Source of the DNA: Hermatobates lingyangjiaoensis
Lineage: Eukaryota > Arthropoda > Insecta > Hemiptera > Hermatobatidae
NCBI GenBank assembly: GCA_026182355.1
Contig: JAPFBL010000119.1
Location: forward strand, 888,501 to 952,500
Reading direction: 5' to 3'
DNA length: 64,000 bases
The notes beneath the pieces are model-generated. The model searched no databases. It worked only from the letters and a program-made list of their open reading frames with translations, and was not told where the DNA came from. The first letter of the stretch is position 1. Every line of letters begins with the position of its first letter. A program made the position numbers and the translations under genes. Positions 1 through 64,000 of this stretch are shown here, piece after piece.

Positions 1-1066
1 ATAATACTTTATATCACATTTCACATAATACTCTACAATATATAGTGAAAGCCGGCCTAGGCAAGTATAGGCATTTATTCACTAATCTGTAAGAACTTAT
101 ACAACTTTTCTTACACATTTGTACATAAATGTAAGAAGATATTTTTAAGAAATGGCTACTTAAATAATAAAACACTAAATTTAAATGAAGCCGTCCCCTA
201 TTCTAATGGAGGCCAGTTGAGATAGGACTTTATTGTTCTGTTGGCATGAGGAATCTGCGAAGAATTGCCTTTTTCATTTTTACTTTTTTTTCTATTATAA
301 GTAATCTGATACCGTTATTAGTTAATCATTTTTATACTTGGTTCATCCTCTACTATTTTTAGTGTTTCCTACCAACCGAAAGTGTGTATTTTGACCATTC
401 TTCTAAAATCCCACAATTGACCGGATAAGGACGAAGTGTATCATCATAGCTGTCAAAACTTGTCCAGTAATCCACACCTTTTTCTTTCCCAAAAACAAAA
501 CTTACACTAGATCTTTTTAGACTGCCTGTTATATCAAAAACTTTATCAACCAATTGGATTGCACATGTGTGATGATTTTTATGTTAGTTTTGCTCCTACT
601 AAGCTGCGTAGGTGATTGTTTTCTCACAGGTCTTCCGTAGGTCTAAACTCAACCTGCCCAGAACAAAATTCCCATGAACCTAATTTAATAATAGACTACG
701 TGTCCAAACCTTTAATCAGATGCCCAATTGTAATACAACGTTTACTCTAAGAAATCAAAACTACTTTTGTTTTCTCCATCAACTTCTATCTTCTCCATTT
801 CCATAGTCATTTATTTTTATTCTATTTTTTTTATCCATCTTCATTTAGATGCTAATTGTCTTTACTTACGTTTATATGTTTTCCTTTTCCTTCCCTTTTG
901 TTTTTTGTGACAGCTGTCCGCAATTTGGGGGATAGTAAGGACTCGTGAGTACACATTTATTAGATACTCCTTGCATCTCAACGAAACGTAAACAGTTGTG
1001 GACAATACTCACCAGAATATTAGTTCGACATCCGTCATCCTCAGAAGTGCTTCACTTACTAAGCTA
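1..1066. other. AT-rich DNA, no clear gene
   Basis: No repeat family, exon pair or RNA gene is recognisable here. One short minus-strand reading frame (359-553) is listed separately. Homopolymer runs of A or T and scattered AT-rich stretches are all that can be described. Confidence 0.4.
359..553 (-). pseudogene. unrecognised short reading frame, possible exon or retro-derived remnant
   Basis: A 64-codon minus-strand frame with protein-like composition (Trp, Tyr, Cys and charged residues mixed, no low complexity), unlike the YIYI frames produced by TA repeats elsewhere. It contains KEKGVDYWTSFDSYDDTL and NCGILEEWSKY and ends in a stop. A T-rich stretch followed by AACAG in the minus sense, about 30 bp into the frame, could be a splice acceptor. 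I do not recognise the family. It could be a 3' exon of the minus-strand gene, part of a dead transposon, or chance. Confidence 0.2.
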
Positions 1067-1208
1067 CTAGTGGTACTTCTTAAAGAAAACAGGCTGAGTC
1101 ATAGCGACTTACGTCGTTGATTCAGAATAATGATGTCACAATATACGTAAATATTGCATTATATTCATTATTCATAAAAAATGGTTCCTCTAGACCTACT
1201 ACAAATAC
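1067..1208 (+). repeat. direct repeat, copy 1 (partner at 2879-3035)
   Basis: About 140 bp, starting near the shared word CAGGCTGAGTCATAGCG, recurs in the same orientation about 1.8 kb downstream with scattered substitutions and small indels. The interval between the copies holds palindromic hammerhead modules and TA tracts. The repeat itself has no reading frame or RNA motif that I recognise. Confidence 0.75.
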
Positions 1209-1345
1209 TGAGTACTGCACCAGCAGTACTGTACTCTAGCACCACTTCAGTGGAACACTTACTCACCTGATGACCACGGATGTAGAAATACCGATGTTCA
1301 GTAATTATCTGTGTTCTTTTTTTATGTTATCATATATTTATAAGA

Positions 1346-1533
1346 AGATTCCACAATAAAAAATTGAAACGTAAATCAACACCTAAATACAGTACAAAAT
1401 TCCGAAATGGGATCAAGATATTTCGAACAAGTAACTGGTCGTTGTATTGTACAAGGACTCATCCAGTGACCTTGACCAGGCCCAGTTGCTCTACTCAAAG
1501 ATCTTAGTCTCATTTCTGAATTTCAAACTGTGG

Positions 1534-1535
<2 letters not shown>
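1346..1535. mobile_element. diverged family E hammerhead module
   Basis: The left end resembles the reverse complement of the family E 3' region (CCACAATAAAA... then GAAACGTAAATCAACA). The right end contains CAAAGATCTTAGTC, the stem III / stem I segment of family E, followed by the family E tail and a (TA)n tract at 1536-1572. The middle is too diverged to show a full hammerhead core. It is probably an old palindromic copy. Confidence 0.45.
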
Positions 1536-1575
<40 letters not shown>

Positions 1576-1618
1576 TATAATATATTCAGGTAACTCACCA
1601 CAATTAGAGAAGATAGTC

Positions 1619-1654
1619 GCTCTAAGGCCTTTCGTTTTCACGTCGTCAGAGAGC
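1619..1654 (-). ncRNA. hammerhead ribozyme motif, family H, left arm
   Basis: Exact inverted copy of the motif at 1716-1751, with stem I, core, stem II and stem III all unchanged. In an RNA transcribed through the whole palindrome the two copies would pair with each other rather than fold separately, so activity would depend on transcription start and direction. Confidence 0.65.
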
Positions 1655-1715
1655 AAGTGAATACAAGTTGTAAGCAGTTATGAATTCATAACCTGCTTAC
1701 AACTTGTATTCACTT

Positions 1716-1751
1716 GCTCTCTGACGACGTGAAAACGAAAGGCCTTAGAGC
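1716..1751 (+). ncRNA. hammerhead ribozyme motif, family H, right arm
   Basis: Compact type I hammerhead layout. Stem I is GCUCU (1716-1720) with AGAGC (1747-1751). The core CUGACGA is at 1721-1727. One unpaired C (1728) follows, then a GU/AC stem II (1729-1730, 1735-1736) closed by a GAAA loop. GAA is at 1737-1739. Stem III AGGCCU (1740-1745) is self-complementary, and the base 5' of the predicted cut is U1746. Every core residue known to be needed (C3, U4, G5, A6, G8, A9, G12, A13, A14) is present. Stem II is very short, and the unpaired C is not in the textbook fold. Confidence 0.7.
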
Positions 1752-1818
1752 GACTATCTTCTCTAATTTGTGGTGAGTTACCTGAATATTTATATCACGT
1801 GTTATTGTGACAATTTTC

Positions 1819-1825
1819 TATATAT

Positions 1826-1861
<36 letters not shown>
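1819..1861. repeat. (TA)n tract
   Basis: About 43 bp of alternating TA with one phase slip, lying between the family H palindrome and the family A module at 1862. Confidence 0.95.
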
Positions 1862-2014
1862 CGGTTGGGTCTCCAACCGTCGCTTCACAAGTGCGCTTGG
1901 TGTCCCTTTCTCAACTCTCCAGACGACAGTTCAACCACGAATTAGAGACAGTAAGTGTAAGTGTGTTTGTTCCTTAGTTCTGTGTTTGTGATTCATCGTG
2001 AAACGTATATATAT
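1862..2014 (+). mobile_element. family A hammerhead module, mutated core
   Basis: Matches the intact family A copy at 46396-46563: GGTCTCCAACCGTCGCTTCACAAG, then the ribozyme region, then GTAAGTGTGTTTGTTCCTTAG and GTGATTCA. The ribozyme core has decayed: CUGAUGA reads CAGACGA and the stem II / GAA junction is altered. It starts directly after (TA)n. Confidence 0.75.
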
Positions 2015-2094
2015 GCATATATAAACCAAATCCAGAGAACAAACACACGTAAATGTAATCTATAAAACAAACTACTATTATTCGAATACCTTCA

Positions 2095-2330
2095 TTAGGT
2101 AGAAAGATGTTTCAAACATCATTAAGCCGACGTTTCGTCCATATTTGTAGACATCTTCAGGGCTTCATCAATACAGAACTTAATTCAATTTTAATTTTTA
2201 TATTTATTTTCATTTTTTAATTTTTATTTAAATTTTAATTTAATATACGAAACGTCGGCTTAAAGGTGTTATTATTGAAGCTAGAACAAACCTCGATAAA
2301 AAAGAAAAATAATGTTAAATAAATGTGGTC
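2095..2330. mobile_element. family G hammerhead module with partial inverted copy
   Basis: A minus-strand unit with an intact hammerhead motif (2124-2165) faces a plus-strand fragment starting at about 2245 (ACGAAACGTCGGCTTAAAGG) that keeps only the 3' half of the ribozyme and the tail GAAGCTAGAACAAACCTC. The same family recurs as a palindrome at 33717-33872. The AT-rich spacer at about 2170-2244 has no motif. Confidence 0.7.
2124..2165 (-). ncRNA. hammerhead ribozyme motif, family G
   Basis: Read on the minus strand: stem I AAGCC (2161-2165) pairs with GGCUU (2124-2128). The core CUGAAGA is at 2154-2160, with A at the variable position N7. One unpaired U follows, then stem II GUC/GAC with an AU-rich loop, GAA, a self-complementary stem III ACGU, and C before the predicted cut. 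All core residues are present. Four-base self-complementary stem III segments are typical of hammerheads that work as dimers. Confidence 0.7.
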
Positions 2331-2365
2331 GAGATAAGGAAAACATTCGTTTTTGACATTCGTCA

Positions 2366-2373
2366 TATTATAT

Positions 2374-2427
<54 letters not shown>

Positions 2428-2434
2428 TATATAT
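2366..2434. repeat. (TA)n tract
   Basis: About 69 bp of TA with a few phase slips, adjoining the family E module that starts at GATCAAACCACAAT. Confidence 0.95.
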
Positions 2435-2680
2435 GATCAAACCACAATATTAAATTGGAAAAAAGACTTAAGAACTTTCAACTGTAACAAGGGTCAGAGT
2501 CAAATATCCAACTGAAACACTACATGCAGAACATCATAGTGAGGGATTGAGTGCAGTGCGAGGTAAGAGTGGTATGTTTAAAAGGGTGCAAAGTGCATGA
2601 ATGTCGTTTTATTGTGGTTTGATCATTGATTGTTATTTCACGTGTATATGTGTAATCTTTCATGTATATAAAGTGACTCA
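2434..2680. mobile_element. family E hammerhead module, inverted pair with inserted middle
   Basis: The left half (minus) reads GATCAAACCACAAT, then a degenerate ribozyme region (GAACTTTCAACTGTAACAAG, CAGAGTCAAA). The right half (plus) is the tail GTGGTTTGATCATTGATTG and TTATTTCACGTG. Between them about 90 bp of unrelated sequence replaces the second ribozyme. Confidence 0.6.
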
Positions 2681-2878
2681 TGAAATGTATTAGAACTCTA
2701 CATTGTAGCTAATCAGGAAGTGCAGCAGTCAGGCAGATTGAAATTCAATTTGATGTGTAAAGCGATCAAGGACTTGAGTCATCAAAAAGTAATCGTAGTG
2801 CACTTTGACACAGATCTGGAACTGGTTAAAACATATTTTTTAAACCACTTAATGATTCAATCACAAAGACGAGGCTAC

Positions 2879-3035
2879 TAAAAAGTGGGACTTCTTGAAA
2901 AAACAGGCTGAGTCATAGCGTCTTAAGTCGTTGATTCAGAATAATGATGTGATAATATACGTAAATATTGCATTGGATTCATTATGCATACAAAAAAAAA
3001 AGTTCTTCTAGACCTATTACACATACTGAGTTATA
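2879..3035 (+). repeat. direct repeat, copy 2 (partner at 1067-1208)
   Basis: Same orientation as the first copy. Shared landmarks are CAGGCTGAGTCATAGCG, GTCGTTGATTCAGAATAATG, a run ending ACGTAAATATTGCATT and a late CTTCTAGACCTA. It differs by substitutions and a longer A run. Confidence 0.75.
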
Positions 3036-3135
3036 TATCAATATATGTGTCAGAAATGAATTCAATAGGAGAGTTTAATTAAAAAGCGTCGATTTATATG
3101 AGTAATGAGAGATAACTATTGAATGATGAAGCAAA

Positions 3136-3480
3136 TTGAAGTAGAAGCCTGGTGTTTTATGGACGAAATGGAAAGTAAAGGCAGTATCTGCAGCAATGTT
3201 GGGTGAAAGTGGAACCTCCCAGAATACAGGTCCAACTCTGTACATGGCAAACTCAGCCAACGATAAAACGCGCGGTAAAAACAAGTTACTACTATTGCTC
3301 TGAACATTTGAAGTAGAAGCCTTGTATGATTTAATGGACAAATTGGAAAGTAAAGGCAGTACTGCAGCAATGTTGGGTGAAAGTGGAACCTCCCAGAATA
3401 CAGGTCCAACTCTGTACATGGCAAACTCAGCCAACGATAAAACGCGCGGTAAAAACAAGTTCTCACTAGTGCTCCCTGAC
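3136..3480. repeat. 172-bp tandem duplication, exon-like
   Basis: Two head-to-tail copies begin at 3136 and 3308 (TTGAAGTAGAAGCC in each) and share the block from GGCAGTA to GGTAAAAACAAGTT almost without change. On the plus strand the second copy reads as a protein-like frame containing YDLMDKLESKGSTAAMLGES and TGPTLYMANSANDK. The first copy is broken by small indels. On the minus strand both copies are also partly open. I do not recognise a protein. The source could be a duplicated exon or a retrocopy. Confidence 0.6.
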
Positions 3481-3858
3481 CACTTTCGGCTATTAACTTC
3501 TACTAATAACTGAAATAAGACAACTTTATTAGAGTTTTTTTTTCTATAGTGCAATACGTTATTCAAGATTGCAGATTGCCACAATTAGAGTCAAAAGAAA
3601 TTAGGAAATTAAAATTAAATTTAATTGATAATTAAAATGTCGTGTATATAAATTTCACTTCAATTTAAAAGGATAAACGCGGCAAAAATTATTTGGTTTC
3701 TACTCTGTGGTATCTTGAATTTGAATTGTATTGTCATTTAATGTATTTCTATATGATATATTATATCATATAAATATATTATATATATATTTCTGAAATA
3801 ATTAGTCATTTTTTAAAATTTCATGTTCTTAGGCGTTGATATATATATATCAGCCAAA
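3481..3858. other. AT-rich DNA, nothing recognised
   Basis: Contains imperfect TATA-rich runs at about 3749-3791 and no gene, RNA motif or known repeat family that I can identify. Confidence 0.5.
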
Positions 3859-4400
3859 AACGAAGAAAAGCACACGTAATTTGAGCACCTTCAAATCTCA
3901 AATTTTCGGATGATAAAGAACTTGGTGTCGACAAGCATCCAAAATTTGCTGGTCGCCCATTCTCTTTTCTCCTGAAGAAGGAACATCCGAAAATTAGTTA
4001 AGTTTAGACTCTTTCTTAGTGTTAAATTTTTTAGTTTTTGAGCTATTTGAACAGTTTGGATGTTTGTCGAATATTAGTAAATATATATTAAGTGTGTTCT
4101 CTAATCGTCGATAATTATTGACACTGTAAATAATTATTTAGTGAGTTCTTTACTCTGTGTGTTACTTTCTTATTTTGACTGATAGTGTCCATTAAAAGAA
4201 TTAGAGATATCAAATGAACTATATATAATTTTGGTTTACCTTTCAGGAGAGATAAGAGGAAACCAATCCTGGAATACAGTGCAAATTAGCGTGGCTTGGT
4301 TCTCTTTATCTTCCTGAAGACGTTCAAACCGAAAATAGAGACTGTAAGGTGTTCTTCTGATTCATCAGATTTTGTTCATATTACAATTTCAATTTTCGGA
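3859..4400 (+). mobile_element. two or more diverged family A hammerhead modules
   Basis: The plus-strand unit at about 3940-4110 has a complete hammerhead core (separate entry). A second at about 4245-4400 reads CCTGAAGACGTTC, ACCGAAAATAGAGACTGTAAGG, a family A variant whose stem II has lost pairing. A minus-strand remnant lies at 3861-3920 (TCAAATCTCAAATTTTCGGA). They share family A words such as GTGTTC and GTTACTTTCTTATTTTGAC. Confidence 0.6.
3966..4005 (+). ncRNA. hammerhead ribozyme motif, family A variant
   Basis: Core CUGAAGA at 3972-3978, one unpaired A (3979), stem II GGA/UCC (3980-3982, 3986-3988) with an ACA loop, GAA (3989-3991), self-complementary AAUU (3992-3995), and A before the predicted cut. 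Stem II differs from the GGU/ACC of other family A copies but still pairs, so it is a compensatory change. Stem I is weak next to the core, so activity is doubtful. Confidence 0.5.
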
Positions 4401-4539
4401 TCGTAAATTCCAGAAAAAAGTGAATAAGATCAATCTACTAAAAAAATGGTGGACCATTCACATTCCGAAAGACACCGAAAATTGAGTATTTAAATGTGTT
4501 CATCGGAGTCTTGTGATTGCTAGTCCCCAGGAAGACAGG

Positions 4540-4702
4540 GCTGTCTCTATCGTACTATTCTGAGTACCGCTGTCTTCCTGCGGGACTCTTCGCTCTTCGC
4601 TCTGATGACGACGATTTCGAAATATCGATGTGAGTTATGTCTGTAGTCTTTTGTTTTCCTTCGTTTTTTATTTTATTGTAAAAAGTCCGTACGTTTCTTT
4701 TA

Positions 4703-4706
<4 letters not shown>
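4540..4706 (+). mobile_element. family D-like hammerhead module
   Basis: The unit runs into the (TA)n at 4707-4733. The core CUGAUGA is at 4602-4608, an unpaired C at 4609, a two-pair stem II GA/UC (4610-4611, 4617-4618), GAA at 4619-4621, self-complementary AUAU at 4622-4625 and C at 4626. The downstream GTGAGTT is shared with the family D copies at 38.1 and 40.8 kb. Stem I pairing is poor. Confidence 0.55.
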
Positions 4707-4733
<27 letters not shown>

Positions 4734-4737
<4 letters not shown>

Positions 4738-4925
4738 TTTAAAAATGAAAATGCGATCCAAAATGGACACAATACGAGTTTTCAGAATCTAAGAAGAGTA
4801 ACACACTGAGTAAAGAAAAACACTTACAAACTCAAATTTTTGGGCAATCCACCTTCAGGAGAAAGGAGAAAGGGAGATCAAGCACGTTGTAGACGTGCAA
4901 ACAACCCGTTACTTACCGTTGCGTC
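4734..4925 (-). mobile_element. family A-like module, minus strand, decayed
   Basis: Begins at (TA)n with the reverse complement of GGATCGCATTTTCATTTT, a variant of the shared 3'-terminal motif. It then has CACTTACAAACTCAAATTTT and a decayed ribozyme region (CCACCTTCAGGAGAAAGGAG), ending near the word CAAGCACGTTGTAGACG also seen at 33030-33050. The core is no longer intact. Confidence 0.55.
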
Positions 4926-7239
4926 GTTGAACGTTTATATACTGCGATATCAATAGCTGTAAAAGTAAACTCAGTAATTCCAGTAATCAGAATAACAGAA
5001 AGATAGGAATTATAATAAAAAATGAAGATTCTGTTAGTTCAAATAAACTTCTGATTATGACTAAAAGATACCAACTGTATATTTATAGAAGTATTAGTAA
5101 ATTCTTAGTTATTTTTAAATAAATTAATGTAAAAACCAAATTTTTTTTATTTGCATGAGAAATTTTAAATGTCCAATGAATAGATGATTTGTTTGTTTTA
5201 TCATAAAGGAATGAAAAGACATTGGAATGCAAGGTGAAAAGGCCGACAGAGATTTGCAGAGCACTGCTCTTTGGAGATTAACCTGCTCTTGGTGAGAAGT
5301 GCAAGCCCCGACCCTTCCACTGATCCGGTCCTGCCCTAGGCTAAACCGGCAGTCTCATGACCTAAATCTAAATATTATGATGTAAGATAAGCAGGGGCCT
5401 ATGGTCAGCGGCAACCGGCTCACCTCTTGTTCCGAGAGCTCTTGTAATACTTTAGCGTTTAGACATTCCATTGGGCGAGACATGATATTCTTTTAAAAAT
5501 CCACCCAATCCTCAAAGCTACTAAACGTTTTCTTTTGTCGATTCTTCTTCAATGAGATCCTTAATGAGATGCCAGGTACAAATTATTTACCATTGTGTAG
5601 TTATGCAGTATTTCTTTTCAATAATGAACTATTCATGAATTGCCAATTGAAGTAACGTCTTACAATTGTTGCATGACCACCAGTAGTTGTTGGAAATATA
5701 AAGGAAAATGATAACGACGTATGAAGTTATTGTTAAAGAAGCATAGCTATCATCAATCTATTTTAATTTATCCTACTTTTTGGATTGATACCAAAAATAT
5801 TTGAACACACACCTTTTTGAAAACATCTATTGTAACTTATAGGTTCAATAAAAGCTTTTTTAGAAAAAAAACAAGGAAAATCATTTAGGAGAAATATTCT
5901 GAACGTACAGCATTTGTTGAAGATAAGCATAGCATATAGAAGCCATGTTTACTACAATCTATTTCAACCGAAAGACAGACCCAGAAGAGTAAAATGGTAC
6001 TGATGCAACTTTGTACCTAGAAAAGATAAAAAAAATTCTTTACTCTGAACTGTCCATGAATATCCATTAGATAAAGGAATATTTAATAATGAAAAACAGG
6101 GAGTTACACCAGAGCAAGTAAGCTACCAACACATTCTGAAATGACAAACCCTGAGGATGTTCCAAATGAGGTACAATATACTGACAATGCGGACAGGAAG
6201 TCCGCAAAGAATAATGAAACCACTCCCTTACCTAAAAATGTATATTTAAATTTATTATAGTATACCAGTTAATAAAGGGATGTAATATTTGGAGAAACAA
6301 AGCAGTAAGTCAGTCATCATAATAAACTGCCAAGATAACACTATTTAAAGATATAAATATCTCATCTTTTTGCAATTACTTGATGGAATAATAAGAAAAA
6401 AGTGTTTATTAAGTATTTATCAGCTGGCATTAATATTCTGAATACTGTATTTAAGTGCTAATGGTAAAAATGAGAGAATTATGAAAAAACAACACTTTAT
6501 CTTCATTGCACAACGTATTTCTAGACTACCAAATAAATGAAAGAATAAAGATTAAAAGAACAAAGTCCTTCCATCAGATATGACATGACAAATTTATTCG
6601 CAAAATATAAAAAAAAACAAAATAATCAATAATAATTTGTAACAAAATAAATATATTTATAACTTCGGAGTGATCAAATTACATTGAAATATTATGCAGG
6701 AAAATATAAATTGGATTTTCCTCAATCTAAGTCAGCAAAAGTTAAAGTTACCCTGAAGTTTCTTACCTAACTTAAGAGTATATTCATGGCATCGTACGCA
6801 ACTTTTGGAATAATAATTTATTTGAACAACTTTTTACTAATTTAAATAATTTTTTTGTGGTCATTAGTTTGCAAGTAATAAATACCTCAATAGACACTTC
6901 AATGCAAATAATATAAAATCTTATCTTAAAAAATAATCTTAACTCTTCTGTAATTATTATAAAATGTTAGAAAAAAATGAAAAAATAGAAAATAATCTAC
7001 AACAATCTCGAAATCTGCAACAATATTAATCTAGAGTATAATGTAGTGATTATAGCAAGAATTACTTTTAGAGGAGGTTTATTTTGACGTTACTCCACTT
7101 TAGAAAACACATGTTGATTATTTGTCTAAACTGAAAGAATTTTTTTCCAGCAGACTAAAGACATTCTAAAGAATACACTAGGATTACGTGTGATCAAACG
7201 GATAACAGATATTCATAGGAGAAATGGAACTTTGTACTC
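4926..7239. other. AT-rich DNA with one GC-richer patch
   Basis: No exon, RNA gene or recognisable transposon. A GC-richer patch at about 5240-5480 (CAAGCCCCGACCCTTCCACT, GGTCAGCGGCAACCGGC) stands out from its surroundings and may be part of an unidentified repeat. The remainder has long A or T runs. Confidence 0.4.
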
Positions 7240-7620
7240 GCCGGAGATGACAAACATTTTCGCACCCGAGCCTGTATATAAGCATTGGCTTAAATATACA
7301 TCCACAGGTTCTTTAAACCAGGGGCAAAAAAGGCCACTGACTTTACCTGTAGCTGAGCAGGTTCCGTAGAACCTTTGGTTCGCAGTTCGATCCGAAACTC
7401 TTAAAATAAGGTAGTACTACGGGCGGCGGGGGCCGTTGAAGGGGTTCTCTCTTCAACCCGCCAACTGAGGTTGGACAGCTGTGGCTGTTGGTTCTTACCC
7501 AAGTTGGGTTGAGCCTTGTGGTAGCTATGTGAAAAGCAGTAACCTCTCGGGAGGATGCCTGCTTAGCATACCGGAGAGCTAGGGACCCCAAACACTTACC
7601 TGTGGGAACTCAGCTGATTG
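7240..7620 (+). repeat. moderately GC-rich repeat with tRNA-like promoter boxes, copy 1
   Basis: Plus-strand words TGTAGCTGAGCAGG (7348-7361, like a tRNA A box) and GTTCGATCC (7385-7393, like a B box) are 24-30 bp apart, as in tRNA-derived SINEs. The segment aligns, inverted, to 25060-25640 over at least 150 bp, for example TAGCTACAGGT and GTCAGTGG in that orientation. About 100 bp of shared sequence also lies upstream of the A box, so it is not a simple SINE head. An 82-codon minus-strand frame here is probably not coding. Confidence 0.5.
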
Positions 7621-8269
7621 GACTGGACGACTGCAATGCGAATGTTTTAATCAATCCTTTTTGTTAAATTAAGAAAATGTTTTGTAAGAACATTTTACAG
7701 TTAAATCAAATGATTTTTTAAAAAAATATATACATGTATATACTAAGAACTTTACAATTACTTGTTTTATATTTTTTTTTTTATCATACTTGTAATTTTA
7801 ATTTTATTGAGAAATCACGGTAAAAAAATATAGAGCATATTAACTATCTGTTAAACGAGTTTGTGGCAAACAAATGCTATAAATTTAACATTGCATAGTA
7901 TCTTTTCTTGTCAGTGTTCTCTCTCACTCCTACCCACTTCCTTAGAGGTACTCATGAATTCTCTGTATCTCTACTTCTTTTATCATTTGCTATTTCTTTT
8001 TAATTTGTAATGAAATACAAGTTTGCTATTTCTTTTGGCAAGGAAATAGTTATTATTTTAAACCATTTCAATTTAGCGGGAATTATGTACATAGAACATT
8101 ACATTTTGTGGACTATTACAGATATTCATGCACATTACTTTTAAACAAAAATAAAAATTAATACCCAATACCAATATATTCAATTTTCAGAAGCATATAA
8201 CTTTAGATTTTACTGTGCTAATACAAAGTTACAAATATCTTGTGCTAACCAAAAATTGAATTCATAGAA
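7621..8269. other. AT-rich DNA, nothing recognised
   Basis: No gene, RNA motif or repeat family identified. Long T and A runs occur at about 7700-7830. Confidence 0.45.
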
Positions 8270-8890
8270 AAATAACTCAGTTGCAGAATCAGATTTTCTT
8301 GACAAATAATGCAACAGTTGTTATAGATGATCTTAGTATTTGAAATGGAGATTGGAGAGTTCTTGAAAAACAATAAATCATTTTTTATAGATACTTACAG
8401 TTCAGAAAACCAAAATCGGGCTTTCTTCACAAACAATATAGTTTGTTGTTCTTACAAATACCCTCTGATAGGCATACTCGACTTTCTTGACAAACTATAC
8501 AACAGTTGTTATAGTAATCATAGCACATGATAGGCAAAGTCAGGCTTCCTGAGAAACAATATAGAAGTTGTTGTAGATACTTATTGCATCTGATAGGCAG
8601 ACTCAGGCTTCTTAACAAACAATACACCAGTTACTGTAGACACCCACAGCATCTGATAGGCAGACTCAGCTATCATGACAAACAATATAGAAGTTGCTGT
8701 AGATACTTATAGTATCTAATAGGCAGACTCAAGCTTCTTGGGAAACAATATGACAGTTGCTGTAGATACTCATAGCATCTGATAAGCTGACTAAGGCTTC
8801 CTGACAAACAGTATTCTACAGCAGTTGCTGTAGATACTTATATGTAATAGGCAGATTCGGATTTTTTGACAACACATGAACGAACATTCA
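8270..8890. repeat. 63-bp minisatellite, about nine to ten units
   Basis: The word GATAGGCA or a close variant recurs at 8467, 8529, 8592, 8655, 8718, 8781 and about 8845, a regular 62-63 bp spacing. Units share TTGACAAACAATAT, CAGTTGCTGTAGATACT and ATCTGATAGGCAGACTC and differ by several substitutions each. Upstream units to about 8275 are more diverged. Because 63 is a multiple of three, a 21-residue peptide repeat appears in the plus frame (8527-8712), with an open frame on the other strand too. That is expected from the period and is not evidence of a gene. Confidence 0.85.
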
Positions 8891-11800
8891 CAATACTCCA
8901 ATTGTTGTGCATACATACTTTGTTTCACTTTTTATTGTAGAGACTCATATTATCTTAATTATAGAGTTATTCTTTCTAGACATATATTGGACTAATGCTT
9001 GCAATAGAACACCATCAACGAAAGAAATTTTAATGACTGGACTCTTCAAAATACATTGATGAATATTCCATGTGTGAGATATAATTCACTAATATCTCTT
9101 TGCGAAAAAATACGCTACTCCGTATAATGATTTAATTTGGGGAAAAAACATTGGTTGCTACCTCAATAAACCTTCCTCACACTCTTTACAAAAAAAAATA
9201 CATTAAATATTACCCTAAATTACATTTTTACACGTTATCTAAACATTGGTATAACAGCAGTATTCAATGTACAAACATACTATATCCCCAAAAATTATAA
9301 AAATTATATTTGTGCCGTGATTGTAATGAAATTTAATAAGCTGCTGGAACTAAATTTCACCTTAGCAATAATCGAATTTCAAAAAAGACCTTATTAAATA
9401 AACGCACATATTTAATCATCACAAAGAAATTTATATGTTCTCATTCCGATAGCAATAGATTATGGTTCCATATATTATTCAGGGAAAAAAAAGTAATTCA
9501 AAAAAGGAATATATAAAATTGAAATTCTTAAAATTAATATAACTTTAAAAAAGCACTTAACCTGAAATAGTAATCTTAATATAACTTTCTAATTTTCAGA
9601 TTCAATTATTAATGGAAAGGATATATATTAATCGATGAATTTTAGAAAACTTTCATCAAGAATTTATTAATGTTTCTAGAGGTTGACGGTTTATATTCTT
9701 TACATTGCTTTCGTGTAATCCAGCACAGTGTTCTCTTTTCATTAGAAATGAACAGAATACACGTTTCCCCTTCAACGAAGCCTGTAATGAATTTTAACAC
9801 TAATAACACTTTTTTTAATTCAATACTATTTAAATGATATAAATTGCTTACTAATAATCGCAAGTGTTCATCTTTTTTCATTTACAAACATATCTGGGTC
9901 AATGAATAGCATATTCAAAATATAGAAAAGAAGATCGAATTCTAAACATTTTTACTTTCCTTCCAGTGCTTTCAAAAAAGTTATAAATTACTTTTATAAA
10001 ATTTAAATATTACTTTTACTAACGTAATATTTTTCAATGTGATGTATGTTTCACTATATTTTTTTAAAGTGATATTTTTATATTTTATTATATTTTTGTT
10101 TGTATTTCATTATACTTTTACCAATCATAATTTTTTTTATAAACAAAATTTCTGATTATAATTTAATAAATGTTTTTGAATATTGATACGGAATCGTTGA
10201 CAAGTCGGAGTAGCAAAAACTAAAATTTTAAAAACAAAAGTAATAAAATGGCATAATACAAAAACAAATGGTCTAAATTCGTGAAACTATGCACAATACG
10301 CGTTGTCCGATTAAAAATAAAATTCATTATACTGTCTTTCATTATAACAAATAATTTCCAAATGAATCGGATAACTGATAAGGCACATAACAAATGTACA
10401 TTAAAGATATGAACCAATAAAACTTTTTCAGTAGTGTAGAAGTTTAATACATCTTATTTGGCATTTAAATGGAATATGAACTCGTGTGGCCTCGAAAACT
10501 AGTTGTTCCTGAAGATGAACAAACCGGTTAAGGCATCAGAAGATTTACGACGTACAATTAAACGCGTTTAAATGGACGTGTTCTTCTGTCTTGAAACTTA
10601 TTGCCTGAAATCTACACCTTGTTATGACAAAGAAAAACAAATTCTGTAACTGTCACTATATTTTACAGATAGAAATATGGCACCTGATTCTTTTCTACAC
10701 TGGATCTGCATAATTGTTGGAGAGCATTATTTACTTCAAATACATTCCGAGAAATACATTGTAGAAATTAAGTTACTCTGGCTTTTAAAAATCCCATTTA
10801 AAATTTAAAATTGAAATTAAACTCGATATATTTTGAATAATTGACAATATGCTTTGAGATACAACAATTAACAACATATTAGAAAAATATAATATAGTTT
10901 TTTTATTCAATGCAAAAAATAATAAACTAACAATTAATCACGTAAAATCAGATTTAGGCCCAGAAATAGTTTCACAATATTATATTGTGACAAAGATCTA
11001 TTAAAATCTGTTTGAATTACAAGTGCAGTATTACAGAATGACAGCTGTCAAGATATAGATGTGACTTTTTTTTTTAGTAACTTTATGTTAAACAACATAA
11101 AGTTACTAAAATGGATATTTTAGTAACTTTACATATATATTTTATAACTTTTATAATAATTTAAAGTTTAAAATGGATTAAACAATCCATTTTATATGTT
11201 TTTTGTCCTATTACGTCAATATGACTTAGTTTCTAAGGTTTAATTAGAATCATAATTTATTTGATGGTGGTTTATACTAATTCCAAAATAAATAATGATA
11301 ATAATTATATTATTATGATATTATTTAATATATTATATATTATTTCATATATATTATATTATTAATAATATAATATATTAATATATTATATTGTGATATT
11401 ATGGAAATTATATTATTTTTTTCAATAATATATCAGTATTACTCTATGTATAACACTAAACACTGGTTTGTAAGAATCTCTTAATGAAAAGAGGTTTGAT
11501 GACTTGATGAAATCAGGTGTCTTTATCAAAATGTTATCACGAGCAGTCAAAACAGAAAACCACTACGCCACTTCAGTTTCGTGATGATTAAAAACATTAA
11601 TAAGAATGCAATGAATGAATCATATTTTGTTTTCGAAAAATGAACGTTGAAATAACACAAGTAATATATTATTTTATTTATCATTCAATACATCCGTCAC
11701 GGTTTAAATTTCTCAAGCCTCACGGGAATAACTTCTCAATTGATCTTCTCAGATAGATAGGCGTGGTTGGTCTTCTTCCGCGATGGCTATCTTGGGCATA

Positions 11801-12564
11801 TCACAGAGACTGTCTTGTTTTCCTCATTTGTGGAGATGCTGTTGGTTTGTCGTGATGTGATTTATAGTATGATACGCTTGACGCGGGTTGTCTATGACAA
11901 TCTTGACATGGCATTGTCTATAGACCAAGGTATATTTACGATCAAATGTAAGTAAAACAAAACAGGTGAGATTTAGTTAGTTTAACTAACCACCTTTAAT
12001 AGACAGTCCCCTGTGTGTGACAAGGTGTACCTCGCAGAGGCTCCACTAACCTCCCTTCAAAGGTCACTTCATGTCATCCCCGAGCAGTTTAAAAAATTAC
12101 AGGTCAATAGTCGTGGATGTATTGAATTTTAAATAAAATCATGTATAATGTGCGTCTTTTCCATATTCACTTTTTGTAAAAAAAATCGATTCATAAATAA
12201 TCTATAAAAAATTTAAAATATGAAATAACTTTTCAATCATCCTGTAGTTAATCACGATAGGATATTGAAAAAGCAACAGCCAAGAATATCTGATCAGTAA
12301 CGATTGCCAAGAGATTTACCTGCAATCTTATGACCAGCTGAGAGATCATAATCTCAAGTCAATCGGGATTACCGCATATTAGAATTTTTACAGCGATTCA
12401 AACGTTGATATTAATGTCAAGTAATTATTTAGCAAAATGTTTAAAATTCACCACTTTGTGACGGAGTTGGTAAGAAAAAATGATCAGATATTTAATGTTG
12501 CCACTTATATATTATGTAACATGCGTTAGTACAAAGCAAGGCACCTTGTAATAACATGACTTAC
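8891..12564. other. AT-rich DNA, probable intron, small hairpins
   Basis: No exon recognised. A perfect inverted repeat (TTTAGTAACTTTATGTT, 11073-11110) and a smaller one (TCACAATA/TATTGTGA, 10969-10989) could be MITE ends or chance in AT-rich DNA. 11290-11410 is almost pure A and T with many small palindromes. At 10510 a CCTGAAGATGAACAAACCGG word recalls the hammerhead core but lacks the GAA half. Confidence 0.45.
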
Positions 12565-12687
12565 CATGGATATGAAGTAGAACTTCTCAAAGTCGATTTC
12601 TTGTTTTTTGAGAGCCGGTAAACTGTTGGCCAATTCAGAATGTTTGCGAAGCCAGTCATCGCCTTTGTTATTTAACCAGGACAACAC
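12565..12687 (-). CDS. internal exon, spectrin-repeat-like protein
   Basis: Read on the minus strand, a T/A-rich run ending TTTGCAG gives a splice acceptor at 12688-12689, and ATG|GTAAGT gives a donor at 12563-12564. The 123 bp between them are open in phase 0 (41 codons), starting VLSWLNNKGDDWLRKHSELA and ending EIDFEKFYFISM. The pattern of Trp-Leu, a Gly about five residues on, an amphipathic helix and a late E-x-x-x-FE block is what spectrin-type repeats show in Rho-GEF and SESTD1-like proteins. That family assignment is inference. The exon joins in phase with the candidate first exon at 32002-32049. Its codon use and lack of repeats set it apart from its surroundings. Confidence 0.75.
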
Positions 12688-13924
12688 CTGCAAATCAAGG
12701 AAACAATTAATTCCATGAAACTAACAAAGCTGAATTTATCGTGCTATAACTATGATATTTAAATTGAACATGTTAAAAAAAGGTCCAATTCAATAGTTTT
12801 TCAGGGACTCGTAATTCAAAGAGTCCCCAACAATATCTACTGCTTTCGTGAAATAAGACAGTATAAAGTTACCAACTTATTGATGAAATAACCCTTCAGA
12901 TCTTAAACAGTCTTGAAATTCATGAAACAAGATACATATAGAGAAGTAGAATTTGAAGCACTCTTACATCAAATCCTACTTCAATCTTATTCGTCTCATT
13001 CGTAATATGATGTCCATCCCTAAAATACCTGACTATACTCTTCGACACATCAAGCAAAAGCAATTACTAACTACAGTAACAACATTAATTCCATGTGCAC
13101 ACTTTTTTATAAACAAAGACACAGCAAAACAGTAAACTTCAATATCAATAAATCGACAAAGAAATAAAAAATAATTTCGCAGGAAAAATTTCTTTGATTT
13201 TTTTTATATTCAGTTTTAAAGTTTTTTTTTATTTAAATATCATTTAAATAGAATAACGGTAATAGATTTTCTAACTAAAGAATCCAGTTTGAAAACCAGT
13301 AGAGTTTGATAGAACAAACAGCAACTGAAATGGAATGTCACATCTTAGAATAATAAAACAGTAGATTTGCTTTTAAATCGAAGAAAATGTGTTGAATACG
13401 AACGAAGTTCTAAAGGAAAGTAGAATTCTTCAGTGCTGGGATATCTGAATACCGAGGCAGTAATATTAGCCTGTAAACGTGAGATGTAAGAAGACAGTGT
13501 TAAATGGATATCAATATAATCCAGCCAGCAAAGAAAGTAGCCAGAATTTTTCAAACTAAAACAAGAAATACAACTTTGAATTTCATTATTCCTGATGTCA
13601 ATAAGGGTTAGCTGATTTTTTTTATTTTTCTTTTTTTTTACAAAGATGTATACTTAGGATCCTTTTAGAATCATATTTATTCTTGACAGAAGGTATAGAA
13701 TTTCTTACATGTAAGTAACAAGTGAAACCAAATTTATTCATTCCAACATGTTTTTAAAAAAGATTTAAAATTTTTTCTCAGATGCGCACAACAGAAAAAA
13801 AAACAATGACTTATTAAACAAATTAACAAATAAATTTGTCTTATGTAATTTTTCTATATATGGTATATATAGGCAGCCCAACTTATGAGCTATCATTAAA
13901 AATATCTAAATTATATTGTTGTCA
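12688..13924. other. intronic AT-rich DNA
   Basis: Part of the large intron upstream of the 12.6-kb exon. No exon with paired splice sites, RNA gene or known repeat was recognised. Confidence 0.45.
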
Positions 13925-15045
13925 CTAATGAATTCATGGTTAAACATTCATTACAATTTAAGGAAGCCTTAACGAATGAAGTACTAAATGAAAATGTAAT
14001 CATGATTTCTCTAGATGTTCAATCTCTTTTGACTAACGTACCTATTGATCTAACTATTGATTAAATAAAATAAACAATGGGATAAAATTTAACCACAAAC
14101 TGTCATCAGAAAACAGAAATGTTTATCCATTCTAAATCTTATTTGTGAAGCCCGATACTTTATATTCGATGGAGTTATATATAAACAAAAGTTTGGATTA
14201 CCTATAGGCTCTCCAATATCACCAGTTCTTACTAACATAGTAGTGGTTGAATTACTAAAGTATTAAAGTGAGTTAAGCTCAATAGCAAACTTCATAAAAC
14301 TCTATGTTGATGATTTGTTTCTAATTACTGAAAAAAGAGAACTAGATAATGTTTTAAATGTATCATAATCAACTTAAATTCACATATGAGATAGAAAAAG
14401 ATGGAATCCTCCCATTCATCGATATAAAAGTTATAAGCGCCGAAAATGGTAATATTTTAACCGATTGGTACAAAAAACCTACCAGTGCTGGAAGAATACT
14501 GAATTATTATTCTTCCCATCCTAACCAAAAATTTAATTGCCTTAAGGAAATGGTAAAAAAGTCATAGAAGTAAGTTTATTATGCTACCTATATAAAAATA
14601 AGAAAAAGGTATAAGAGTTACTACAGAAAAATAATTATTTAGGAAATTCGATTGAACGTTTTTGGTCAAAATATTTAAGCCAACAACCAGAGACACAGAA
14701 TGGCAGAAATACATACTAACTTAGTAGTTCAACATAAGAAGTTTTTTTTAAATTTCCATATGTTGGAGGATTACGTAAACAATTAAAAAAGTATTCAAAA
14801 GACACTTACCTCAAGTTTATTTTATCTATAAGAAAAAATAAAATTAATGTCACTTAGTTAGCAGAGCATAGTATTAATAAAGGCTATAATTGTGATTTTA
14901 ATTAAATAAAAATAATAGCCAAAGAAATGGGTGAACAGAGAAGGAAAACACTGGAAATGTTGTATATTAGAAAGGACCAGTGATCCGTCAATTATAGGAG
15001 TGATATTTCAAATTTAAATAGCATTTATTCCAATGTGTTAAGTTA
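13925..15045 (+). pseudogene. Penelope-like element, decayed reverse transcriptase copy
   Basis: Three frames together show the PLE reverse transcriptase: ISLDVQSLLTNVP (about 14004-14044), KQKFGLPIGSPISPVLTNI (about 14186-14238) and the catalytic LYVDDLFLI (about 14299-14326). A 69-codon frame at 14358-14564 follows with FTYEIEKDGILPFIDI and DWYKKPTSAGRILNYYSSHP, the usual segment after the catalytic motif. Further on are PYVGGLRKQLKK (about 14757) and a C-terminal block with RRKTLEMLYIRKD and YRSDISNLNSIYSNVL (to about 15045). The GIY-YIG endonuclease expected between these last two is missing, apparently deleted. Many stops and frameshifts make it inactive. It lies antisense within the proposed intron. 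Confidence 0.85.
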
Positions 15046-15482
15046 AACATTGTTGATCGATGTAAAATTGTTTTAGTGACTTTTTGGTTGTCTGGTGAAA
15101 TTCGGTCGCCTTGTTTGTTTTTTCAGTTCAGTACTCCGTCTAGGGAAGATGATTTTTTTTCAGTTCATAAGATATCCGTCTAGGGATATCTAGGCACATC
15201 TAGGCTCTTTCATGCAGCCATTTTGAAGCATTTAATCAATAATTCATTTTTTTCCCCGTTAGATATTATGAAAACTGACTTAAACATTAAAATTATTTTT
15301 GTTTTTTCTCTTGTAGTCTTCAACTATAATCGTAATTATCCTAAAAGTTAATGTGATTTTTTTCATTAGAAAAATTCTACAGTTCCATGTCATTTATTTA
15401 TAAAGGCATTCTACAATGGCTGGCCTTTCTGTATATTTATTAATACCACTTGAAAAAAAAATGACTATATATATACATACAG
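15046..15482. other. AT-rich DNA, nothing recognised
   Basis: May include the 3' untranslated end of the PLE copy. GTCTAGGGA occurs twice near 15135-15185. No other signal. Confidence 0.4.
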
Positions 15483-15510
15483 ATATATATATATATATAT
15501 ATATATATAC

Positions 15511-15682
15511 TAAAATAAGCAGTGACACATAAACAGAAACACAACAAAGACTCACTTTTCAATATTTCGACCGCCATTACGGTCGAAATATTGAAAAGTG
15601 AGTCTTTGTTGTGTTTCTGTTTATGTGTCACTGCTTATTTTAATTGTTATTTGTCCTGCCGGACCGTTTTTCGTTTATCATG
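15511..15682. mobile_element. palindromic hammerhead module, family B
   Basis: A near-perfect palindrome at 15511-15642 (axis 15576/15577), with a plus-strand tail to 15682 ending in GGACCGTTTTTCGTTTATCA. (TA)n lies on both sides. The axis falls inside stem II of the ribozyme: the two arms join in the loop of GACCG/CGGTC, so each arm retains only stem II, GAA, AUAU, U and the 3' strand of stem I. Neither has the CUGANGA half, so this copy cannot be a ribozyme. A fuller family B unit is at 28418-28644. Confidence 0.8.
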
Positions 15683-15683
15683 G

Positions 15684-15731
<48 letters not shown>
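15683..15731. repeat. (TA)n tract
   Basis: About 49 bp of TA with one phase slip, directly at the 3' end of the family B module. Confidence 0.95.
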
Positions 15732-16424
15732 GAACAAAATGTGACTCATTCTACGTGGGCCTGACTTCCATGTTACTTAGCCTCATAAATTTTCACAAGC
15801 TCATGCGTTAGTCAACGCAGCAGGCTGCCTGTTACCGCCCACGCAAATATCCCGACCTTTCTTTCAATGACTGCTTTAGCGTCTCAATTATGAGACGACA
15901 ACCCTCCATTGACGATACCCCTCCCACTTTAAGAGATTCTCATTCAGTTGGGTGCTGGAAATACCCCCGATCTTAATTTAATTCAATTATTTTCTATATT
16001 TTATTACCTTAACTATTTTTTACTTCATTATATTATCTTTTTCAATGTAATCTTTTTGTTTCTTCAATAGTAAATATGTAAAATATACTTTATTTTAGTG
16101 TAATAATTAACACTCTAAAGCTTACTTTTTCTTTGATCTTTTTCTATTACAGTTTTATCCTTCTCAACTCCACCAAATTTATAATTTTAAATTTATGATT
16201 TTATCTTCTCCGTTTTCCTTCCTTTAGTTTCTGTCTTCTTTAACATAATTACTACTCCAATTTTTTTTATTCATTCATTGTTTAAACTGTACCAAACTGT
16301 TCCACGATGGTAAGGTTGCTACACTGTATGTCATTTTGTATCGGTTGGTAAACCCTTTCACGTCTCCAGCTTGTGGTTCTTCATCTCCTCTCTTGAGAAT
16401 GGGAAAAAACCGAAATGATCGAGG
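15732..16424. other. mixed DNA with a possible decayed ribozyme
   Basis: A somewhat GC-richer stretch at 15750-15960 is unidentified. At about 16378-16424 the order CTCCTC, CTTGAGAATGGG, ACCGAAATGATC, GAGGAG resembles a hammerhead with good stem I but a disrupted core. Confidence 0.35.
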
Positions 16425-16479
16425 AGAACAGTGAGTGTTAGTCTCTTTTTTGTGCTTTCTAGTTGTAATTTTAATTATT

Positions 16480-16511
<32 letters not shown>

Positions 16512-16870
16512 TACTGCGATCTTCAGAAGAAGCTCTTAGTAGTCTTCTGGGGGATAGATCTTCTCTTGGGCTCAATTGTTGATCATTCATTTTCTTTATG
16601 TCAATCTCTTAACTTTTTTTTTTGGTTTTTTACTTGTCTAATAGTTTTTGTTTTCATTCATTATTATTTATTTTGCTTTTATTTCTTTATCTATCCTTGG
16701 CTACCCTCCCTCCATAAGTTGACTACACAGTTTGAGTACTTCTTCAAGACCACGGCCAGTCGTTGCCTGTCTACAGAGCGACTCGTTGCGATCTTCCTGG
16801 TGACGAGGCTATCCACAGAAATATAGTAGTGAGTTTCTGTTTTATTTCTGTGTTCTTTTTGTCAATAAGT
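16425..16870 (+). mobile_element. family D-like modules around (TA)n
   Basis: (TA)n at 16480-16512 is followed by CTTCTGGGGG and a long pyrimidine-rich stretch. A family D 3' half follows at about 16740-16870: TCCTGGTGACGAGGCTATCC, then GAAATATAGTAGTGAGTTTC and TTCTGTGTTCTTTTTG, running into (TA)n at 16872-16888. Its core reads CUGGUGA and the stem II base pairs are lost. Confidence 0.5.
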
Positions 16871-16888
16871 TTATATATATATATATAA

Positions 16889-17030
16889 CTTTAAATTACA
16901 CAAAGAACGACACAGAAAAAAAAATAAAGAGAACACTTACAGAATTCAATATTTCGAACCGTTGTTCGTCATCAGGAGTAGACTAGAAGAGAGGACGAAG
17001 TGAGAGAGATCTCCCCACATTATATATATA
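16889..17030 (-). mobile_element. family C hammerhead module, minus strand
   Basis: The inverted counterpart of the plus-strand unit at 33190-33303. Both contain CTTTGTGTAATTTAAAG at the 3' end next to (TA)n, and AGAATTCAATATTTCGAA in the minus sense. The 5' part (GAAGAGAGGACGAAGTGAG) borders another short TA tract at 17021. Confidence 0.75.
16938..16985 (-). ncRNA. hammerhead ribozyme motif, family C
   Basis: Read on the minus strand: core CUGAUGA (16969-16975), unpaired C (16968), stem II GAAC/GUUC with an AACG loop (16956-16967), GAA (16953-16955), self-complementary AUAU (16949-16952) and U at 16948. Stem I has two pairs next to the core, then an internal loop, then UAC/GUA. Compared with the copy at 33216 the stem is kept and only the loop differs (AACG against AACA). 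Confidence 0.6.
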
Positions 17031-17047
17031 TGTATAAAGATTTCACA

Positions 17048-17165
17048 TAAACACGTGAAATGCCAATCAATGATCAAACCACAATATGAAATGGGAAAAC
17101 AAAACTAAGATGTTTCAACCGTAACAAGTGGTCTTCGTCAGAGTCAAAAACCCAACTGAAAAATC
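17048..17165 (-). mobile_element. family E hammerhead module, single copy
   Basis: Minus-strand family E unit: 3' end GTGAAAT and CAATCAATGATCAAACCACA, ribozyme region at 17104-17146, 5' end at AGAGTCAAAAACCCAACTG. Stem III reads ACAUCU instead of AGAUCU, breaking its symmetry; core CUGACGA, stem II and GAA are intact. Unlike most copies it has no inverted partner. Confidence 0.75.
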
Positions 17166-17211
17166 CAGTTATATGCTCTAGGATAACCAAAACGTTGATT
17201 TATAATTATTA

Positions 17212-17332
17212 GAATATATGCATTTTGATAGTAGTTCTTTTGATGAACTTATACATTCAACACCTGATAAATGGAAGAAAGAACGAAGAACTTTGGAAAA
17301 GATGTCCAAGAAATGCGTAAGAAAAGAAATAG
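17212..17332 (+). pseudogene. unrecognised exon-like segment
   Basis: Open frame of 40 codons with protein-like composition: HFDSSSFDELIHSTPDKW, KKERRTLEKMSKKCVRKEI, ending at G|GTAAGA, a good donor sequence. No family recognised. A second protein-like segment lies just beyond a (TA)n tract (17347-17372), which would then be in an intron or have inserted between the two parts. Confidence 0.3.
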
Positions 17333-17340
17333 GTAAGACA

Positions 17341-17371
<31 letters not shown>

Positions 17372-17376
17372 TAAGA

Positions 17377-17516
17377 ACGCAATCAAGATAAACGAAAGGA
17401 AACGTTTTAAAGAACTTAACGCTCTATATCTAGCAAAACCATTTATTGAAAGGCTTCGGAACGCTTTTGCTGCGATTCAAGAAGCTATCGCCAAAGCAGT
17501 TGGTGCAATTACATGA
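17377..17516 (+). pseudogene. unrecognised protein-like segment after (TA)n
   Basis: Frame beginning about 17377 with INERKRFKELNALYLAKPFI, ERLRNAFAAIQEAIAKAVGA, then a stop at 17514-17516. With a frame change it continues ELKAFAKVLPDHCNR. It is alanine-rich and amphipathic, unlike TA-derived frames. It is not recognised. It could be the second part of the 17212-17332 segment or a separate transposon remnant. Confidence 0.3.
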
Positions 17517-19695
17517 ACTCAAGGCTTTTGCCAAGGTTTTGCCTGACCACTGTAATAGGTAGGAATTAATATAGTTGCCGTACTACTGCTTTAGTTTTAT
17601 AACAGAGCCAAATGCTTTATTAATAGAAATAGTGACCTTACATTTATCATCATAAATAGTAGAAAGTTTTTCAGAGGTCAATATTATTCGGCTTTGACCC
17701 AATGCAGCCTTCAGGTATTTTTTACATTTACGTTTCTGAACCTCATTTTTAGTACCCTTAGTGTAAAATGAAAAAATCAGATGATTTATTAATACCAATA
17801 GTAACCCGGTACCCAATACAATAATCGGTTATATTTGATAAAATAGCTTTTTTTCTCCTATCGCTTATTGCTTTCTAAAGCAGAAATACTCATTTTTTTT
17901 CTTTGCACTGATATGCAGTACAAATACTCAGTGCTTTGATGCACTGATATTAAATTAAATTCACCTAAATAGTAATAAATGCACGTTCGTGATTCATCAT
18001 GTTAAACTTTTGTCAGTATGTTTAGCAAGATATGCAGTTATATTAATGATGTAATTACTACTAGGTGCGACGGACACACCAGGACATACCACCAACTTCA
18101 ATTACTAAATGATAAAATCAGAAGATATTAATCTTGATACATTTCTTTGTGACTCGCAAGTTGAGTTGGTAAACTCTGTCTCTACATGGCACAGGAGTAT
18201 GTGTGGTTAATAGCCAGGCAAATAATTAATTTAGCCTGCATAGAGACCTATTATTGAAACTTAATATAGAGTTATAAAGAACGATAATGATGTAAAACTG
18301 CATCTGAGTCTTCAAAAGGCTAAAGTTGCCGAATATTCGCAAATATCTCAACAAAAAACCAAGCCTGCACGGACACACAAACATTTAGCAAAAACAGCTC
18401 ACTATTTTGACTAAATTTTTGAAACATTCAATTCCATTGTGATACCTTTATATAGAACATTTTGACCGGTAAAAAAAGTTCTTATGCAACTCTATTTCTG
18501 GACATGAGAGCAAGGCAGGTTGTTGAATAAATAATTCAACAAAATGCATGTAAGTTTAAAAAAAATGTTAGTATACTAGTTTACGATTAAATTAACTTTT
18601 ACTTTCCTAATAGTAATACAATCTGTAGAAAATAGTAACTTGTTTGAAAGTAAAATCTCTCTTGGTTACCATGTCAACATGTTCACTTACTAAGGTATTT
18701 TAATGTTTTCCACCATATTATACCATTTTATAGGGAATTACAATTCAGCTTAACTGTTTTTCTGCATTCAGCATATTTTCATTTCATATTATTAAATAAA
18801 TAGCTTATGTTAAATGATTCAATTAAATATTCAAATTTAATTAAACTGAATTTAGTTAAGCCTGATGAGAGGACTGGGCATTGAATTTTCTATCCACTCT
18901 CCATTCTGACCTACATACTGTCTACCAAATGACGACATAAACGTTTTACGAGATTCTAACGCCGATTAAACGAGTAGAAATCACTTTGAGTCCCAACAGC
19001 AAACCACCCAGGCTTTAGATCATCTCTTCTAATTCACTTGGTGTCGTATTTTATTCAACTATTCTTTCTTTAATTTTAAAATTTTTTTAATTCAAATTCC
19101 GTACTAAACGTAATTTAAATGTAAAATTGATTATTGTTTCTGTATTAAGTATCAAAATATACAACATGTCAATACAATAATTCTAGTAAGAAGATGCCAA
19201 ACAGAAAAAAACGAGGATGCGGGCGTACATAAACAAATGAATGCGATATAAAGACGGTCACGTTCATAACATGTATTAATTTTAATAATTTCTCTACTGT
19301 CATCTGGCGATCGAAATGAAAGTGGGATCAAAGAAGACTGGTTTTGAAAGAAAAAACAGGGCATCCAAGCTTTCGGCCTGATAACATTTATGCATTAAAA
19401 AAAGGATATTAATAATGCAGCCTTGGGGTATCCTACTTCGCTCTTAGTTCCTCCAATTTCAACTAGAAGGCAAAACTATGATTTATTTCTAAAGATTTTT
19501 GCTTTCCACTTTTAAAATAATATAATTGTTATTAAATATTCAAAAGTAAAATATGGAATTGAATCACCCCAACAAAATCCGGAATATTGACCTAGTAGAT
19601 TTTCTTAAAAGATTTCGGTATTACTGTATAGCACGAGCAATTTAAAACTTCTATTACTGAGTACCACTCCTAGCTAATGACTTATACTACATTAA
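17517..19695. other. AT-rich intronic DNA, nothing recognised
   Basis: No exon with splice sites, RNA gene or repeat family identified. Short frames on both strands lack protein-like features. Confidence 0.4.
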
Positions 19696-19930
19696 TAGAC
19701 GCTATGAAAATGTTCAGCCTCATTACAAGAAGTTCATATGCTTCAAACATCCTCTTACTTTCGCTACTCTTTATAAATCTGTCGTTCTTCCCATTTCAGT
19801 AAATGCCTCACCCGTATGGAATCCCCATTACAATCATTATCAAAATTTACTTCAATCCGTCCATTTCAAATTCCTTAAGAGCTTTCCTATAAGCCCAGTT
19901 ATCCTAAAATTGAACTAACCCTCCATCTCT
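19696..19930 (+). pseudogene. non-LTR retrotransposon fragment, reverse transcriptase C-terminal part
   Basis: An open stretch of more than 70 codons reads TFATLYKSVVLPISVNASPV, then WNPHYNHYQNLLQSVHFKFL. The LYKS-x-V-x-P-I ... ASPVW-x-P ... L-x-SV-x-x-KF pattern is the well-known segment following the reverse transcriptase core in CR1/Jockey-type LINEs. Only this fragment remains, with no endonuclease or poly-A end. It is followed by pyrimidine-rich sequence and (TA)n at 19992-20014. Confidence 0.75.
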
Positions 19931-20014
19931 TTCTGCCAAAGTTAATGTTCTTCATCTCCTCTCCCATATATCCTATTGCATCTTATTACACATATATATA
20001 TATATATATATATA

Positions 20015-20201
20015 CTTTTTCGATGAAAATACGATCCGAAATGGACAAATAGAGTTCAATGTACATAAAAAAACATAGAAAAATTAAAAACACACACTTA
20101 CAGTCTCATATTTTCGGTTGAACCGTCTTCAGGAGAGATAAGAGAGGGAAACCAAGCGCACTGTGTTTTTAATTTCTCTATGTTTCTTATGTACATTGAA
20201 C
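20015..20201. mobile_element. family A hammerhead module, minus, with partial inverted copy
   Basis: The minus-strand unit starts at (TA)n with the reverse complement of GGATCGTATTTTCATC, the shared 3'-terminal motif, and runs to the 5' word CAAGCGCA at about 20157. A plus-strand partial copy (TTTAATTTCTCTATGTTTC, GTACATTGAACT) then leads into (TA)n at 20202-20229. This is an asymmetrical palindrome with a truncated right arm. Confidence 0.75.
20104..20136 (-). ncRNA. hammerhead ribozyme motif, family A
   Basis: Minus strand: UCUC stem I, core CUGAAGA, unpaired C, stem II GGU/ACC with a three-base loop, GAA, then AAUAU and GAGA as the 3' strand of stem I. The core is complete. The stem III segment AAUAU is no longer self-complementary, so it is probably inactive. 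Confidence 0.5.
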
Positions 20202-20229
<28 letters not shown>

Positions 20230-20234
<5 letters not shown>

Positions 20235-20361
20235 GTTCAAACCAGAATAAGAAGTGGCGAAAAAAGACTAAGATCTTTTTTCGCCATTTTTTATTATGGT
20301 TTGATCATTGATTATTATTTCACGTTCTTATGTGGAATCTTATATATATATATATATATAA
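20230..20361. mobile_element. family E module, collapsed palindrome
   Basis: The left part TTCAAACCAGAATAAGAAGTG, GACTAAGATCTTTTT switches directly to the right part TCGCCATTTTTTATTATGG, TTTGATCATTGATTATTATT. The ribozyme middle is deleted. (TA)n flanks it at 20202-20229 and 20340-20361. Confidence 0.65.
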
Positions 20362-21001
20362 AATTAAATGATTAAATAATTTATTCGATTGTCCCTACCT
20401 CATTTCCCAATTACATTTCGACATCTCATCATATGTTTTCAAAACGGCCAAAATATTCTATGTTGCATGTCCTTGAATAATTATTTACTTCATTCCCCAC
20501 AGTCTCATATGATGGTAAAGTGCAATAATAAGTATAGCAGTGTAAATTTGTTTAATTGCGACTTAAGATAATTTGACAAAGGAATTAAACATTAGTGTAG
20601 TTACCTATCATTATGTTACAGGTTTGCGTAATTGCCACTGACTCAATCTTGTTTGATTCAATTATCATTATCATTTGTTTTATGCGTGATTGATGTTCAT
20701 AAGTTTACAATGAATTAATGTTAAACCTAAATAAAAAGAAAGTTTATAAAAGGGTGTTAACACTGATGCAAATAAATAAATATCATGCTAATTACTCTGG
20801 ACCATTTTACTCGTAGAATCCTGCTAACCATCAAGAACAACTCCAGTTCGGTTTTGGTTCCAACAACACTATTTTTTTTTGTTTATTCTTTAATTAATTA
20901 AGAGTAAGTCTTCAGGAGAGAAGAAAGAAAGAAAATAAAAGGAGAAAGAATGAAAGAACGGAGACGTAAATGCGTCCACTGGCTGATGTAAACAACGATA
21001 C

Positions 21002-21033
<32 letters not shown>

Positions 21034-23834
21034 TAGAATCATTAAATTTGAATATTGGACCTCAAAAAACCATTAAAATACGAATTCAACGATTATAAAT
21101 ATATATAGATATAGATACTTCATTGAATTCCTTTTATACTTATAATCTAGTTAAACTTCTCGTTAACTTTTCTAGTTTTCTTGTTTCATTTTTCCAAACT
21201 TCAGGATTTACTAGATTATTAGTACAAAAAGATTCAGTGAGTTATTAGAGAAATTCTGCTCCCTAATTATCTTGTATTTAAAAAGCTACGTATATTGATT
21301 ATTTTTTTATTAATTTTAAGTGCCTGAAAAGGAGGGTTGGATAAGAGTAATTGTTGAAATAAATATCACAAGCAAATATACAAATCATAAATAAGAGAAT
21401 GTCAGCATGTGAATACTGTTCACTGAAATATACTTGTCACAGCGAGTTATTGCAGCCTCGAAGGAATGCTGAGCATGTGAAAGGGGTTAAGGATTTCAAG
21501 TATTTCTGGCTGGTTGCCAAGTTCTTGATGAATAATGCTCGGAGAACTTAGGAGGCGACAGCTGCAAAACAAGTGTTAGACGACACTGTCACCATTAAGG
21601 AGCTTATCAACTTTAACGGTAAGAAAAATAAACAGGACGCATTTAGAAGAAAGGTATAGTTAAACCATTGATTGGATAGGAAATATGACAAATGTTATTA
21701 CAAATCGCCAGATGATACTGGGTCCAGTAATATCTTGAGTATATTTAGAGACTGATAGAGATTGAGAGGTGTTCCTCCGGCTGTTTCACTGGAGCCTTCA
21801 ACAAGAAAGGAAAACTAATTTAGAAGACAGAAAAGTCGAATTTATCATAAATCAATCAGAAAAGAGAGTTTTATGACATAATATGTTTGAAAATTGGGTC
21901 ATTTTCTTAGCTTTTCAAATAAAAACTTCAGCCATATATGTATTACATATTTTAGGCCAGTGTTTCACACATGGTGATAGAAATTGAAGATTCGAATCAT
22001 GTGATGATACTAAGCATCTTGAGCACTTAGTCCTTCGCAGATGTCGTACAGCTTTCAGAACCAAGCCTATACTTTTTTAGGTATCTGCTAATAAACTCTA
22101 CTCTAATAAACATAAGTGAGGTAAATTTTATAACCCCCCAAAAAAGTGATTCAGCCATAACTAATAAAGTTGACCAATAGCAAATAAGCAACCCTTCCCG
22201 ACCATAAAACAGTACTAAAGTTGAAAGCCTATCGTTTGAAACAGACAAACATTTGTAACAACTACACAATTATACCTTATATAAACAATGCTATTACCTT
22301 AGGAGTATGTTAGTCCTAACAAGAAACATTATTAAATTACTTCGTTCGTGGCAAAGCCTTCCTTGGAAATTATACACTTTTGTGTCTAATAGAAATTTAA
22401 TAATTCTCTACTATTATATTAAATAAAACTTGTTTATTTTGAAAGGAACATAAGTTACTTTGATTGTAAATTGAGCTATTGAAAAGTCTGATGTTTAAAG
22501 ATATGTTGTAACATATTTATACCAAATTGTAACATGTTCAAGGTAACATGATATGTACTCAGATTTGATTGTATTCAATCCAGAGATATGAGATTGTCAT
22601 TCTCAATAATAGTATTTTTTAGTTGTGATAAAGCTACTTAGTCCTCTTAGGAAACAAATAGTTAATATATATCGATGTAAAAAAATACAAAAATAGAGTT
22701 AACAGTATAATATAATAAAATAAAAATATAATGAAGTTATGTAAAACCTAATGTCAGAATAATCATTCTAAAAAGGTCTTGTGACCTCCCCTCCTGGGAA
22801 GGTAAAGGCCTTTTGGCATATATAAAGTCTTTCGTTAAAGAAAAAGAATAAGAGACATTTTGTATTTTTTTATGTTGAAATATGCAATAACCTAACATGG
22901 ACATGACATAGATTTTTAAAACCACATAATTTAAAAGCGTAATGAAGAATATTGTGATTCATGATTAAAAAAAAGGTTATTGTATTTTTTAATGACTATG
23001 ACAAATTCAGCGTTAAATGAAGAAACATTTAGAAAGAAAAAAAAAGATAATTATATTAATACAAATCTATCATCCATAAATTGAATTTAATAATACAGGA
23101 AAATGAGGTAACATTGTGCAATATTTTCTCCTAAACTAATACAACATTACAAATTAGGGCAAATTAAGCTTTGGCATAGTAGGGAATACCTTTAGGTCAT
23201 TTAGCAGTACGGCTGCTTCTATTCTTGTAAATCTTGCAATAATAATTTCCTTATCTGTATAAATGGAAATCTATTCGTGTGTGTGTTTTGTTTGATTGTG
23301 TGATTGTTTATTTGTTTCTTTTAGAAAGGCTCCTATATTTTCTTTACTGCCAAGGCTAAATTCGGCAAGTGTACTGCAAATTTTCCTACAAACAATTCAG
23401 AAGCTCTGGCTGAGTATACATAATTGGATAAAAGTATTAATGTATAAGAAGTAGCCATTTTGTAGATAACCTGAACGGGTCTTCCTGTGTGCGCGCTATA
23501 AAATGGATTTGTACAGGGATACAAATTGGGATTTAATTGTGATACAAATAATACCCTGTGAAGCTCAATAGAATTATTTTTTTATACTAATTAGTAACAA
23601 TTAATTCTGTCATTACTACTAATGAACGCATAACTAATTACGTCTTAAAGCCCTTTGTGGAGGAATTTTTAGATTATATCTAAGCCTAAATCCATGTAAA
23701 AATAAATAGCTTAAAGAAATTTCAATCTCCACACAGTCGATTTTATCTGTTAACATAAAATGTCAAAACTTCAAAAAAATTCTTTAACGTTAAACTTGAC
23801 TAATTATTTACATTTCTTTAACATGATAATAAGA
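20362..23834. other. AT-rich intronic DNA
   Basis: Holds a (CATA)n/(TA)n tract at 21001-21033 and otherwise no identified repeat. At about 21470-21620 the plus strand has a broken protein-like stretch (GVKDFKYFWLVAKFL, LDDTVTIKELINF) ending at GGTAAG; no family was recognised and there is at least one stop inside. Confidence 0.35.
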
Positions 23835-23960
23835 TTTCACAATAAACACGTGAAACAAAAATCAACGCCCAAACCATTATAAGAAAATGAAAAATAAACT
23901 TAGATCTTCGTTTGTCAGAGTTAAATCTCAACTCAACGTGGTGCAGGTGTTCTTCGAAAT
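23835..23960 (-). mobile_element. family E module, diverged
   Basis: Minus-strand unit: CACGTGAAACAAAAATCAAC, CCAAACCATTATAAG, CTTAGATCTTCG, TCAGAGTTAAATCTCAACT. The central stem II region is deleted, so no ribozyme remains. Confidence 0.6.
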
Positions 23961-25059
23961 CAGTCTGTTTTTCAAGTTTCAGTTCTGATGATGTTTCATT
24001 ACTTTGAACTTTTTTTCCATTATTGAAATCAAGAAGTGTAAGTTTAGAACTCTGACATATATAACTTTCACCTATGATTCTGTTTATTCTAAAGGAAATA
24101 GTTAGACTTTTTTTTTTTTATTCAGCACTTATTTTAGTGATGGGCAAATCACACTACCAGATTTATAGAAAACGTTTAAAACAATTTTTTCAATATTAAT
24201 CGATATAACTGTAAATTCATAGACGTTCTTTTATTGACTATTAGAAATTATATTTCCAAGTATAAAACTTGATTCATGAATTAATTAAGTGTAATAATTT
24301 AATTTCAGCGAATTGCAATTCACTAGAATATTAACATAAATTGTCATCAGTACAGATATGATAAAACACAATTACCAGCATTGTAAGGAAAAAAAAATAT
24401 ATTTATTTATTTTTTTCCAAAACATTTCTGGTAGGCTGCCAACAAATTGGCGATATAGAAGATGAATTGTTTTTTTTTGTCTTTAGTTGCGAAAGGTTGA
24501 AATAATGAACTAAACAAATTTTTAGTTTCTGTGTTAAGCTAGGAAATATTTCAAAACCCTTTGGCATAAGGATTTAATTTTCAAGCTACCTAGGACTTGA
24601 TTATTGATAGAATAACAGTTGACCTTGCGTTTATAGTCTAAAAAGATATGTCACGCGACAAAATACTTAGAGCATCCACATGGCCGGCCATCTTAGATCT
24701 TAAATAAAAGAAATGGTTTTTCACTAAATCTTATTGTCCAAAAAAAGTACCAAACATTTTGTTATACAGATTGCATGTTAGATTATTGTTCATATTTCGT
24801 CAACTTTTGTTTTGATTATAAATATTCATATGCTGACAGATTGAAAAAAAGTAGGACTTCTACAGGATTTTAAAAGAAATTACTCATAATTACAAAATAT
24901 TTATGAACATGTTTCATGTAATTATAATCTATTTTTCACTAATTCATTAAAACTAATAAAGAGAAAATATAAAATGACGAATAGTAATACGAAGTAATGC
25001 AAAATTATAATTCTAATAAATAGATTTTGATGCTATCAAAAAGTTTATAATAGGTGGCC
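23961..25059. other. AT-rich DNA, nothing recognised
   Basis: No gene, RNA motif or repeat family identified. Confidence 0.4.
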
Positions 25060-25640
25060 AATTCCTACTAAGCCTTTAGTTGAAGGAATACCATACTGGC
25101 CTAAAGGCCTGGGTCGTCCCCCCCCACCCACTCCGAAGGAGAAGTGTTCATTGACCCGAGACCAGACTTCACCTAAGTCAGTACCATTTTCCAAGTACAC
25201 CTGCCAAACCATGGACTTTTACCTTATGGTAATGTATGAGAGACTAGCTCCCAAGAAAATACAGCGTCTCTTTAGAGATTCTGTACCCTTCCGGGATGAC
25301 GAACCACAGCCCCCACGAGTCCATTGCCAATCACAGGGCATGCAGAATGACATAAGAATTCCCGCATGACATCCTCCACCCCCCACTCTTAAATAGTATT
25401 TTAAGAGATATCGGGTAGAACTCCGGACCCAGGTCCTACTGAGCCTATCTTAGCTACAGGTGAGGTCAGTGGTCATAAATCCTTCCACCTGTTAGCCAGT
25501 ATATGCAATCAGAGTAACCTGTTCCCACATTCGCGGCGAGGACGCCGACTGATATTCACACGGGAATTAGGAGGTCTCCTACCCACAGAAGGAGAACACT
25601 CCCGGGGAAGAGGCCCTTGGGCCCTTGTGCATGGGTCCTT
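25060..25640 (-). repeat. GC-rich repeat with tRNA-like boxes, copy 2
   Basis: Inverted relative to the copy at 7240-7620. In the minus sense it has CCTGTAGCTAAGATAGG, matching the A-box-like word there, and GAGTTCTACCC at the B-box position. Other shared words are TTTTAAGAG and GGTCAGTGG. A 72-codon plus frame at 25151-25366 is not recognised. The family may be a SINE or the leader of a larger retroelement. Confidence 0.5.
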
Positions 25641-26129
25641 GTGCAAAAAGTACATAACAAGTTAATACATTTTGGAATAAAATATATTTATATTTATTAT
25701 TATACTATGACCAATAAATACTTGGACCCACATTTTTTATATAATGTAAAAATATATAGGCAAAAAAATTAAGAAATATCAACATAATTGCAGAAAAAAG
25801 AAAAAAGAAACAATTCTAACTTTTTTTTAACCATAAATAATGGGTGTTTCTTGAAAATTAGAATTTTTTAAACCAGAAAGTATGAAATTCTCGTCGAACT
25901 AAATAAATTGAAAAGTCTTTAGAAGAACGTGAAGTTTGCAAATTTTAGTCTCTGTAATGTAATTTCCATATCAAACGAGAATTAGCTCTGGAGATAACAG
26001 GATATATGAACCCCGCATAATTAATCTTCGTATATATTAAGAAAGAAAATTCATAAAAACAAACTTAAAAGAAGTTGTTACATTTTTCCATACATATAAT
26101 TCAATACTAAATAAATTCATGTTTAGTGA

Positions 26130-26730
26130 AAAATGTGGGGTGGAGTTGATCGCCTGCACGTGGTGTCCCCTAGTGTTGACCAAACGATCAACACAAGGTT
26201 CTCATTTAAACTCGCAACAAGTAACGTAATAAGATACTTAAAATGCAACCCTTTGGGATATCACAAGGGCTCCCAAATCCACACCCATCGCTGCAATGGA
26301 CGACTAGACGCAGGTGGAACCGATTCAGATCAGCCAGAACAAACTGACACTAAATTTTAGAAAAGATATAAAAGGACTTGGAACTTCAGGAGCTCACAGC
26401 ATCCAAAGTGAATCAAACCCATACGTACTGAGATCTGCCCTGCAAACAACCCACTCAAACTTCCCAATGGAAGACTGGGTACAAATTTATACTGATGGGT
26501 CATCCACTTCCAAAGAGAGGCACAGGTGCCGACTTTCATTGCCCACTTTTTGAGGACTCCTCAAAAAGTCTCTTGAGCTTTCAAAGATTATCCAACCTTC
26601 CAACGCAGTGTTCTAGAAGACTCTATGGCTGCCATTACAAGAATTACAAATAACAATACGACTGAAAGCCCAAAAACACATGCCTCAAAAACCAAAAAAA
26701 CAAAGAAAACTGGAGGATTCCTCAAATAAC
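26130..26730 (+). pseudogene. non-LTR retrotransposon fragment with RNase H motif
   Basis: MEDWVQIYTDGSSTSK (about 26467-26514) carries the RNase H signature Y-T-D-G-S. A frame change later the text continues GTGADFHCPLFEDSSKSL and ELSKI, the glycine-rich strand that follows in Jockey/R1-type RNase H domains, then DSMAAITRI around the expected second catalytic acid. The upstream sequence to 26130 is open in pieces but unassigned. Several frameshifts; dead copy. Confidence 0.7.
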
Positions 26731-28417
26731 AAGAGCTAGACAAAACTAGCAACAGAATCACCAATCAATCAGGTCTAAAACGCCTATTACTGAACAAGTC
26801 TACCATTTGCTTGCATGCACGGTTCTCGACCACAACTGTACAGACAAAGGAGAAGACGAAAGGATGGCTTATACTGGTCAGCGCACCACCTGATGGCTCA
26901 ACAGCCAAGAGTGGGCATTGACCAGCAAGGAAGTATTTTTGAGAAAAATTCACAAGGTAACCAAATAATATCAGAAGATATATAAAATTTGTAAAAAGTT
27001 ATGCAAACTTGTTTTGCATATTCTAGCTTTAATTAAAGAAAAATATCAATATAGTAATCTGAAGCAGTGATATACAACAGATGACGTATATTATTCTACG
27101 TTATAAAAGTGAACGTCACCTAAATAGGAGTAAATACAAGCACATAAAATGGCAAAATGTAGACATTGGCGTATTATATTAAATTAATCTTCAGTACAAT
27201 AAATTGCAATGATTTTTTGTACATCACTATAAAGTTAGTAAAATAAAAATTGTATCCTTGACAGCTGAATCCAACCACTATAACAAAAAATTGCTGCAAT
27301 TGTCTTTGACAACTTATTACATACATTTTGGACAGCTGAACTAAAGCATTATTACATAAAACACTTCTTATTCATGATTTTTTTATTGATTTCCATTTTT
27401 ATAATTAATAGTTCTCTTTAATCCACGATATTCTTTTTTCTTCTTTTTATATTTTTACATACATGCAAACTTTATTCTTCGCTTATGCAAAATATGTAAA
27501 ATATTACCAGTTGACTTGAATTACTTTCGGAATTAGTTGGAATCACGTTTGGAAGTTTGAAATAATTTAAGTTACATATACACTTGTTTTCCATGCTCTC
27601 ACTCTTTCTCACTCTCCCTCTTGTCTCTCTGACACATACGCAAGTGGATACACATACAAATATATATTTACATTACTTATGTCATGCCCATCTCAATAAT
27701 GGAGTATAAGGATTGTATCAGACTATAGTAATGTAAGAGTAACAGTGTAATGTAATTCAACAGTAGATTGCAGGTCCTACCTTAGTTCTGACCTTAGTAT
27801 TTCCATATGGGTATAGAGACTATTGTGCATACCGCAAGATTACATGGACAGAATATAAAGCAGTATCAAGCCTGCACAGTATCAGATGCTCCTTACAGAT
27901 CCCTATTTTAACAAACACGAGATAGGTAAAATTCACAACTCTTGATATAAAATTTATCCAGTCATTTAACTGATTTTCACAGACAACTAATGAAAAAATA
28001 AAGAAACAAAAAAATCCATGCAATACTTACAACTTATATAATTGCGATGATGAAAGAAAATTAAAACTGAGATATCACTGCACAAATAGACTTGAGTAAT
28101 CAAGGAGGTTAATTCGACTAAGCAAAAGTAAGGCAAAATCATGATGGGAGTAATGGGGTCACCAGAGTCTGTTTGTTATTGGTGAAACACTAAGCAGGTG
28201 CTGCAACTGCTTTCATTAACTGTTTATTATTAATAAAGAAAATATTGAATTGTACCATTACTGTAATACAAATCCAAGTTTATTAACTAAAGCAGATCAC
28301 CATGAAGCAATCGTTAATCTTATTAGCTTACATTGAAAAATTTCGCCAGATTTTATTATACTTCGATAAAACATTCACTATCCATGCATCTGTGCTTGCC
28401 GAACCATATATATATAT
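26731..28417. other. AT-rich DNA, nothing recognised
   Basis: A CT-rich patch at 27590-27640 and scattered A/T runs only. No exon or repeat family identified. Confidence 0.4.
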
Positions 28418-28644
28418 AACAATTAAAATAAGCAGTGACACATAAACTGAAACACAACGAAGACTCACTTTTCAATATTTTGACCGTAATGGCGGTCGTC
28501 CTCAGGAGAAGTGAATGACGGAGGGACGACAGTCAATATTACGGTCGAAATATTGAAAAGTGAGTCTTTGTTGTGTTTCAGTTGATGTGTCACTGCTTAT
28601 TTTAATTGTTATCTGTCCTGCCGGACCGTTTTTCGTTTATCATG
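28418..28644. mobile_element. palindromic hammerhead module, family B
   Basis: The left arm (minus, from AACAATTAAAATAAGCAG) has a complete-length ribozyme. The right arm (plus) repeats the 3' part and ends GGACCGTTTTTCGTTTATCA beside (TA)n. The arms match each other closely outside the middle. The right arm lost the CUGANGA half. A short TA tract lies on the left at about 28406-28416. Confidence 0.8.
28464..28515 (-). ncRNA. hammerhead ribozyme motif, family B, one core change
   Basis: Minus strand: core CUGAGGA (G at the variable N7), unpaired C, five-pair stem II GACCG/CGGUC, then AAA where GAA is expected (G12 to A), AUAU, U. Stem I is the longest in the window: UUCACUUCUC can pair with GAAAAGUGAG at nine of ten positions. 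The matching arm at 28545-28555 and the copy at 15511 keep GAA, so the change is private to this arm. Confidence 0.6.
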
Positions 28645-28684
28645 GTATATATATATATATATATATATATATACTATATATATA
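28645..28684. repeat. (TA)n tract
   Basis: About 40 bp of TA with one interruption, at the 3' end of the family B palindrome. Confidence 0.95.
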
Positions 28685-28689
28685 GTCCT

Positions 28690-28900
28690 TACCTGTCGTC
28701 GCAGCGACTCACTTCTTTGTCTCTCTTCCTGGAGTCGACGCGGTAGAGACGATATGTCTTCATTATGAAGACATATAGTAGTGAGTTCCTCAGTTGTTTT
28801 TGATGTGTGTTTATATGTATACAAGGAATTATTTAAAACAATTCCACGAATAAATAGACTAATTGACAGAAAGTAAACACATACAAGGAACCACAAAAAC
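28690..28900 (+). mobile_element. family D-like module, diverged
   Basis: Contains GCGACTCACTTCTTTGTC, CTTCCTGGAGTCGACG, then ACATATAGTAGTGAGTTCC as in family D at 38.2 and 40.9 kb. A local inverted repeat (ATGTCTTCATTATGAAGACAT) has replaced the ribozyme stem II. No intact core. Confidence 0.55.
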
Positions 28901-30136
28901 TCACTATTGTATTTTTATATTAGTATGATTTTATAGCAGTGTATGAGGAGTCCATCATTATTAGGGGGGAAGATGTGAGTCAATCTGAAGGCGAACGAGG
29001 AAGAGTCCTAGTTTATGTTGTTATCTGTTTCCATGGAAGTATAATCATTGCCGATATGACACCAATTTTTATTTTAACAGTTTAAAAAGAGACGAGTGTG
29101 CGTATGAGTAAGCAGAGAAGTCGGAAGAAAATTTTTTAATTGCATTATACCCGTACATTAGAGTCAATGTCTTAACAAAGGGCGACTTTTTATTCTAGAT
29201 GAAACGTTCGACGGTTGTCGGACCTCCACTCCGTCCGTTGGTTGTTTGGTGTAGAGATTGTTATATCCATTTACCCCAGTATGAGTAAATACCACACAAT
29301 ACCAACTAATGAGTTAGAATGTTGTTTCATCAGGAGGAAAAGGAGCACAGATAGATAACTAGAGAGGTAGATGTTTAATTGTATCTAAGAAGACAACTGA
29401 TATTAATGCTCAGTATATTCTAAAGAAGTTAACTGTATTGTTTGAGTGTATATTCAGTGATTACACATGTTTGTTTGAGAATAATTACAGAAAATAATCA
29501 TACTTTTTGTATATTTAACCAGCTAAAATCATGTTACAGACAAAAAAGAGGATGCTGTCTGAAAATGTGCTATTGTGAAATGGAAGAGGTAATTTATGAA
29601 AAGTATGAATTATGAGGAGTGAACGAAAAACAGAGAACAAGTGAGTGTGTACTGTGCTAGCAGAGACTTAAAAAAAGACTGAGAGGGACGAACAGTCAAA
29701 GAACAAGGAAGAGAGAGAGAGAGAGATGGAGGACTAGAGAGGGAAGAGAGAGAGCTAGTGTTTGAGAATTTAATAGACTCAGTAAAAAGAGCTGTAATTG
29801 TTATGAAAGAAGTGAAAGAAACAATATATGAGGGAAAGAAAGTGCCCGTCTTTCTTATAATATATAAACAGTTCTAAGAATACAAGAAAGAGAGAGATCA
29901 ATATTATAAGCACAGCAGTGTGTAAAGAACGATTTCATTCCTGAGACACATAAAGACAGATAAATCAGAATAGATTTAGAATGAAATAAAACCAGAGATG
30001 ATCTACTGCAGAAGGGGGGGGGGGGCTTGGGAGGCACAAATTGTATCTGAAGATATATGTATGCATTGATTGAATAATACAGCAGCATCTTCATTCACGA
30101 CCATCTTACTGGTGTCTTCAATCTTCCTCTATTCTG
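28901..30136. other. intronic DNA with purine-rich runs
   Basis: A (GA)n-rich stretch at about 29700-29760 and a run of ten G at about 30017-30026. At 29325-29350 a minus-strand CCTGATGAAACAAC word recalls the hammerhead core but is incomplete. No exon recognised. Confidence 0.4.
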
Positions 30137-30310
30137 GCTAGAGTCTCCATAAAAGCTGTCCAATGGACATTGGACAGCTTTTAGGGGTTAATAAGCGAGC
30201 TTTTGACTAAACACTGGTCATCTTCAGGTTGAACAAGGGAAACAGGTGTGGGCTACATTGCAATGACTATTGGACAATTTTGTGGTGACTCCAGCCAGAG
30301 GAGAGGAATA
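30137..30310. repeat. nested inverted repeat with decayed hammerhead motif
   Basis: Outer arms CTGGCTAGAGTCTCCA... and ...TGGTGACTCCAGCCAG pair imperfectly. Inside lies a perfect inverted repeat built on AGCTGTCCAATG (30150-30182). On the minus strand at about 30195-30225 are CUGAAGA, an unpaired U, GAC/GUC, AAA in place of GAA, then the self-complementary AGCU and C. This looks like one more, dead, hammerhead family. Confidence 0.5.
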
Positions 30311-31990
30311 TTGCTACGAAAATTGAAGAAACCAGCAAAAGGTTGTGAATGCTGATACTGCTGTATCATTCAACAATACATGCCTAAGAGAAGACTTGCT
30401 ACTAATACAGTAAATATATACATAGATATATCCAAAGAAATCTTTGTATAATGAGAAATGAAGGAAGAAGAGAGTGATAGAAATATACGGAATGAATGTT
30501 AGAGGAAGGGCTAATTCTAAATTGTTAGTGTAGAAGAGAGAGAGAAGGAAGGCGGTAGAGAGCTAGCAACGGAAAAGAGGAGCAGATAGATGTGCGTGCA
30601 GTAACGCATGCACATACACCCCTGAGTCTTCAATTACATGCGAGTTCTACACCCAATATATAATTCCAAAGAAATCATGCAATTGCGGATAACGTAACTA
30701 AGCGGCGCAAATAATATACTTGTTTGTCCATCAGGAAATAAGAATCGTTGTCAGCAAATATTTCTAAACAAATAACACAAATTAAGATAGAAATATGAAG
30801 TGAAATCAAATGCAGTGTTAGAAGTTTGCCTTGTCCATATCCTCATGCCGTAACAATTTTTTCTGGTGGGATTTCTCCTCTTGTATTCATTTTTCCTTTC
30901 GATTCAAACTCTCCCTTCAATACAACATCTGTCCGCAAGTATTTTCATTTTCTACTCTCAAATAATTCATCCATAACTAGTACCAGATTTATATTTTTCA
31001 TTTCAACATCCTTTTCAACCAAAGTTTTTTTCTTTCTTTCCTTCCCAATAAATATTTTTTTAATGGAATAAACATAACTATAAGTAAAGTATAGTGATCA
31101 TGAAAAAAATCAATCTTGAGATTTTGACGGAATTACATGTTTTGAGGTCCCAGAAGTCGTTTTATGATTTTTTTTTCGATGACGTCTGTGTGTGTGTGGA
31201 TGAGTGGGTGCGTGAATATGTATCCAAAGTTTCTTACCACGGTACACTTCAAAATTTTTGATGGATCAAGTTGATATTTTACACAAAAATGGGCCTTATA
31301 GTGTTTGATGATCCCTATTGTTTGGGAGGAATTATGCATGATGGGAGAGTCACTTTTTTTTCTAGAAAGTACTCTAAACATGTAATAAGGAATATTAATG
31401 CAAGTATATTTTTGTATTTCATGATGATAAAACCAAGTTATGTTCTAATATTTTTTCTAAAATGTACCTTTATTATTGCAATAATACTGATTTGCGGATT
31501 ATACACGCAATTTAAATGAGTTAAAATTGTGGAAACATCATGCTTAGAATCTATTTACAAGAAAAATGAAAGTTATTTAATAATTAATTAAAAACACGAC
31601 TACTTTGCTTTCAAGAAAAGTGAAAGGTTAAATTAGACACAGTTTTTTTATTAACTAAGACTGGGAAGCAACTTTAGTCAAGGCGTTTTGAAGAGTTACA
31701 TTAAAGCAGGGGAGACAACCAAGCAGACTTATTAAAAAAAATAGAATTTCCCTTTGATTCTAAATGTTAACTACTAATTCAAAATAAAATATTAAATAAC
31801 AACACATAGATTTTTGTGAATTTATTATTTCTAAAGATTTAGTTTGTTAGAATGTGATATAATATTAGGCCCATTTTTTTCCCAATAATACCAATTTTTT
31901 CATTATTTTTTAACCTATTTTTGAACAAATGACGCCTAAACTTTTCTTTTTAATAACAAAAACAACTGAAATTTAAGTATTCCATTAAAA
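30311..31990. other. AT-rich intronic DNA, nothing recognised
   Basis: A GA-rich stretch at 30535-30560 and T-rich runs. The (TG)n-containing stretch near 31190 and the sequence after it are not assigned. No exon identified. Confidence 0.4.
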
Positions 31991-32001
31991 TGTTGGTTTA
32001 C

Positions 32002-32049
32002 CTGAAGAAGATCCTCTTCTAAAAACTTGATAAAATCAACGTCACGCAT
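32002..32049 (-). CDS. candidate first coding exon of the minus-strand gene
   Basis: Minus strand: GGC ATG at 32047-32049 opens a 16-codon frame, MRDVDFIKFLEEDLLQ, ending at CAG|GTAAAC (donor at 32000-32001). It ends in phase 0, matching the phase-0 start of the exon at 12565-12687, and the joined text EEDLLQ-VLSWL reads naturally as one amphipathic helix. The frame continues open upstream to a stop (VFSVRG before the Met), so an earlier start in a different transcript is possible. The surrounding 200 bp are clearly GC-richer than the rest of the window. No other exon was found between the two, which would make the intron about 19.3 kb. Confidence 0.6.
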
Positions 32050-32195
32050 GCCGCGAACAGAGAACACAGGAGGGCCGCTTCACATGTCCGAGCGATGCCG
32101 ACTGCCGGAGAAACCTGCCCCTCCAGTCGACTCAGGCAGTTTCTCGCTAATGCAGTCTTACTCATTCTTCCCTGCGGCCACAGCCCCACATCGTA
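32050..32195 (-). other. probable 5' untranslated leader of exon 1
   Basis: GC-richer sequence between the TATA box and the proposed start codon. A stop codon in frame with the exon lies just upstream (TGA within about 32080-32090). A long minus frame here (32019-32252) is in a different phase from the exon and begins upstream of the TATA box, so I do not count it as coding. Confidence 0.45.
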
Positions 32196-32218
32196 TCCTT
32201 TCACACCTACTAGTCTGC

Positions 32219-32228
32219 CTTTATAAAT
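32219..32228 (-). promoter_or_regulatory. TATA box, minus strand
   Basis: Minus-strand TTATAAAGG sits in a locally GC-rich setting, about 175 bp upstream of the proposed ATG. Transcription would begin near 32190-32197. No clear initiator motif is visible. TATA-like words are common in this AT-rich DNA, so support comes mainly from position. Confidence 0.45.
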
Positions 32229-32349
32229 CCAACCTAATACCTCACCTGTCATCTACTGTTCAACTCTTTCAATTCTTTTCCGGCGAAAAATACCCACGTG
32301 TTTTATTTTGTAAAAATTGTTTTCGTCTAAAAAATACGTCGTGATTTTA

Positions 32350-32910
32350 CTTTTGTTTATCTAATTATAAGAATGTTCTTCTTCATAAAAAAAAACTTAA
32401 ATTACAAGAAATATATATAACATAGGGCACATAGCAGAACAAAACTACTACATTTCAAATTCTAATTTATTATCAAATATGACAATAGAAGGAGTGAATA
32501 GGTAATAGGTAATAAAATCCCAATCATTACTTATAAATATTATAAGTTTCAAAATGTTCAGTTTGATACTGAGCTGGTTATTTAATAACACTAGTAAACT
32601 AAAAATTTGTTTCCCTAATGCAAAATTAACTTAGAATGAGGCAGGCATAAGAAAGCACTTAATGATTTTCCCAAGAGGACAACTATCTTGAGAAACAATT
32701 ATAACCAATAGCGTGATGAATAATGCATATTAAAATCACCATGGAATTGTATTTCTACGTGACTGAGGACAAGGTTGTTCTTGAAATAGATAAAAATTAT
32801 GCAGAGAAGAAATCAATAAAAATGATATAAGTATATCCGAAAATTTACAAGAAACAGCAATTAGAAATATGAACTAGTAATATAGCCACATACAATGTGA
32901 AACTAATAGT
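32350..32910. other. AT-rich DNA upstream of the gene
   Basis: No repeat family, RNA gene or exon identified. It ends at a short (TA)n, 32911-32928. Confidence 0.4.
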
Positions 32911-32928
32911 ATATATATATATATATAA

Positions 32929-33062
32929 CAGTTCAAAATGAAGATAAGTGGCACAGAAAGTAAAAGAAACACACTTACAGACTCATATTTTCGGGTACTC
33001 CGTCATCAGGAGAAAAGAGAAAGGAAGACCAAGCACGTTGTAGACGCAACGGCTAGTAACCC
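32929..33062 (-). mobile_element. family A-like hammerhead module, minus strand
   Basis: Lies between (TA)n tracts (32911-32928 and 33064-33081). Contains CACTTACAGACTCATATTTT, the ribozyme region and CAAGCACGTTGTAGACG, the last shared with the decayed module at 4870-4900. The ribozyme has core CUGAUGA (33003-33009), an unpaired C, a GG/CC stem II, GAA and the same non-symmetrical AAUAU seen at 20104. Confidence 0.65.
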
Positions 33063-33184
33063 ACTATATATATATATATACCATATGATTGGCTATTTGA
33101 CCAAATTGATTTTGCTCTTTGGACTCTATTGTATATTCTATATTCGAGATCCGGACCACTTATGCGATTTCATATAACAGTTCA

Positions 33185-33303
33185 AAATGAATGTCCTCTC
33201 TTCCTGTCTACTCTCCTGATGACGAACAACAGTTCGAAATATTGAATTCTGTAAGTGTTCTTTTTAGTCTCTTTTCTGTGTCGTGCTTTGTGTAATTTAA
33301 AGT
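33185..33303 (+). mobile_element. family C hammerhead module, plus strand
   Basis: Starts within TGTCCTCTCTTCCTG and ends GTGTAATTTAAAG at (TA)n 33304-33323. It is the inverted counterpart of the copy at 16889-17030, with no local partner arm. Confidence 0.75.
33208..33255 (+). ncRNA. hammerhead ribozyme motif, family C
   Basis: Core CUGAUGA (33216-33222), unpaired C (33223), stem II GAAC/GUUC (33224-33227, 33232-33235) with an AACA loop, GAA (33236-33238), self-complementary AUAU (33239-33242), U (33243). Stem I is two pairs, an internal loop and UAC/GUA further out. All core residues are intact. Confidence 0.65.
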
Positions 33304-33716
33304 TATATATATATATATATATAATTTCATACACTTTATTGCACTAATAATGATATTAAATAGCATGATATATCAGAAAATATTCAAATAATAAGTATTT
33401 GGATATCGGTAGTGTTTGAAACGTACTAAAATTCACAAAAATAAATCACACTCAGTTATGTCAACCTTCACCAAAATAAGAAAAATAAATGGCAGTTTGG
33501 AAGAAAAGACAGCTTTCAATTAAACCAAACATTTCTAAACCTAAAAATGAGTATTTTCAGAGAATCAATGAGTTTAATAATTTCCCATGATTTTAATTTA
33601 ATTCCATAGAAAAAAAATATATGTATATATAGAAAAAGGATATAAGTGTAACATACACATTGATATATATCAATGTTTTCTTATCTCGGCCACATATATT
33701 GAACACTTATTTTCTT

Positions 33717-33872
33717 TTTTATCGAGGTTTTTTTTAACACCTTTAAGCCAACGTTTCGTCTATATTTGTAGATTTCTGAATGTAACCCTGAAGATGTCTA
33801 AAATATAAACGAAACGTCGGCTTAAAGGTGTTGTATTGCTTGAAGCTAGACCAAACCTCTATAAAAAAAATA
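33717..33872. mobile_element. palindromic hammerhead module, family G
   Basis: The left arm (minus) begins TATCGAGGTTTTTTTTAAC and the right arm (plus) ends GCTAGACCAAACCTCTATA; both carry the CACCTTTAAGCC / GGCTTAAAGGTG pair. The plus ribozyme at 33784-33823 has core CUGAAGA, an unpaired U, GU/AC of stem II, GAA, ACGU and C, but one stem I base has changed (ACC against GGC). The minus one is more decayed. TATA-rich sequence follows at 33872-33905. Confidence 0.7.
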
Positions 33873-33889
33873 AGTATATATATATGTAT

Positions 33890-35900
33890 ATATATATAAT
33901 GTATGTATATAACCAATTTCCTGGTTATATAGAGACATACTTCTCTCTTTTCCCGTTAAGATCGATTTTTCAAAAATTTGAGTTCGTTTGTGTTTTTGTT
34001 CGCCTGTTTTAGATTCGCGATGATGCATAGGTGTATATCCTAGCCTTAACTAATATGTGTGCTCTCTTATTCGATTTTGAACTTTATATATATATATATA
34101 TATATATAATGATTAATTAATTTCGTTGAAATACTCCAAACGAATGCTACAAAAGCAGAAAACCAGACATATAATTTGCCTTTGGGCAAATATAAGGATA
34201 TTTATCTTTACTAATACTTCACCTCTTTCTGACATGTATTCCAACTGAAATGTTTTTAATGAACAACAAGGAAGTGTACAACCTAATCTTGAACGTTAAC
34301 CTGTAGTATGACCATCATTATAAAAATGACTTTAGTTGCGTGTAGCTCTGACCTTGCCATTGATAGCTTGTTTTAGATTCCTGATGATGCATAGGTGTGT
34401 ATCCTAGCCTTTAGGCTATCTAGTATTTCGGGTGGCCACTTTAATTCAATCTTTCTTTTGGTCTCATTATTGTAAATAATAATATAAAGTTGTTGAATGA
34501 AATATACATTAGTTGTGAATAGGGAAGTTGAAATTTTTCCAAACACTTAATCAAAGTGTTTATACTTTTTATAAATCCCATTTTTTTTTAACAATACAAA
34601 GACCAATGGCTAAGGTGATTGAAGAGACGTTTCTGTAGCTGCACGATTTTTAAGATATTAATAATTAATATGAGAACATCGAATCTAATATAATAAATTA
34701 TCAACGGCTCTCTCTTTGTTTCGATATAAAAAATATTTTAGAGATGACCAGCATATTATCAATATTCTGAAACTATATACGAGTAAATCAGGCTACTTGG
34801 AAATGTATTATATGAGTGAATTCCGTAATAATGTCACGGGTAACACTTTATATAAATATCGTTTTTAGTACTTTTTTGATCACATTACAAGCCATTCTCC
34901 CTAAGTATATGCTAATAATAAATCAAATCAATACCGCTAATTATATTATTAAATATATAATAGACTTTTTAGACTGTCAGAAGATAAGTGACGAACGTTA
35001 TAGGCGATAAAATATAAAAAAAAAATTATAGCAACATATTTTGCTATATTTGGCATCCTTGTAATGTTTAATTTGTTTGTACTTCATTCTTATCGGTAAA
35101 ATTAACAATCATATATTAATTAATAGTAATTGACAAAAATTATTCTTTTCAAAATTTATGGTTTCTGAAGCACTTGATTTATAGTTCTAATAACAGAAGT
35201 AAGTTTCCATACAAAAGGTTTATTAGAAAACCAATTCAATACTTCTGGTTCATGTACTACAAATATTCAAAACACGTAATGTTATAAGAAATTTTTGTAT
35301 GCAGACTTAACTTTCCAGTGTTATTCGAATTATAAATAAAGATTACACGAAAAATTATTTCACTTCTGATGAGTTAATTCTTGGTAAATTTTTATCTATT
35401 TAAATAAATTTCGTATTAATATGGTAGCTTAATTAGTAGAAATTCTCTATTTGCTTCAAGTTTAGCGAAGTTAGAAAATAAAAATGACAAAACACTTGCA
35501 TGCCAGTGTGTTAAAAAATCTGTTAAATTAAATATGATTATTTGTTCACACATGGAGCCGAAACAAGGGGTGTGGAAAGCTTCGCACATCACTGCATATG
35601 TACTGAGTACATTACAGGTCATAAAGCACTTAACTAATATCTCATCAACTTTGACCTTATCATAGCAATTATATGTCATAATCAGGGCAAGGTGAGGTTA
35701 TCATCTTGAAACCAAATTTCCATTTGTTTTATCCGAAAGTAGCTTGTTTAATAAAATTAAATTTTTAACCTTGAAAACTTTAAAATTTTACTTCTGTGGA
35801 GTGAATTTAAATCAAAAATCAAAAGGAATGCTAAAAGTAGATTTAGAAAGTCACCAAAGCCAATAAAAGAATATTTATTTAAAGATTTATAATTGTATAT
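33890..35900. other. AT-rich DNA, nothing recognised
   Basis: Contains (TA)n at 34085-34109. The phrase CGATGATGCATAGGTGT/ATCCTAGCCTT occurs at about 34018 and again at about 34380, a diverged direct repeat of roughly 40 bp of unknown nature. No exon or RNA gene. Confidence 0.4.
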
Positions 35901-35904
35901 ATGT

Positions 35905-36344
35905 ATAGGTATGTCCTCTAGTCGGAATTCGGTCAATTTTCTACGATAAAAAATCAAACTCTCGTTGCCAACGTTTCTGTTTTATTTAAAACCTTTTTTA
36001 TGGGCAGAAGTAACCTTTTTAACTAAGAAAATGAAATTTACATTATTTAAAGAAACAACAATGTTAACCGGATAAAACCTTCGACTAGACTAATAAGATA
36101 ACATTACAAAATTTATTTTATTTATTTTAACATTATTTTGTAATGTTATCTTATTAGTCTAGTCGAAGGTTTTGTCCGGTTAACATTTTTGTTCCTCTAA
36201 GTAATGTAAATTTCATTTTGTTAGTTGAAAAATTCTTACTTCTATCTATGAAAAAGGTTTTAAATAAAACCGAAACGTTGGCAATGAGAGTTTGATTTTT
36301 TATCCTAGAAAATTGACCGAATCCCAATTAGAGAACATACCTAT
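35905..36344. mobile_element. palindromic hammerhead-derived module, family F
   Basis: A 440-bp palindrome, axis near 36124, arms about 200 bp and still highly similar. Each arm has, 3' to 5', GAGAACATACCTAT, AATTGACCGAAT, GAGAGTTTGATTTTTTATC, then a ribozyme-like segment at about 36248-36283 (plus): UGAAAA, an unpaired A, GGUUUU/AAAACC stem II, GAA, self-complementary ACGU, U. The catalytic G8 is A and C3 is changed, so it should be inactive. The 3' tail continues as ACGGTCGATATATTATTGAA into (TA)n at 36380-36408. The same tail occurs inverted at 54455-54540. Confidence 0.75.
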
Positions 36345-36374
36345 TCTATCAAACGGTCGATATATTATTGAATC

Positions 36375-36408
<34 letters not shown>

Positions 36409-36413
<5 letters not shown>

Positions 36414-37850
36414 ATTCACAGAACGAACACACATAACAGAAATTACAAAAACACACTGCTATATTTTAACCACATCATAATTAGATAGAGAGACAAAGAG
36501 CTGAGTTACTCTGAAGCCAGGCGACGGCTATACATAAATTCTTGAAAATAACACCAAACTTATCTAATATCTGTTTCTACTGTGTTCCTTCGTCTACACA
36601 GTAAAGTATATTTCCTATAGTTGACATGTTCCAAATGCTCACCATTCATTCTTCAGGATATGAATAACTTCTGGGGTGAATGTTTTGGTTTATATGTGCT
36701 AAGTAAACACAGAAGGGGCTTTTATCTTCAAGTTCAAGATAAGCTGTTCATTAACCCTGCTGAGTGAGTGGCCTAGCGGTTTGATTGAACACCTGCAAAG
36801 TCCATGTACTCAATACGGTTGAAATGTCTTTACAATTCTGTTACTACTTTCAATCTTTCAATTTATAGTGGTTTCAGTCTTTGAAAAAGTATGGCTTCCA
36901 AAATTGTTAGGTTGTGTTGGTTACTTCCTTTTCCATTATTATCGTATTAATTAATTATTAACAATTTACATATATTTATAAATCAAACACAAAAAGATAA
37001 AACTTAGAAAATACTACACTTTGATATTTTGACAAATATGAAAAGAAGACGTTGTCATCAGAAGATGATACGTGATTCACTTGAGGAGAGAAGCCAAAAT
37101 GGGCAATCGCTTTATAGAAGTCGCAGTAAAAGTGATTTTATAAATTTCCACTGATTAATATTTCAATAAACATAAGTATTATCCTTTTAAATATCCAGAG
37201 ACCATAAACCTATCTCATATATGTCACAACTAGTTCAATCCATACAATCACAGTGACTCCTGTAGTTAATGAACAAGTATTGTAAACATATATTTCTTAG
37301 CAGAGGAAGCGTTAGTCTTAGCTCCATGGTTATACGTGCACTTGAAATAACAAGCCTGCCCTAATCAACCAAGCCCATGATATATAGCTGCCCTAATGCG
37401 AAATGGATTAATTCTGCTTGAATCAGAGAAATAAATCTCCCCGAGCTAAAATGGCCTTCAAAATGTTAGCAGTTAATTAGTTGTATATGTGCTTTTAAAA
37501 TGTAATTTTTCTTTCATTTAATTACAATATAAAATAAATCCTAATTTTTTTTCAGGTTGAATAAGATTTTTTTTGGGAAGTAACTTTTATACCACGTGTT
37601 TCTTGTGAAATCTTCTATTACAAGTTCATGTATGATTATTTGAAAGAATTAACAAAAGGAAAAACAAAAATTGAACTTACATAGTAATATTACAATCATC
37701 TAAACGGCTGAAATGTTAAAAAGTGATATTTTTTTTACTTCTTATATATTTTCTAACTTGTAATCGTATTCGTTCTTAAACTGTTCTTTAATATTACTTG
37801 CAGTTGCGTCTATAACCTGCTTGGTCTCCCTTTCTCTTCCTTATATATAT
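36409..37850. other. AT-rich DNA with decayed module and tRNA-like fragments
   Basis: 36409-36540 is a decayed minus-strand family D relative (ACTATATTTTAACCACATC). 36765-36845 has TGGCCTAGCGG and CGGTTGAAATG, like worn A and B boxes of a tRNA-derived SINE. 37022-37085 holds a minus-strand CTGATGACAACG without a complete core. Nothing else was identified. Confidence 0.35.
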
Positions 37851-38024
37851 ATAAATAAGTCGTTATCAGACTTTGGAGCGATTCACAGTTATTCCTGACG
37901 ACGAGGATATCGAATTATAGTACTGACTTTGAGTGATTTATTTTCTGTGTGTTCTTTTGAAAATTCTTGCTTATTCAGTTCGAGTTATCGTTTCATTTAA
38001 TTGGTTATATATATATATATATAT

Positions 38025-38255
38025 AAACTAGAATTTAAAAAAGAACACATAGAAAGGAAACCACTGAACTCACTACTATATTTCGATGTCCTCGTCTTTA
38101 GGAAAAGAAGTGAATCGCTCCAAAGGCTGATAACGACAGTGAGTCGTTATCAGCCTTTGGAGCGATTCACTTCTTTTCCTAAAGACGAGTACATCGAAAT
38201 ATAGTAGTGAGTTCAGTGGTTTCCTTTCTATGTGTTCTTTTTTAAATTCTAGTTT
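38025..38255. mobile_element. palindromic family D module
   Basis: A 231-bp palindrome with axis at about 38140 (AGTGA between GATAACGAC and GTCGTTATC). The ribozyme core in both arms reads CUAAAGA instead of CUGAAGA, so G5 is lost. The second copy at 40693-40922 has the intact core, so this is a later change copied to both arms, presumably by conversion between them. Confidence 0.85.
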
Positions 38256-38308
38256 ATTCAGTTCGAAGAATCGTTTCTCTAATTATATATATATATATAT
38301 ATATATAT

Positions 38309-38430
38309 GTTTCATGCTAGTAGCTTGGTGTCCCTATCTCTCCTGATGACGGTTCAACCGAAAATTGTTAAGCGTTTGTGATTTACGTAAAACGTATGTT
38401 GTCCTTTTGGATCGTTTTCCTGTTTACAAT
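38309..38430 (+). mobile_element. family A hammerhead module
   Basis: CTTGGTGTCCCTATCTCTCC, core CUGAUGA at 38343-38349, unpaired C, GGU/ACC, GAA, AAUU, then G where a non-G base is required before the cut. It ends GGATCGTTTTCCTGTTTACA at (TA)n 38429-38446. The copy in the second S repeat (40983-41106) shares this G, so both should cleave poorly. Confidence 0.75.
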
Positions 38431-38446
38431 ATATATATATATATAT

Positions 38447-39427
38447 GTTTTATTAAAAGTAATTCCCAATTTAACTTTTACACTTTTTCTTATCCGTTTT
38501 TCAAGTGTTCTCATACTTGACTTCCACGGTTCTGGAACTAAAAACATAAGTTCACCAAAATTTTTATTACTATACACCGACATGTTTCGGTCATCGTTGA
38601 CCATTTTCAAGGTTAAAGAATATATAAAATTATTAATGATCGAAAAGTGAATAACAATTAAAATAAACTAAAATAAACATAACGAGTCCATAACACATAT
38701 TCACAACTAGGGAGGTTATCAAAGGTAAAGGTATGTTGAGGTTTCACCAGGCTCTTGGTTACCTTCCATCTGGGAAGGTAATCGATTAACTTCTATACCT
38801 CTCCCAGACTGGTTCGCCTTCTGACTGCCTTCATATAATTTTAGAATTCTTGAAAATCCTCCTCCTTGGCTGTTAATACTAGGTTGCTTTTCGAGGATCA
38901 AGATAGCTTCCAAAATTTGCAATCTGGTGTGGTCATGTTCTTGTTGTAATATTACAGTATTGTCTGTTAACATTTCCCTGGTTAATTGCACTCCATGTGT
39001 TAACCTAACGTGCTCTTTGGGTCCTCCGGATGCCAGATGCATGGTGAGCCTTCGTGAAAGCGTGGTTGTGGTGGAACCAACATATTTCGAGCGTAGGGAC
39101 TCGCAGTTCCCTAATTTGCAGTTAAACTCGTATACAACATTAGTTCTCTGAAGGGTTGCTTTCTTTTGTGGGTTGTTCGTAATTACCATTCTTGAAGTGG
39201 CAGAGTTGGCATAGTAAATTCGTAATTCTAATCTGTCATCTGGCTTGAGGCATGATGTATTATTCTTAATAATTCCTTTTAGTATACGTTCATCCGTTTT
39301 TATAAGCTTCCGAAAACTGGTTTTTATAATATACTAAATGTGTTGCGCCTTTGTTTTCGGGATTCTGTTGAATATCACTACCATGAAGTTTGTTCAGGCA
39401 ACCTTTCAAGATGGAATCGAATTGTCG
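38447..39427 (-). pseudogene. Penelope-like element 3' region with GIY-YIG endonuclease, left arm
   Basis: Inverted copy of the right arm at 39439-40458. The frame at 38719-39189 (minus) encodes VVYEFNCKLGNC and KYVGSTTTTLSRRLTMHLAS, the GIY-YIG signature (VY...YVG, then Arg and His), followed by ILEAILILEKQPSI. One extra T in a T run near 39300 breaks the upstream frame, and a 13-bp deletion lies beyond the stop. The outer 3' end stops at GTTTTATTAAAAG, lacking about 25 bp that the right arm retains, and abuts (TA)n. No reverse transcriptase sequence is present. Confidence 0.85.
38576..38613 (-). ncRNA. hammerhead-like motif inside the PLE, left arm
   Basis: Minus strand: ACC/GGU stem I, UUGAAAA in the place of CUGANGA (C3 and G8 changed), unpaired U, GGUC/GACC stem II, GAA, self-complementary ACAUGU, C. 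Layout and pairing match the short modules, but loss of G8 should abolish cleavage. The same changes are in all three copies here (also 40264-40301 and 43970-44007). Confidence 0.55.
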
Positions 39428-39438
39428 GATATAGTAAT
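39428..39438. other. axis of the first PLE palindrome
   Basis: The 11-bp spacer GATATAGTAAT separates the two arms (ATTGTCG to the left, CGACAAT to the right). The identical spacer is at 43133-43143. A single frame at 39340-40071 crosses the axis, so its first 30 or so residues are an artefact of reading the left arm backwards. Confidence 0.9.
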
Positions 39439-40456
39439 CGACAATTCGATTCCATCTTGAAAGGTTGCCTGAACAAACTTCATGGTAGTGATATTCAACA
39501 GAATCCCGAAAACAAAGGCGCAACACATTTAGTATATTATAAAAACCAGTTTTCGGAAGCTTATAAAACGGATGAACGTATACTAAAAGGAATTATTAAG
39601 AATAATACATCATGCCTCAAGCCAGATGACAGATTAGAATTACGAATTTACTATGCCAACTCTGCCACTTCAAGAATGGTAATTACGAACAACCCACAAA
39701 AGAAAGCAACCCTTCAGAGAACTAATGTTGTATACGAGTTTAACTGCAAATTAGGGAACTGCGAGTCCCTACGCTCGAAATATGTTGGTTCCACCACAAC
39801 CACGCTTTCACGAAGGCTCACCATGCATCTGGCATCCGGAGGACCCAAAGAGCACGTTAGGTTAACACATGGAGTGCAATTAACCAGGGAAATGTTAACA
39901 GACAATACTGTAATATTACAACAAGAACATGACCACACCAGATTGCAAATTTTGGAAGCTATCTTGATCCTCGAAAAGCAACCTAGTATTAACAGCCAAG
40001 GAGGAGGATTTTCAAGAATTCTAAAATTATATGAAGGCAGTCAGAAGGCGAACCATCTGGGAGAGGTATAGAAGTTAATCGATTACCTTCCCAGATACAA
40101 ATGACGGATGGAAGGTAACCAAGAGCCTGGTGAAACCTCAACATACCTTTACCTTTGATAACCTCCCTAGTTGTGAATATGTGTTATGGACTCGTTATGT
40201 TTATTTTAGTTTATTTTAATTGTTATTCACTTTTCGATCATTAATAATTTTATATATTCTTTAACCTTGAAAATGGTCAACGATGACCGAAACATGTCGG
40301 TGTATAGTAATAAAAATTTTGGTGAACTTATGTTTTTAGTTCCAGAACCATGGAAGTCAAGTATGAGAACACTTGAAAAACGGATAAGAAAAAGTGTAAA
40401 AGTTAAATTGGGCATTACTTTTAATAAAACGGTATAAATGAAGGCCTGCTCCCCAA

Positions 40457-40458
<2 letters not shown>
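39439..40458 (+). pseudogene. Penelope-like element 3' region with GIY-YIG endonuclease, right arm
   Basis: True element sequence begins at the axis. The open frame (to 40071) reads LNKLHGSDIQQNPENKGATH, a linker, RMVITNNPQKKATLQRTNVV, then the GIY-YIG endonuclease YEFNCKLGNC, KYVGSTTTTLSRRLTMHL, a His-containing stretch and LEAILILEKQPSIN. In PLEs this domain nicks the target for reverse transcription. A 2-bp loss (GAACCATCTGGG against GAACCAGTCTGGG elsewhere) cuts the frame short. Further 3' a second frame keeps NMSVYSNKNFGELMFLVPEP and an element end TAAATGAAGGCCTGCTCCCC before (TA)n. The reverse transcriptase is missing because the copy is 5'-truncated at the axis. Confidence 0.85.
40264..40301 (+). 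ncRNA. hammerhead-like motif inside the PLE, right arm
   Basis: Same fold as at 38576-38613: ACC/GGU, UUGAAAA, unpaired U, GGUC/GACC, GAA, ACAUGU, C. It overlaps the coding stretch for KMVNDDRNMSVYS, so the RNA and protein may constrain each other. Confidence 0.55.

Positions 40459-40459
<1 letters not shown>

Positions 40460-40521
<62 letters not shown>
40460..40521. repeat. (TA)n tract
   Basis: About 62 bp of TA with a few phase slips, between the PLE 3' end and direct repeat S copy 2. Confidence 0.95.
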
Positions 40522-40526
<5 letters not shown>

Positions 40527-40944
40527 GTCGTTATCAGTCTTTGGAGCGATTCACAGTTATTCCTGACGACGAGGATATCAAATTATAGTACTGACTTTGA
40601 GTGATTTATTTTCTGTGTGTTCTTTTTGAAAATTTTGCTTATTCAGTTCGAGTTTCGTTTCATTTAATTGGTTTTATTATATATATATATATAAACTAGT
40701 ATTTAAAAAAGAACACATAGAAAGGAAACCCTGAACTCACTACTATATTTCGATGTCCTCGTCTTCAGGAAAAGAAGTGAATCGCTCCAAAGGCTGATAA
40801 CGACTCACTGTCGTTATCAGCCTTTGGAGCGATTCACTTCTTTTCCTGAAGACGAGGACATCGAAATATAGTAGTGAGTTCAGTGGTTTCCTTTCTATGT
40901 GTTTTTTTTTAAATACTAGTTTATTCAGTTCGATTAATCGTTTC

Positions 40945-40985
<41 letters not shown>

Positions 40986-41117
40986 GTTTCATGCTAGTAG
41001 CTTGGTGTCCCTATTTCTCCTGATGACGGTTCAACCGAAAATTGTTAAGCGTTTGTGATTTACGTAAAACGTTTGTTGTCCTTTTGGATCGTTTTCCTGT
41101 TTACAATATATATATAT
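40520..41117 (+). repeat. direct repeat S, copy 2 (partner 37853-38440)
   Basis: Same module order as copy 1: a plus-strand family D unit (40525-40676), a family D palindrome (40693-40922) and a family A unit (40983-41106), with (TA)n between. The flanking of a PLE inverted pair by S copies resembles the terminal repeats or partial tandem copies that PLEs often show, but S consists of several different module families. Confidence 0.85.
40693..40922. mobile_element. palindromic family D module with intact cores
   Basis: A 230-bp palindrome, axis near 40807, between (TA)n at 40678-40692 and 40950-40980. The right-arm ribozyme at 40836-40878 has core CUGAAGA (40846-40852), unpaired C, GA/UC stem II with a GGACA loop, GAA (40863-40865), AUAU (40866-40869) and A. 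The left arm (40737-40779) is its mirror. Outer stem I pairing is CACU/AGUG; the related unit at 40550 has CAGU/ACUG instead, a compensating change. Confidence 0.8.
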
Positions 41118-41125
41118 ACATAAAT

Positions 41126-41336
41126 CATATGTTTAAACCACAATAGGAATGGGAAAAAATACTAAGATCTTCTAACCGTAACAAGCGGTCTTTGTCAGAG
41201 TCAAATCTCAACGTTGAGTTTGACTCTGACGAAGACCTCTTATTACGGCTGAAAGATCGTAGCCTTTTTTCTGACTTCTTATTGTTGTTTGAACATTGAT
41301 TGTTATTTCATGTGCATATTGTAAATATATGTACAT

Positions 41337-41337
<1 letters not shown>
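41126..41337. mobile_element. palindromic family E hammerhead module
   Basis: Palindrome from GTTTAAACCACAAT to ATTGTTGTTTGAAC, with the plus-strand tail TTATTTCATGTGCATATTG. Plus ribozyme at 41222-41264: GACU/AGCC stem I worn, core CUGACGA intact, unpaired A, GACC stem II worn, GAA, AGAUCG (symmetry lost). The minus one has a changed G8 (CUGACAA). The duplicate is at 44229-44440. Confidence 0.75.
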
Positions 41338-41368
<31 letters not shown>

Positions 41369-41370
<2 letters not shown>

Positions 41371-41562
41371 ATGATCAAACCACAATAAGAAATGGGAAAA
41401 CAAGACTAAGATCTTTCAACCGTAACAAGCGGTATTCGTCAGAGTCAAAAACCCAACTGACGAAGACCGCTTGTTACGGTTGAAAGATCTTAGTCTTGTT
41501 TTCCCATTTCTTATTGTGGTTTGATCATTGATTGTTGTTTCACGTGTTTATGTGAAATCCTT
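41369..41562. mobile_element. palindromic family E hammerhead module, best preserved pair
   Basis: A 162-bp near-perfect palindrome at 41369-41530 (CAATGATCAAAC to GTTTGATCATTG), then the tail TTTCACGTG...GTGAAAT, itself a short hairpin, ending at TA repeats. It is absent from the other copy of repeat D, where only a short TA run is found, so it inserted into (TA)n after, or was lost since, the duplication. This gives an empty-site comparison within the window. Confidence 0.85.
41404..41446 (-). ncRNA. hammerhead ribozyme motif, family E
   Basis: Minus strand: stem I GACU/AGUC, core CUGACGA, unpaired A, stem II of the GACCG/CGGUU type with one substitution, a CUUGUUA loop, GAA, six-base self-complementary AGAUCU, U before the cut. 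The plus-strand partner (41457-41495) has everything except the 5' strand of stem I, because the palindrome axis lies there. Confidence 0.7.
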
Positions 41563-41944
41563 TTATATATATATATGCTTATATAATATTGATTTTTTTA
41601 TTTACTTTAAATTCCGTTCTTAATCAATAATACATTTTGTATAATTGTTCATAATCAATTTGCAATATTTTGTATAATATATTTATTAATTGTATTTTTG
41701 TTATTATTATACTAAACATCTTTTGTTACTACTGTATTTAACGTTAAAGAATGGAATGTGTGTGGCGATGCTTGAAAATAATTAAAAAAAATATATGTAA
41801 TGATATGGCATTTACAGTTATTGTGAATATATTATAGTTTTATATGTAATTAGCATTTACGCACAATTATAGCTTATCTAATTAGTTAAAAAAATATGAA
41901 CCTCTATGTTTTTATTTTTAAGAATTTCAAGGAAAATAGAAGTA

Positions 41945-42370
41945 AATATAATACTGTGGTGTTGTTTACATTGCATGCTAGTATGCCAGAAAAAGTGGCC
42001 TTGGAGATATCTGCAGCAGTATGCAAATAGAAAGTAGTTATAAAAGGAAGGTAAAGGAGGATTAGCTAAGTAGGGGGCAGGAACCGAGTATAAAATGTGG
42101 CCTTGAAGAGAGAGTCCCGTGTTGGATGAGCAACAAAACATATCAACACTTGTTCTCGCAAGTAGAGCAACTGAACCACCTGTACTCAAGTACAAATAGG
42201 TCAGTGGAGCTGAGAGGGCTGCTTCGACTTGTAGTGTTTGACAATATTCGGTTTCACCTTGTACATGTCGCTAAAAATACATTACGTTAGTGCAAGCTTC
42301 AGTTACCATAGATATCCAGTATAGACACACGGAAGTATTGTGTTCAGGTCAAAACATTAATACAGAGTTC
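41945..42370. other. GC-richer LTR-like stretch in repeat D
   Basis: Stands out in base composition, has GAGTATAAAATGTGG (a TATA-like word) near the middle and GTTACATTGCATGC-like words at the left. It could be a solo LTR of a gypsy-type element or an unrelated unique segment. I could not define TG...CA ends or a target duplication. A minus-strand frame (41878-42195) is not convincing as a gene. Confidence 0.3.
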
Positions 42371-42601
42371 ACAACCAAAATACAGGTTTTGAGATCCTAC
42401 ATATAATTTCAAATCAAAAAATGAACCCATACCACTAGTTTCATCATTTTCTCCTTTTTTTCAGTTATTTATAAGTTCCTTCATACCTTATTTTTCTTTC
42501 TATTATTTTTTCACTTATTTTTATTCATCATTAATGGTGCTGCCCCATTAATAATGATAAAATGGGGAACGAAGTAATCGTACGGAGCAGCAGGGGCATC
42601 T

Positions 42602-42686
42602 TGGCAGGATGATATCTACTCTGTTTGAAATCCTTGAAAATAGTCGACGGAGATCGAAACATTTCAGTGTATATTTAGTAAAAAAT
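42602..42686 (+). pseudogene. second-family PLE C-terminal fragment, truncated
   Basis: Same as the start of 45435-45530: FEILENSRRRSKHFSVYLVK in one frame, with a hammerhead-like run CCTTGAAAATAGTC ... GATCGAAACATTTC. The fragment ends abruptly in AAAAATGTT, where the first-family PLE left arm begins; the shared GTT at the junction suggests microhomology joining. Confidence 0.65.
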
Positions 42687-43132
42687 GTTAATTGCACTCC
42701 ATGTGTTAACCTAACGTGCTCTTTGGGTCCTCCGGATGCCAGATGCATGGTGAGCCTTCGTGAAAGCGTGGTTGTGGTGGAACCAACATATTTCGAGCGT
42801 AGGGACTCGCAGTTCCCTAATTTGCAGTTAAACTCGTATACAACATTAGTTCTCTGAAGGGTTGCTTTCTTTTGTGGGTTGTTCGTAATTACCATTCTTG
42901 AAGTGGCAGAGTTGGCATAGTAAATTCGTAATTCTAATCTGTCATCTGGCTTGAGGCATGATGTATTATTCTTAATAATTCCTTTTAGTATACGTTCATC
43001 CGTTTTATAAGCTTCCGAAAACTGGTTTTTATAATATACTAAATGTGTTGCGCCTTTGTTTTCGGGATTCTGTTGAATATCACTACCATGAAGTTTGTTC
43101 AGGCAACCTTTCAAGATGGAATCGAATTGTCG
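42687..43132 (-). pseudogene. PLE GIY-YIG region, left arm of second palindrome, truncated
   Basis: Nearly identical to 38995-39427 and to the mirror of 43144-43590. The outer part beyond GTTAATTGCACTCC is missing, so the endonuclease frame (42548-43231 minus, which also crosses the axis) loses its C-terminal third and runs into unrelated sequence. It lacks the extra T found in the first palindrome's left arm. Confidence 0.8.
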
Positions 43133-43143
43133 GATATAGTAAT
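43133..43143. other. axis of the second PLE palindrome
   Basis: The same 11-bp spacer GATATAGTAAT as at 39428-39438, with the same flanking ATTGTCG/CGACAAT. Two independent foldback events would be unlikely to stop at the same base, so the palindrome was probably copied as a unit. Confidence 0.9.
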
Positions 43144-44160
43144 CGACAATTCGATTCCATCTTGAAAGGTTGCCTGAACAAACTTCATGGTAGTGATATT
43201 CAACAGAATCCCGAAAACAAAGGCGCAACACATTTAGTATATTATAAAAACCAGTTTTCGGAAGCTTATAAAACGGATGAACGTATACTAAAAGGAATTA
43301 TTAAGAATAATACATCATGCCTCAAGCCAGATGACAGATTAGAATTACGAATTTACTATGCCAACTCTGCCACTTCAAGAATGGTAATTACGAACAACCC
43401 ACAAAAGAAAGCAACCCTTCAGAGAACTAATGTTGTATACGAGTTTAACTGCAAATTAGGGAACTGCGAGTCCCTACGCTCGAAATATGTTGGTTCCACC
43501 ACAACCACGCTTTCACGAAGGCTCACCATGCATCTGGCATCCGGAGGACCCAAAGAGCACGTTAGGTTAACACATGGAGTGCAATTAACCAGGGAAATGT
43601 TAACAGACAATACTGTAATATTACAACAAGAACATGACCACACCAGATTGCAAATTTTGGAAGCTATCTTGATCCTCGAAAAGCAACCTAGTATTAACAG
43701 CCAAGGAGGAGGATTTTCAAGAATTCTAAAATTATATGAAGGCAGTCAGAAGGCGAACCAGTCTGGGAGAGGTATAGAAGTTAATCGATTACCTTCCCAG
43801 ATACAAATGACGGATGGAAGGTAACCAAGAGCCTGGTGAAACCTCAACATACCTTTACCTTTGATAACCTCCCTAGTTGTGAATATGTGTTATGGACTCG
43901 TTATGTTTATTTTAGTTTATTTTAATTGTTATTCACTTTTCGATCATTAATAATTTTATATATTCTTTAACCTTGAAAATGGTCAACGATGACCGAAACA
44001 TGTCGGTGTATAGTAATAAAAATTTTGGTGAACTTATGTTTTTAGTTCCAGAACCATGGAAGTCAAGTATGAGAACACTTGAAAAACGGATAAGAAAAAG
44101 TGTAAAAGTTAAATTGGGCATTACTTTTAATAAAACGTGTATAAATGAAGGCCTGCTCCC

Positions 44161-44163
<3 letters not shown>
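43144..44163 (+). pseudogene. PLE GIY-YIG region, right arm of second palindrome
   Basis: Longest intact stretch of this family here: open from the axis to 43824 with the linker, the GIY-YIG signature (YVGSTTTTLSRRLTMHL), LEAILILEKQPSINSQGGGF and a C-terminal tail SGRGIEVNRLPSQ. A second frame at 43973-44163 has NMSVYSNKNFGELMFLVPEP, KSVKVKLGITFNKTCINEG and the element end CCTGCTCCCC beside (TA)n. The hammerhead-like motif is at 43970-44007. The reverse transcriptase is absent, so it is not autonomous. Confidence 0.85.

Positions 44164-44217
<54 letters not shown>
44164..44217. repeat. (TA)n tract
   Basis: About 54 bp of TA between the PLE 3' end and repeat D copy 2. Confidence 0.95.
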
Positions 44218-44225
44218 CATAAAAC

Positions 44226-45530
44226 CTATGTTTAAACCACAATAGGAATGGGAAAAAACACTAAGATCTTCTAACCGTAACAAGCGGTCTTTGTCAGAGT
44301 CAAATCTCAACGTTGAGTTTGACTCTGACGAAGACCTCTTATTACGTCTGAAAGATCGTAGCCTTTTTTCTGACTTCTTATTGTTGTTTGAACATTGATT
44401 GTTATTTCATGTGCATATTGTAAATATATGTACATCTTTATATATATATTTATATAATATTGATTTTTTTTATTTACTTTAAATTCCGTTCTTAATCAAT
44501 AATACATTTTGAACAATTGTTCATAATCAATTTGCAATATTTTATATAATATATTTATTAATTGTATTTTTGTTATTATTTTACTAAACATCTTTTGTTA
44601 CTACTGTATTTAACGCTAAAGAATGGAATGTGTGTGGCGATGCTTGAAAATAATTAAAAAAAATATATGTAATGATATGGCTTTTACAGTTATTCTGAAT
44701 ATATTATAGTTTTATATGTAATTAGCATTTACGCACAATTATAGCTTATCTAATTAGATAAAAAAATATGAACCTCTATGTTTTTATTTTTAATAGTTTC
44801 AAGGAAAATAGAAGTAAATATAATATTGTGGTGTTGTTTACATTGCATGCTAGTATGCCAGAAAAAGTGGCCTTGGAGATATCTGCAGCAGTATGCAAAT
44901 AGAAAGTAGTTGTAAAAGGAAGGTAAAGGAGGATTAGCTAAGTAGGGGCAGGAACCAAGTATAAAATGTGGCCTTGAAGAGAGAGTCCCGTGTTGGATGA
45001 GCAACAAAACATATCAACACTTGTTCTCGCAAGTAGAGCAACTGAACCACCTGTACTCAAGTACAAATAGGTCAGTGGAGCTGAGAGGGCTGCTTCGACT
45101 TGTAGTGTTTGACAATATTCGGTTTCACCTTGTACATGTCGCTAAAAATACATTACGTTAGTGCAAGCTTCAGTTACCATAGATATCCAATATAAACACA
45201 CGAAAGTATTGTGTTCAGGTCAAAACATTAAAACAGAGTTCACAACCAAAATACAGGTTTTGAGATCCTACATATAATTTCAAATCAAAAAATGAACCCA
45301 TACCACTAGTTTCATCATTTTCTCCTTTTTTTCAGTTATTTACAAGTTCCTTCACATCTTATTTTTCTTTCTATTATTTTTTCACTTATTTTATTCATCA
45401 TTAATGGTGCTGCCCCATTAATAATGGGGCATCTTGGCAGGATGATATCTACTCTGTTTGAAATCCTTGAAAATAGTCGACGGAGATCGAAACATTTCAG
45501 TGTATATTTAGTAAAAATGTTGGTGAACTA
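44226..45530 (+). repeat. direct repeat D, copy 2 (partner 41126-42686)
   Basis: Carries the family E palindrome at 44229-44440, the AT-rich stretch, the GC-richer stretch (about 44820-45240) and the start of the second-family PLE remnant. Where copy 1 has a second family E palindrome, this copy has only TATATATATATTTATATAAT. Confidence 0.85.
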
Positions 45531-45815
45531 GGTTGATTCCTAAATTTTAGCTAACTCCAGTGTATTTTGAGTAGGGATCTTTACCGAGTACCTGACATCG
45601 AACAGGCTCGGAGCCGACGCGGGTATCGAACCCCGGACCAACTATTTCAGAGGCTGCTACGTTAACCACTGAGCTAACCTGGCCTCTTGTTCCTAATATA
45701 TGGAAACATATGTCAAAAAGTTGGACAAATTGAGTAGAAAATGTGTAAAACTCCAAATTGGCATTAATTTAAACAAAACCTTCATAAATGAAGGCCTGTT
45801 TCCTAAATACACGAA
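45435..45815 (+). pseudogene. second-family PLE C-terminal remnant split by a SINE
   Basis: The left part matches 42602-42686. After the SINE the text resumes with ETYVKKLDKLSRKCVKLQIG, INLNKTFINEGLFPKY, parallel to RTLEKRIRKSVKVKLGITFN in the first PLE family. The end, ATAAATGAAGGCCTG then TTTCCTAAATA, runs to (TA)n at 45822. It shows that the same C-terminal segment and element end recur in at least two PLE families. Confidence 0.7.
45544..45689 (-). mobile_element. tRNA-derived SINE, 3'-truncated, inserted in a PLE
   Basis: Minus-strand copy of the SINE at 52931: the tRNA-like head with TTAGCTCAGTGGTTAACG (A box) and GGGGTTCGATACCC (B box), then GAGCCTGTTCGATGTCAGG and GTACTCGGTAAAGATCCC. 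It stops at the CTAAAATTTAG word, about 110 bp short of the full copy, so the AACCT tail is absent. TTCCTAA flanks both sides and may be a target duplication. Confidence 0.8.
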
Positions 45816-45816
45816 T

Positions 45817-45821
<5 letters not shown>

Positions 45822-45861
<40 letters not shown>
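45822..45861. repeat. (TA)n tract
   Basis: 40 bp of TA between the second-family PLE end and the family A palindrome. Confidence 0.95.
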
Positions 45862-45863
<2 letters not shown>

Positions 45864-45911
45864 TTCACGGTGAATCTCAAACACAGAACTAAGGGACAAA
45901 CACACTTACTG

Positions 45912-45944
45912 TCTCTAATTTTCGGTTTAACCGTCATCAGGAGA
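45912..45944 (-). ncRNA. hammerhead ribozyme motif, family A, intact
   Basis: Minus strand: UCUC/GAGA stem I, core CUGAUGA, unpaired C, stem II GGU/ACC with a UAA loop, GAA, self-complementary AAUU, A before the cut. It differs from the right arm only in the stem II loop (UAA against UCA). Confidence 0.65.
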
Positions 45945-46446
45945 GTTGAGATAGGGACACCAAGCGCACTTTTGAAGCGGCGGTTGGAGACCCAATTGGG
46001 TCTAAGAATAAGCTAAAATTAACTAAGAATAAGCTAAGAAATAGAAAGTGAAAATGAAGGAAATTAGGAAATATAAATAATAAAAAAACTTAAAAGATAA
46101 TAATGAAGAAAATAAGAAAAAAATAGCTGAAACAAATTAAAATCCAGGAATATAAATAATAAATACTTAAATAATAATAATGATGAGGATGGTTGGAATA
46201 AAGTTGTATAAATAGTAATTTTAGATAAAAATAAAAAGATAATAATAAAAAAATAATAGTCAAAATAAAAAAATAAAAACTTAAAAGATTATTATTTATA
46301 TTTCTAATTTTCTTCATTTTCACTTTCTATTTCTTAGCTTATTCCTAGTTAATTTTTCTTACCTCTCTTGAACCGGGCACGCATGTGACAACACTGTTGG
46401 TCTCCAACCGTCGCTTCACAAGTGCGCTTGATGTCCCTATCTCAAC

Positions 46447-46479
46447 TCTCCTGATGACGGTTCAACCGAAAATTAGAGA
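46447..46479 (+). ncRNA. hammerhead ribozyme motif, family A, intact
   Basis: Stem I UCUC (46447-46450) with GAGA (46476-46479), core CUGAUGA (46451-46457), unpaired C (46458), stem II GGU/ACC (46459-46461, 46465-46467), GAA (46468-46470), AAUU (46471-46474), A (46475). This is the reference copy for family A. Confidence 0.7.
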
Positions 46480-46563
46480 CAGTAAGTGTGTCTGTTCCTT
46501 AGTTCTGTGTTTGTGATTCACCGTGAAATGTTTGTTGTTCTTTTGGGTCGTTTTCCTGTTTAC

Positions 46564-46571
46564 AATATATA

Positions 46572-46616
<45 letters not shown>

Positions 46617-46630
46617 ATATATATTTATAT
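46564..46630. repeat. (TA)n tract
   Basis: About 67 bp of TA with phase slips between the family A palindrome and a family E palindrome. Confidence 0.95.
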
Positions 46631-46646
46631 ATATTTATATTTATAT

Positions 46647-46830
46647 GATCAAACTACAATGTGAAAAGGGAAAAAAGACTAAAATCTTTCAACTATAACA
46701 AGAGGTCTTCGCCAGAGTCAAAAACCCAAGTAAAAATTTTATCAGTTCGCTCTGACAAAGACCGCTTGTCATTGTTGAAAGATATTAGTATTTTTTTCCC
46801 TTTTCATATTGCTATTTGATCATTGCCAAT
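46647..46830. mobile_element. palindromic family E module, diverged
   Basis: From GATCAAACTACAATGTG to TTTGATCATTG. Ribozyme regions are recognisable (CUGACAAAGACCGCUUG on the plus strand; stem III AGAUAU) but both carry core or stem changes. A private insertion AAAATTTTATCAG lies at the axis. Confidence 0.7.
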
Positions 46831-48894
46831 GCTAATGGAACAATGGTAGTCCTAACAACTGAAAGGAGCGAGTAGATCCTGATCATAATGATGTATCAGT
46901 ATTCCACATTACAACCGAATAATTAATAATCACTGCAACCAATAACATGTACATCACTAATTGCTGTAGAAAAAATGTCTAATATATGTTAATGATGTAT
47001 TAGAAGAACAGTTTTAATGTTTTGTGCAAGATTAGGTGACTGAAATTGTTTATTTGTTTGAAAGTATCCTGTTATATGAAACAGATTTTAGCTATTTCAT
47101 TTCTTTTTTAACATCTCTATAATAAGAAGGACTAATGAATTTTAATGTTCATAGGCCATTTTTCTACTCGTGATGGACTCTGTGCATTTAAGCTTAATGC
47201 AAAAAGTGTTTATTACCAGCTGGCCAGATATCACCATCAGTTGATTGATACTTTGATCTTTGGAACATGTTTCTAAACAAATTATCGTTTTTCAATTAAA
47301 ATCTGACTGCAGTGTCATATGTCCGTTAATGTATTCATTAATCAAAGACGATTGATAAATTACCGAACTGAAACAATTTATTCTAACGGTTATTTAGTAG
47401 AAGCAAATAGCTTTATGGTTTTTATTCAAATTGGAATACCCTATATGGAAGGGCGGTCGTTTGGCTAACGGTACAGCTAGATGCACATTTGTGGCTTACC
47501 CCCACAAAAAGCCTAACCGACATCTACTTTAGCAATATTCTACGGAACAAAGAACTGAATATCTTGATATCTTGATTTTTCCAGCATTCATATCATTTAC
47601 AATAGGAAATAATAATGAATTGAGCGTAGTGCGTTTAGTAATAGGCAAATGGAAATGTAGTCCAGCTGTGAAGCCAGAAGTTTTGTGAATGAGATAACCA
47701 AGTTGTTCAGGTTTTGTCTCAACTGTCCTCACCAGTTCACTGTTAAAGCTAGAAATCTAGTTTTAAGCCACAAATCTCATTTGCATCTGATTAGTGTTAA
47801 ACCTCTCAGTCGGATGAGAAAAATCATTCCACAACCTACTAATTCTAAATCCTCGATACATATATTTTTTCTAACTTGTACTAGGGAAATATTATATAAG
47901 TTAATTATATCCTTATTGTGAAGAATTATCCTATATTATATGGAAGTAAATATCTGTTCTTCTTTAAATATAAGACTATACGATCTTACATTTATATTAT
48001 AAATCATGTAATAATATGTTTTTTTTTGTTTTATGGGCACCTTTTTCAGCATGACGAAGAAAAGTTAAACCTACATTTTTTCTTCATATATAACCCACGT
48101 CTTTAGTGCAGAATAAACATTACTGAAATATTACGAAAACAAGTTTTTAAAGCATACTTACAGCAAAATAATCATTAAATGTACCACTTTTAACACATCA
48201 TATATTGAAATTATCTCATATCATACATGCTTTAGATCATACGAGTATATGTCCGACCACCGGGCTGCGTACAAATATTGTTCCTGTGTCATTTGATACC
48301 AGGTGGCACACAAACCAATCAAATACACAGTCTCGAAGTACTTTATTTCGTAATATAACCCAAATTCTTAAATATTTTATGTGCTCTATTTTTAACAAAA
48401 TTAGGGCCTATTTCGGCCCAAAATGTAACCAAGAATGTTAAGTTTTGTTTTTCTCTGAAAATTAGATTTGTTGTATGCTGCAAAGATGCTTTTACTTTCT
48501 ATGCAGTAAGTGCTTTTTCCTGACTGAGAATATAACAATATTTTGTAGAGGTTTATTCGCTTAAACGCCGGTCCGTGAAAATAATATATCATGAAATTGG
48601 GCCTTGACATAAAAAAAGTTACACTGCACTGTTTTTGTGAACAGAAGTGATGCTCATTCAATACAATTCTTTACGATTTACTGATAGATTTTGTATAACT
48701 CATATTACCGTAAACAGGTACAAAGTTTACTAGTATATTTGGATTATCTTTTCTAATATCAAAAAAAAAAATGAAAACTTGTAGAGGTCAGGTGTGATCC
48801 ACTGTTAGTGTTCTCACTTTTGGTAATGACCACTGAAGGGTCCAAAATGAACCTAGTTTTTCTACGCTGGGCATCAAAATCTTGAGAATACCGT
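46831..48894. other. AT-rich DNA, nothing recognised
   Basis: A GC-richer patch at about 47450-47520 and another at 48240-48330 are unassigned. No exon, RNA gene or repeat family identified. Confidence 0.4.
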
Positions 48895-49010
48895 ACATGA
48901 AAAGGAAGTAAAACTGTCGATACAGAGCCTGTACAGATTCAGGTACTCAACAAAAATCGTACACTAATAAACTTATGTAAGATTAAACTTAGAACACCCA
49001 TTACAAAATA
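48895..49010 (+). mobile_element. SINE internal fragment, diverged
   Basis: GTAAAACTGTCGATACAGAG, CCTGTACAGATTCAGGTACTC and later TTAGAACACCCA follow the body of the SINE at 53069-53160 (GTTAAACCGTCGGTCACGAG, TGTCAGGTACTCG, TTTAGGACTCCCA) in order. Head and tail are gone. Confidence 0.6.
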
Positions 49011-49192
49011 AACCCGATAAGGTAACGTTATGCACTCCAAACTCAAAATGGGATGCCAAATATCAAACGAATCAAAGACACTTTCCTGAAGTACAACGGA
49101 AGGTGAACAGCTATAAATGTGGGTGTTCATGCAACCATCCAATTATATTCTATAACCTGCAATGATTTTTATAGAGACATATATATATATAT

Positions 49193-49433
49193 AGGGAAAA
49201 TTTGAGTTTTTAAGTGTGTTTTTTACTCTGTGTTACTATTCTTCGACTTTGAACTCTTAATGTGTCCAGTTTGGATCGTTTTCCGTTTATTAAGTGAATA
49301 TAATATTTAAATATGTTAGCTGCTGCTCCTCCGGAGGAGTACTTCTGCCTGATGACGACGCCCTTCGAAACATGGTAGTCAGTTTTGTATGCCTTTGTTT
49401 ATGTTTTTCTCTTTTCGTTATTGAGTTATAACG

Positions 49434-49436
<3 letters not shown>
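49193..49436 (+). mobile_element. family A remnant followed by family D-like module
   Basis: 49193-49290: a 3' half of a family A-like unit ending GGATCGTTTTCCGTTTATTA, cut at the ribozyme. 49300-49436: a unit with core CUGAUGA (about 49361), an unpaired C, a weak stem II closed before UUCGAA, ACAUGG (one base off symmetry) and GTAGTCAG, running into (TA)n at 49437-49473. Confidence 0.6.
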
Positions 49437-49474
<38 letters not shown>

Positions 49475-49476
<2 letters not shown>

Positions 49477-49690
49477 ATTTCTGATAAACACGTGAAACAA
49501 CAATCAATGATCAAACCACAACATGAAATGGGAAAACAAGACCAAGATCTTCCAACCATAACAAGTGGTTCTAGTCAGAGTCAAAAACCCAACTTTGTTG
49601 GGTTGGGTTGGGTTTTTGACTGTGACGAGGACCACTTGTTACGTTTGGAAGATCGTCTTGTTTACCCATTTCATATTGTGGTTTGATCAT

Positions 49691-49692
<2 letters not shown>
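49475..49692. mobile_element. palindromic family E module
   Basis: Between (TA)n tracts at 49437-49473 and 49693-49725. The left arm includes the tail hairpin GATTTCTGATAAACACGTG; arms match from CAATGATCAAACC to GGTTTGATCATTG. Minus ribozyme at 49540-49582 keeps AGAUCU and GACC/GGUC-type pairing but its core is CUGACUA. The plus one (about 49618-49658) has UGUGACG and a worn stem III. Confidence 0.75.
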
Positions 49693-49729
<37 letters not shown>

Positions 49730-49739
49730 TATGAGCAAA

Positions 49740-52736
49740 TTTAATTTTTGTAGGTATATTATGTTTTCATGAATAGGAAGAAGTAATGATAACAATGGTT
49801 TTTGTCTAAAGAGGTGGGTATGTAGTTTGGTGCTTTACATGGAACTACAAAATTGATATTGCTGAGTTTTGTACCATGCATGTCGATAAAAAATAATTAA
49901 TTATAATAGCTATACCGTATGAATATAAATTTAGTAAGCTGTTAATCCAATAATAAATATCAGTGAGTAAACAGGAAAAACATTTAACTATTTCAAAGAA
50001 AAATAAATGAACAGCCGCCGATGACTGTTCAGATTCCAGTAATCTAGTAATCAAGTGTTTCACTCAATAGTTTACATTGAATAAAACGTTTTATCACCGG
50101 CGCAGTTTTCACAACATTGGTGTCTGCAATCGAGATCTGTACAGACTGAACAACTAATACATTTCTTCATAGCATTTATTCCATACGACATTTCAACACA
50201 AGTTAGGCATGTAACTTCAATATAAATATTGATTTTTTCAAAGAAACGATTTCGTTTAAAAACTGAGAAAAAAGTTACTCGAAGATATTAATTTCAGTTT
50301 TGTAGAATATTTTTACAAAATCATTTCCATAACGCTCTTTATGATGAAACAAAAAACCAAGAATCATTAATATACACAATAGGCTATTTTCAATAAATTG
50401 TTATTGTTACATCATGAAATAATTTTAGTTTTTTTTTTTTACAAAGTTAGACGTTGTTATTACTTCTATAAAATATAATTATCTTTCATGTCTTACACCA
50501 TTAGTACATGCAAGAATCTTCTATTGTTATTATAGAGAGAAATATAATAGTAAGTTATTATTGCAAATTGTTGATAGAAATTAATATAGAATTGGAATTA
50601 AAAATAATGTGGCAGTTGAGGTTGCTTCTAGATGACTAATATAATATTGATGATTGCAGACAATAGATGGAAGACAATTGGACAACTTCATTAGGCGTGC
50701 AGGGGAAAAGTAAATTGGCTGATACTACAAGGCCTGCCGGTTATTACTATAATTTAAGAAAATTGAAGAATGTGTGTCACTGAAACGAAGGCCAAACAAC
50801 AAGCAGCAGGAATAGTGCCAAGCAAAGGCTTATTTAGGAGAAGTTTTCGTCGAAAAGAAAATAAGGAATAAAAGGGCTAAAGGAGTGGGAGTGATAGCTG
50901 AGGGGTTTTTGAACTGTGAATCCGTTATTGTTTGGGAACGACAATCAAGGTACACCTGCATGGGACGCCGTTAGCAGCACCATACAAAGGTGTTTTGTTA
51001 ATTATGGCTTAGACAAGATAAGTGATCAGAAGATAACGGGACTCTCACAGGTCCACAATCAACTTCTATCCCTCTGCCATACGACATTTTGCTTGATTCA
51101 TACGAACCCAAGTTATAATTACTAATTAAAAAACAACACATGTGCTTAACATAATTGTTTTAGATTTATGGCTTATATACAGTCTTAATAATATTTTTCT
51201 ATTATTTTGAAGTTTAACTCAATTTCAGATCAAAAATTACTGCATCCAAAACAACAAATTTTCAATATGAATGTCATCTAGTTCATCAGATTTAATTAAA
51301 TGAAACATTATAGTAAATGTTCATTCTGCCCTATTTTAACTAAGGCAAAAGCAAATAGAAAAGAAAAGAAAAATTTCGCAGTTAAAACTGAGAAATATGT
51401 ACTTAAAATACCTGACAATCAAGCATGTTTGATCTATGAATATTTATATGAAATGTGAAGTCTGTTCTTACTATATGGTGGTAAAAGTTGCAAACCAGGA
51501 AGGCCATTATCAATAAATTATACGCCTTCTTGAATGAATGTAATGCTGGAATTTTCAAAATTGTCTTACCAGATACGAACTTCGATACAAAACTTTGTAC
51601 CTTTGCGTTGATATTTCGGACCGATTGTATTAGTGGTAAAAGTAATTGTCATTACACAGAAACAATAATTCTTGGAATATCTTTAATATCATGGGATTTA
51701 TTGACAAAGAGTTATATAAATCCTACATGAAAACAGAGTAAACGTTCTAATCCCAATCTAGAAAAGAAGAACAGAGTAAACAGATAGAAAACAGAATAAA
51801 CTACTGCTAATGAAAATAAACAAATGTAAAAACAATAAAATATAAAGTAAAAAAAGGAATAAACTGATTGTATTGTGCTCATTCAGCAGCTAAATATATG
51901 GACCCTCCCAAGCGTGACTGTGTTACTGTCAGAGGGAACGTTTCGTAATCTGCAACCTCTAGCGATTATTGAAGATGTTACCGTGGTTATTGAAGTAAAT
52001 GGCGATGAGTAGAGTGGAGTGGTTTTTGACGAAATCTCTACAGCAGTGCATAAGAAGGATAAGCACAGATGGTAATTAGTTCTTGGGAGGAACAAGAGAA
52101 ACTGCTTAAACTAGGGTATTGTGTATGTGAGTCAAAGAACTAAGATGCAGAAGTCAGAGCCGTAAATATATGAAAGAAAATGCCTTAGGGATGTTTTAAA
52201 ATAAATATCAAGTAATCCCTTACATCAAGTTCATAGGAGAGCCAAATGCTAAACTACCTCCTGCAATTTATTCCGTTACTTTTAATCAGATAGAGATAAC
52301 ATCACAATCGATAGAGGGTATACTACTACTGGCAAGGATAAGCTTAGACGGACTGCATCTTTGAAGCACGTATTTCTCTTCACTTAACAAAGACCATTAT
52401 AATTAAAAGAAACAATTGTCTACAGGCCTTGAACCAGTAGCTATGGTACACAGTAACTCTAATGGTATATTACCATAAGAAGTAAGTTTACTATAAGTTT
52501 CAATTACACAAAAAATTTTTATAAACATTATTATAAATTTGCACACATATGTTTTCAAAATTAAAGCAAACTAGGAAAGTAGATTATCAACAAAATCAAA
52601 ATTGCATCATTAACTTTCTAGAAGAAATATACTTTATAAAATATCCTTTATTTTACAGGTAGTAAAACCTGTTATACAATATCCTTTACACAGTTATAAA
52701 ATAACCTTTAAGATTAATCTTTCAATAAAAACAAGT
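49740..52736. other. AT-rich DNA with one possible transposase scrap
   Basis: At 50916-51010 the plus frame contains AWDAVSSTIQRCFVNYGL, which resembles the A-W-x-x-V-x-x-x-T-I-x-x-CF-x-x-x-G segment near the C-terminus of pogo/Tigger-type DDE transposases. I found no supporting DDE motif upstream. The rest holds no recognised gene or repeat. Confidence 0.3.
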
Positions 52737-52737
52737 A

Positions 52738-52850
52738 AACTCTTACGAAGACCACTTCTTTAGTTTAAAGATCTTAGTCATTTTTCTGATTTCCTACAGT
52801 GGTTTAGATGTTGATTTTTATTTCACGTATTAATAGTGAAATCCTGTTAT
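52738..52850 (+). mobile_element. family E module, single diverged copy
   Basis: CTCTTACGAAGACCACTTC, AAAGATCTTAGTC, GTGGTTTAGATG, TTATTTCACGTATTAATAG then TATATATAT. Core reads CUUACGA. No inverted partner. Confidence 0.65.
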
Positions 52851-52930
52851 ATATATATTTGTATAATTAGGGAGAAGATTTTCATTCATACAAATTTCGT
52901 TAAACACTTTTTGAATCTTTATTTTACTCT

Positions 52931-53260
52931 GAGGGGCCAGGCTAGCTCAGTGGTTACGTGCTCACCTCTGAACTGATAGGACCGGGGTTCGATCCTCACC
53001 TGGCCCTCGATTTATTCACGCGGGAGGTGAATAAATCTGAGCGCGTCGTCCCTCGGAGAAGGACGTTAAACCGTCGGTCACGAGCCTGTACGATGTCAGG
53101 TACTCGTTAAAGACCCCTACTCTAAATACATTTGAGTTAGTCAAAATTTAGGACTCCCACTGTAGAATCAATCTTCATTGTGTGGTATCACAAAAGGCCA
53201 ATGCTCGGCCTACGTGTGTTCCCTTGTTGAACTGCCACTGCAACCTAACCTAACCTAACC
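52931..53260 (+). mobile_element. tRNA-derived SINE, complete, with telomere-like tail
   Basis: Head folds like a tRNA: GGCCAGG pairs with CCTGGCC, A box TAGCTCAGTGG at 52943-52953, B box GGTTCGATCC at 52986-52995, so RNA polymerase III could transcribe it. The body has AGAAGGACGTTAAACCGTCG and GAGCCTGTACGATGTCAGG. The tail at about 53242-53260 is (AACCT)n, the complement of TTAGG. A 14-bp target duplication CTTTATTTTACTCT flanks it at 52917-52930 and 53260-53273, showing insertion by target-primed reverse transcription. It is not a functional tRNA gene: the anticodon arm is not standard and the sequence continues for 250 bp. Confidence 0.9.
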
Positions 53261-53529
53261 TTTATTTTACTCTAATAAATAAAATAAATTTAGTTTTACA
53301 AGAATTTTGAAGCTACATGTAGAGGAGTCAGCGAGCAGGAATGCAGAAGATAATTGAAATTAGGCTTAGCCTTAGGGACAAATATCTAGTTTAAACTATT
53401 GAGTGAGCATAGACTTATCGTAACCGCCCTTATTTATGCAACCATTATGCATGTCGACTGTGTTATTGTTTTTTGTATAGTTTTTTAATTTTAGTTTATA
53501 TAAATTTCTAGTTTAGTCTGTTATATTTT

Positions 53530-53600
53530 TTAAAACAAAATACCCTGAGATGATCAATGGAGACTGAAACGTCGGTTAATTGTTAAAAAGTGTGTATATT
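53530..53600 (+). other. decayed hammerhead-like motif
   Basis: ACC, CTGAGATGATC, GAGACTGAAACGTCGGT: a one-base deletion disturbs the core, but ACGU, C and ACC/GGU are still visible. It resembles the family G and PLE motifs. Confidence 0.4.
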
Positions 53601-53699
53601 GGGAACAATGAGTTTTAAATATAAAACTATTAGACAGTTATTAAAACACTAAAACACTAATTAAAAAAATAGAAAAGTTAATAAGAAAAGAAAGTAAAA

Positions 53700-54047
53700 T
53701 AAAAAAAAATACTTGTTAACCTGGTTGATTGAAGTTTCTAGAATTTTTGGTAACCCTCAATATGGTTAATGATGAAGAAATCTTCATCTGTTTAATTATT
53801 CCACTAATCAAAACTTCATCCAATTTATAAAGTCCTAGGCTATTGTTCATAAATTTCTCATAAAAGTTCTTTACGAGTGCACTTTCCAAAATATTTCTTC
53901 TTCTATTCAAAGACACAAATATTAATTCATTTACTTCAAAATTAGATGAAGTTTTGATTAGTGGAATTATTAAACAGATTAATACTTCTTCATCATTAAA
54001 CAAATTCAGGGTTACCAAAAATTCTAGAAAATTCAATCAACCAGCTT

Positions 54048-54048
<1 letters not shown>
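53700..54048. mobile_element. foldback element carrying a PLE C-terminal remnant
   Basis: Inverted arms of about 105 bp (53715-53820 and 53943-54048) start with GTTAACCTGGTTGATTGAAG and enclose a 122-bp loop. An A run lies at the left outer end and a long T run at the right. A 106-codon minus frame spans the hairpin; its loop part, RRRNILESALVKNFYEKFMN, NSLGLYKLDEVLISGIIKQ, resembles the C-terminal end of PLE proteins (R-x-x-LES-x-LI...N-x-S-x-G-x-x-x-LD). The arms themselves have no recognised coding content. Confidence 0.65.

Positions 54049-54092
<44 letters not shown>
54049..54092. repeat. poly-T run
   Basis: A run of more than 40 T at the right end of the foldback. It could be a reverse-oriented poly-A tail. 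Confidence 0.95.
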
Positions 54093-54095
<3 letters not shown>

Positions 54096-54098
54096 GTT

Positions 54099-54250
54099 TA
54101 CTTGCTCTCTGACGATATGTTGACGAAAATATACGTTGTGTTTATTTCGCGGATTTTTTACGAGGTATTTTATGATTAAGCTACTCGTATAACTGTATTG
54201 ATCAGTTATTCAAAGTGAGTAGAAGTGTTACAGTGTTAATCGATTCCACA
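54099..54250 (+). repeat. repeat with hammerhead-family H start; inverted partner at 58788-58905
   Basis: Begins ACTTGCTCTCTGACGA, the same word as the family H ribozyme at 1711-1727, but the following stem II and stem III are lost. From ACGTTGTGTTTATTTCGCGG to GTTAATCGATTCC it is the reverse complement of 58788-58905 with very few differences. Followed by (TA)n(TG)n at 54278-54328. Confidence 0.7.
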
Positions 54251-54278
54251 ATGAAATTAGTTTCATTGTGGTAAATTA

Positions 54279-54329
<51 letters not shown>

Positions 54330-54454
54330 CGTGCGTGTAAATATTTCTAATTTTTATACATGTTATTTTCGTGATTTTGCTATTCACTTTTTGTTTTCAT
54401 AACTGAATGTCATGTTTCTTCTCTTGCAAATCCACTTGAACTTTAATATATATA

Positions 54455-54540
54455 TAACAGATTCAATAATACATCGACCGTTTGATAGAATAGGTGTGTT
54501 CTCTAATCGGGGTTCGGTCAATTACAGAACACACCTATAT
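54455..54540 (-). mobile_element. family F 3' end fragment
   Basis: AGATTCAATAATACATCGAC, CGTTTGATAGAATAGGTGTG, TTCTCTAATCGG match, inverted, the tail of the family F palindrome at 36310-36378. A short inverted fragment (GAACACACCTATATATA) follows. Confidence 0.7.
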
Positions 54541-54730
54541 ATATACATATATATATAACATTAAATAATTATATATTTTCGTGACTACAAGGAATATTTG
54601 TTTATTGTATATCCAGACCCTCAATAACCTCCGCTGTTTGCTTTATGTATATTGATAAAAGTATCGGACGTGAAGTAGAAACAAAATAAAAGTTTATCAG
54701 GACTAGGTCAAGAATCCTGATAAACATTTA

Positions 54731-54734
<4 letters not shown>

Positions 54735-54794
<60 letters not shown>
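54735..54794. repeat. (TA)n tract
   Basis: About 60 bp of TA with one phase slip, abutting the family E palindrome. Confidence 0.95.
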
Positions 54795-55000
54795 GATCAA
54801 ACCACAATATGAAATGGGATAAAAAGACTAAGATCTTTCAACCGTAACAAGCGGTCTTCTTCAGAGTCAAAAACCCAACTGAAAAACGAGGGGTTTTTGA
54901 CTTTGAGGAAAACCGCTTGCTACGGTTGAAAGATCTTCTTTTTTTCCCATTTCACACTGTGGTTTGATCATTGATTGTTATTTCATCGGTTTATGTGAAA
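54795..55000. mobile_element. palindromic family E module
   Basis: GATCAAACCACAATATGAAA to TTTGATCATTGATTG, then the hairpin tail TTATTTCATCGGTTTATGTG and TA repeats at 55003-55018. The left-arm ribozyme is intact (separate entry). The right arm (about 54898-54940) has CUUUGAGGA and lost stem I pairing. Confidence 0.8.
54826..54868 (-). ncRNA. hammerhead ribozyme motif, family E, intact
   Basis: Minus strand: stem I GACU/AGUC, core CUGAAGA, unpaired A, five-pair stem II GACCG/CGGUU (one G-U pair) with a CUUGUUA loop, GAA, six-base self-complementary AGAUCU, U before the cut. It differs from other family E copies at N7 (A instead of C), the one core position known to tolerate any base. This is the best complete example of the family. 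Confidence 0.75.
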
Positions 55001-55039
55001 TCTTATATATATATATATAGATTAAAAATGAGAAAAAAT

Positions 55040-55300
55040 CTACAAGATGGGCAACACAAGGTTAAATATGAAGAAAAATAACACACATAGTAAACAAAAG
55101 AGAGAGGGTGACGACGAACGCCAGAGGAGCAGGGGTTGCCCTGGGACGGGTTACCTTCCACGCTTCTCCGGCGTGCTTTGTTACCCTTTCTTTTATCTCC
55201 TGAAGAAGGATTTACTGAAAATTAAATGCAGTAAGTGTGTCTGTTTATTATGTACTTCTACTTTTTTCATATTTCAACTTTTATACTCGTATATATACTT
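55040..55300 (+). mobile_element. family A-like module, diverged
   Basis: GAGGGTGACGACGAACG, a GC-rich middle, then TTATCTCCTGAAGAAGG, CTGAAAATTAAATGCAG, TAAGTGTGTCTGTTTATTATG. The core CUGAAGA and AAUU survive, stem II has lost pairing. A 92-codon frame crossing it is not likely to be coding. Confidence 0.5.
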
Positions 55301-58300
55301 AAGAACATTCAGTACATTGAGCTAACTGATTATATGAATGCACTCTAAGTAATATAGGTTACAAAACAAAAGAAAACTGAAATCAACATTCAAACAATAC
55401 CGGATCAATCTTCTCTGCATGACGAACTACGTCTCCACATATCACCCAGTGCGTGACTCATTTTGTTGCGCATTTCACGGTAATTAATTGTTTTATATAT
55501 TTCAATGAATTTGACAGAATGGCAAGAAAATGAATGTCAGAGGTTTTATAGGAACTATTAATCGTTCAGGGTTTTAAGAAGAACCAGTTAATTTACATCA
55601 TAATATACTGAACGCTGTAAATCATAGTACTTATACACGATACATAAGACACTCACGTGGTACATTAATTGGTACGGGAATGCATGCATCCTAAGTAAAC
55701 AGAATATTCATAAATTATTATGGGTTTCGTATAAAAATAACGCATAGAATAATAAGGAAAAGGAGAGCAACGGGAGTTTTATCTGAATGTAAATCGAAGG
55801 GAGAGAGGTAGACATGTCTGATGTAATCAGCGTACGAGCAAGTATTTCATTCGTTTCAAATTAATGGAAAGTTACTTTGAAATACTCTTGAGTTAATCTC
55901 TTACTTGACAATGATGATGCTAGGGTCTGCTTGGTCAAGGCGGCAACCAAGAGAAAACAGCGTCTGGAGATTGTTAATCGAAGGACGACGGGTTTCTGTT
56001 AAGTGAATTAGGCAAGTTGATATTAAGCATGTGGTCGAAATAAAGTCCCTTGCCACTGGCAAATAATTAAGAGGTGAAAAAACTTGAGCAGCCATTAAAG
56101 AATCTTGAAAGTCAAGCTTTCTAGGTGGCCCAGTGACAGTGGGCCGGACAATTAAGCAAAGCAAACCTTTCGCAAGAAATTCCTTCAGTCAACTGTTTTT
56201 CAATTTCTTTTAATTGTTTTCTCATCTTCAGCCAAGTCCGAAGAACGTCTCTCATGACTGTTTCACCTCCCGCACCACTTTCTCAACTCCTCATCATAAA
56301 TTCCTACCAATCTTTTTAAAAAATATTCACATTTATTTCTGTAACCTAGTAACAATATAGGTCCGATATATTTAAATTGTTTGCAAAAATTAAATACAAT
56401 TCTATTTTAATTAGTATTTCTATTTTCTCTTTCATTCGCCCTAGATATGAAAATAGAAGTGTGAAAATATTGCTTTCCGTACGACATTTGGATGTCGAAA
56501 TTGAAAACATAAAAAATGAAAGGAAAACAAGGTTAGTAAGGTTTTTTAATGTAATTAAAGTAATTAGTAGGTGAAGTGAAATAATGGTAAGAGAAAATAG
56601 TAGAACAGGCTAGACAGTTACTGTGTGAACATTTTAATGTAACTAAGAAAGCACTGAAAATTACCTTAAATCAATTATCTCTGTGAAAAGTTAATAAAAA
56701 ATGTCCCTTATTAGTAATTGCACAGCATAATGAAAAAAAGTATACGTCACTAAAAAAAAAACATTACAATTTGATTATACCTACGATTAGTATTAGAGTG
56801 GGAGCTGCAGACAGAATTAGTAAGTTTAACGTCGGAAAATAGAATTCTGAAAGGGAGCGTTTTGAGGCCAAGGCTAGTGAGTCAGTTTGTTGCTTTTTCG
56901 CAAAAGATTTTATGACCAAAAGAAAAATTAATAACGGCAGTTAAAAATCTAAGAGTCAATCATTAGAAACAGCAGCAACAAAGCTTCAAGAGCGAAGATA
57001 AAATATTATAGAAGTGAAAGTCGTTGGTAAAACACAGCTATTTAGCTTCAAGTAAGAAGAAAGTGTATAGAACCAGAGGCACTATACGTCCAACTGACGA
57101 ATCAATCTCCGCGATACTCTCTTAAAACACCGATTTAGACAGTAACTTTAGAACCAACATCATAGCAAAGTGCCTAGTGTAAATCATTAGATATATTTCT
57201 GTACTACTTCAAGAATTCAATATGTATAACAAATAATAACGGATAATGTATATATCGAAGTCTATTGACCTATTGAACGTCTCTGTTTCTAACAATCATA
57301 GTTTTAGGCTTTCGAGGATCAAAAATTTTAGGTCGTTTGCAGTTGAATTCTTCCTTCTTAACAGTTTCCTAAACGTTTCGTTTTCGAACCACATTAGCAG
57401 CTTAATTTAGTATTGGGGGTACTACATTTCTCATTCCTCATGTTTATTAGAATATGGATCACTGAAGAGTCTGGGGTTATAATCCGGAGTCATTTACTGC
57501 ATTGAAAAGTCAAATAATTGGTAATAACACTGAATCGAAAGCTATTAAGTAGACGATAGCTGAGGAAAAGAAAGGTGAACGTACTTCGGTTGGTGATTTA
57601 TATAGTGTGGACCTCAGAGACATCTACACTTTGAATCCATGAAGGATGAAACTTTGTGAGTCCATCTGTGACCACAGGATACGAAGCAATGAGGTTCAGT
57701 TTCAAAAGAAATCAACTCTTCAATTGCTCCATTGATGTTATTTCTCACGTTTCTTAAGGTTGAATTCTTCCTTCTTAACACTTTCCTAATTTCAATTTGT
57801 ATTTTATATTTTTTTTTCTAAATTTACATGTTAGTCTTAATGGTCCCTTTCAATATTCTTTTTTATTCTATATGAAACATCTAGGAGAACGTTCTACATC
57901 TTATTCACATTATTAATTGATTTCTCTTTTCAGTTTGGTATACTTCGTAAAAACTTCAGCAACACGTTTACTTTGTTCATGCACCTTCATGCTTCATAGA
58001 TCCCACCTGCTCGAAGATCAACTTATAACAATCATTTAACAATTGCATAGTCATGTAAATGCGATTCCACAGATTTTATAATAGAAAAAAATATTTCAAG
58101 GTAAAAATCATAAAAATAATTTTAAGGTATTACGAAAGGGTGCTACCAAAACATGTAATAGAATGAAGTTCACTGTTAGTAGAGTTCATCATTCCTTAAT
58201 TTATTTACTTTAATTTAGAAAAAATAAATCTAAGACTTTTTTTACTATTTAACATACTATTAAACTGTTTTCTTTAACATTTCATTCTTCAGTTACTTCA

Positions 58301-58509
58301 ACATGAGTTGCGACATACATCATTTTTAAATAAAATGATTGAGTTAAAATTGCAAAAAGCTGACACAAAGCAGTTAGATGATATAATTTGCCAGATGATC
58401 TCGTCTCACAGGAAATATATTTTTAAAAAAATGTCAATTACCGTGATTAATATACAGATATAAGGAATTAATTAAAAATTATTAGCCCGTTTTAAAAGTG
58501 GTTGAAATG
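55301..58509. other. AT-rich DNA, nothing recognised
   Basis: The phrase GTTGAATTCTTCCTTCTTAA, CACTTTCCTAA/CAGTTTCCTAA occurs at about 57340 and 57760, a short direct repeat. No exon, RNA gene or transposon identified. Confidence 0.4.
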
Positions 58510-58770
58510 GAATCTAGCGGTCACTTACCTATAGCCTAAGACAGACAAGGGGAATAAAATAGGGCACAAAAAAGTCAAAGACCTGGCTTAAGAAAAGAAG
58601 AGGGGAGACGTACGAGGTCAGCCTTGATACTGCTTATGCTAATTTATGAGTGGGCTGGTGACTCCCCGGACGAGTCGTAAATCTCAGCTGACGCGAAATG
58701 CTACACAGTCTTACTGAGATGTCCCGCTGCACTACATGCAGCAAATAATCAAACCGCTCGCTCTGCATTC
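58510..58770 (+). repeat. possible third copy of the tRNA-box repeat
   Basis: GGTCACTTACCTATAGCCTA lines up with CACTGACTTTACCTGTAGCT at 7334 and its counterpart at 25.4 kb. The downstream GC-richer sequence (ACTCCCCGGACGAGTCG, TGCACTACATGCA hairpin) was not aligned with confidence. Confidence 0.3.
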
Positions 58771-58787
58771 TTAATCTATTCCATTAA

Positions 58788-58905
58788 GGAATCGATTAAC
58801 ACTGTAACACTTCTACTCACTTTGAATAACTGATCAATACAGTTATACGAGTAGCTTAATCATAAAATACCTCGTAAAAAATCCGCGAAATAAACACAAC
58901 GTATA
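58788..58905 (-). repeat. inverted partner of 54132-54250
   Basis: GGAATCGATTAACACTGTAA through CCGCGAAATAAACACAACGT is the reverse complement of the segment at 54132-54250, about 4.6 kb away, with few differences. Confidence 0.85.
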
Positions 58906-61900
58906 GAGACCATGGCACTTACAGAATTTATGATATATCAATAAACAAAATAACTAACTAGAGCATGCGCTCTAGTAATTCGGTGGGAATTATTTTATGT
59001 ATGATTTGGGGTTAAATTGCTGAGGTTTTGGGTTTGTAACCGACTTTAGTTTGACCCTAAAGGATAATTTCTACGCGGATTGAACTCAATACAAATTTAT
59101 ATACAAAATACATATTCACAATACAATCGTCAACTACAAACCCAGAACCTCAGCGATTTAACCCAAATCATACAGACAAGTTTTTTCAAATTATAAAAAG
59201 AAGTATAAAAAAAATGAATAAGCTTTTTTTTATCAAAAGTGCAATCAATACATATCTATGGTGAGCTTGCTGTTCTGTCATTGTACAAATAATATAAACA
59301 TAATATTTGAAGATTTCAACTTTTTTTTTGGTTTTATTAGATATTCTGTTAATGATTAAACACACAATACAAACCACGAAGCTCATACACACATACACAC
59401 ACACCGCCTAACGATGTCTGAAACATATTTCATTACATTTTAGAACTTCCAAACGTAATAATCATTAACGAAATTTTTTGAATATGTCATATAGAGAATA
59501 AATGAATTTAATAGTAAAGGTAAAGATGAAATGTATTAAAGGATTTCATACTACTAGTTAGCCAGAAAGCATTCGCAGAAGAAGTTAAGTATTGAAAAGG
59601 CTACGTTTCTGACAGGTTATCCTTAACGATTAGCTGTTCTGAAGATAAAATCATAACTTACCGAACTTTATATAAACAACCCAGCAAGATTGGAAAGTCT
59701 AGGTAATTATAAAAAAAAATTGATTATTCAGAAATATAAAAAAAAACGAGTTATAAATAAAATCTGTGAATATCTGTATTCGATATATTCTCTTTCTCAT
59801 TATTTTGGTTTAAATCTAAATATAATTTACTGGTTAAAGCAATTACGCAAAAAAAAAGATTGTTCGATTATGTAAACATTAAAAGCTCTCACTGAACAAA
59901 TATATATATAAAAAAAAAAGAAAACAAAATGGTTATTTTCTCAAGAAATTTAAATACGTTGATTCTAGACATGCAGGCGATGTTTGAAAAGGTGTAGTGA
60001 TTATGCGAAACAAGTTGAAACCGGGAAATAGAATTACTTATTCACGTTCAAGGCAAAGACTGACAAATCACTAAGTAGAAGGTAATCTGTTACCAATTCA
60101 AATGTCAGAGAGTAATTATATTTAACAGAGAAAACATGACAAAACAGAATGCAGTTTGTTTTAAATAAATATTAATTCTTCAATGTCAGGACGTATGATA
60201 TTTAAATCTCATGTAAAAGGAGCAAGACGATTTATGTCTAAGGCAGCATAGTAAATTGCCAGATAGTGATGACAGCAAGTTTAAGGATGAGGCATAAATC
60301 TAAGAAGTAAAACTATAAAATAGAAGAGTGAAAACGAATAATACTATTAAACTATAAAATAAAACCAGTGAAACGTATAAGCATAATGTTAAGTAACGGG
60401 AACCTTGGCAAAGAACAGATTCCATTCTCTTCCAAGTGTCTCTGAAATGTGTCATCACGTCTTCGAAGGTCGAGAATGTTGGGAGAAAGGAGGACAGCAA
60501 ATAAAAGGAAAAAGCTGACTTGAGATACGTCAACACTGATATATATGTATACATTAGACTCAAAATTCTATCAGAAGGCGGTCAAATTTTCTAGATTTAA
60601 ATCAGACTTTCAAACTCAACGTTTCGATTATATTTAGAACATTTATTATTTTGAATTTCAATGTCAACGTAAATATAACAAGCACTTACAACAATTATTC
60701 TTTATAAAGCAATATTATAATATTACTTTTAAACGAAGGACTTTAACTGAAACTTTACTTTTTTAGTATGACTTTGTTACCAGTTCATATCGTTTGGATT
60801 TATTACTAAACATAAATAAATTCTCCGATGTTTCCCTCCTTTTAATACTACATACTGTTTGATATGTGTTTCCGCTGCTATACTCGTTTGGGCGTAATCT
60901 TAAACCTGCAATCATGAAAGTAATGGTTTGGACGACGCCGAATAGCCGACAGGCCAAGGACGGGCGTTGGCTGAAGCAGGTGACAAGAATGGAATACCAA
61001 CACTTTATATTACTCATCGAATGCTTTACTAGGAAACTCTTTTATTTACATAATTCTTGAACACAGCAGTAATACGAAACTCTTTTAAGAAGGCTAGGAT
61101 GCCATCGTGGACGACCAAAAGGGAGTCCGAGTGTTTTAGAAGGCTTGAAAGGTTCTTTCTCTTGTGTTCCATTCCGTATGTGTTAACGATTTCTTTATAT
61201 TATCAATGAAGTATTTAAAGTACTTCAGTTTTAGTTTAGCAATAAACTAGATTTACAAAAAGAATACTCATAAAAGAATACTCAACAACCTCGGTTAACC
61301 AAGTATCTGTATATGATATCAAGTTATACTGATATGTAACAAATAAGTTTTAGATTTTTTTATTTGAATATCTGTACCATCCTGATTTTTGTAGCTTATT
61401 CCCCGTGATTAAGTGAATTAAGGTTAAATAGTGTTCAGATGAGGCCTTCATTTCTACCAGGTGACTCTTGTCATTGATTCTGATTAAGCACGTTAACGTA
61501 AATGGTCTTAAGTGGTCGTTATACATTTTATTTGGTAATTTACCATTCATTGTTGGTTGAATAGAACTAGAGTTCTGAGTAACTACTTCACAAATACATA
61601 TACAAATTTTCTTAATATTTTTGAATGTTGAGTAGTGTTCGATATCAACCAATCCATACTTTAACAAAACAGGGATAAATTAAATAAATAAATTTAAAAT
61701 CAATAAATTAAGTTATTTTTGCTAATAACATGGAAGAGGTTTCAAGAATTGAAGTGAGTTTTACTTGATAATATCCTACAAAGCTTATCGGGAGGAGTTA
61801 CCAAGTAAAATACGTATATCCTCTTCAGAGTTTCCCTCTGACAGTTTGATAAATAAAATAAAATGCCAGGAGTCTGAAGATTATTTTCAAATATTTAACA

Positions 61901-63181
61901 TGTTTATTGGCCATTTATTTGGGTGTTATATAATATAATAAATTGGTTTACATGAATTTCAAGTAATAAATTTGATTATAAGTTTGTTTTAGTTTTATTG
62001 ATCAAATAGTTGAATCAGTTTGCAGTAGAATACTAAAAGGAGCAATACGCTTTCCTTACACACGCGATTTATATTAAGATCAGGAAGTACTAGCCTGGAG
62101 GTAGTATTTGAACAGGTCCTTGAAGAAGTCGAGCGACCTCGAATGGTTATAACAACACGAGAAAATGTAAATCAATGAAGCAAAAAAACAAACCGAAATA
62201 AAAACACCTAATCAAAAATGTTTCGTGCGTTGATTTTCGTACCGATCCTTCAAATACATATAATTCATTTCTAACGAAAACAAAACATCTCATACTGCCT
62301 AGAGATATTGTATACACTTCCATCACATTTAAAGATTACAGTAAAAAAAATTTTGTTTTTCACAGTAAACAATATAATAGCCTACAAAAATTCAATTTTC
62401 ACAAATGTTACCATAAATTCATACTTATATTGTCAATGTTTGAAGCAAGATAAACGGATAGATACTCACAGTTAATAAACTTGACTTTGATTATCAATAG
62501 TCATAAATCACAAATAAATACTTCAGCAATGAAAAATTTACAAACAATGTTGTTAAAATATAATTTCCTTTATAGTCAAGATACTTCATTTAACGACAAG
62601 ATACAAAGTTTTTTTAATTAACATTAATTACGATCTTTTTTTTCATTGTCAAAAAATAAATGAAATAACAGATAATAATAGAACATTGTATTTTTATAAA
62701 CTTTTACTCAAAAAAGTATAACAAGTATCAATATCTAATTGAACAATAAAACCATCGCAGTTCATGATCAATACTGCTATGTACTTGCATTATATATTGT
62801 CAGGCACTACGTATTGCACATTTAATGTACATAAATAGTAAATATTTAACTCTGGATACCCAAACAATAAAATTAGAAATATAAAGTGAGCAATATTTCG
62901 ATATAAAAGCTAGGTTTTTTAAATGATATATATTTATAAATATCATTTATTTATTCATTATCATTTTTTGTTAATTGTTCTATTTAAACGTTTTATTAAT
63001 TTTTTTTCGTTTTATTTTTTATCATTTTCCCTGCGTATGTTGGCAGTACTGGTACTGCTACCACGGTGAAGGGAAACGAGGTAACACTCGAAAGTGCTGA
63101 GAACTTTTTTCTTTTTTTAACTTTCAGTGGTGATTTCCTTGATTACAGCCACACATGTTTTTTATAACACCTCTGCATATA
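58906..63181. other. AT-rich DNA, nothing recognised
   Basis: A short inverted repeat: the TTGCTGAGGTTTTGGGTTTG word at about 59017 and its reverse complement (CAAACCCAGAACCTCAGCGA) at about 59137. Short frames at 60763-61060 and 61350-61667 are not recognised as proteins. No RNA gene. Confidence 0.4.
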
Positions 63182-63694
63182 TACAGGGTGTCCCAAAAAG
63201 ATGTATACATACATTAAATAATTGTAAATGAAGTATTTATATTATTTGTTTATTTATCAAGATGTAAAAGAATTTAGAAACGTTATTATATCGATTTGTC
63301 ACTGCCTGTTATCAAATTATTGTCCGTCCTGGTCCAGATACCTCCTGTAACGTGAAGCGACGGAGTAGCACACATCAGTCAACAAGTTCCTTCATTTTTG
63401 CTTACGTTCACGTTTAATGGTTGTTTTCGATTTTAGGGATTGTTGTAGGTTTCATTGCGTAGAATTTGTCATTTAGTTATCTTCAAAAAAAAAGTTCAGA
63501 GGTAGAAGGTCTGGTAAAATAGGAGTGTATTCAACAAAACATCTCCATGCAACCAACCTGTTGGAAAGAATCCAACATCGCGACGGTAGTGCGGGGGTTT
63601 TTCGTCTTCCTCAGAACGTTATTCTTGGCATGATAGACTGATGCAGCAAGTTCAAATATAAAAGGTATATGCATATTTATTGGGACATGCTGTA
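63182..63694 (-). mobile_element. mariner/Tc1-type DNA transposon remnant
   Basis: Imperfect terminal inverted repeats: TACAGGGTGTCCCAAAAAG at the left, TACAGCATGTCCCAATAAA (inverted) at the right, each starting with the TA expected of this superfamily. On the minus strand about 63590-63480 a broken frame has PPHYRRDVGFFPTGW and, after changes, a segment lining up with the PRSPDLTPLDFF motif around the last catalytic acid of these transposases. About 513 bp is far short of a full 1.3-kb element, so it is an internal deletion derivative. Confidence 0.7.
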
Positions 63695-63831
63695 TTTTCA
63701 TGTGACAGTAAATACGTGAAATAGAGTCACATTGAACTACACTGGACTTTTATGAATTTCTTGCTGTAGTCTAGAGTGCATATATCACATATATGTAGTC
63801 TAGAGTATCACATTTTCATATGATTGTATAT

Positions 63832-63935
63832 ATGTTGTTGCTGTTTTCCTGGGGAGCAGAAATCATCTTCTCCTGATGATGGCGTAGTCGAAATACTGAA
63901 GTAAAATTCATTCTTCTTTTAAGATTGTCGGACTG
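63832..63935 (+). mobile_element. family D-like hammerhead module
   Basis: TTCTCCTGATGATGGCG, AGTCGAAATACTGAAG: core CUGAUGA (about 63861-63867), unpaired U, short GG/UC stem II, GAA, AUAC (one base off symmetry), U. It stands without an inverted partner, followed by TCGGACTGTCTGTCC. The window ends soon after. Confidence 0.5.
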
Positions 63936-64000
63936 TCTGTCCAAACAGACAATTTCATGTTGCTTAATTATTAAATGAAAAACAAGTGAGGGCATCTTCA

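Follow-up and report, generated by a model that had tools for sequence, protein, structure and literature searches.

Head-to-head modules with minimal hammerhead motifs in Hermatobates lingyangjiaoensis, very likely inserted by Penelope-like machinery

Hammerhead motifs and their stems

The window considered here, i.e. the whole stretch of 64,000 nucleotides analysed from Hermatobates lingyangjiaoensis (contig JAPFBL010000119.1, positions 888,501 to 952,500), harbors short modules with hammerhead ribozyme motifs as well as 5'-truncated copies of a Penelope-like element (PLE). The motif excess noted in the original prediction is real: the density search pattern CTGANGAN{4,30}GAAA (CTGANGA…GAAA) matches 35 times against 4.03 expected, and none of 100 shuffles reaches 35. 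A strict hammerhead descriptor finds six sites in the window (46451+, 45940-, 1721+, 1649-, 54864- and 2160-; families A, H, E and G) and none in any of 200 dinucleotide shuffles, while 1200 scrambled core/tail combinations gave a mean of 0.003 matches, both non-zero ones being permutations that still matched the same sites. The motifs discussed below are as follows.

46447-46479, + strand: family A hammerhead, intact, TCTC-CTGATGA-C-GGT/ACC-GAA-AATT-A-GAGA (descriptor match and stems)
45912-45944, - strand: family A hammerhead, intact, partner of 46447 in a head-to-head pair (descriptor match and stems)
1714-1753, + strand: intact family H hammerhead with a stem I of 7 bp and AGGCCT as stem III (descriptor match and stems)
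1617-1656, - strand: family H hammerhead, intact, inverted partner of 1714-1753 (descriptor match and stems)
54826-54868, - strand: intact family E hammerhead with AGATCT as stem III (descriptor match and stems)
2124-2165, - strand: intact family G hammerhead with ACGT as stem III (descriptor match and stems)
28470-28509, - strand: family B motif, damaged, AAA for GAA (stem table)
33212-33247, + strand: family C motif, stem I with 2/4 pairs (stem table)
38343-38363, + strand: A' motif beside the PLE pair, second copy at 41020-41040 + (pattern match and stems)

The six intact copies, representing four families, have stems I and II arranged in the type I order around a core of CUGANGA and GAA. 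In A, E, G and H the palindromic segment begins with A and ends with T and is followed by A, C or T, thus providing the A15.1-U16.1 closing pair and an H17 ahead of stem I. The core, H17, the self-complementary segment and the pairing of stems I and II despite different letters bear out the hammerhead reading, and the identity of the modules as minimal type I hammerheads is supported on these sequence grounds, their catalysis being predicted. Stem II usually follows A9 directly, which is not strictly defining; here, exactly one additional base precedes it in all six descriptor matches, and stem II offsets of 0, 2 and 3 gave no match in the window scan. Some viroid-type hammerheads accept an additional base at this position. 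The Rfam comparison suggested for verification returned 30 matches at E<=1, none from a hammerhead family; a match to such a curated model is a criterion of annotation and does not define the hammerhead class.

The proposal of six families with a common hammerhead layout is upheld for A, E, G and H, each of which has an intact copy with the stems and palindromes as originally listed; no intact copy was found for B and C. Family B has lost G12 in its core-bearing arm, where AAA replaces GAA (28505-), and family C pairs 2/4 positions of stem I at 33216+ and 3/4, with a gap, at 16975-. All four bases do occur at the free core position N7. That the families look unrelated is only partly correct, since 3'-end sequence is common to E and H and also to A, A2 and B, the A/B likeness being judged partly by eye.

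Damage is seen in many module copies in the stem table, which comprises 18 rows. Stem II opens with a G-C or G-U pair in all 18 of them, and the self-complementary segment (stem III) is palindromic in 15, amounting to six distinct palindromes including that of the PLE. Copy 41442-, outside the 18 rows, has T-T at this stem II position. The A' motif is predicted to be inactive because it has G as H17 and pairs one of four stem I positions. As a short palindrome without a loop, stem III could form only between two hammerheads. By nearest-neighbour energies, a double hammerhead beats two separate ones for H only, with no gain in A, E and G, and folds of lower energy exist in all four families.

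TA junctions, head-to-head units and PLE copies

For the genomic layout, 31 candidate modules were chosen by the analysts, namely 29 of the 35 pattern rows plus 37895+ and 1044-; the remaining six rows (five sites) were kept among the controls. The description of the modules as TA-flanked proved accurate: 23 of the 31 are followed within 180 nt by a (TA) tract of at least 12 nt, where 3.6 would be expected; the maximum in 5000 null draws was 11, and other CTGANGA sites gave 3/32. Some of the eight candidates without such a tract are probably chance matches.

Neighbours of the same family are arranged head-to-head in 18 cases, three of them duplicates of others, with no TA tract in between, and tail-to-tail in three, all with TA in between; no direct tandem occurs among them in the window. 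A short end on one arm and a long end on the other were seen in all 14 pairs scored, of which 13 are independent and one is a PLE pair (two of the arms were read by eye); the long arm runs 26-41 nt beyond the last shared motif. In most families, the distance from the predicted cut to the TA tract is 35-61 nt at short ends and 72-92 nt at long ends; exceptions are G (115 nt), the PLE motif (158 nt) and A', whose long-type tail lies at 61. Hairpins predicted in the tails are weak or missing in A, J, E41a, E49 and the PLE. No two independent E loci have the same pair centre, nor do the two B loci, and one arm is often truncated. The head-to-head units, short/long unless specified, are as follows.

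1572-1818: family H (long end from alignment reading)
2433-2665: family E, centre decayed
15509-15683: family B, junction within the stem II hairpin
20228-20340: family E, without most of the hammerhead
28418-28645: family B
38026-38283: family J, near-copy at 40694-40950
41118-41339: family E, near-copy at about 44218-44440
41368-41563: family E
45860-46564: family A
49474-49692: family E, left long, right short
54795-55003: family E

Among the PLE copies, which lie in the same array as the modules, the pair at 38447-40456 follows the same short/long end pattern.

38447-40456: head-to-head pair of 5'-truncated PLE copies, left short, right long, with GIY-YIG ORFs at 38719-39333 (-) and 39283-40071 (+)
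42608-44150: second PLE head-to-head pair, largely a 99.7% duplicate of 38981-40513
40262-40303, + strand: hammerhead-like motif in the 3' region of the PLE, with the common layout, UUGAAAA as core (C3U together with G8A) and ACATGT as stem III

A 16-mer of this motif recurs at 38577-38592(-), within the inverted copy, and at 43991-44006(+), within the duplicate. The Pfam GIY-YIG domain scores 20.9 and 21.1 bits in the PLE copies (E 4e-4), below the curated cut-off of 22.6, and there are 77 homologues, RVT_1 (PF00078) being listed for two. Of the telomerase-like reverse transcriptase plus GIY-YIG ORF expected of a PLE, the copies at 38.4-44.2 kb contain the endonuclease part only, because they are 5'-truncated; a decayed reverse transcriptase piece lies apart from them at 14141-14564. 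Protein comparison detected no PLE protein match within the short modules of the window, which are filed as PLE-mobilised rather than as autonomous PLEs.

Origin of the modules

The modules are very likely insertions made by PLE machinery, being either the ends left by PLEs with a 5' truncation or mini-PLEs that are short and non-coding. They are tied to PLEs by their insertion pattern: inverted head-to-head copies, a one-sided tail of about 30-40 bp and an AT-rich target were all found, and the head-to-head, short/long arrangement equals the published PLE 'tail' signature. Against this reading stands the lack of attached PLE coding sequence in the short modules, which would tie each family to its PLE. 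The larger cut-to-TA distances of G and the PLE motif, the 61 nt of A', the energies of A, E and G, the weak or missing tail hairpins, the many damaged copies and the eight candidates with no downstream TA tract also count against it. In the proposed mechanism, each module RNA would bear a minimal type I hammerhead of the PLE type, a (TA)n tract would be opened by the PLE endonuclease, and cDNA synthesis would be primed from both strands of the DNA. Reverse transcription would start about 35-60 nt past the hammerhead cut in one case and about 70-90 nt past it in the other, with a small hairpin between both starts in some copies, and joining of the two cDNAs via their 5' ends would yield a head-to-head pair with a short end and a long (tail) end. 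The motif with its pairing, the TA junctions, the head-to-head layout and the short/long rule, which also holds in a PLE pair, are observed in the window, whereas two-strand priming and internal start sites, along with dimeric or protein-assisted cleavage, are inferred from published PLE biochemistry. The strict rule of one short and one long end is not accounted for by the published start site, since in vitro this site is reported to be the same for both strands (PMC11167929).

A variant, for which we see somewhat less than an even chance, holds that the short modules are merely full-length PLE copies with heavy 5' truncation and constitute no non-autonomous lineage. PLE insertions begin reverse transcription near the hammerhead, so that truncation would leave such a stub; moreover, the start points of E arms vary and the PLE pair is itself 5'-truncated. 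However, J arms from a single insertion and from a head-to-head pair have an identical 5' start (GTCGTTATCAG), and both H arms begin within a few bases of one another, as discrete short units would.

A second variant derives the head-to-head pairs from self-priming (snap-back) of one cDNA instead of two-strand priming. Such self-priming was suggested for rotifer Penelope (PMC3846280), and in the B unit at 15509-15683, whose arms are 97% identical, the fold coincides exactly with the stem II hairpin; yet snap-back should duplicate the tail, whereas all 14 scored pairs are tailed on one side only, and the Anolis PLE protein cut and extended both strands in vitro (PMC11167929), which renders this variant unlikely.

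More doubtful still is the suggestion that the hammerhead serves first as an RNA dimer linker, whose loop-less palindromic stem III would pair two template RNAs into a double hammerhead held by a dimeric PLE reverse transcriptase; each strand of the opened TA tract would then serve one of the RNAs, synthesis beginning at the proximal start on one and at the distal start on the other, and cleavage would be incidental or come late. If true, this would account for the head-to-head layout of each scored insertion and for its ends always being one short, one long. The energy estimate favours the double hammerhead over two single ones for family H only. The suggestion agrees with the layout and with what has been published on a PLE protein that is a predicted dimer and assists a hammerhead cleavage dispensable for insertion in vitro (PMC11167929).

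An origin as animal retrozymes is very improbable; in these small non-autonomous retroelements, oligomeric transcripts cut themselves through type I hammerheads and form circles, which are copied as direct tandems. The size range, the non-coding nature of the units and the hammerhead type agree with it, and PLEs were proposed as mobilising partner by the retrozyme authors (PMC7229834). However, metazoan retrozymes are described with direct tandem repeats and circular RNAs (PMC7229834), whereas the window has no direct and 18 head-to-head arrangements. Furthermore, 15 of 19 family E arms contain the core and sequence flanking the predicted cut on both sides, and none of the 19 starts right after it (analyst-set boundaries, alignment reading), which argues against an E template in the form of a cut monomer opened at the predicted site.

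The slimmest prospects are those of TA-target MITEs, in which a DNA transposon bounded by terminal inverted repeats would move as one unit with the hammerhead as passenger: the arms are inverted and short, both outer ends are TA, and the E tree groups E1R with E20R (0.91) and E20L with E41aL/E44L (0.65), as such units would, but the single unit, fixed centre and equal ends of a Tc1/mariner-type MITE were not found in the window, given locus-specific centres (independent E loci, two B loci), frequent one-arm truncation, unequal ends in 14/14 scored pairs and a mixed E tree in which own partners group in 4/7 independent pairs (support 0.88, 0.79, 0.79 and 0.17, hence above 0.8 in one only) and E1, E20 and E41a do not group with theirs.

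Relation to known elements

Hammerheads of this kind are already known from PLEs. Minimal hammerheads of Penelope-like elements were reportedly described by Cervera and de la Pena in 2014 and by Lunse, Weinberg and Breaker in 2017. With these, the modules share the type I order, the CUGANGA/GAA core, the absence of a closed helix III, a palindromic stem III suited to dimers, the PLE link and many dispersed copies; the additional base between A9 and stem II is a feature of every intact copy here. The notion of a poorly described superfamily is not supported, as a review already reports thousands of dispersed minimal hammerheads in animals (PMC7761336). These are of type I without helix III, reside in part in PLE pseudo-LTRs and may self-cleave as dimers (PMC7761336; PMC6155905). 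The module families as such were not found elsewhere within limited searches.

The PLE of Anolis carolinensis (PAc) is reported to be cut at +26 and to start reverse transcription at +111-118, which places the start 85-92 nt from the cut, and to have a tail of 30-40 bp (PMC11167929). It thus resembles the modules in the distance of the hammerhead upstream of the internal start, in the tail, in AT-rich cutting and in two strands that are cut and extended, but it prefers ATT where the modules occupy (TA)n (PMC11167929), and most copies here are, unlike PAc, non-coding and very short. In bdelloid rotifers, Penelope shows inverted pseudo-LTRs, one with a 31-bp tail, and shares with the modules the head-to-head terminal copies, palindromic junctions, one-sided tail and simple AT-rich targets (PMC3846280). 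There, by contrast, the inverted copies flank coding elements and several have target duplications of 8-10 bp (PMC3846280); any such duplication here is masked by the (TA)n flanks.

The role of hammerheads in PLEs has been called a mystery (PMC7761336). Many of the minimal hammerheads at this locus can be read as marking the ends of insertions made by PLEs, in which short and long ends are strictly paired. This pairing provides a simple genomic rule by which models of PLE integration can be tested, and it also bears on the question of whether the hammerhead cuts or pairs template RNAs.

Hammerhead motifs of the modules

The window is AT-rich (GC 0.275-0.336 per 4 kb) with 49 (TA) tracts of at least 12 nt, and it has 35 occurrences of CTGANGA with GAAA following 4-30 nt later, against 4.03 expected. 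MAFFT misaligned the short cores, so sites were sought with a descriptor in place of a covariance model. The strict descriptor comprised a 4-bp stem I, CTGANGA, one base, a 2-bp stem II and GAA, followed by a 4- or 6-letter palindrome whose first base is A, then any base but G, then the second stem I strand. It found six matches in the window, at 46451+, 45940-, 1721+, 1649-, 54864- and 2160-, and none in 200 dinucleotide shuffles; with a spacer of 0, 2 or 3 bases instead of one before stem II, no match was obtained in the window. Scrambling the descriptor in 1200 combinations gave a mean of 0.003 matches, the two combinations above zero being permutations that still match the same sites. The shuffles and scrambled cores together reject a chance origin of the motif. 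According to the original prediction, at least six families of these short TA-flanked modules share one hammerhead layout. The motif stands, intact in four of the six named families, which account for the six matches, while B and C are damaged: the core-bearing arm of family B reads AAA in place of GAA, and family C retains two of four stem I pairs at 33216+ and three of four at 16975-.

Pairing was tabulated for 18 copies registered by hand, our own selection, which covers only part of the 31 candidates. The first stem II pair is G-C or G-U in all 18, as is known for the hammerhead pair 10.1-11.1; 41442-, outside the tabulated copies, has T-T there. In stem II the pairing is kept while the letters vary (GGT/ACC, GACCG/CGGTT, GTCTA/TGGAC, GAAC/GTTC, GGA/TCC, GT/AC). 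Of the 18 copies, 15 have a palindromic stem III (AATT, AGATCT, AGGCCT, ACGT and ATAT, plus ACATGT in the Penelope-like element, PLE), the non-palindromic rows being 17141-, 20132- and 33009-. Such a palindrome without a loop cannot fold back into a hairpin and could pair only with a second copy. For minimal hammerheads, a count near 150,000 is reportedly given in the abstract of a paper on them. Passages in PMC7761336 and PMC6155905 describe minimal type I hammerheads without helix III, found in PLEs and scattered in their thousands across the genomes of animals; these hammerheads may cut as dimers. A passage in PMC6466107 adds that dimers require palindromic stem III sequences and tandem motifs. 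In the window, a double hammerhead is energetically favoured over two separate ones for family H only, and the result for A, E and G is counted as evidence against it.

Nine of 11 examined modules (A, A2, A4, A5, A6, C, J) carry a GTRAG sequence, resembling a 5' splice site, 8-12 nt past their GAAA core. PLEs carry introns, and GTRAG may be an intron splice signal or a piece of an outer stem. An outer extension of stem I, with GTRAG pairing to upstream sequence, is not claimed: single-module tests covering 11 of the 21 modules were not significant in ten (p 0.09-0.74), and p 0.002 for A2 is put down to an inverted A2 stub upstream.

Head-to-head pairs and their ends

Same-family neighbours comprise 18 head-to-head pairs (two inverted arms joined at their 5' ends) without TA between them, no direct tandem, and three tail-to-tail cases, each with a TA tract between. 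Three of the 18, namely J at 40.7 kb, E at 44.2 kb and the PLE at 42.7 kb, are duplicates. The table was curated by hand: 50 of 61 matched stretches were kept, four PLE halves were added, and 11 were dropped, mostly fragments and weak matches but also a self-match and the solitary K3 and K4. A3 and A4 lie 190 nt apart on the same strand and were treated as separate families; merged, they would make one same-strand neighbour pair.

The 3' ends were scored in 14 head-to-head pairs, the A2 pair with its stub arm having been added; five of the 18 were left unscored, namely two G pairs, the E duplicate at 44 kb, the PLE duplicate at 42.7 kb, and the E pair at 46.6 kb, whose right end lacks TA. Measured from the last motif common to both arms, which by construction places one value near zero, one arm ends after 0-10 nt and the other after 26-41 nt in 14 of 14 pairs; two arm ends were read by eye where the anchor had escaped the script. 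With the duplicated J pair counted twice among these, 13 are independent, the two B pairs being alike in their long arms and different in their centres. If ends were random with equal odds, this short/long arrangement in all 13 would have a chance of about 1 in 8000. The same rule holds for the PLE pair. From the predicted cut to (TA)n, short ends measure 35-61 nt and long ends 72-92 nt in most families, G and the PLE reaching 115 and 158 nt, in a table that places H17 one base off in a few rows. A' has a long-type tail yet only 61 nt, which we read as an internal deletion. Folded without a shuffle control, the long-end extensions form small hairpins in B, A2 and several E copies, and fold weakly or not at all in A, J, E41a, E49 and the PLE. 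Non-coding head-to-head pairs span about 110-260 bp, the A pair 705 bp. Of the 19 arms of family E, 15 include the core together with sequence flanking the predicted cut on either side. With boundaries set by us, no arm of the 19 starts at the nucleotide that follows this cut, an observation consistent with an uncut RNA template.

A TA-target MITE moving as one unit would place the same centre in every pair of a family, whereas centres vary from locus to locus among the E pairs and between the two B pairs; on these locus-specific centres the reading is rejected as very improbable. The tree of E arms is mixed: among seven independent pairs with both arms, four group with their own partner (support 0.88 for E49, 0.79 for E41b and E46, 0.17 for E54), while the arms of E1, E20 and E41a do not. 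In favour of the MITE, the right arm of E1 joins that of E20 at 0.91. A retrozyme is likewise rejected as improbable, given the absence of the direct tandems seen in the retrozymes of PMC7229834.

At the centres of the two near-identical J pairs (38130-38150 and 40795-40815) lies a 5-nt filler that reads AGTGA in one pair and is reverse-complemented in the second, as if the palindrome centre had flipped after duplication.

Penelope-like elements and other repeats

ORFs around 38719-40071 and 42548-43824 encode GIY-YIG endonuclease ends of a PLE, the Pfam match (E 4e-4) lying under the curated cut-off. The ORF has 77 homologues, two of them listed with a reverse transcriptase (RT) domain; the sole row with an organism name, at rank 44 with 53% identity, is from the amphipod Trinorchestia longiramus. 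With these 77 as queries, tblastn located two head-to-head pairs made of four endonuclease copies, as well as a decayed RT piece at 14141-14564. The second pair is largely a 99.7% duplicate of the first. The 3' region holds the following motif:

40262-40303: hammerhead-like motif in the PLE 3' region, core UUGAAAA (C3 to U, G8 to A)

Its stem II is GGTC/GACC, stem III ACATGT, position 17 C, and three of five stem I pairs form. A C3G/G8C double change partly restored cleavage in a PLE hammerhead (PMC11167929), and by analogy U3-A8 could represent a naturally exchanged 3-8 pair; it may also be simple decay. The UUGAAAA copies are duplicates or partners of one another, and thus represent one or two events only.

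Local segmental duplications copied the PLE together with module arrays (38981-40513/42687-44221 at 99.7%; 41316-42556/44168-45426 at 92.9%). On the minus strand, a 106-aa ORF at 53716-54036 resembles by eye the end of another PLE endonuclease, with no match in Pfam or among the 77 PLE proteins. A 440-bp palindrome at 35905-36344, with arms 88% identical, includes the top-scoring Rfam match in the window (36065-36182, a microRNA family, under the gathering score) and is probably one more foldback element rather than a microRNA. An Rfam coronavirus 5'UTR match on a head-to-head E pair (54766-54982; 48.7 bits, gathering score 124.9) is most simply a palindrome artefact. In addition, a tandem array of 63-bp units occupies 8464-8842, and a 174-bp tandem duplication 3136-3474.

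Relation to known elements

Exact patterns gave no match in either the viral or the genome contig collection, and no locus in either was confirmed with an alignment of 14 PLE proteins that we selected from the 77. A looser hammerhead pattern matched 86 viral stretches, and an additional pattern matched a single one; among these 87, two, the same sequence on two contigs, have at least 3 bp in both stems, which we take as chance. At the level of titles and abstracts, the literature returned no report on point for hammerheads in MITEs. Nor did the papers found on hammerhead-bearing, non-autonomous PLE units show a report of such mini-PLE families, although this argues only weakly that none exists.

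In the Anolis PLE (PMC11167929), the hammerhead cut falls at 26 bp of the ORF and RT starts mainly at 111-118 bp, and the tail corresponds to the interval separating two RT start sites. AT-rich DNA is cut by its enzyme, which extends either strand from an equal start site; hammerhead cleavage requires the protein and is dispensable for insertion. For the rotifer Penelope, PMC3846280 describes inverted pseudo-LTRs, palindromic junctions, a one-sided 31-bp tail and AT-rich targets. Layout features of both recur in the short units of the window. These units may be dedicated mini-PLEs or only truncated PLEs: in family J, a single insertion and a pair begin at one common 5' position, and in family E the 5' start is not shared. 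The module families belong to a kind already known, with an end-pairing rule that is unusually clear.
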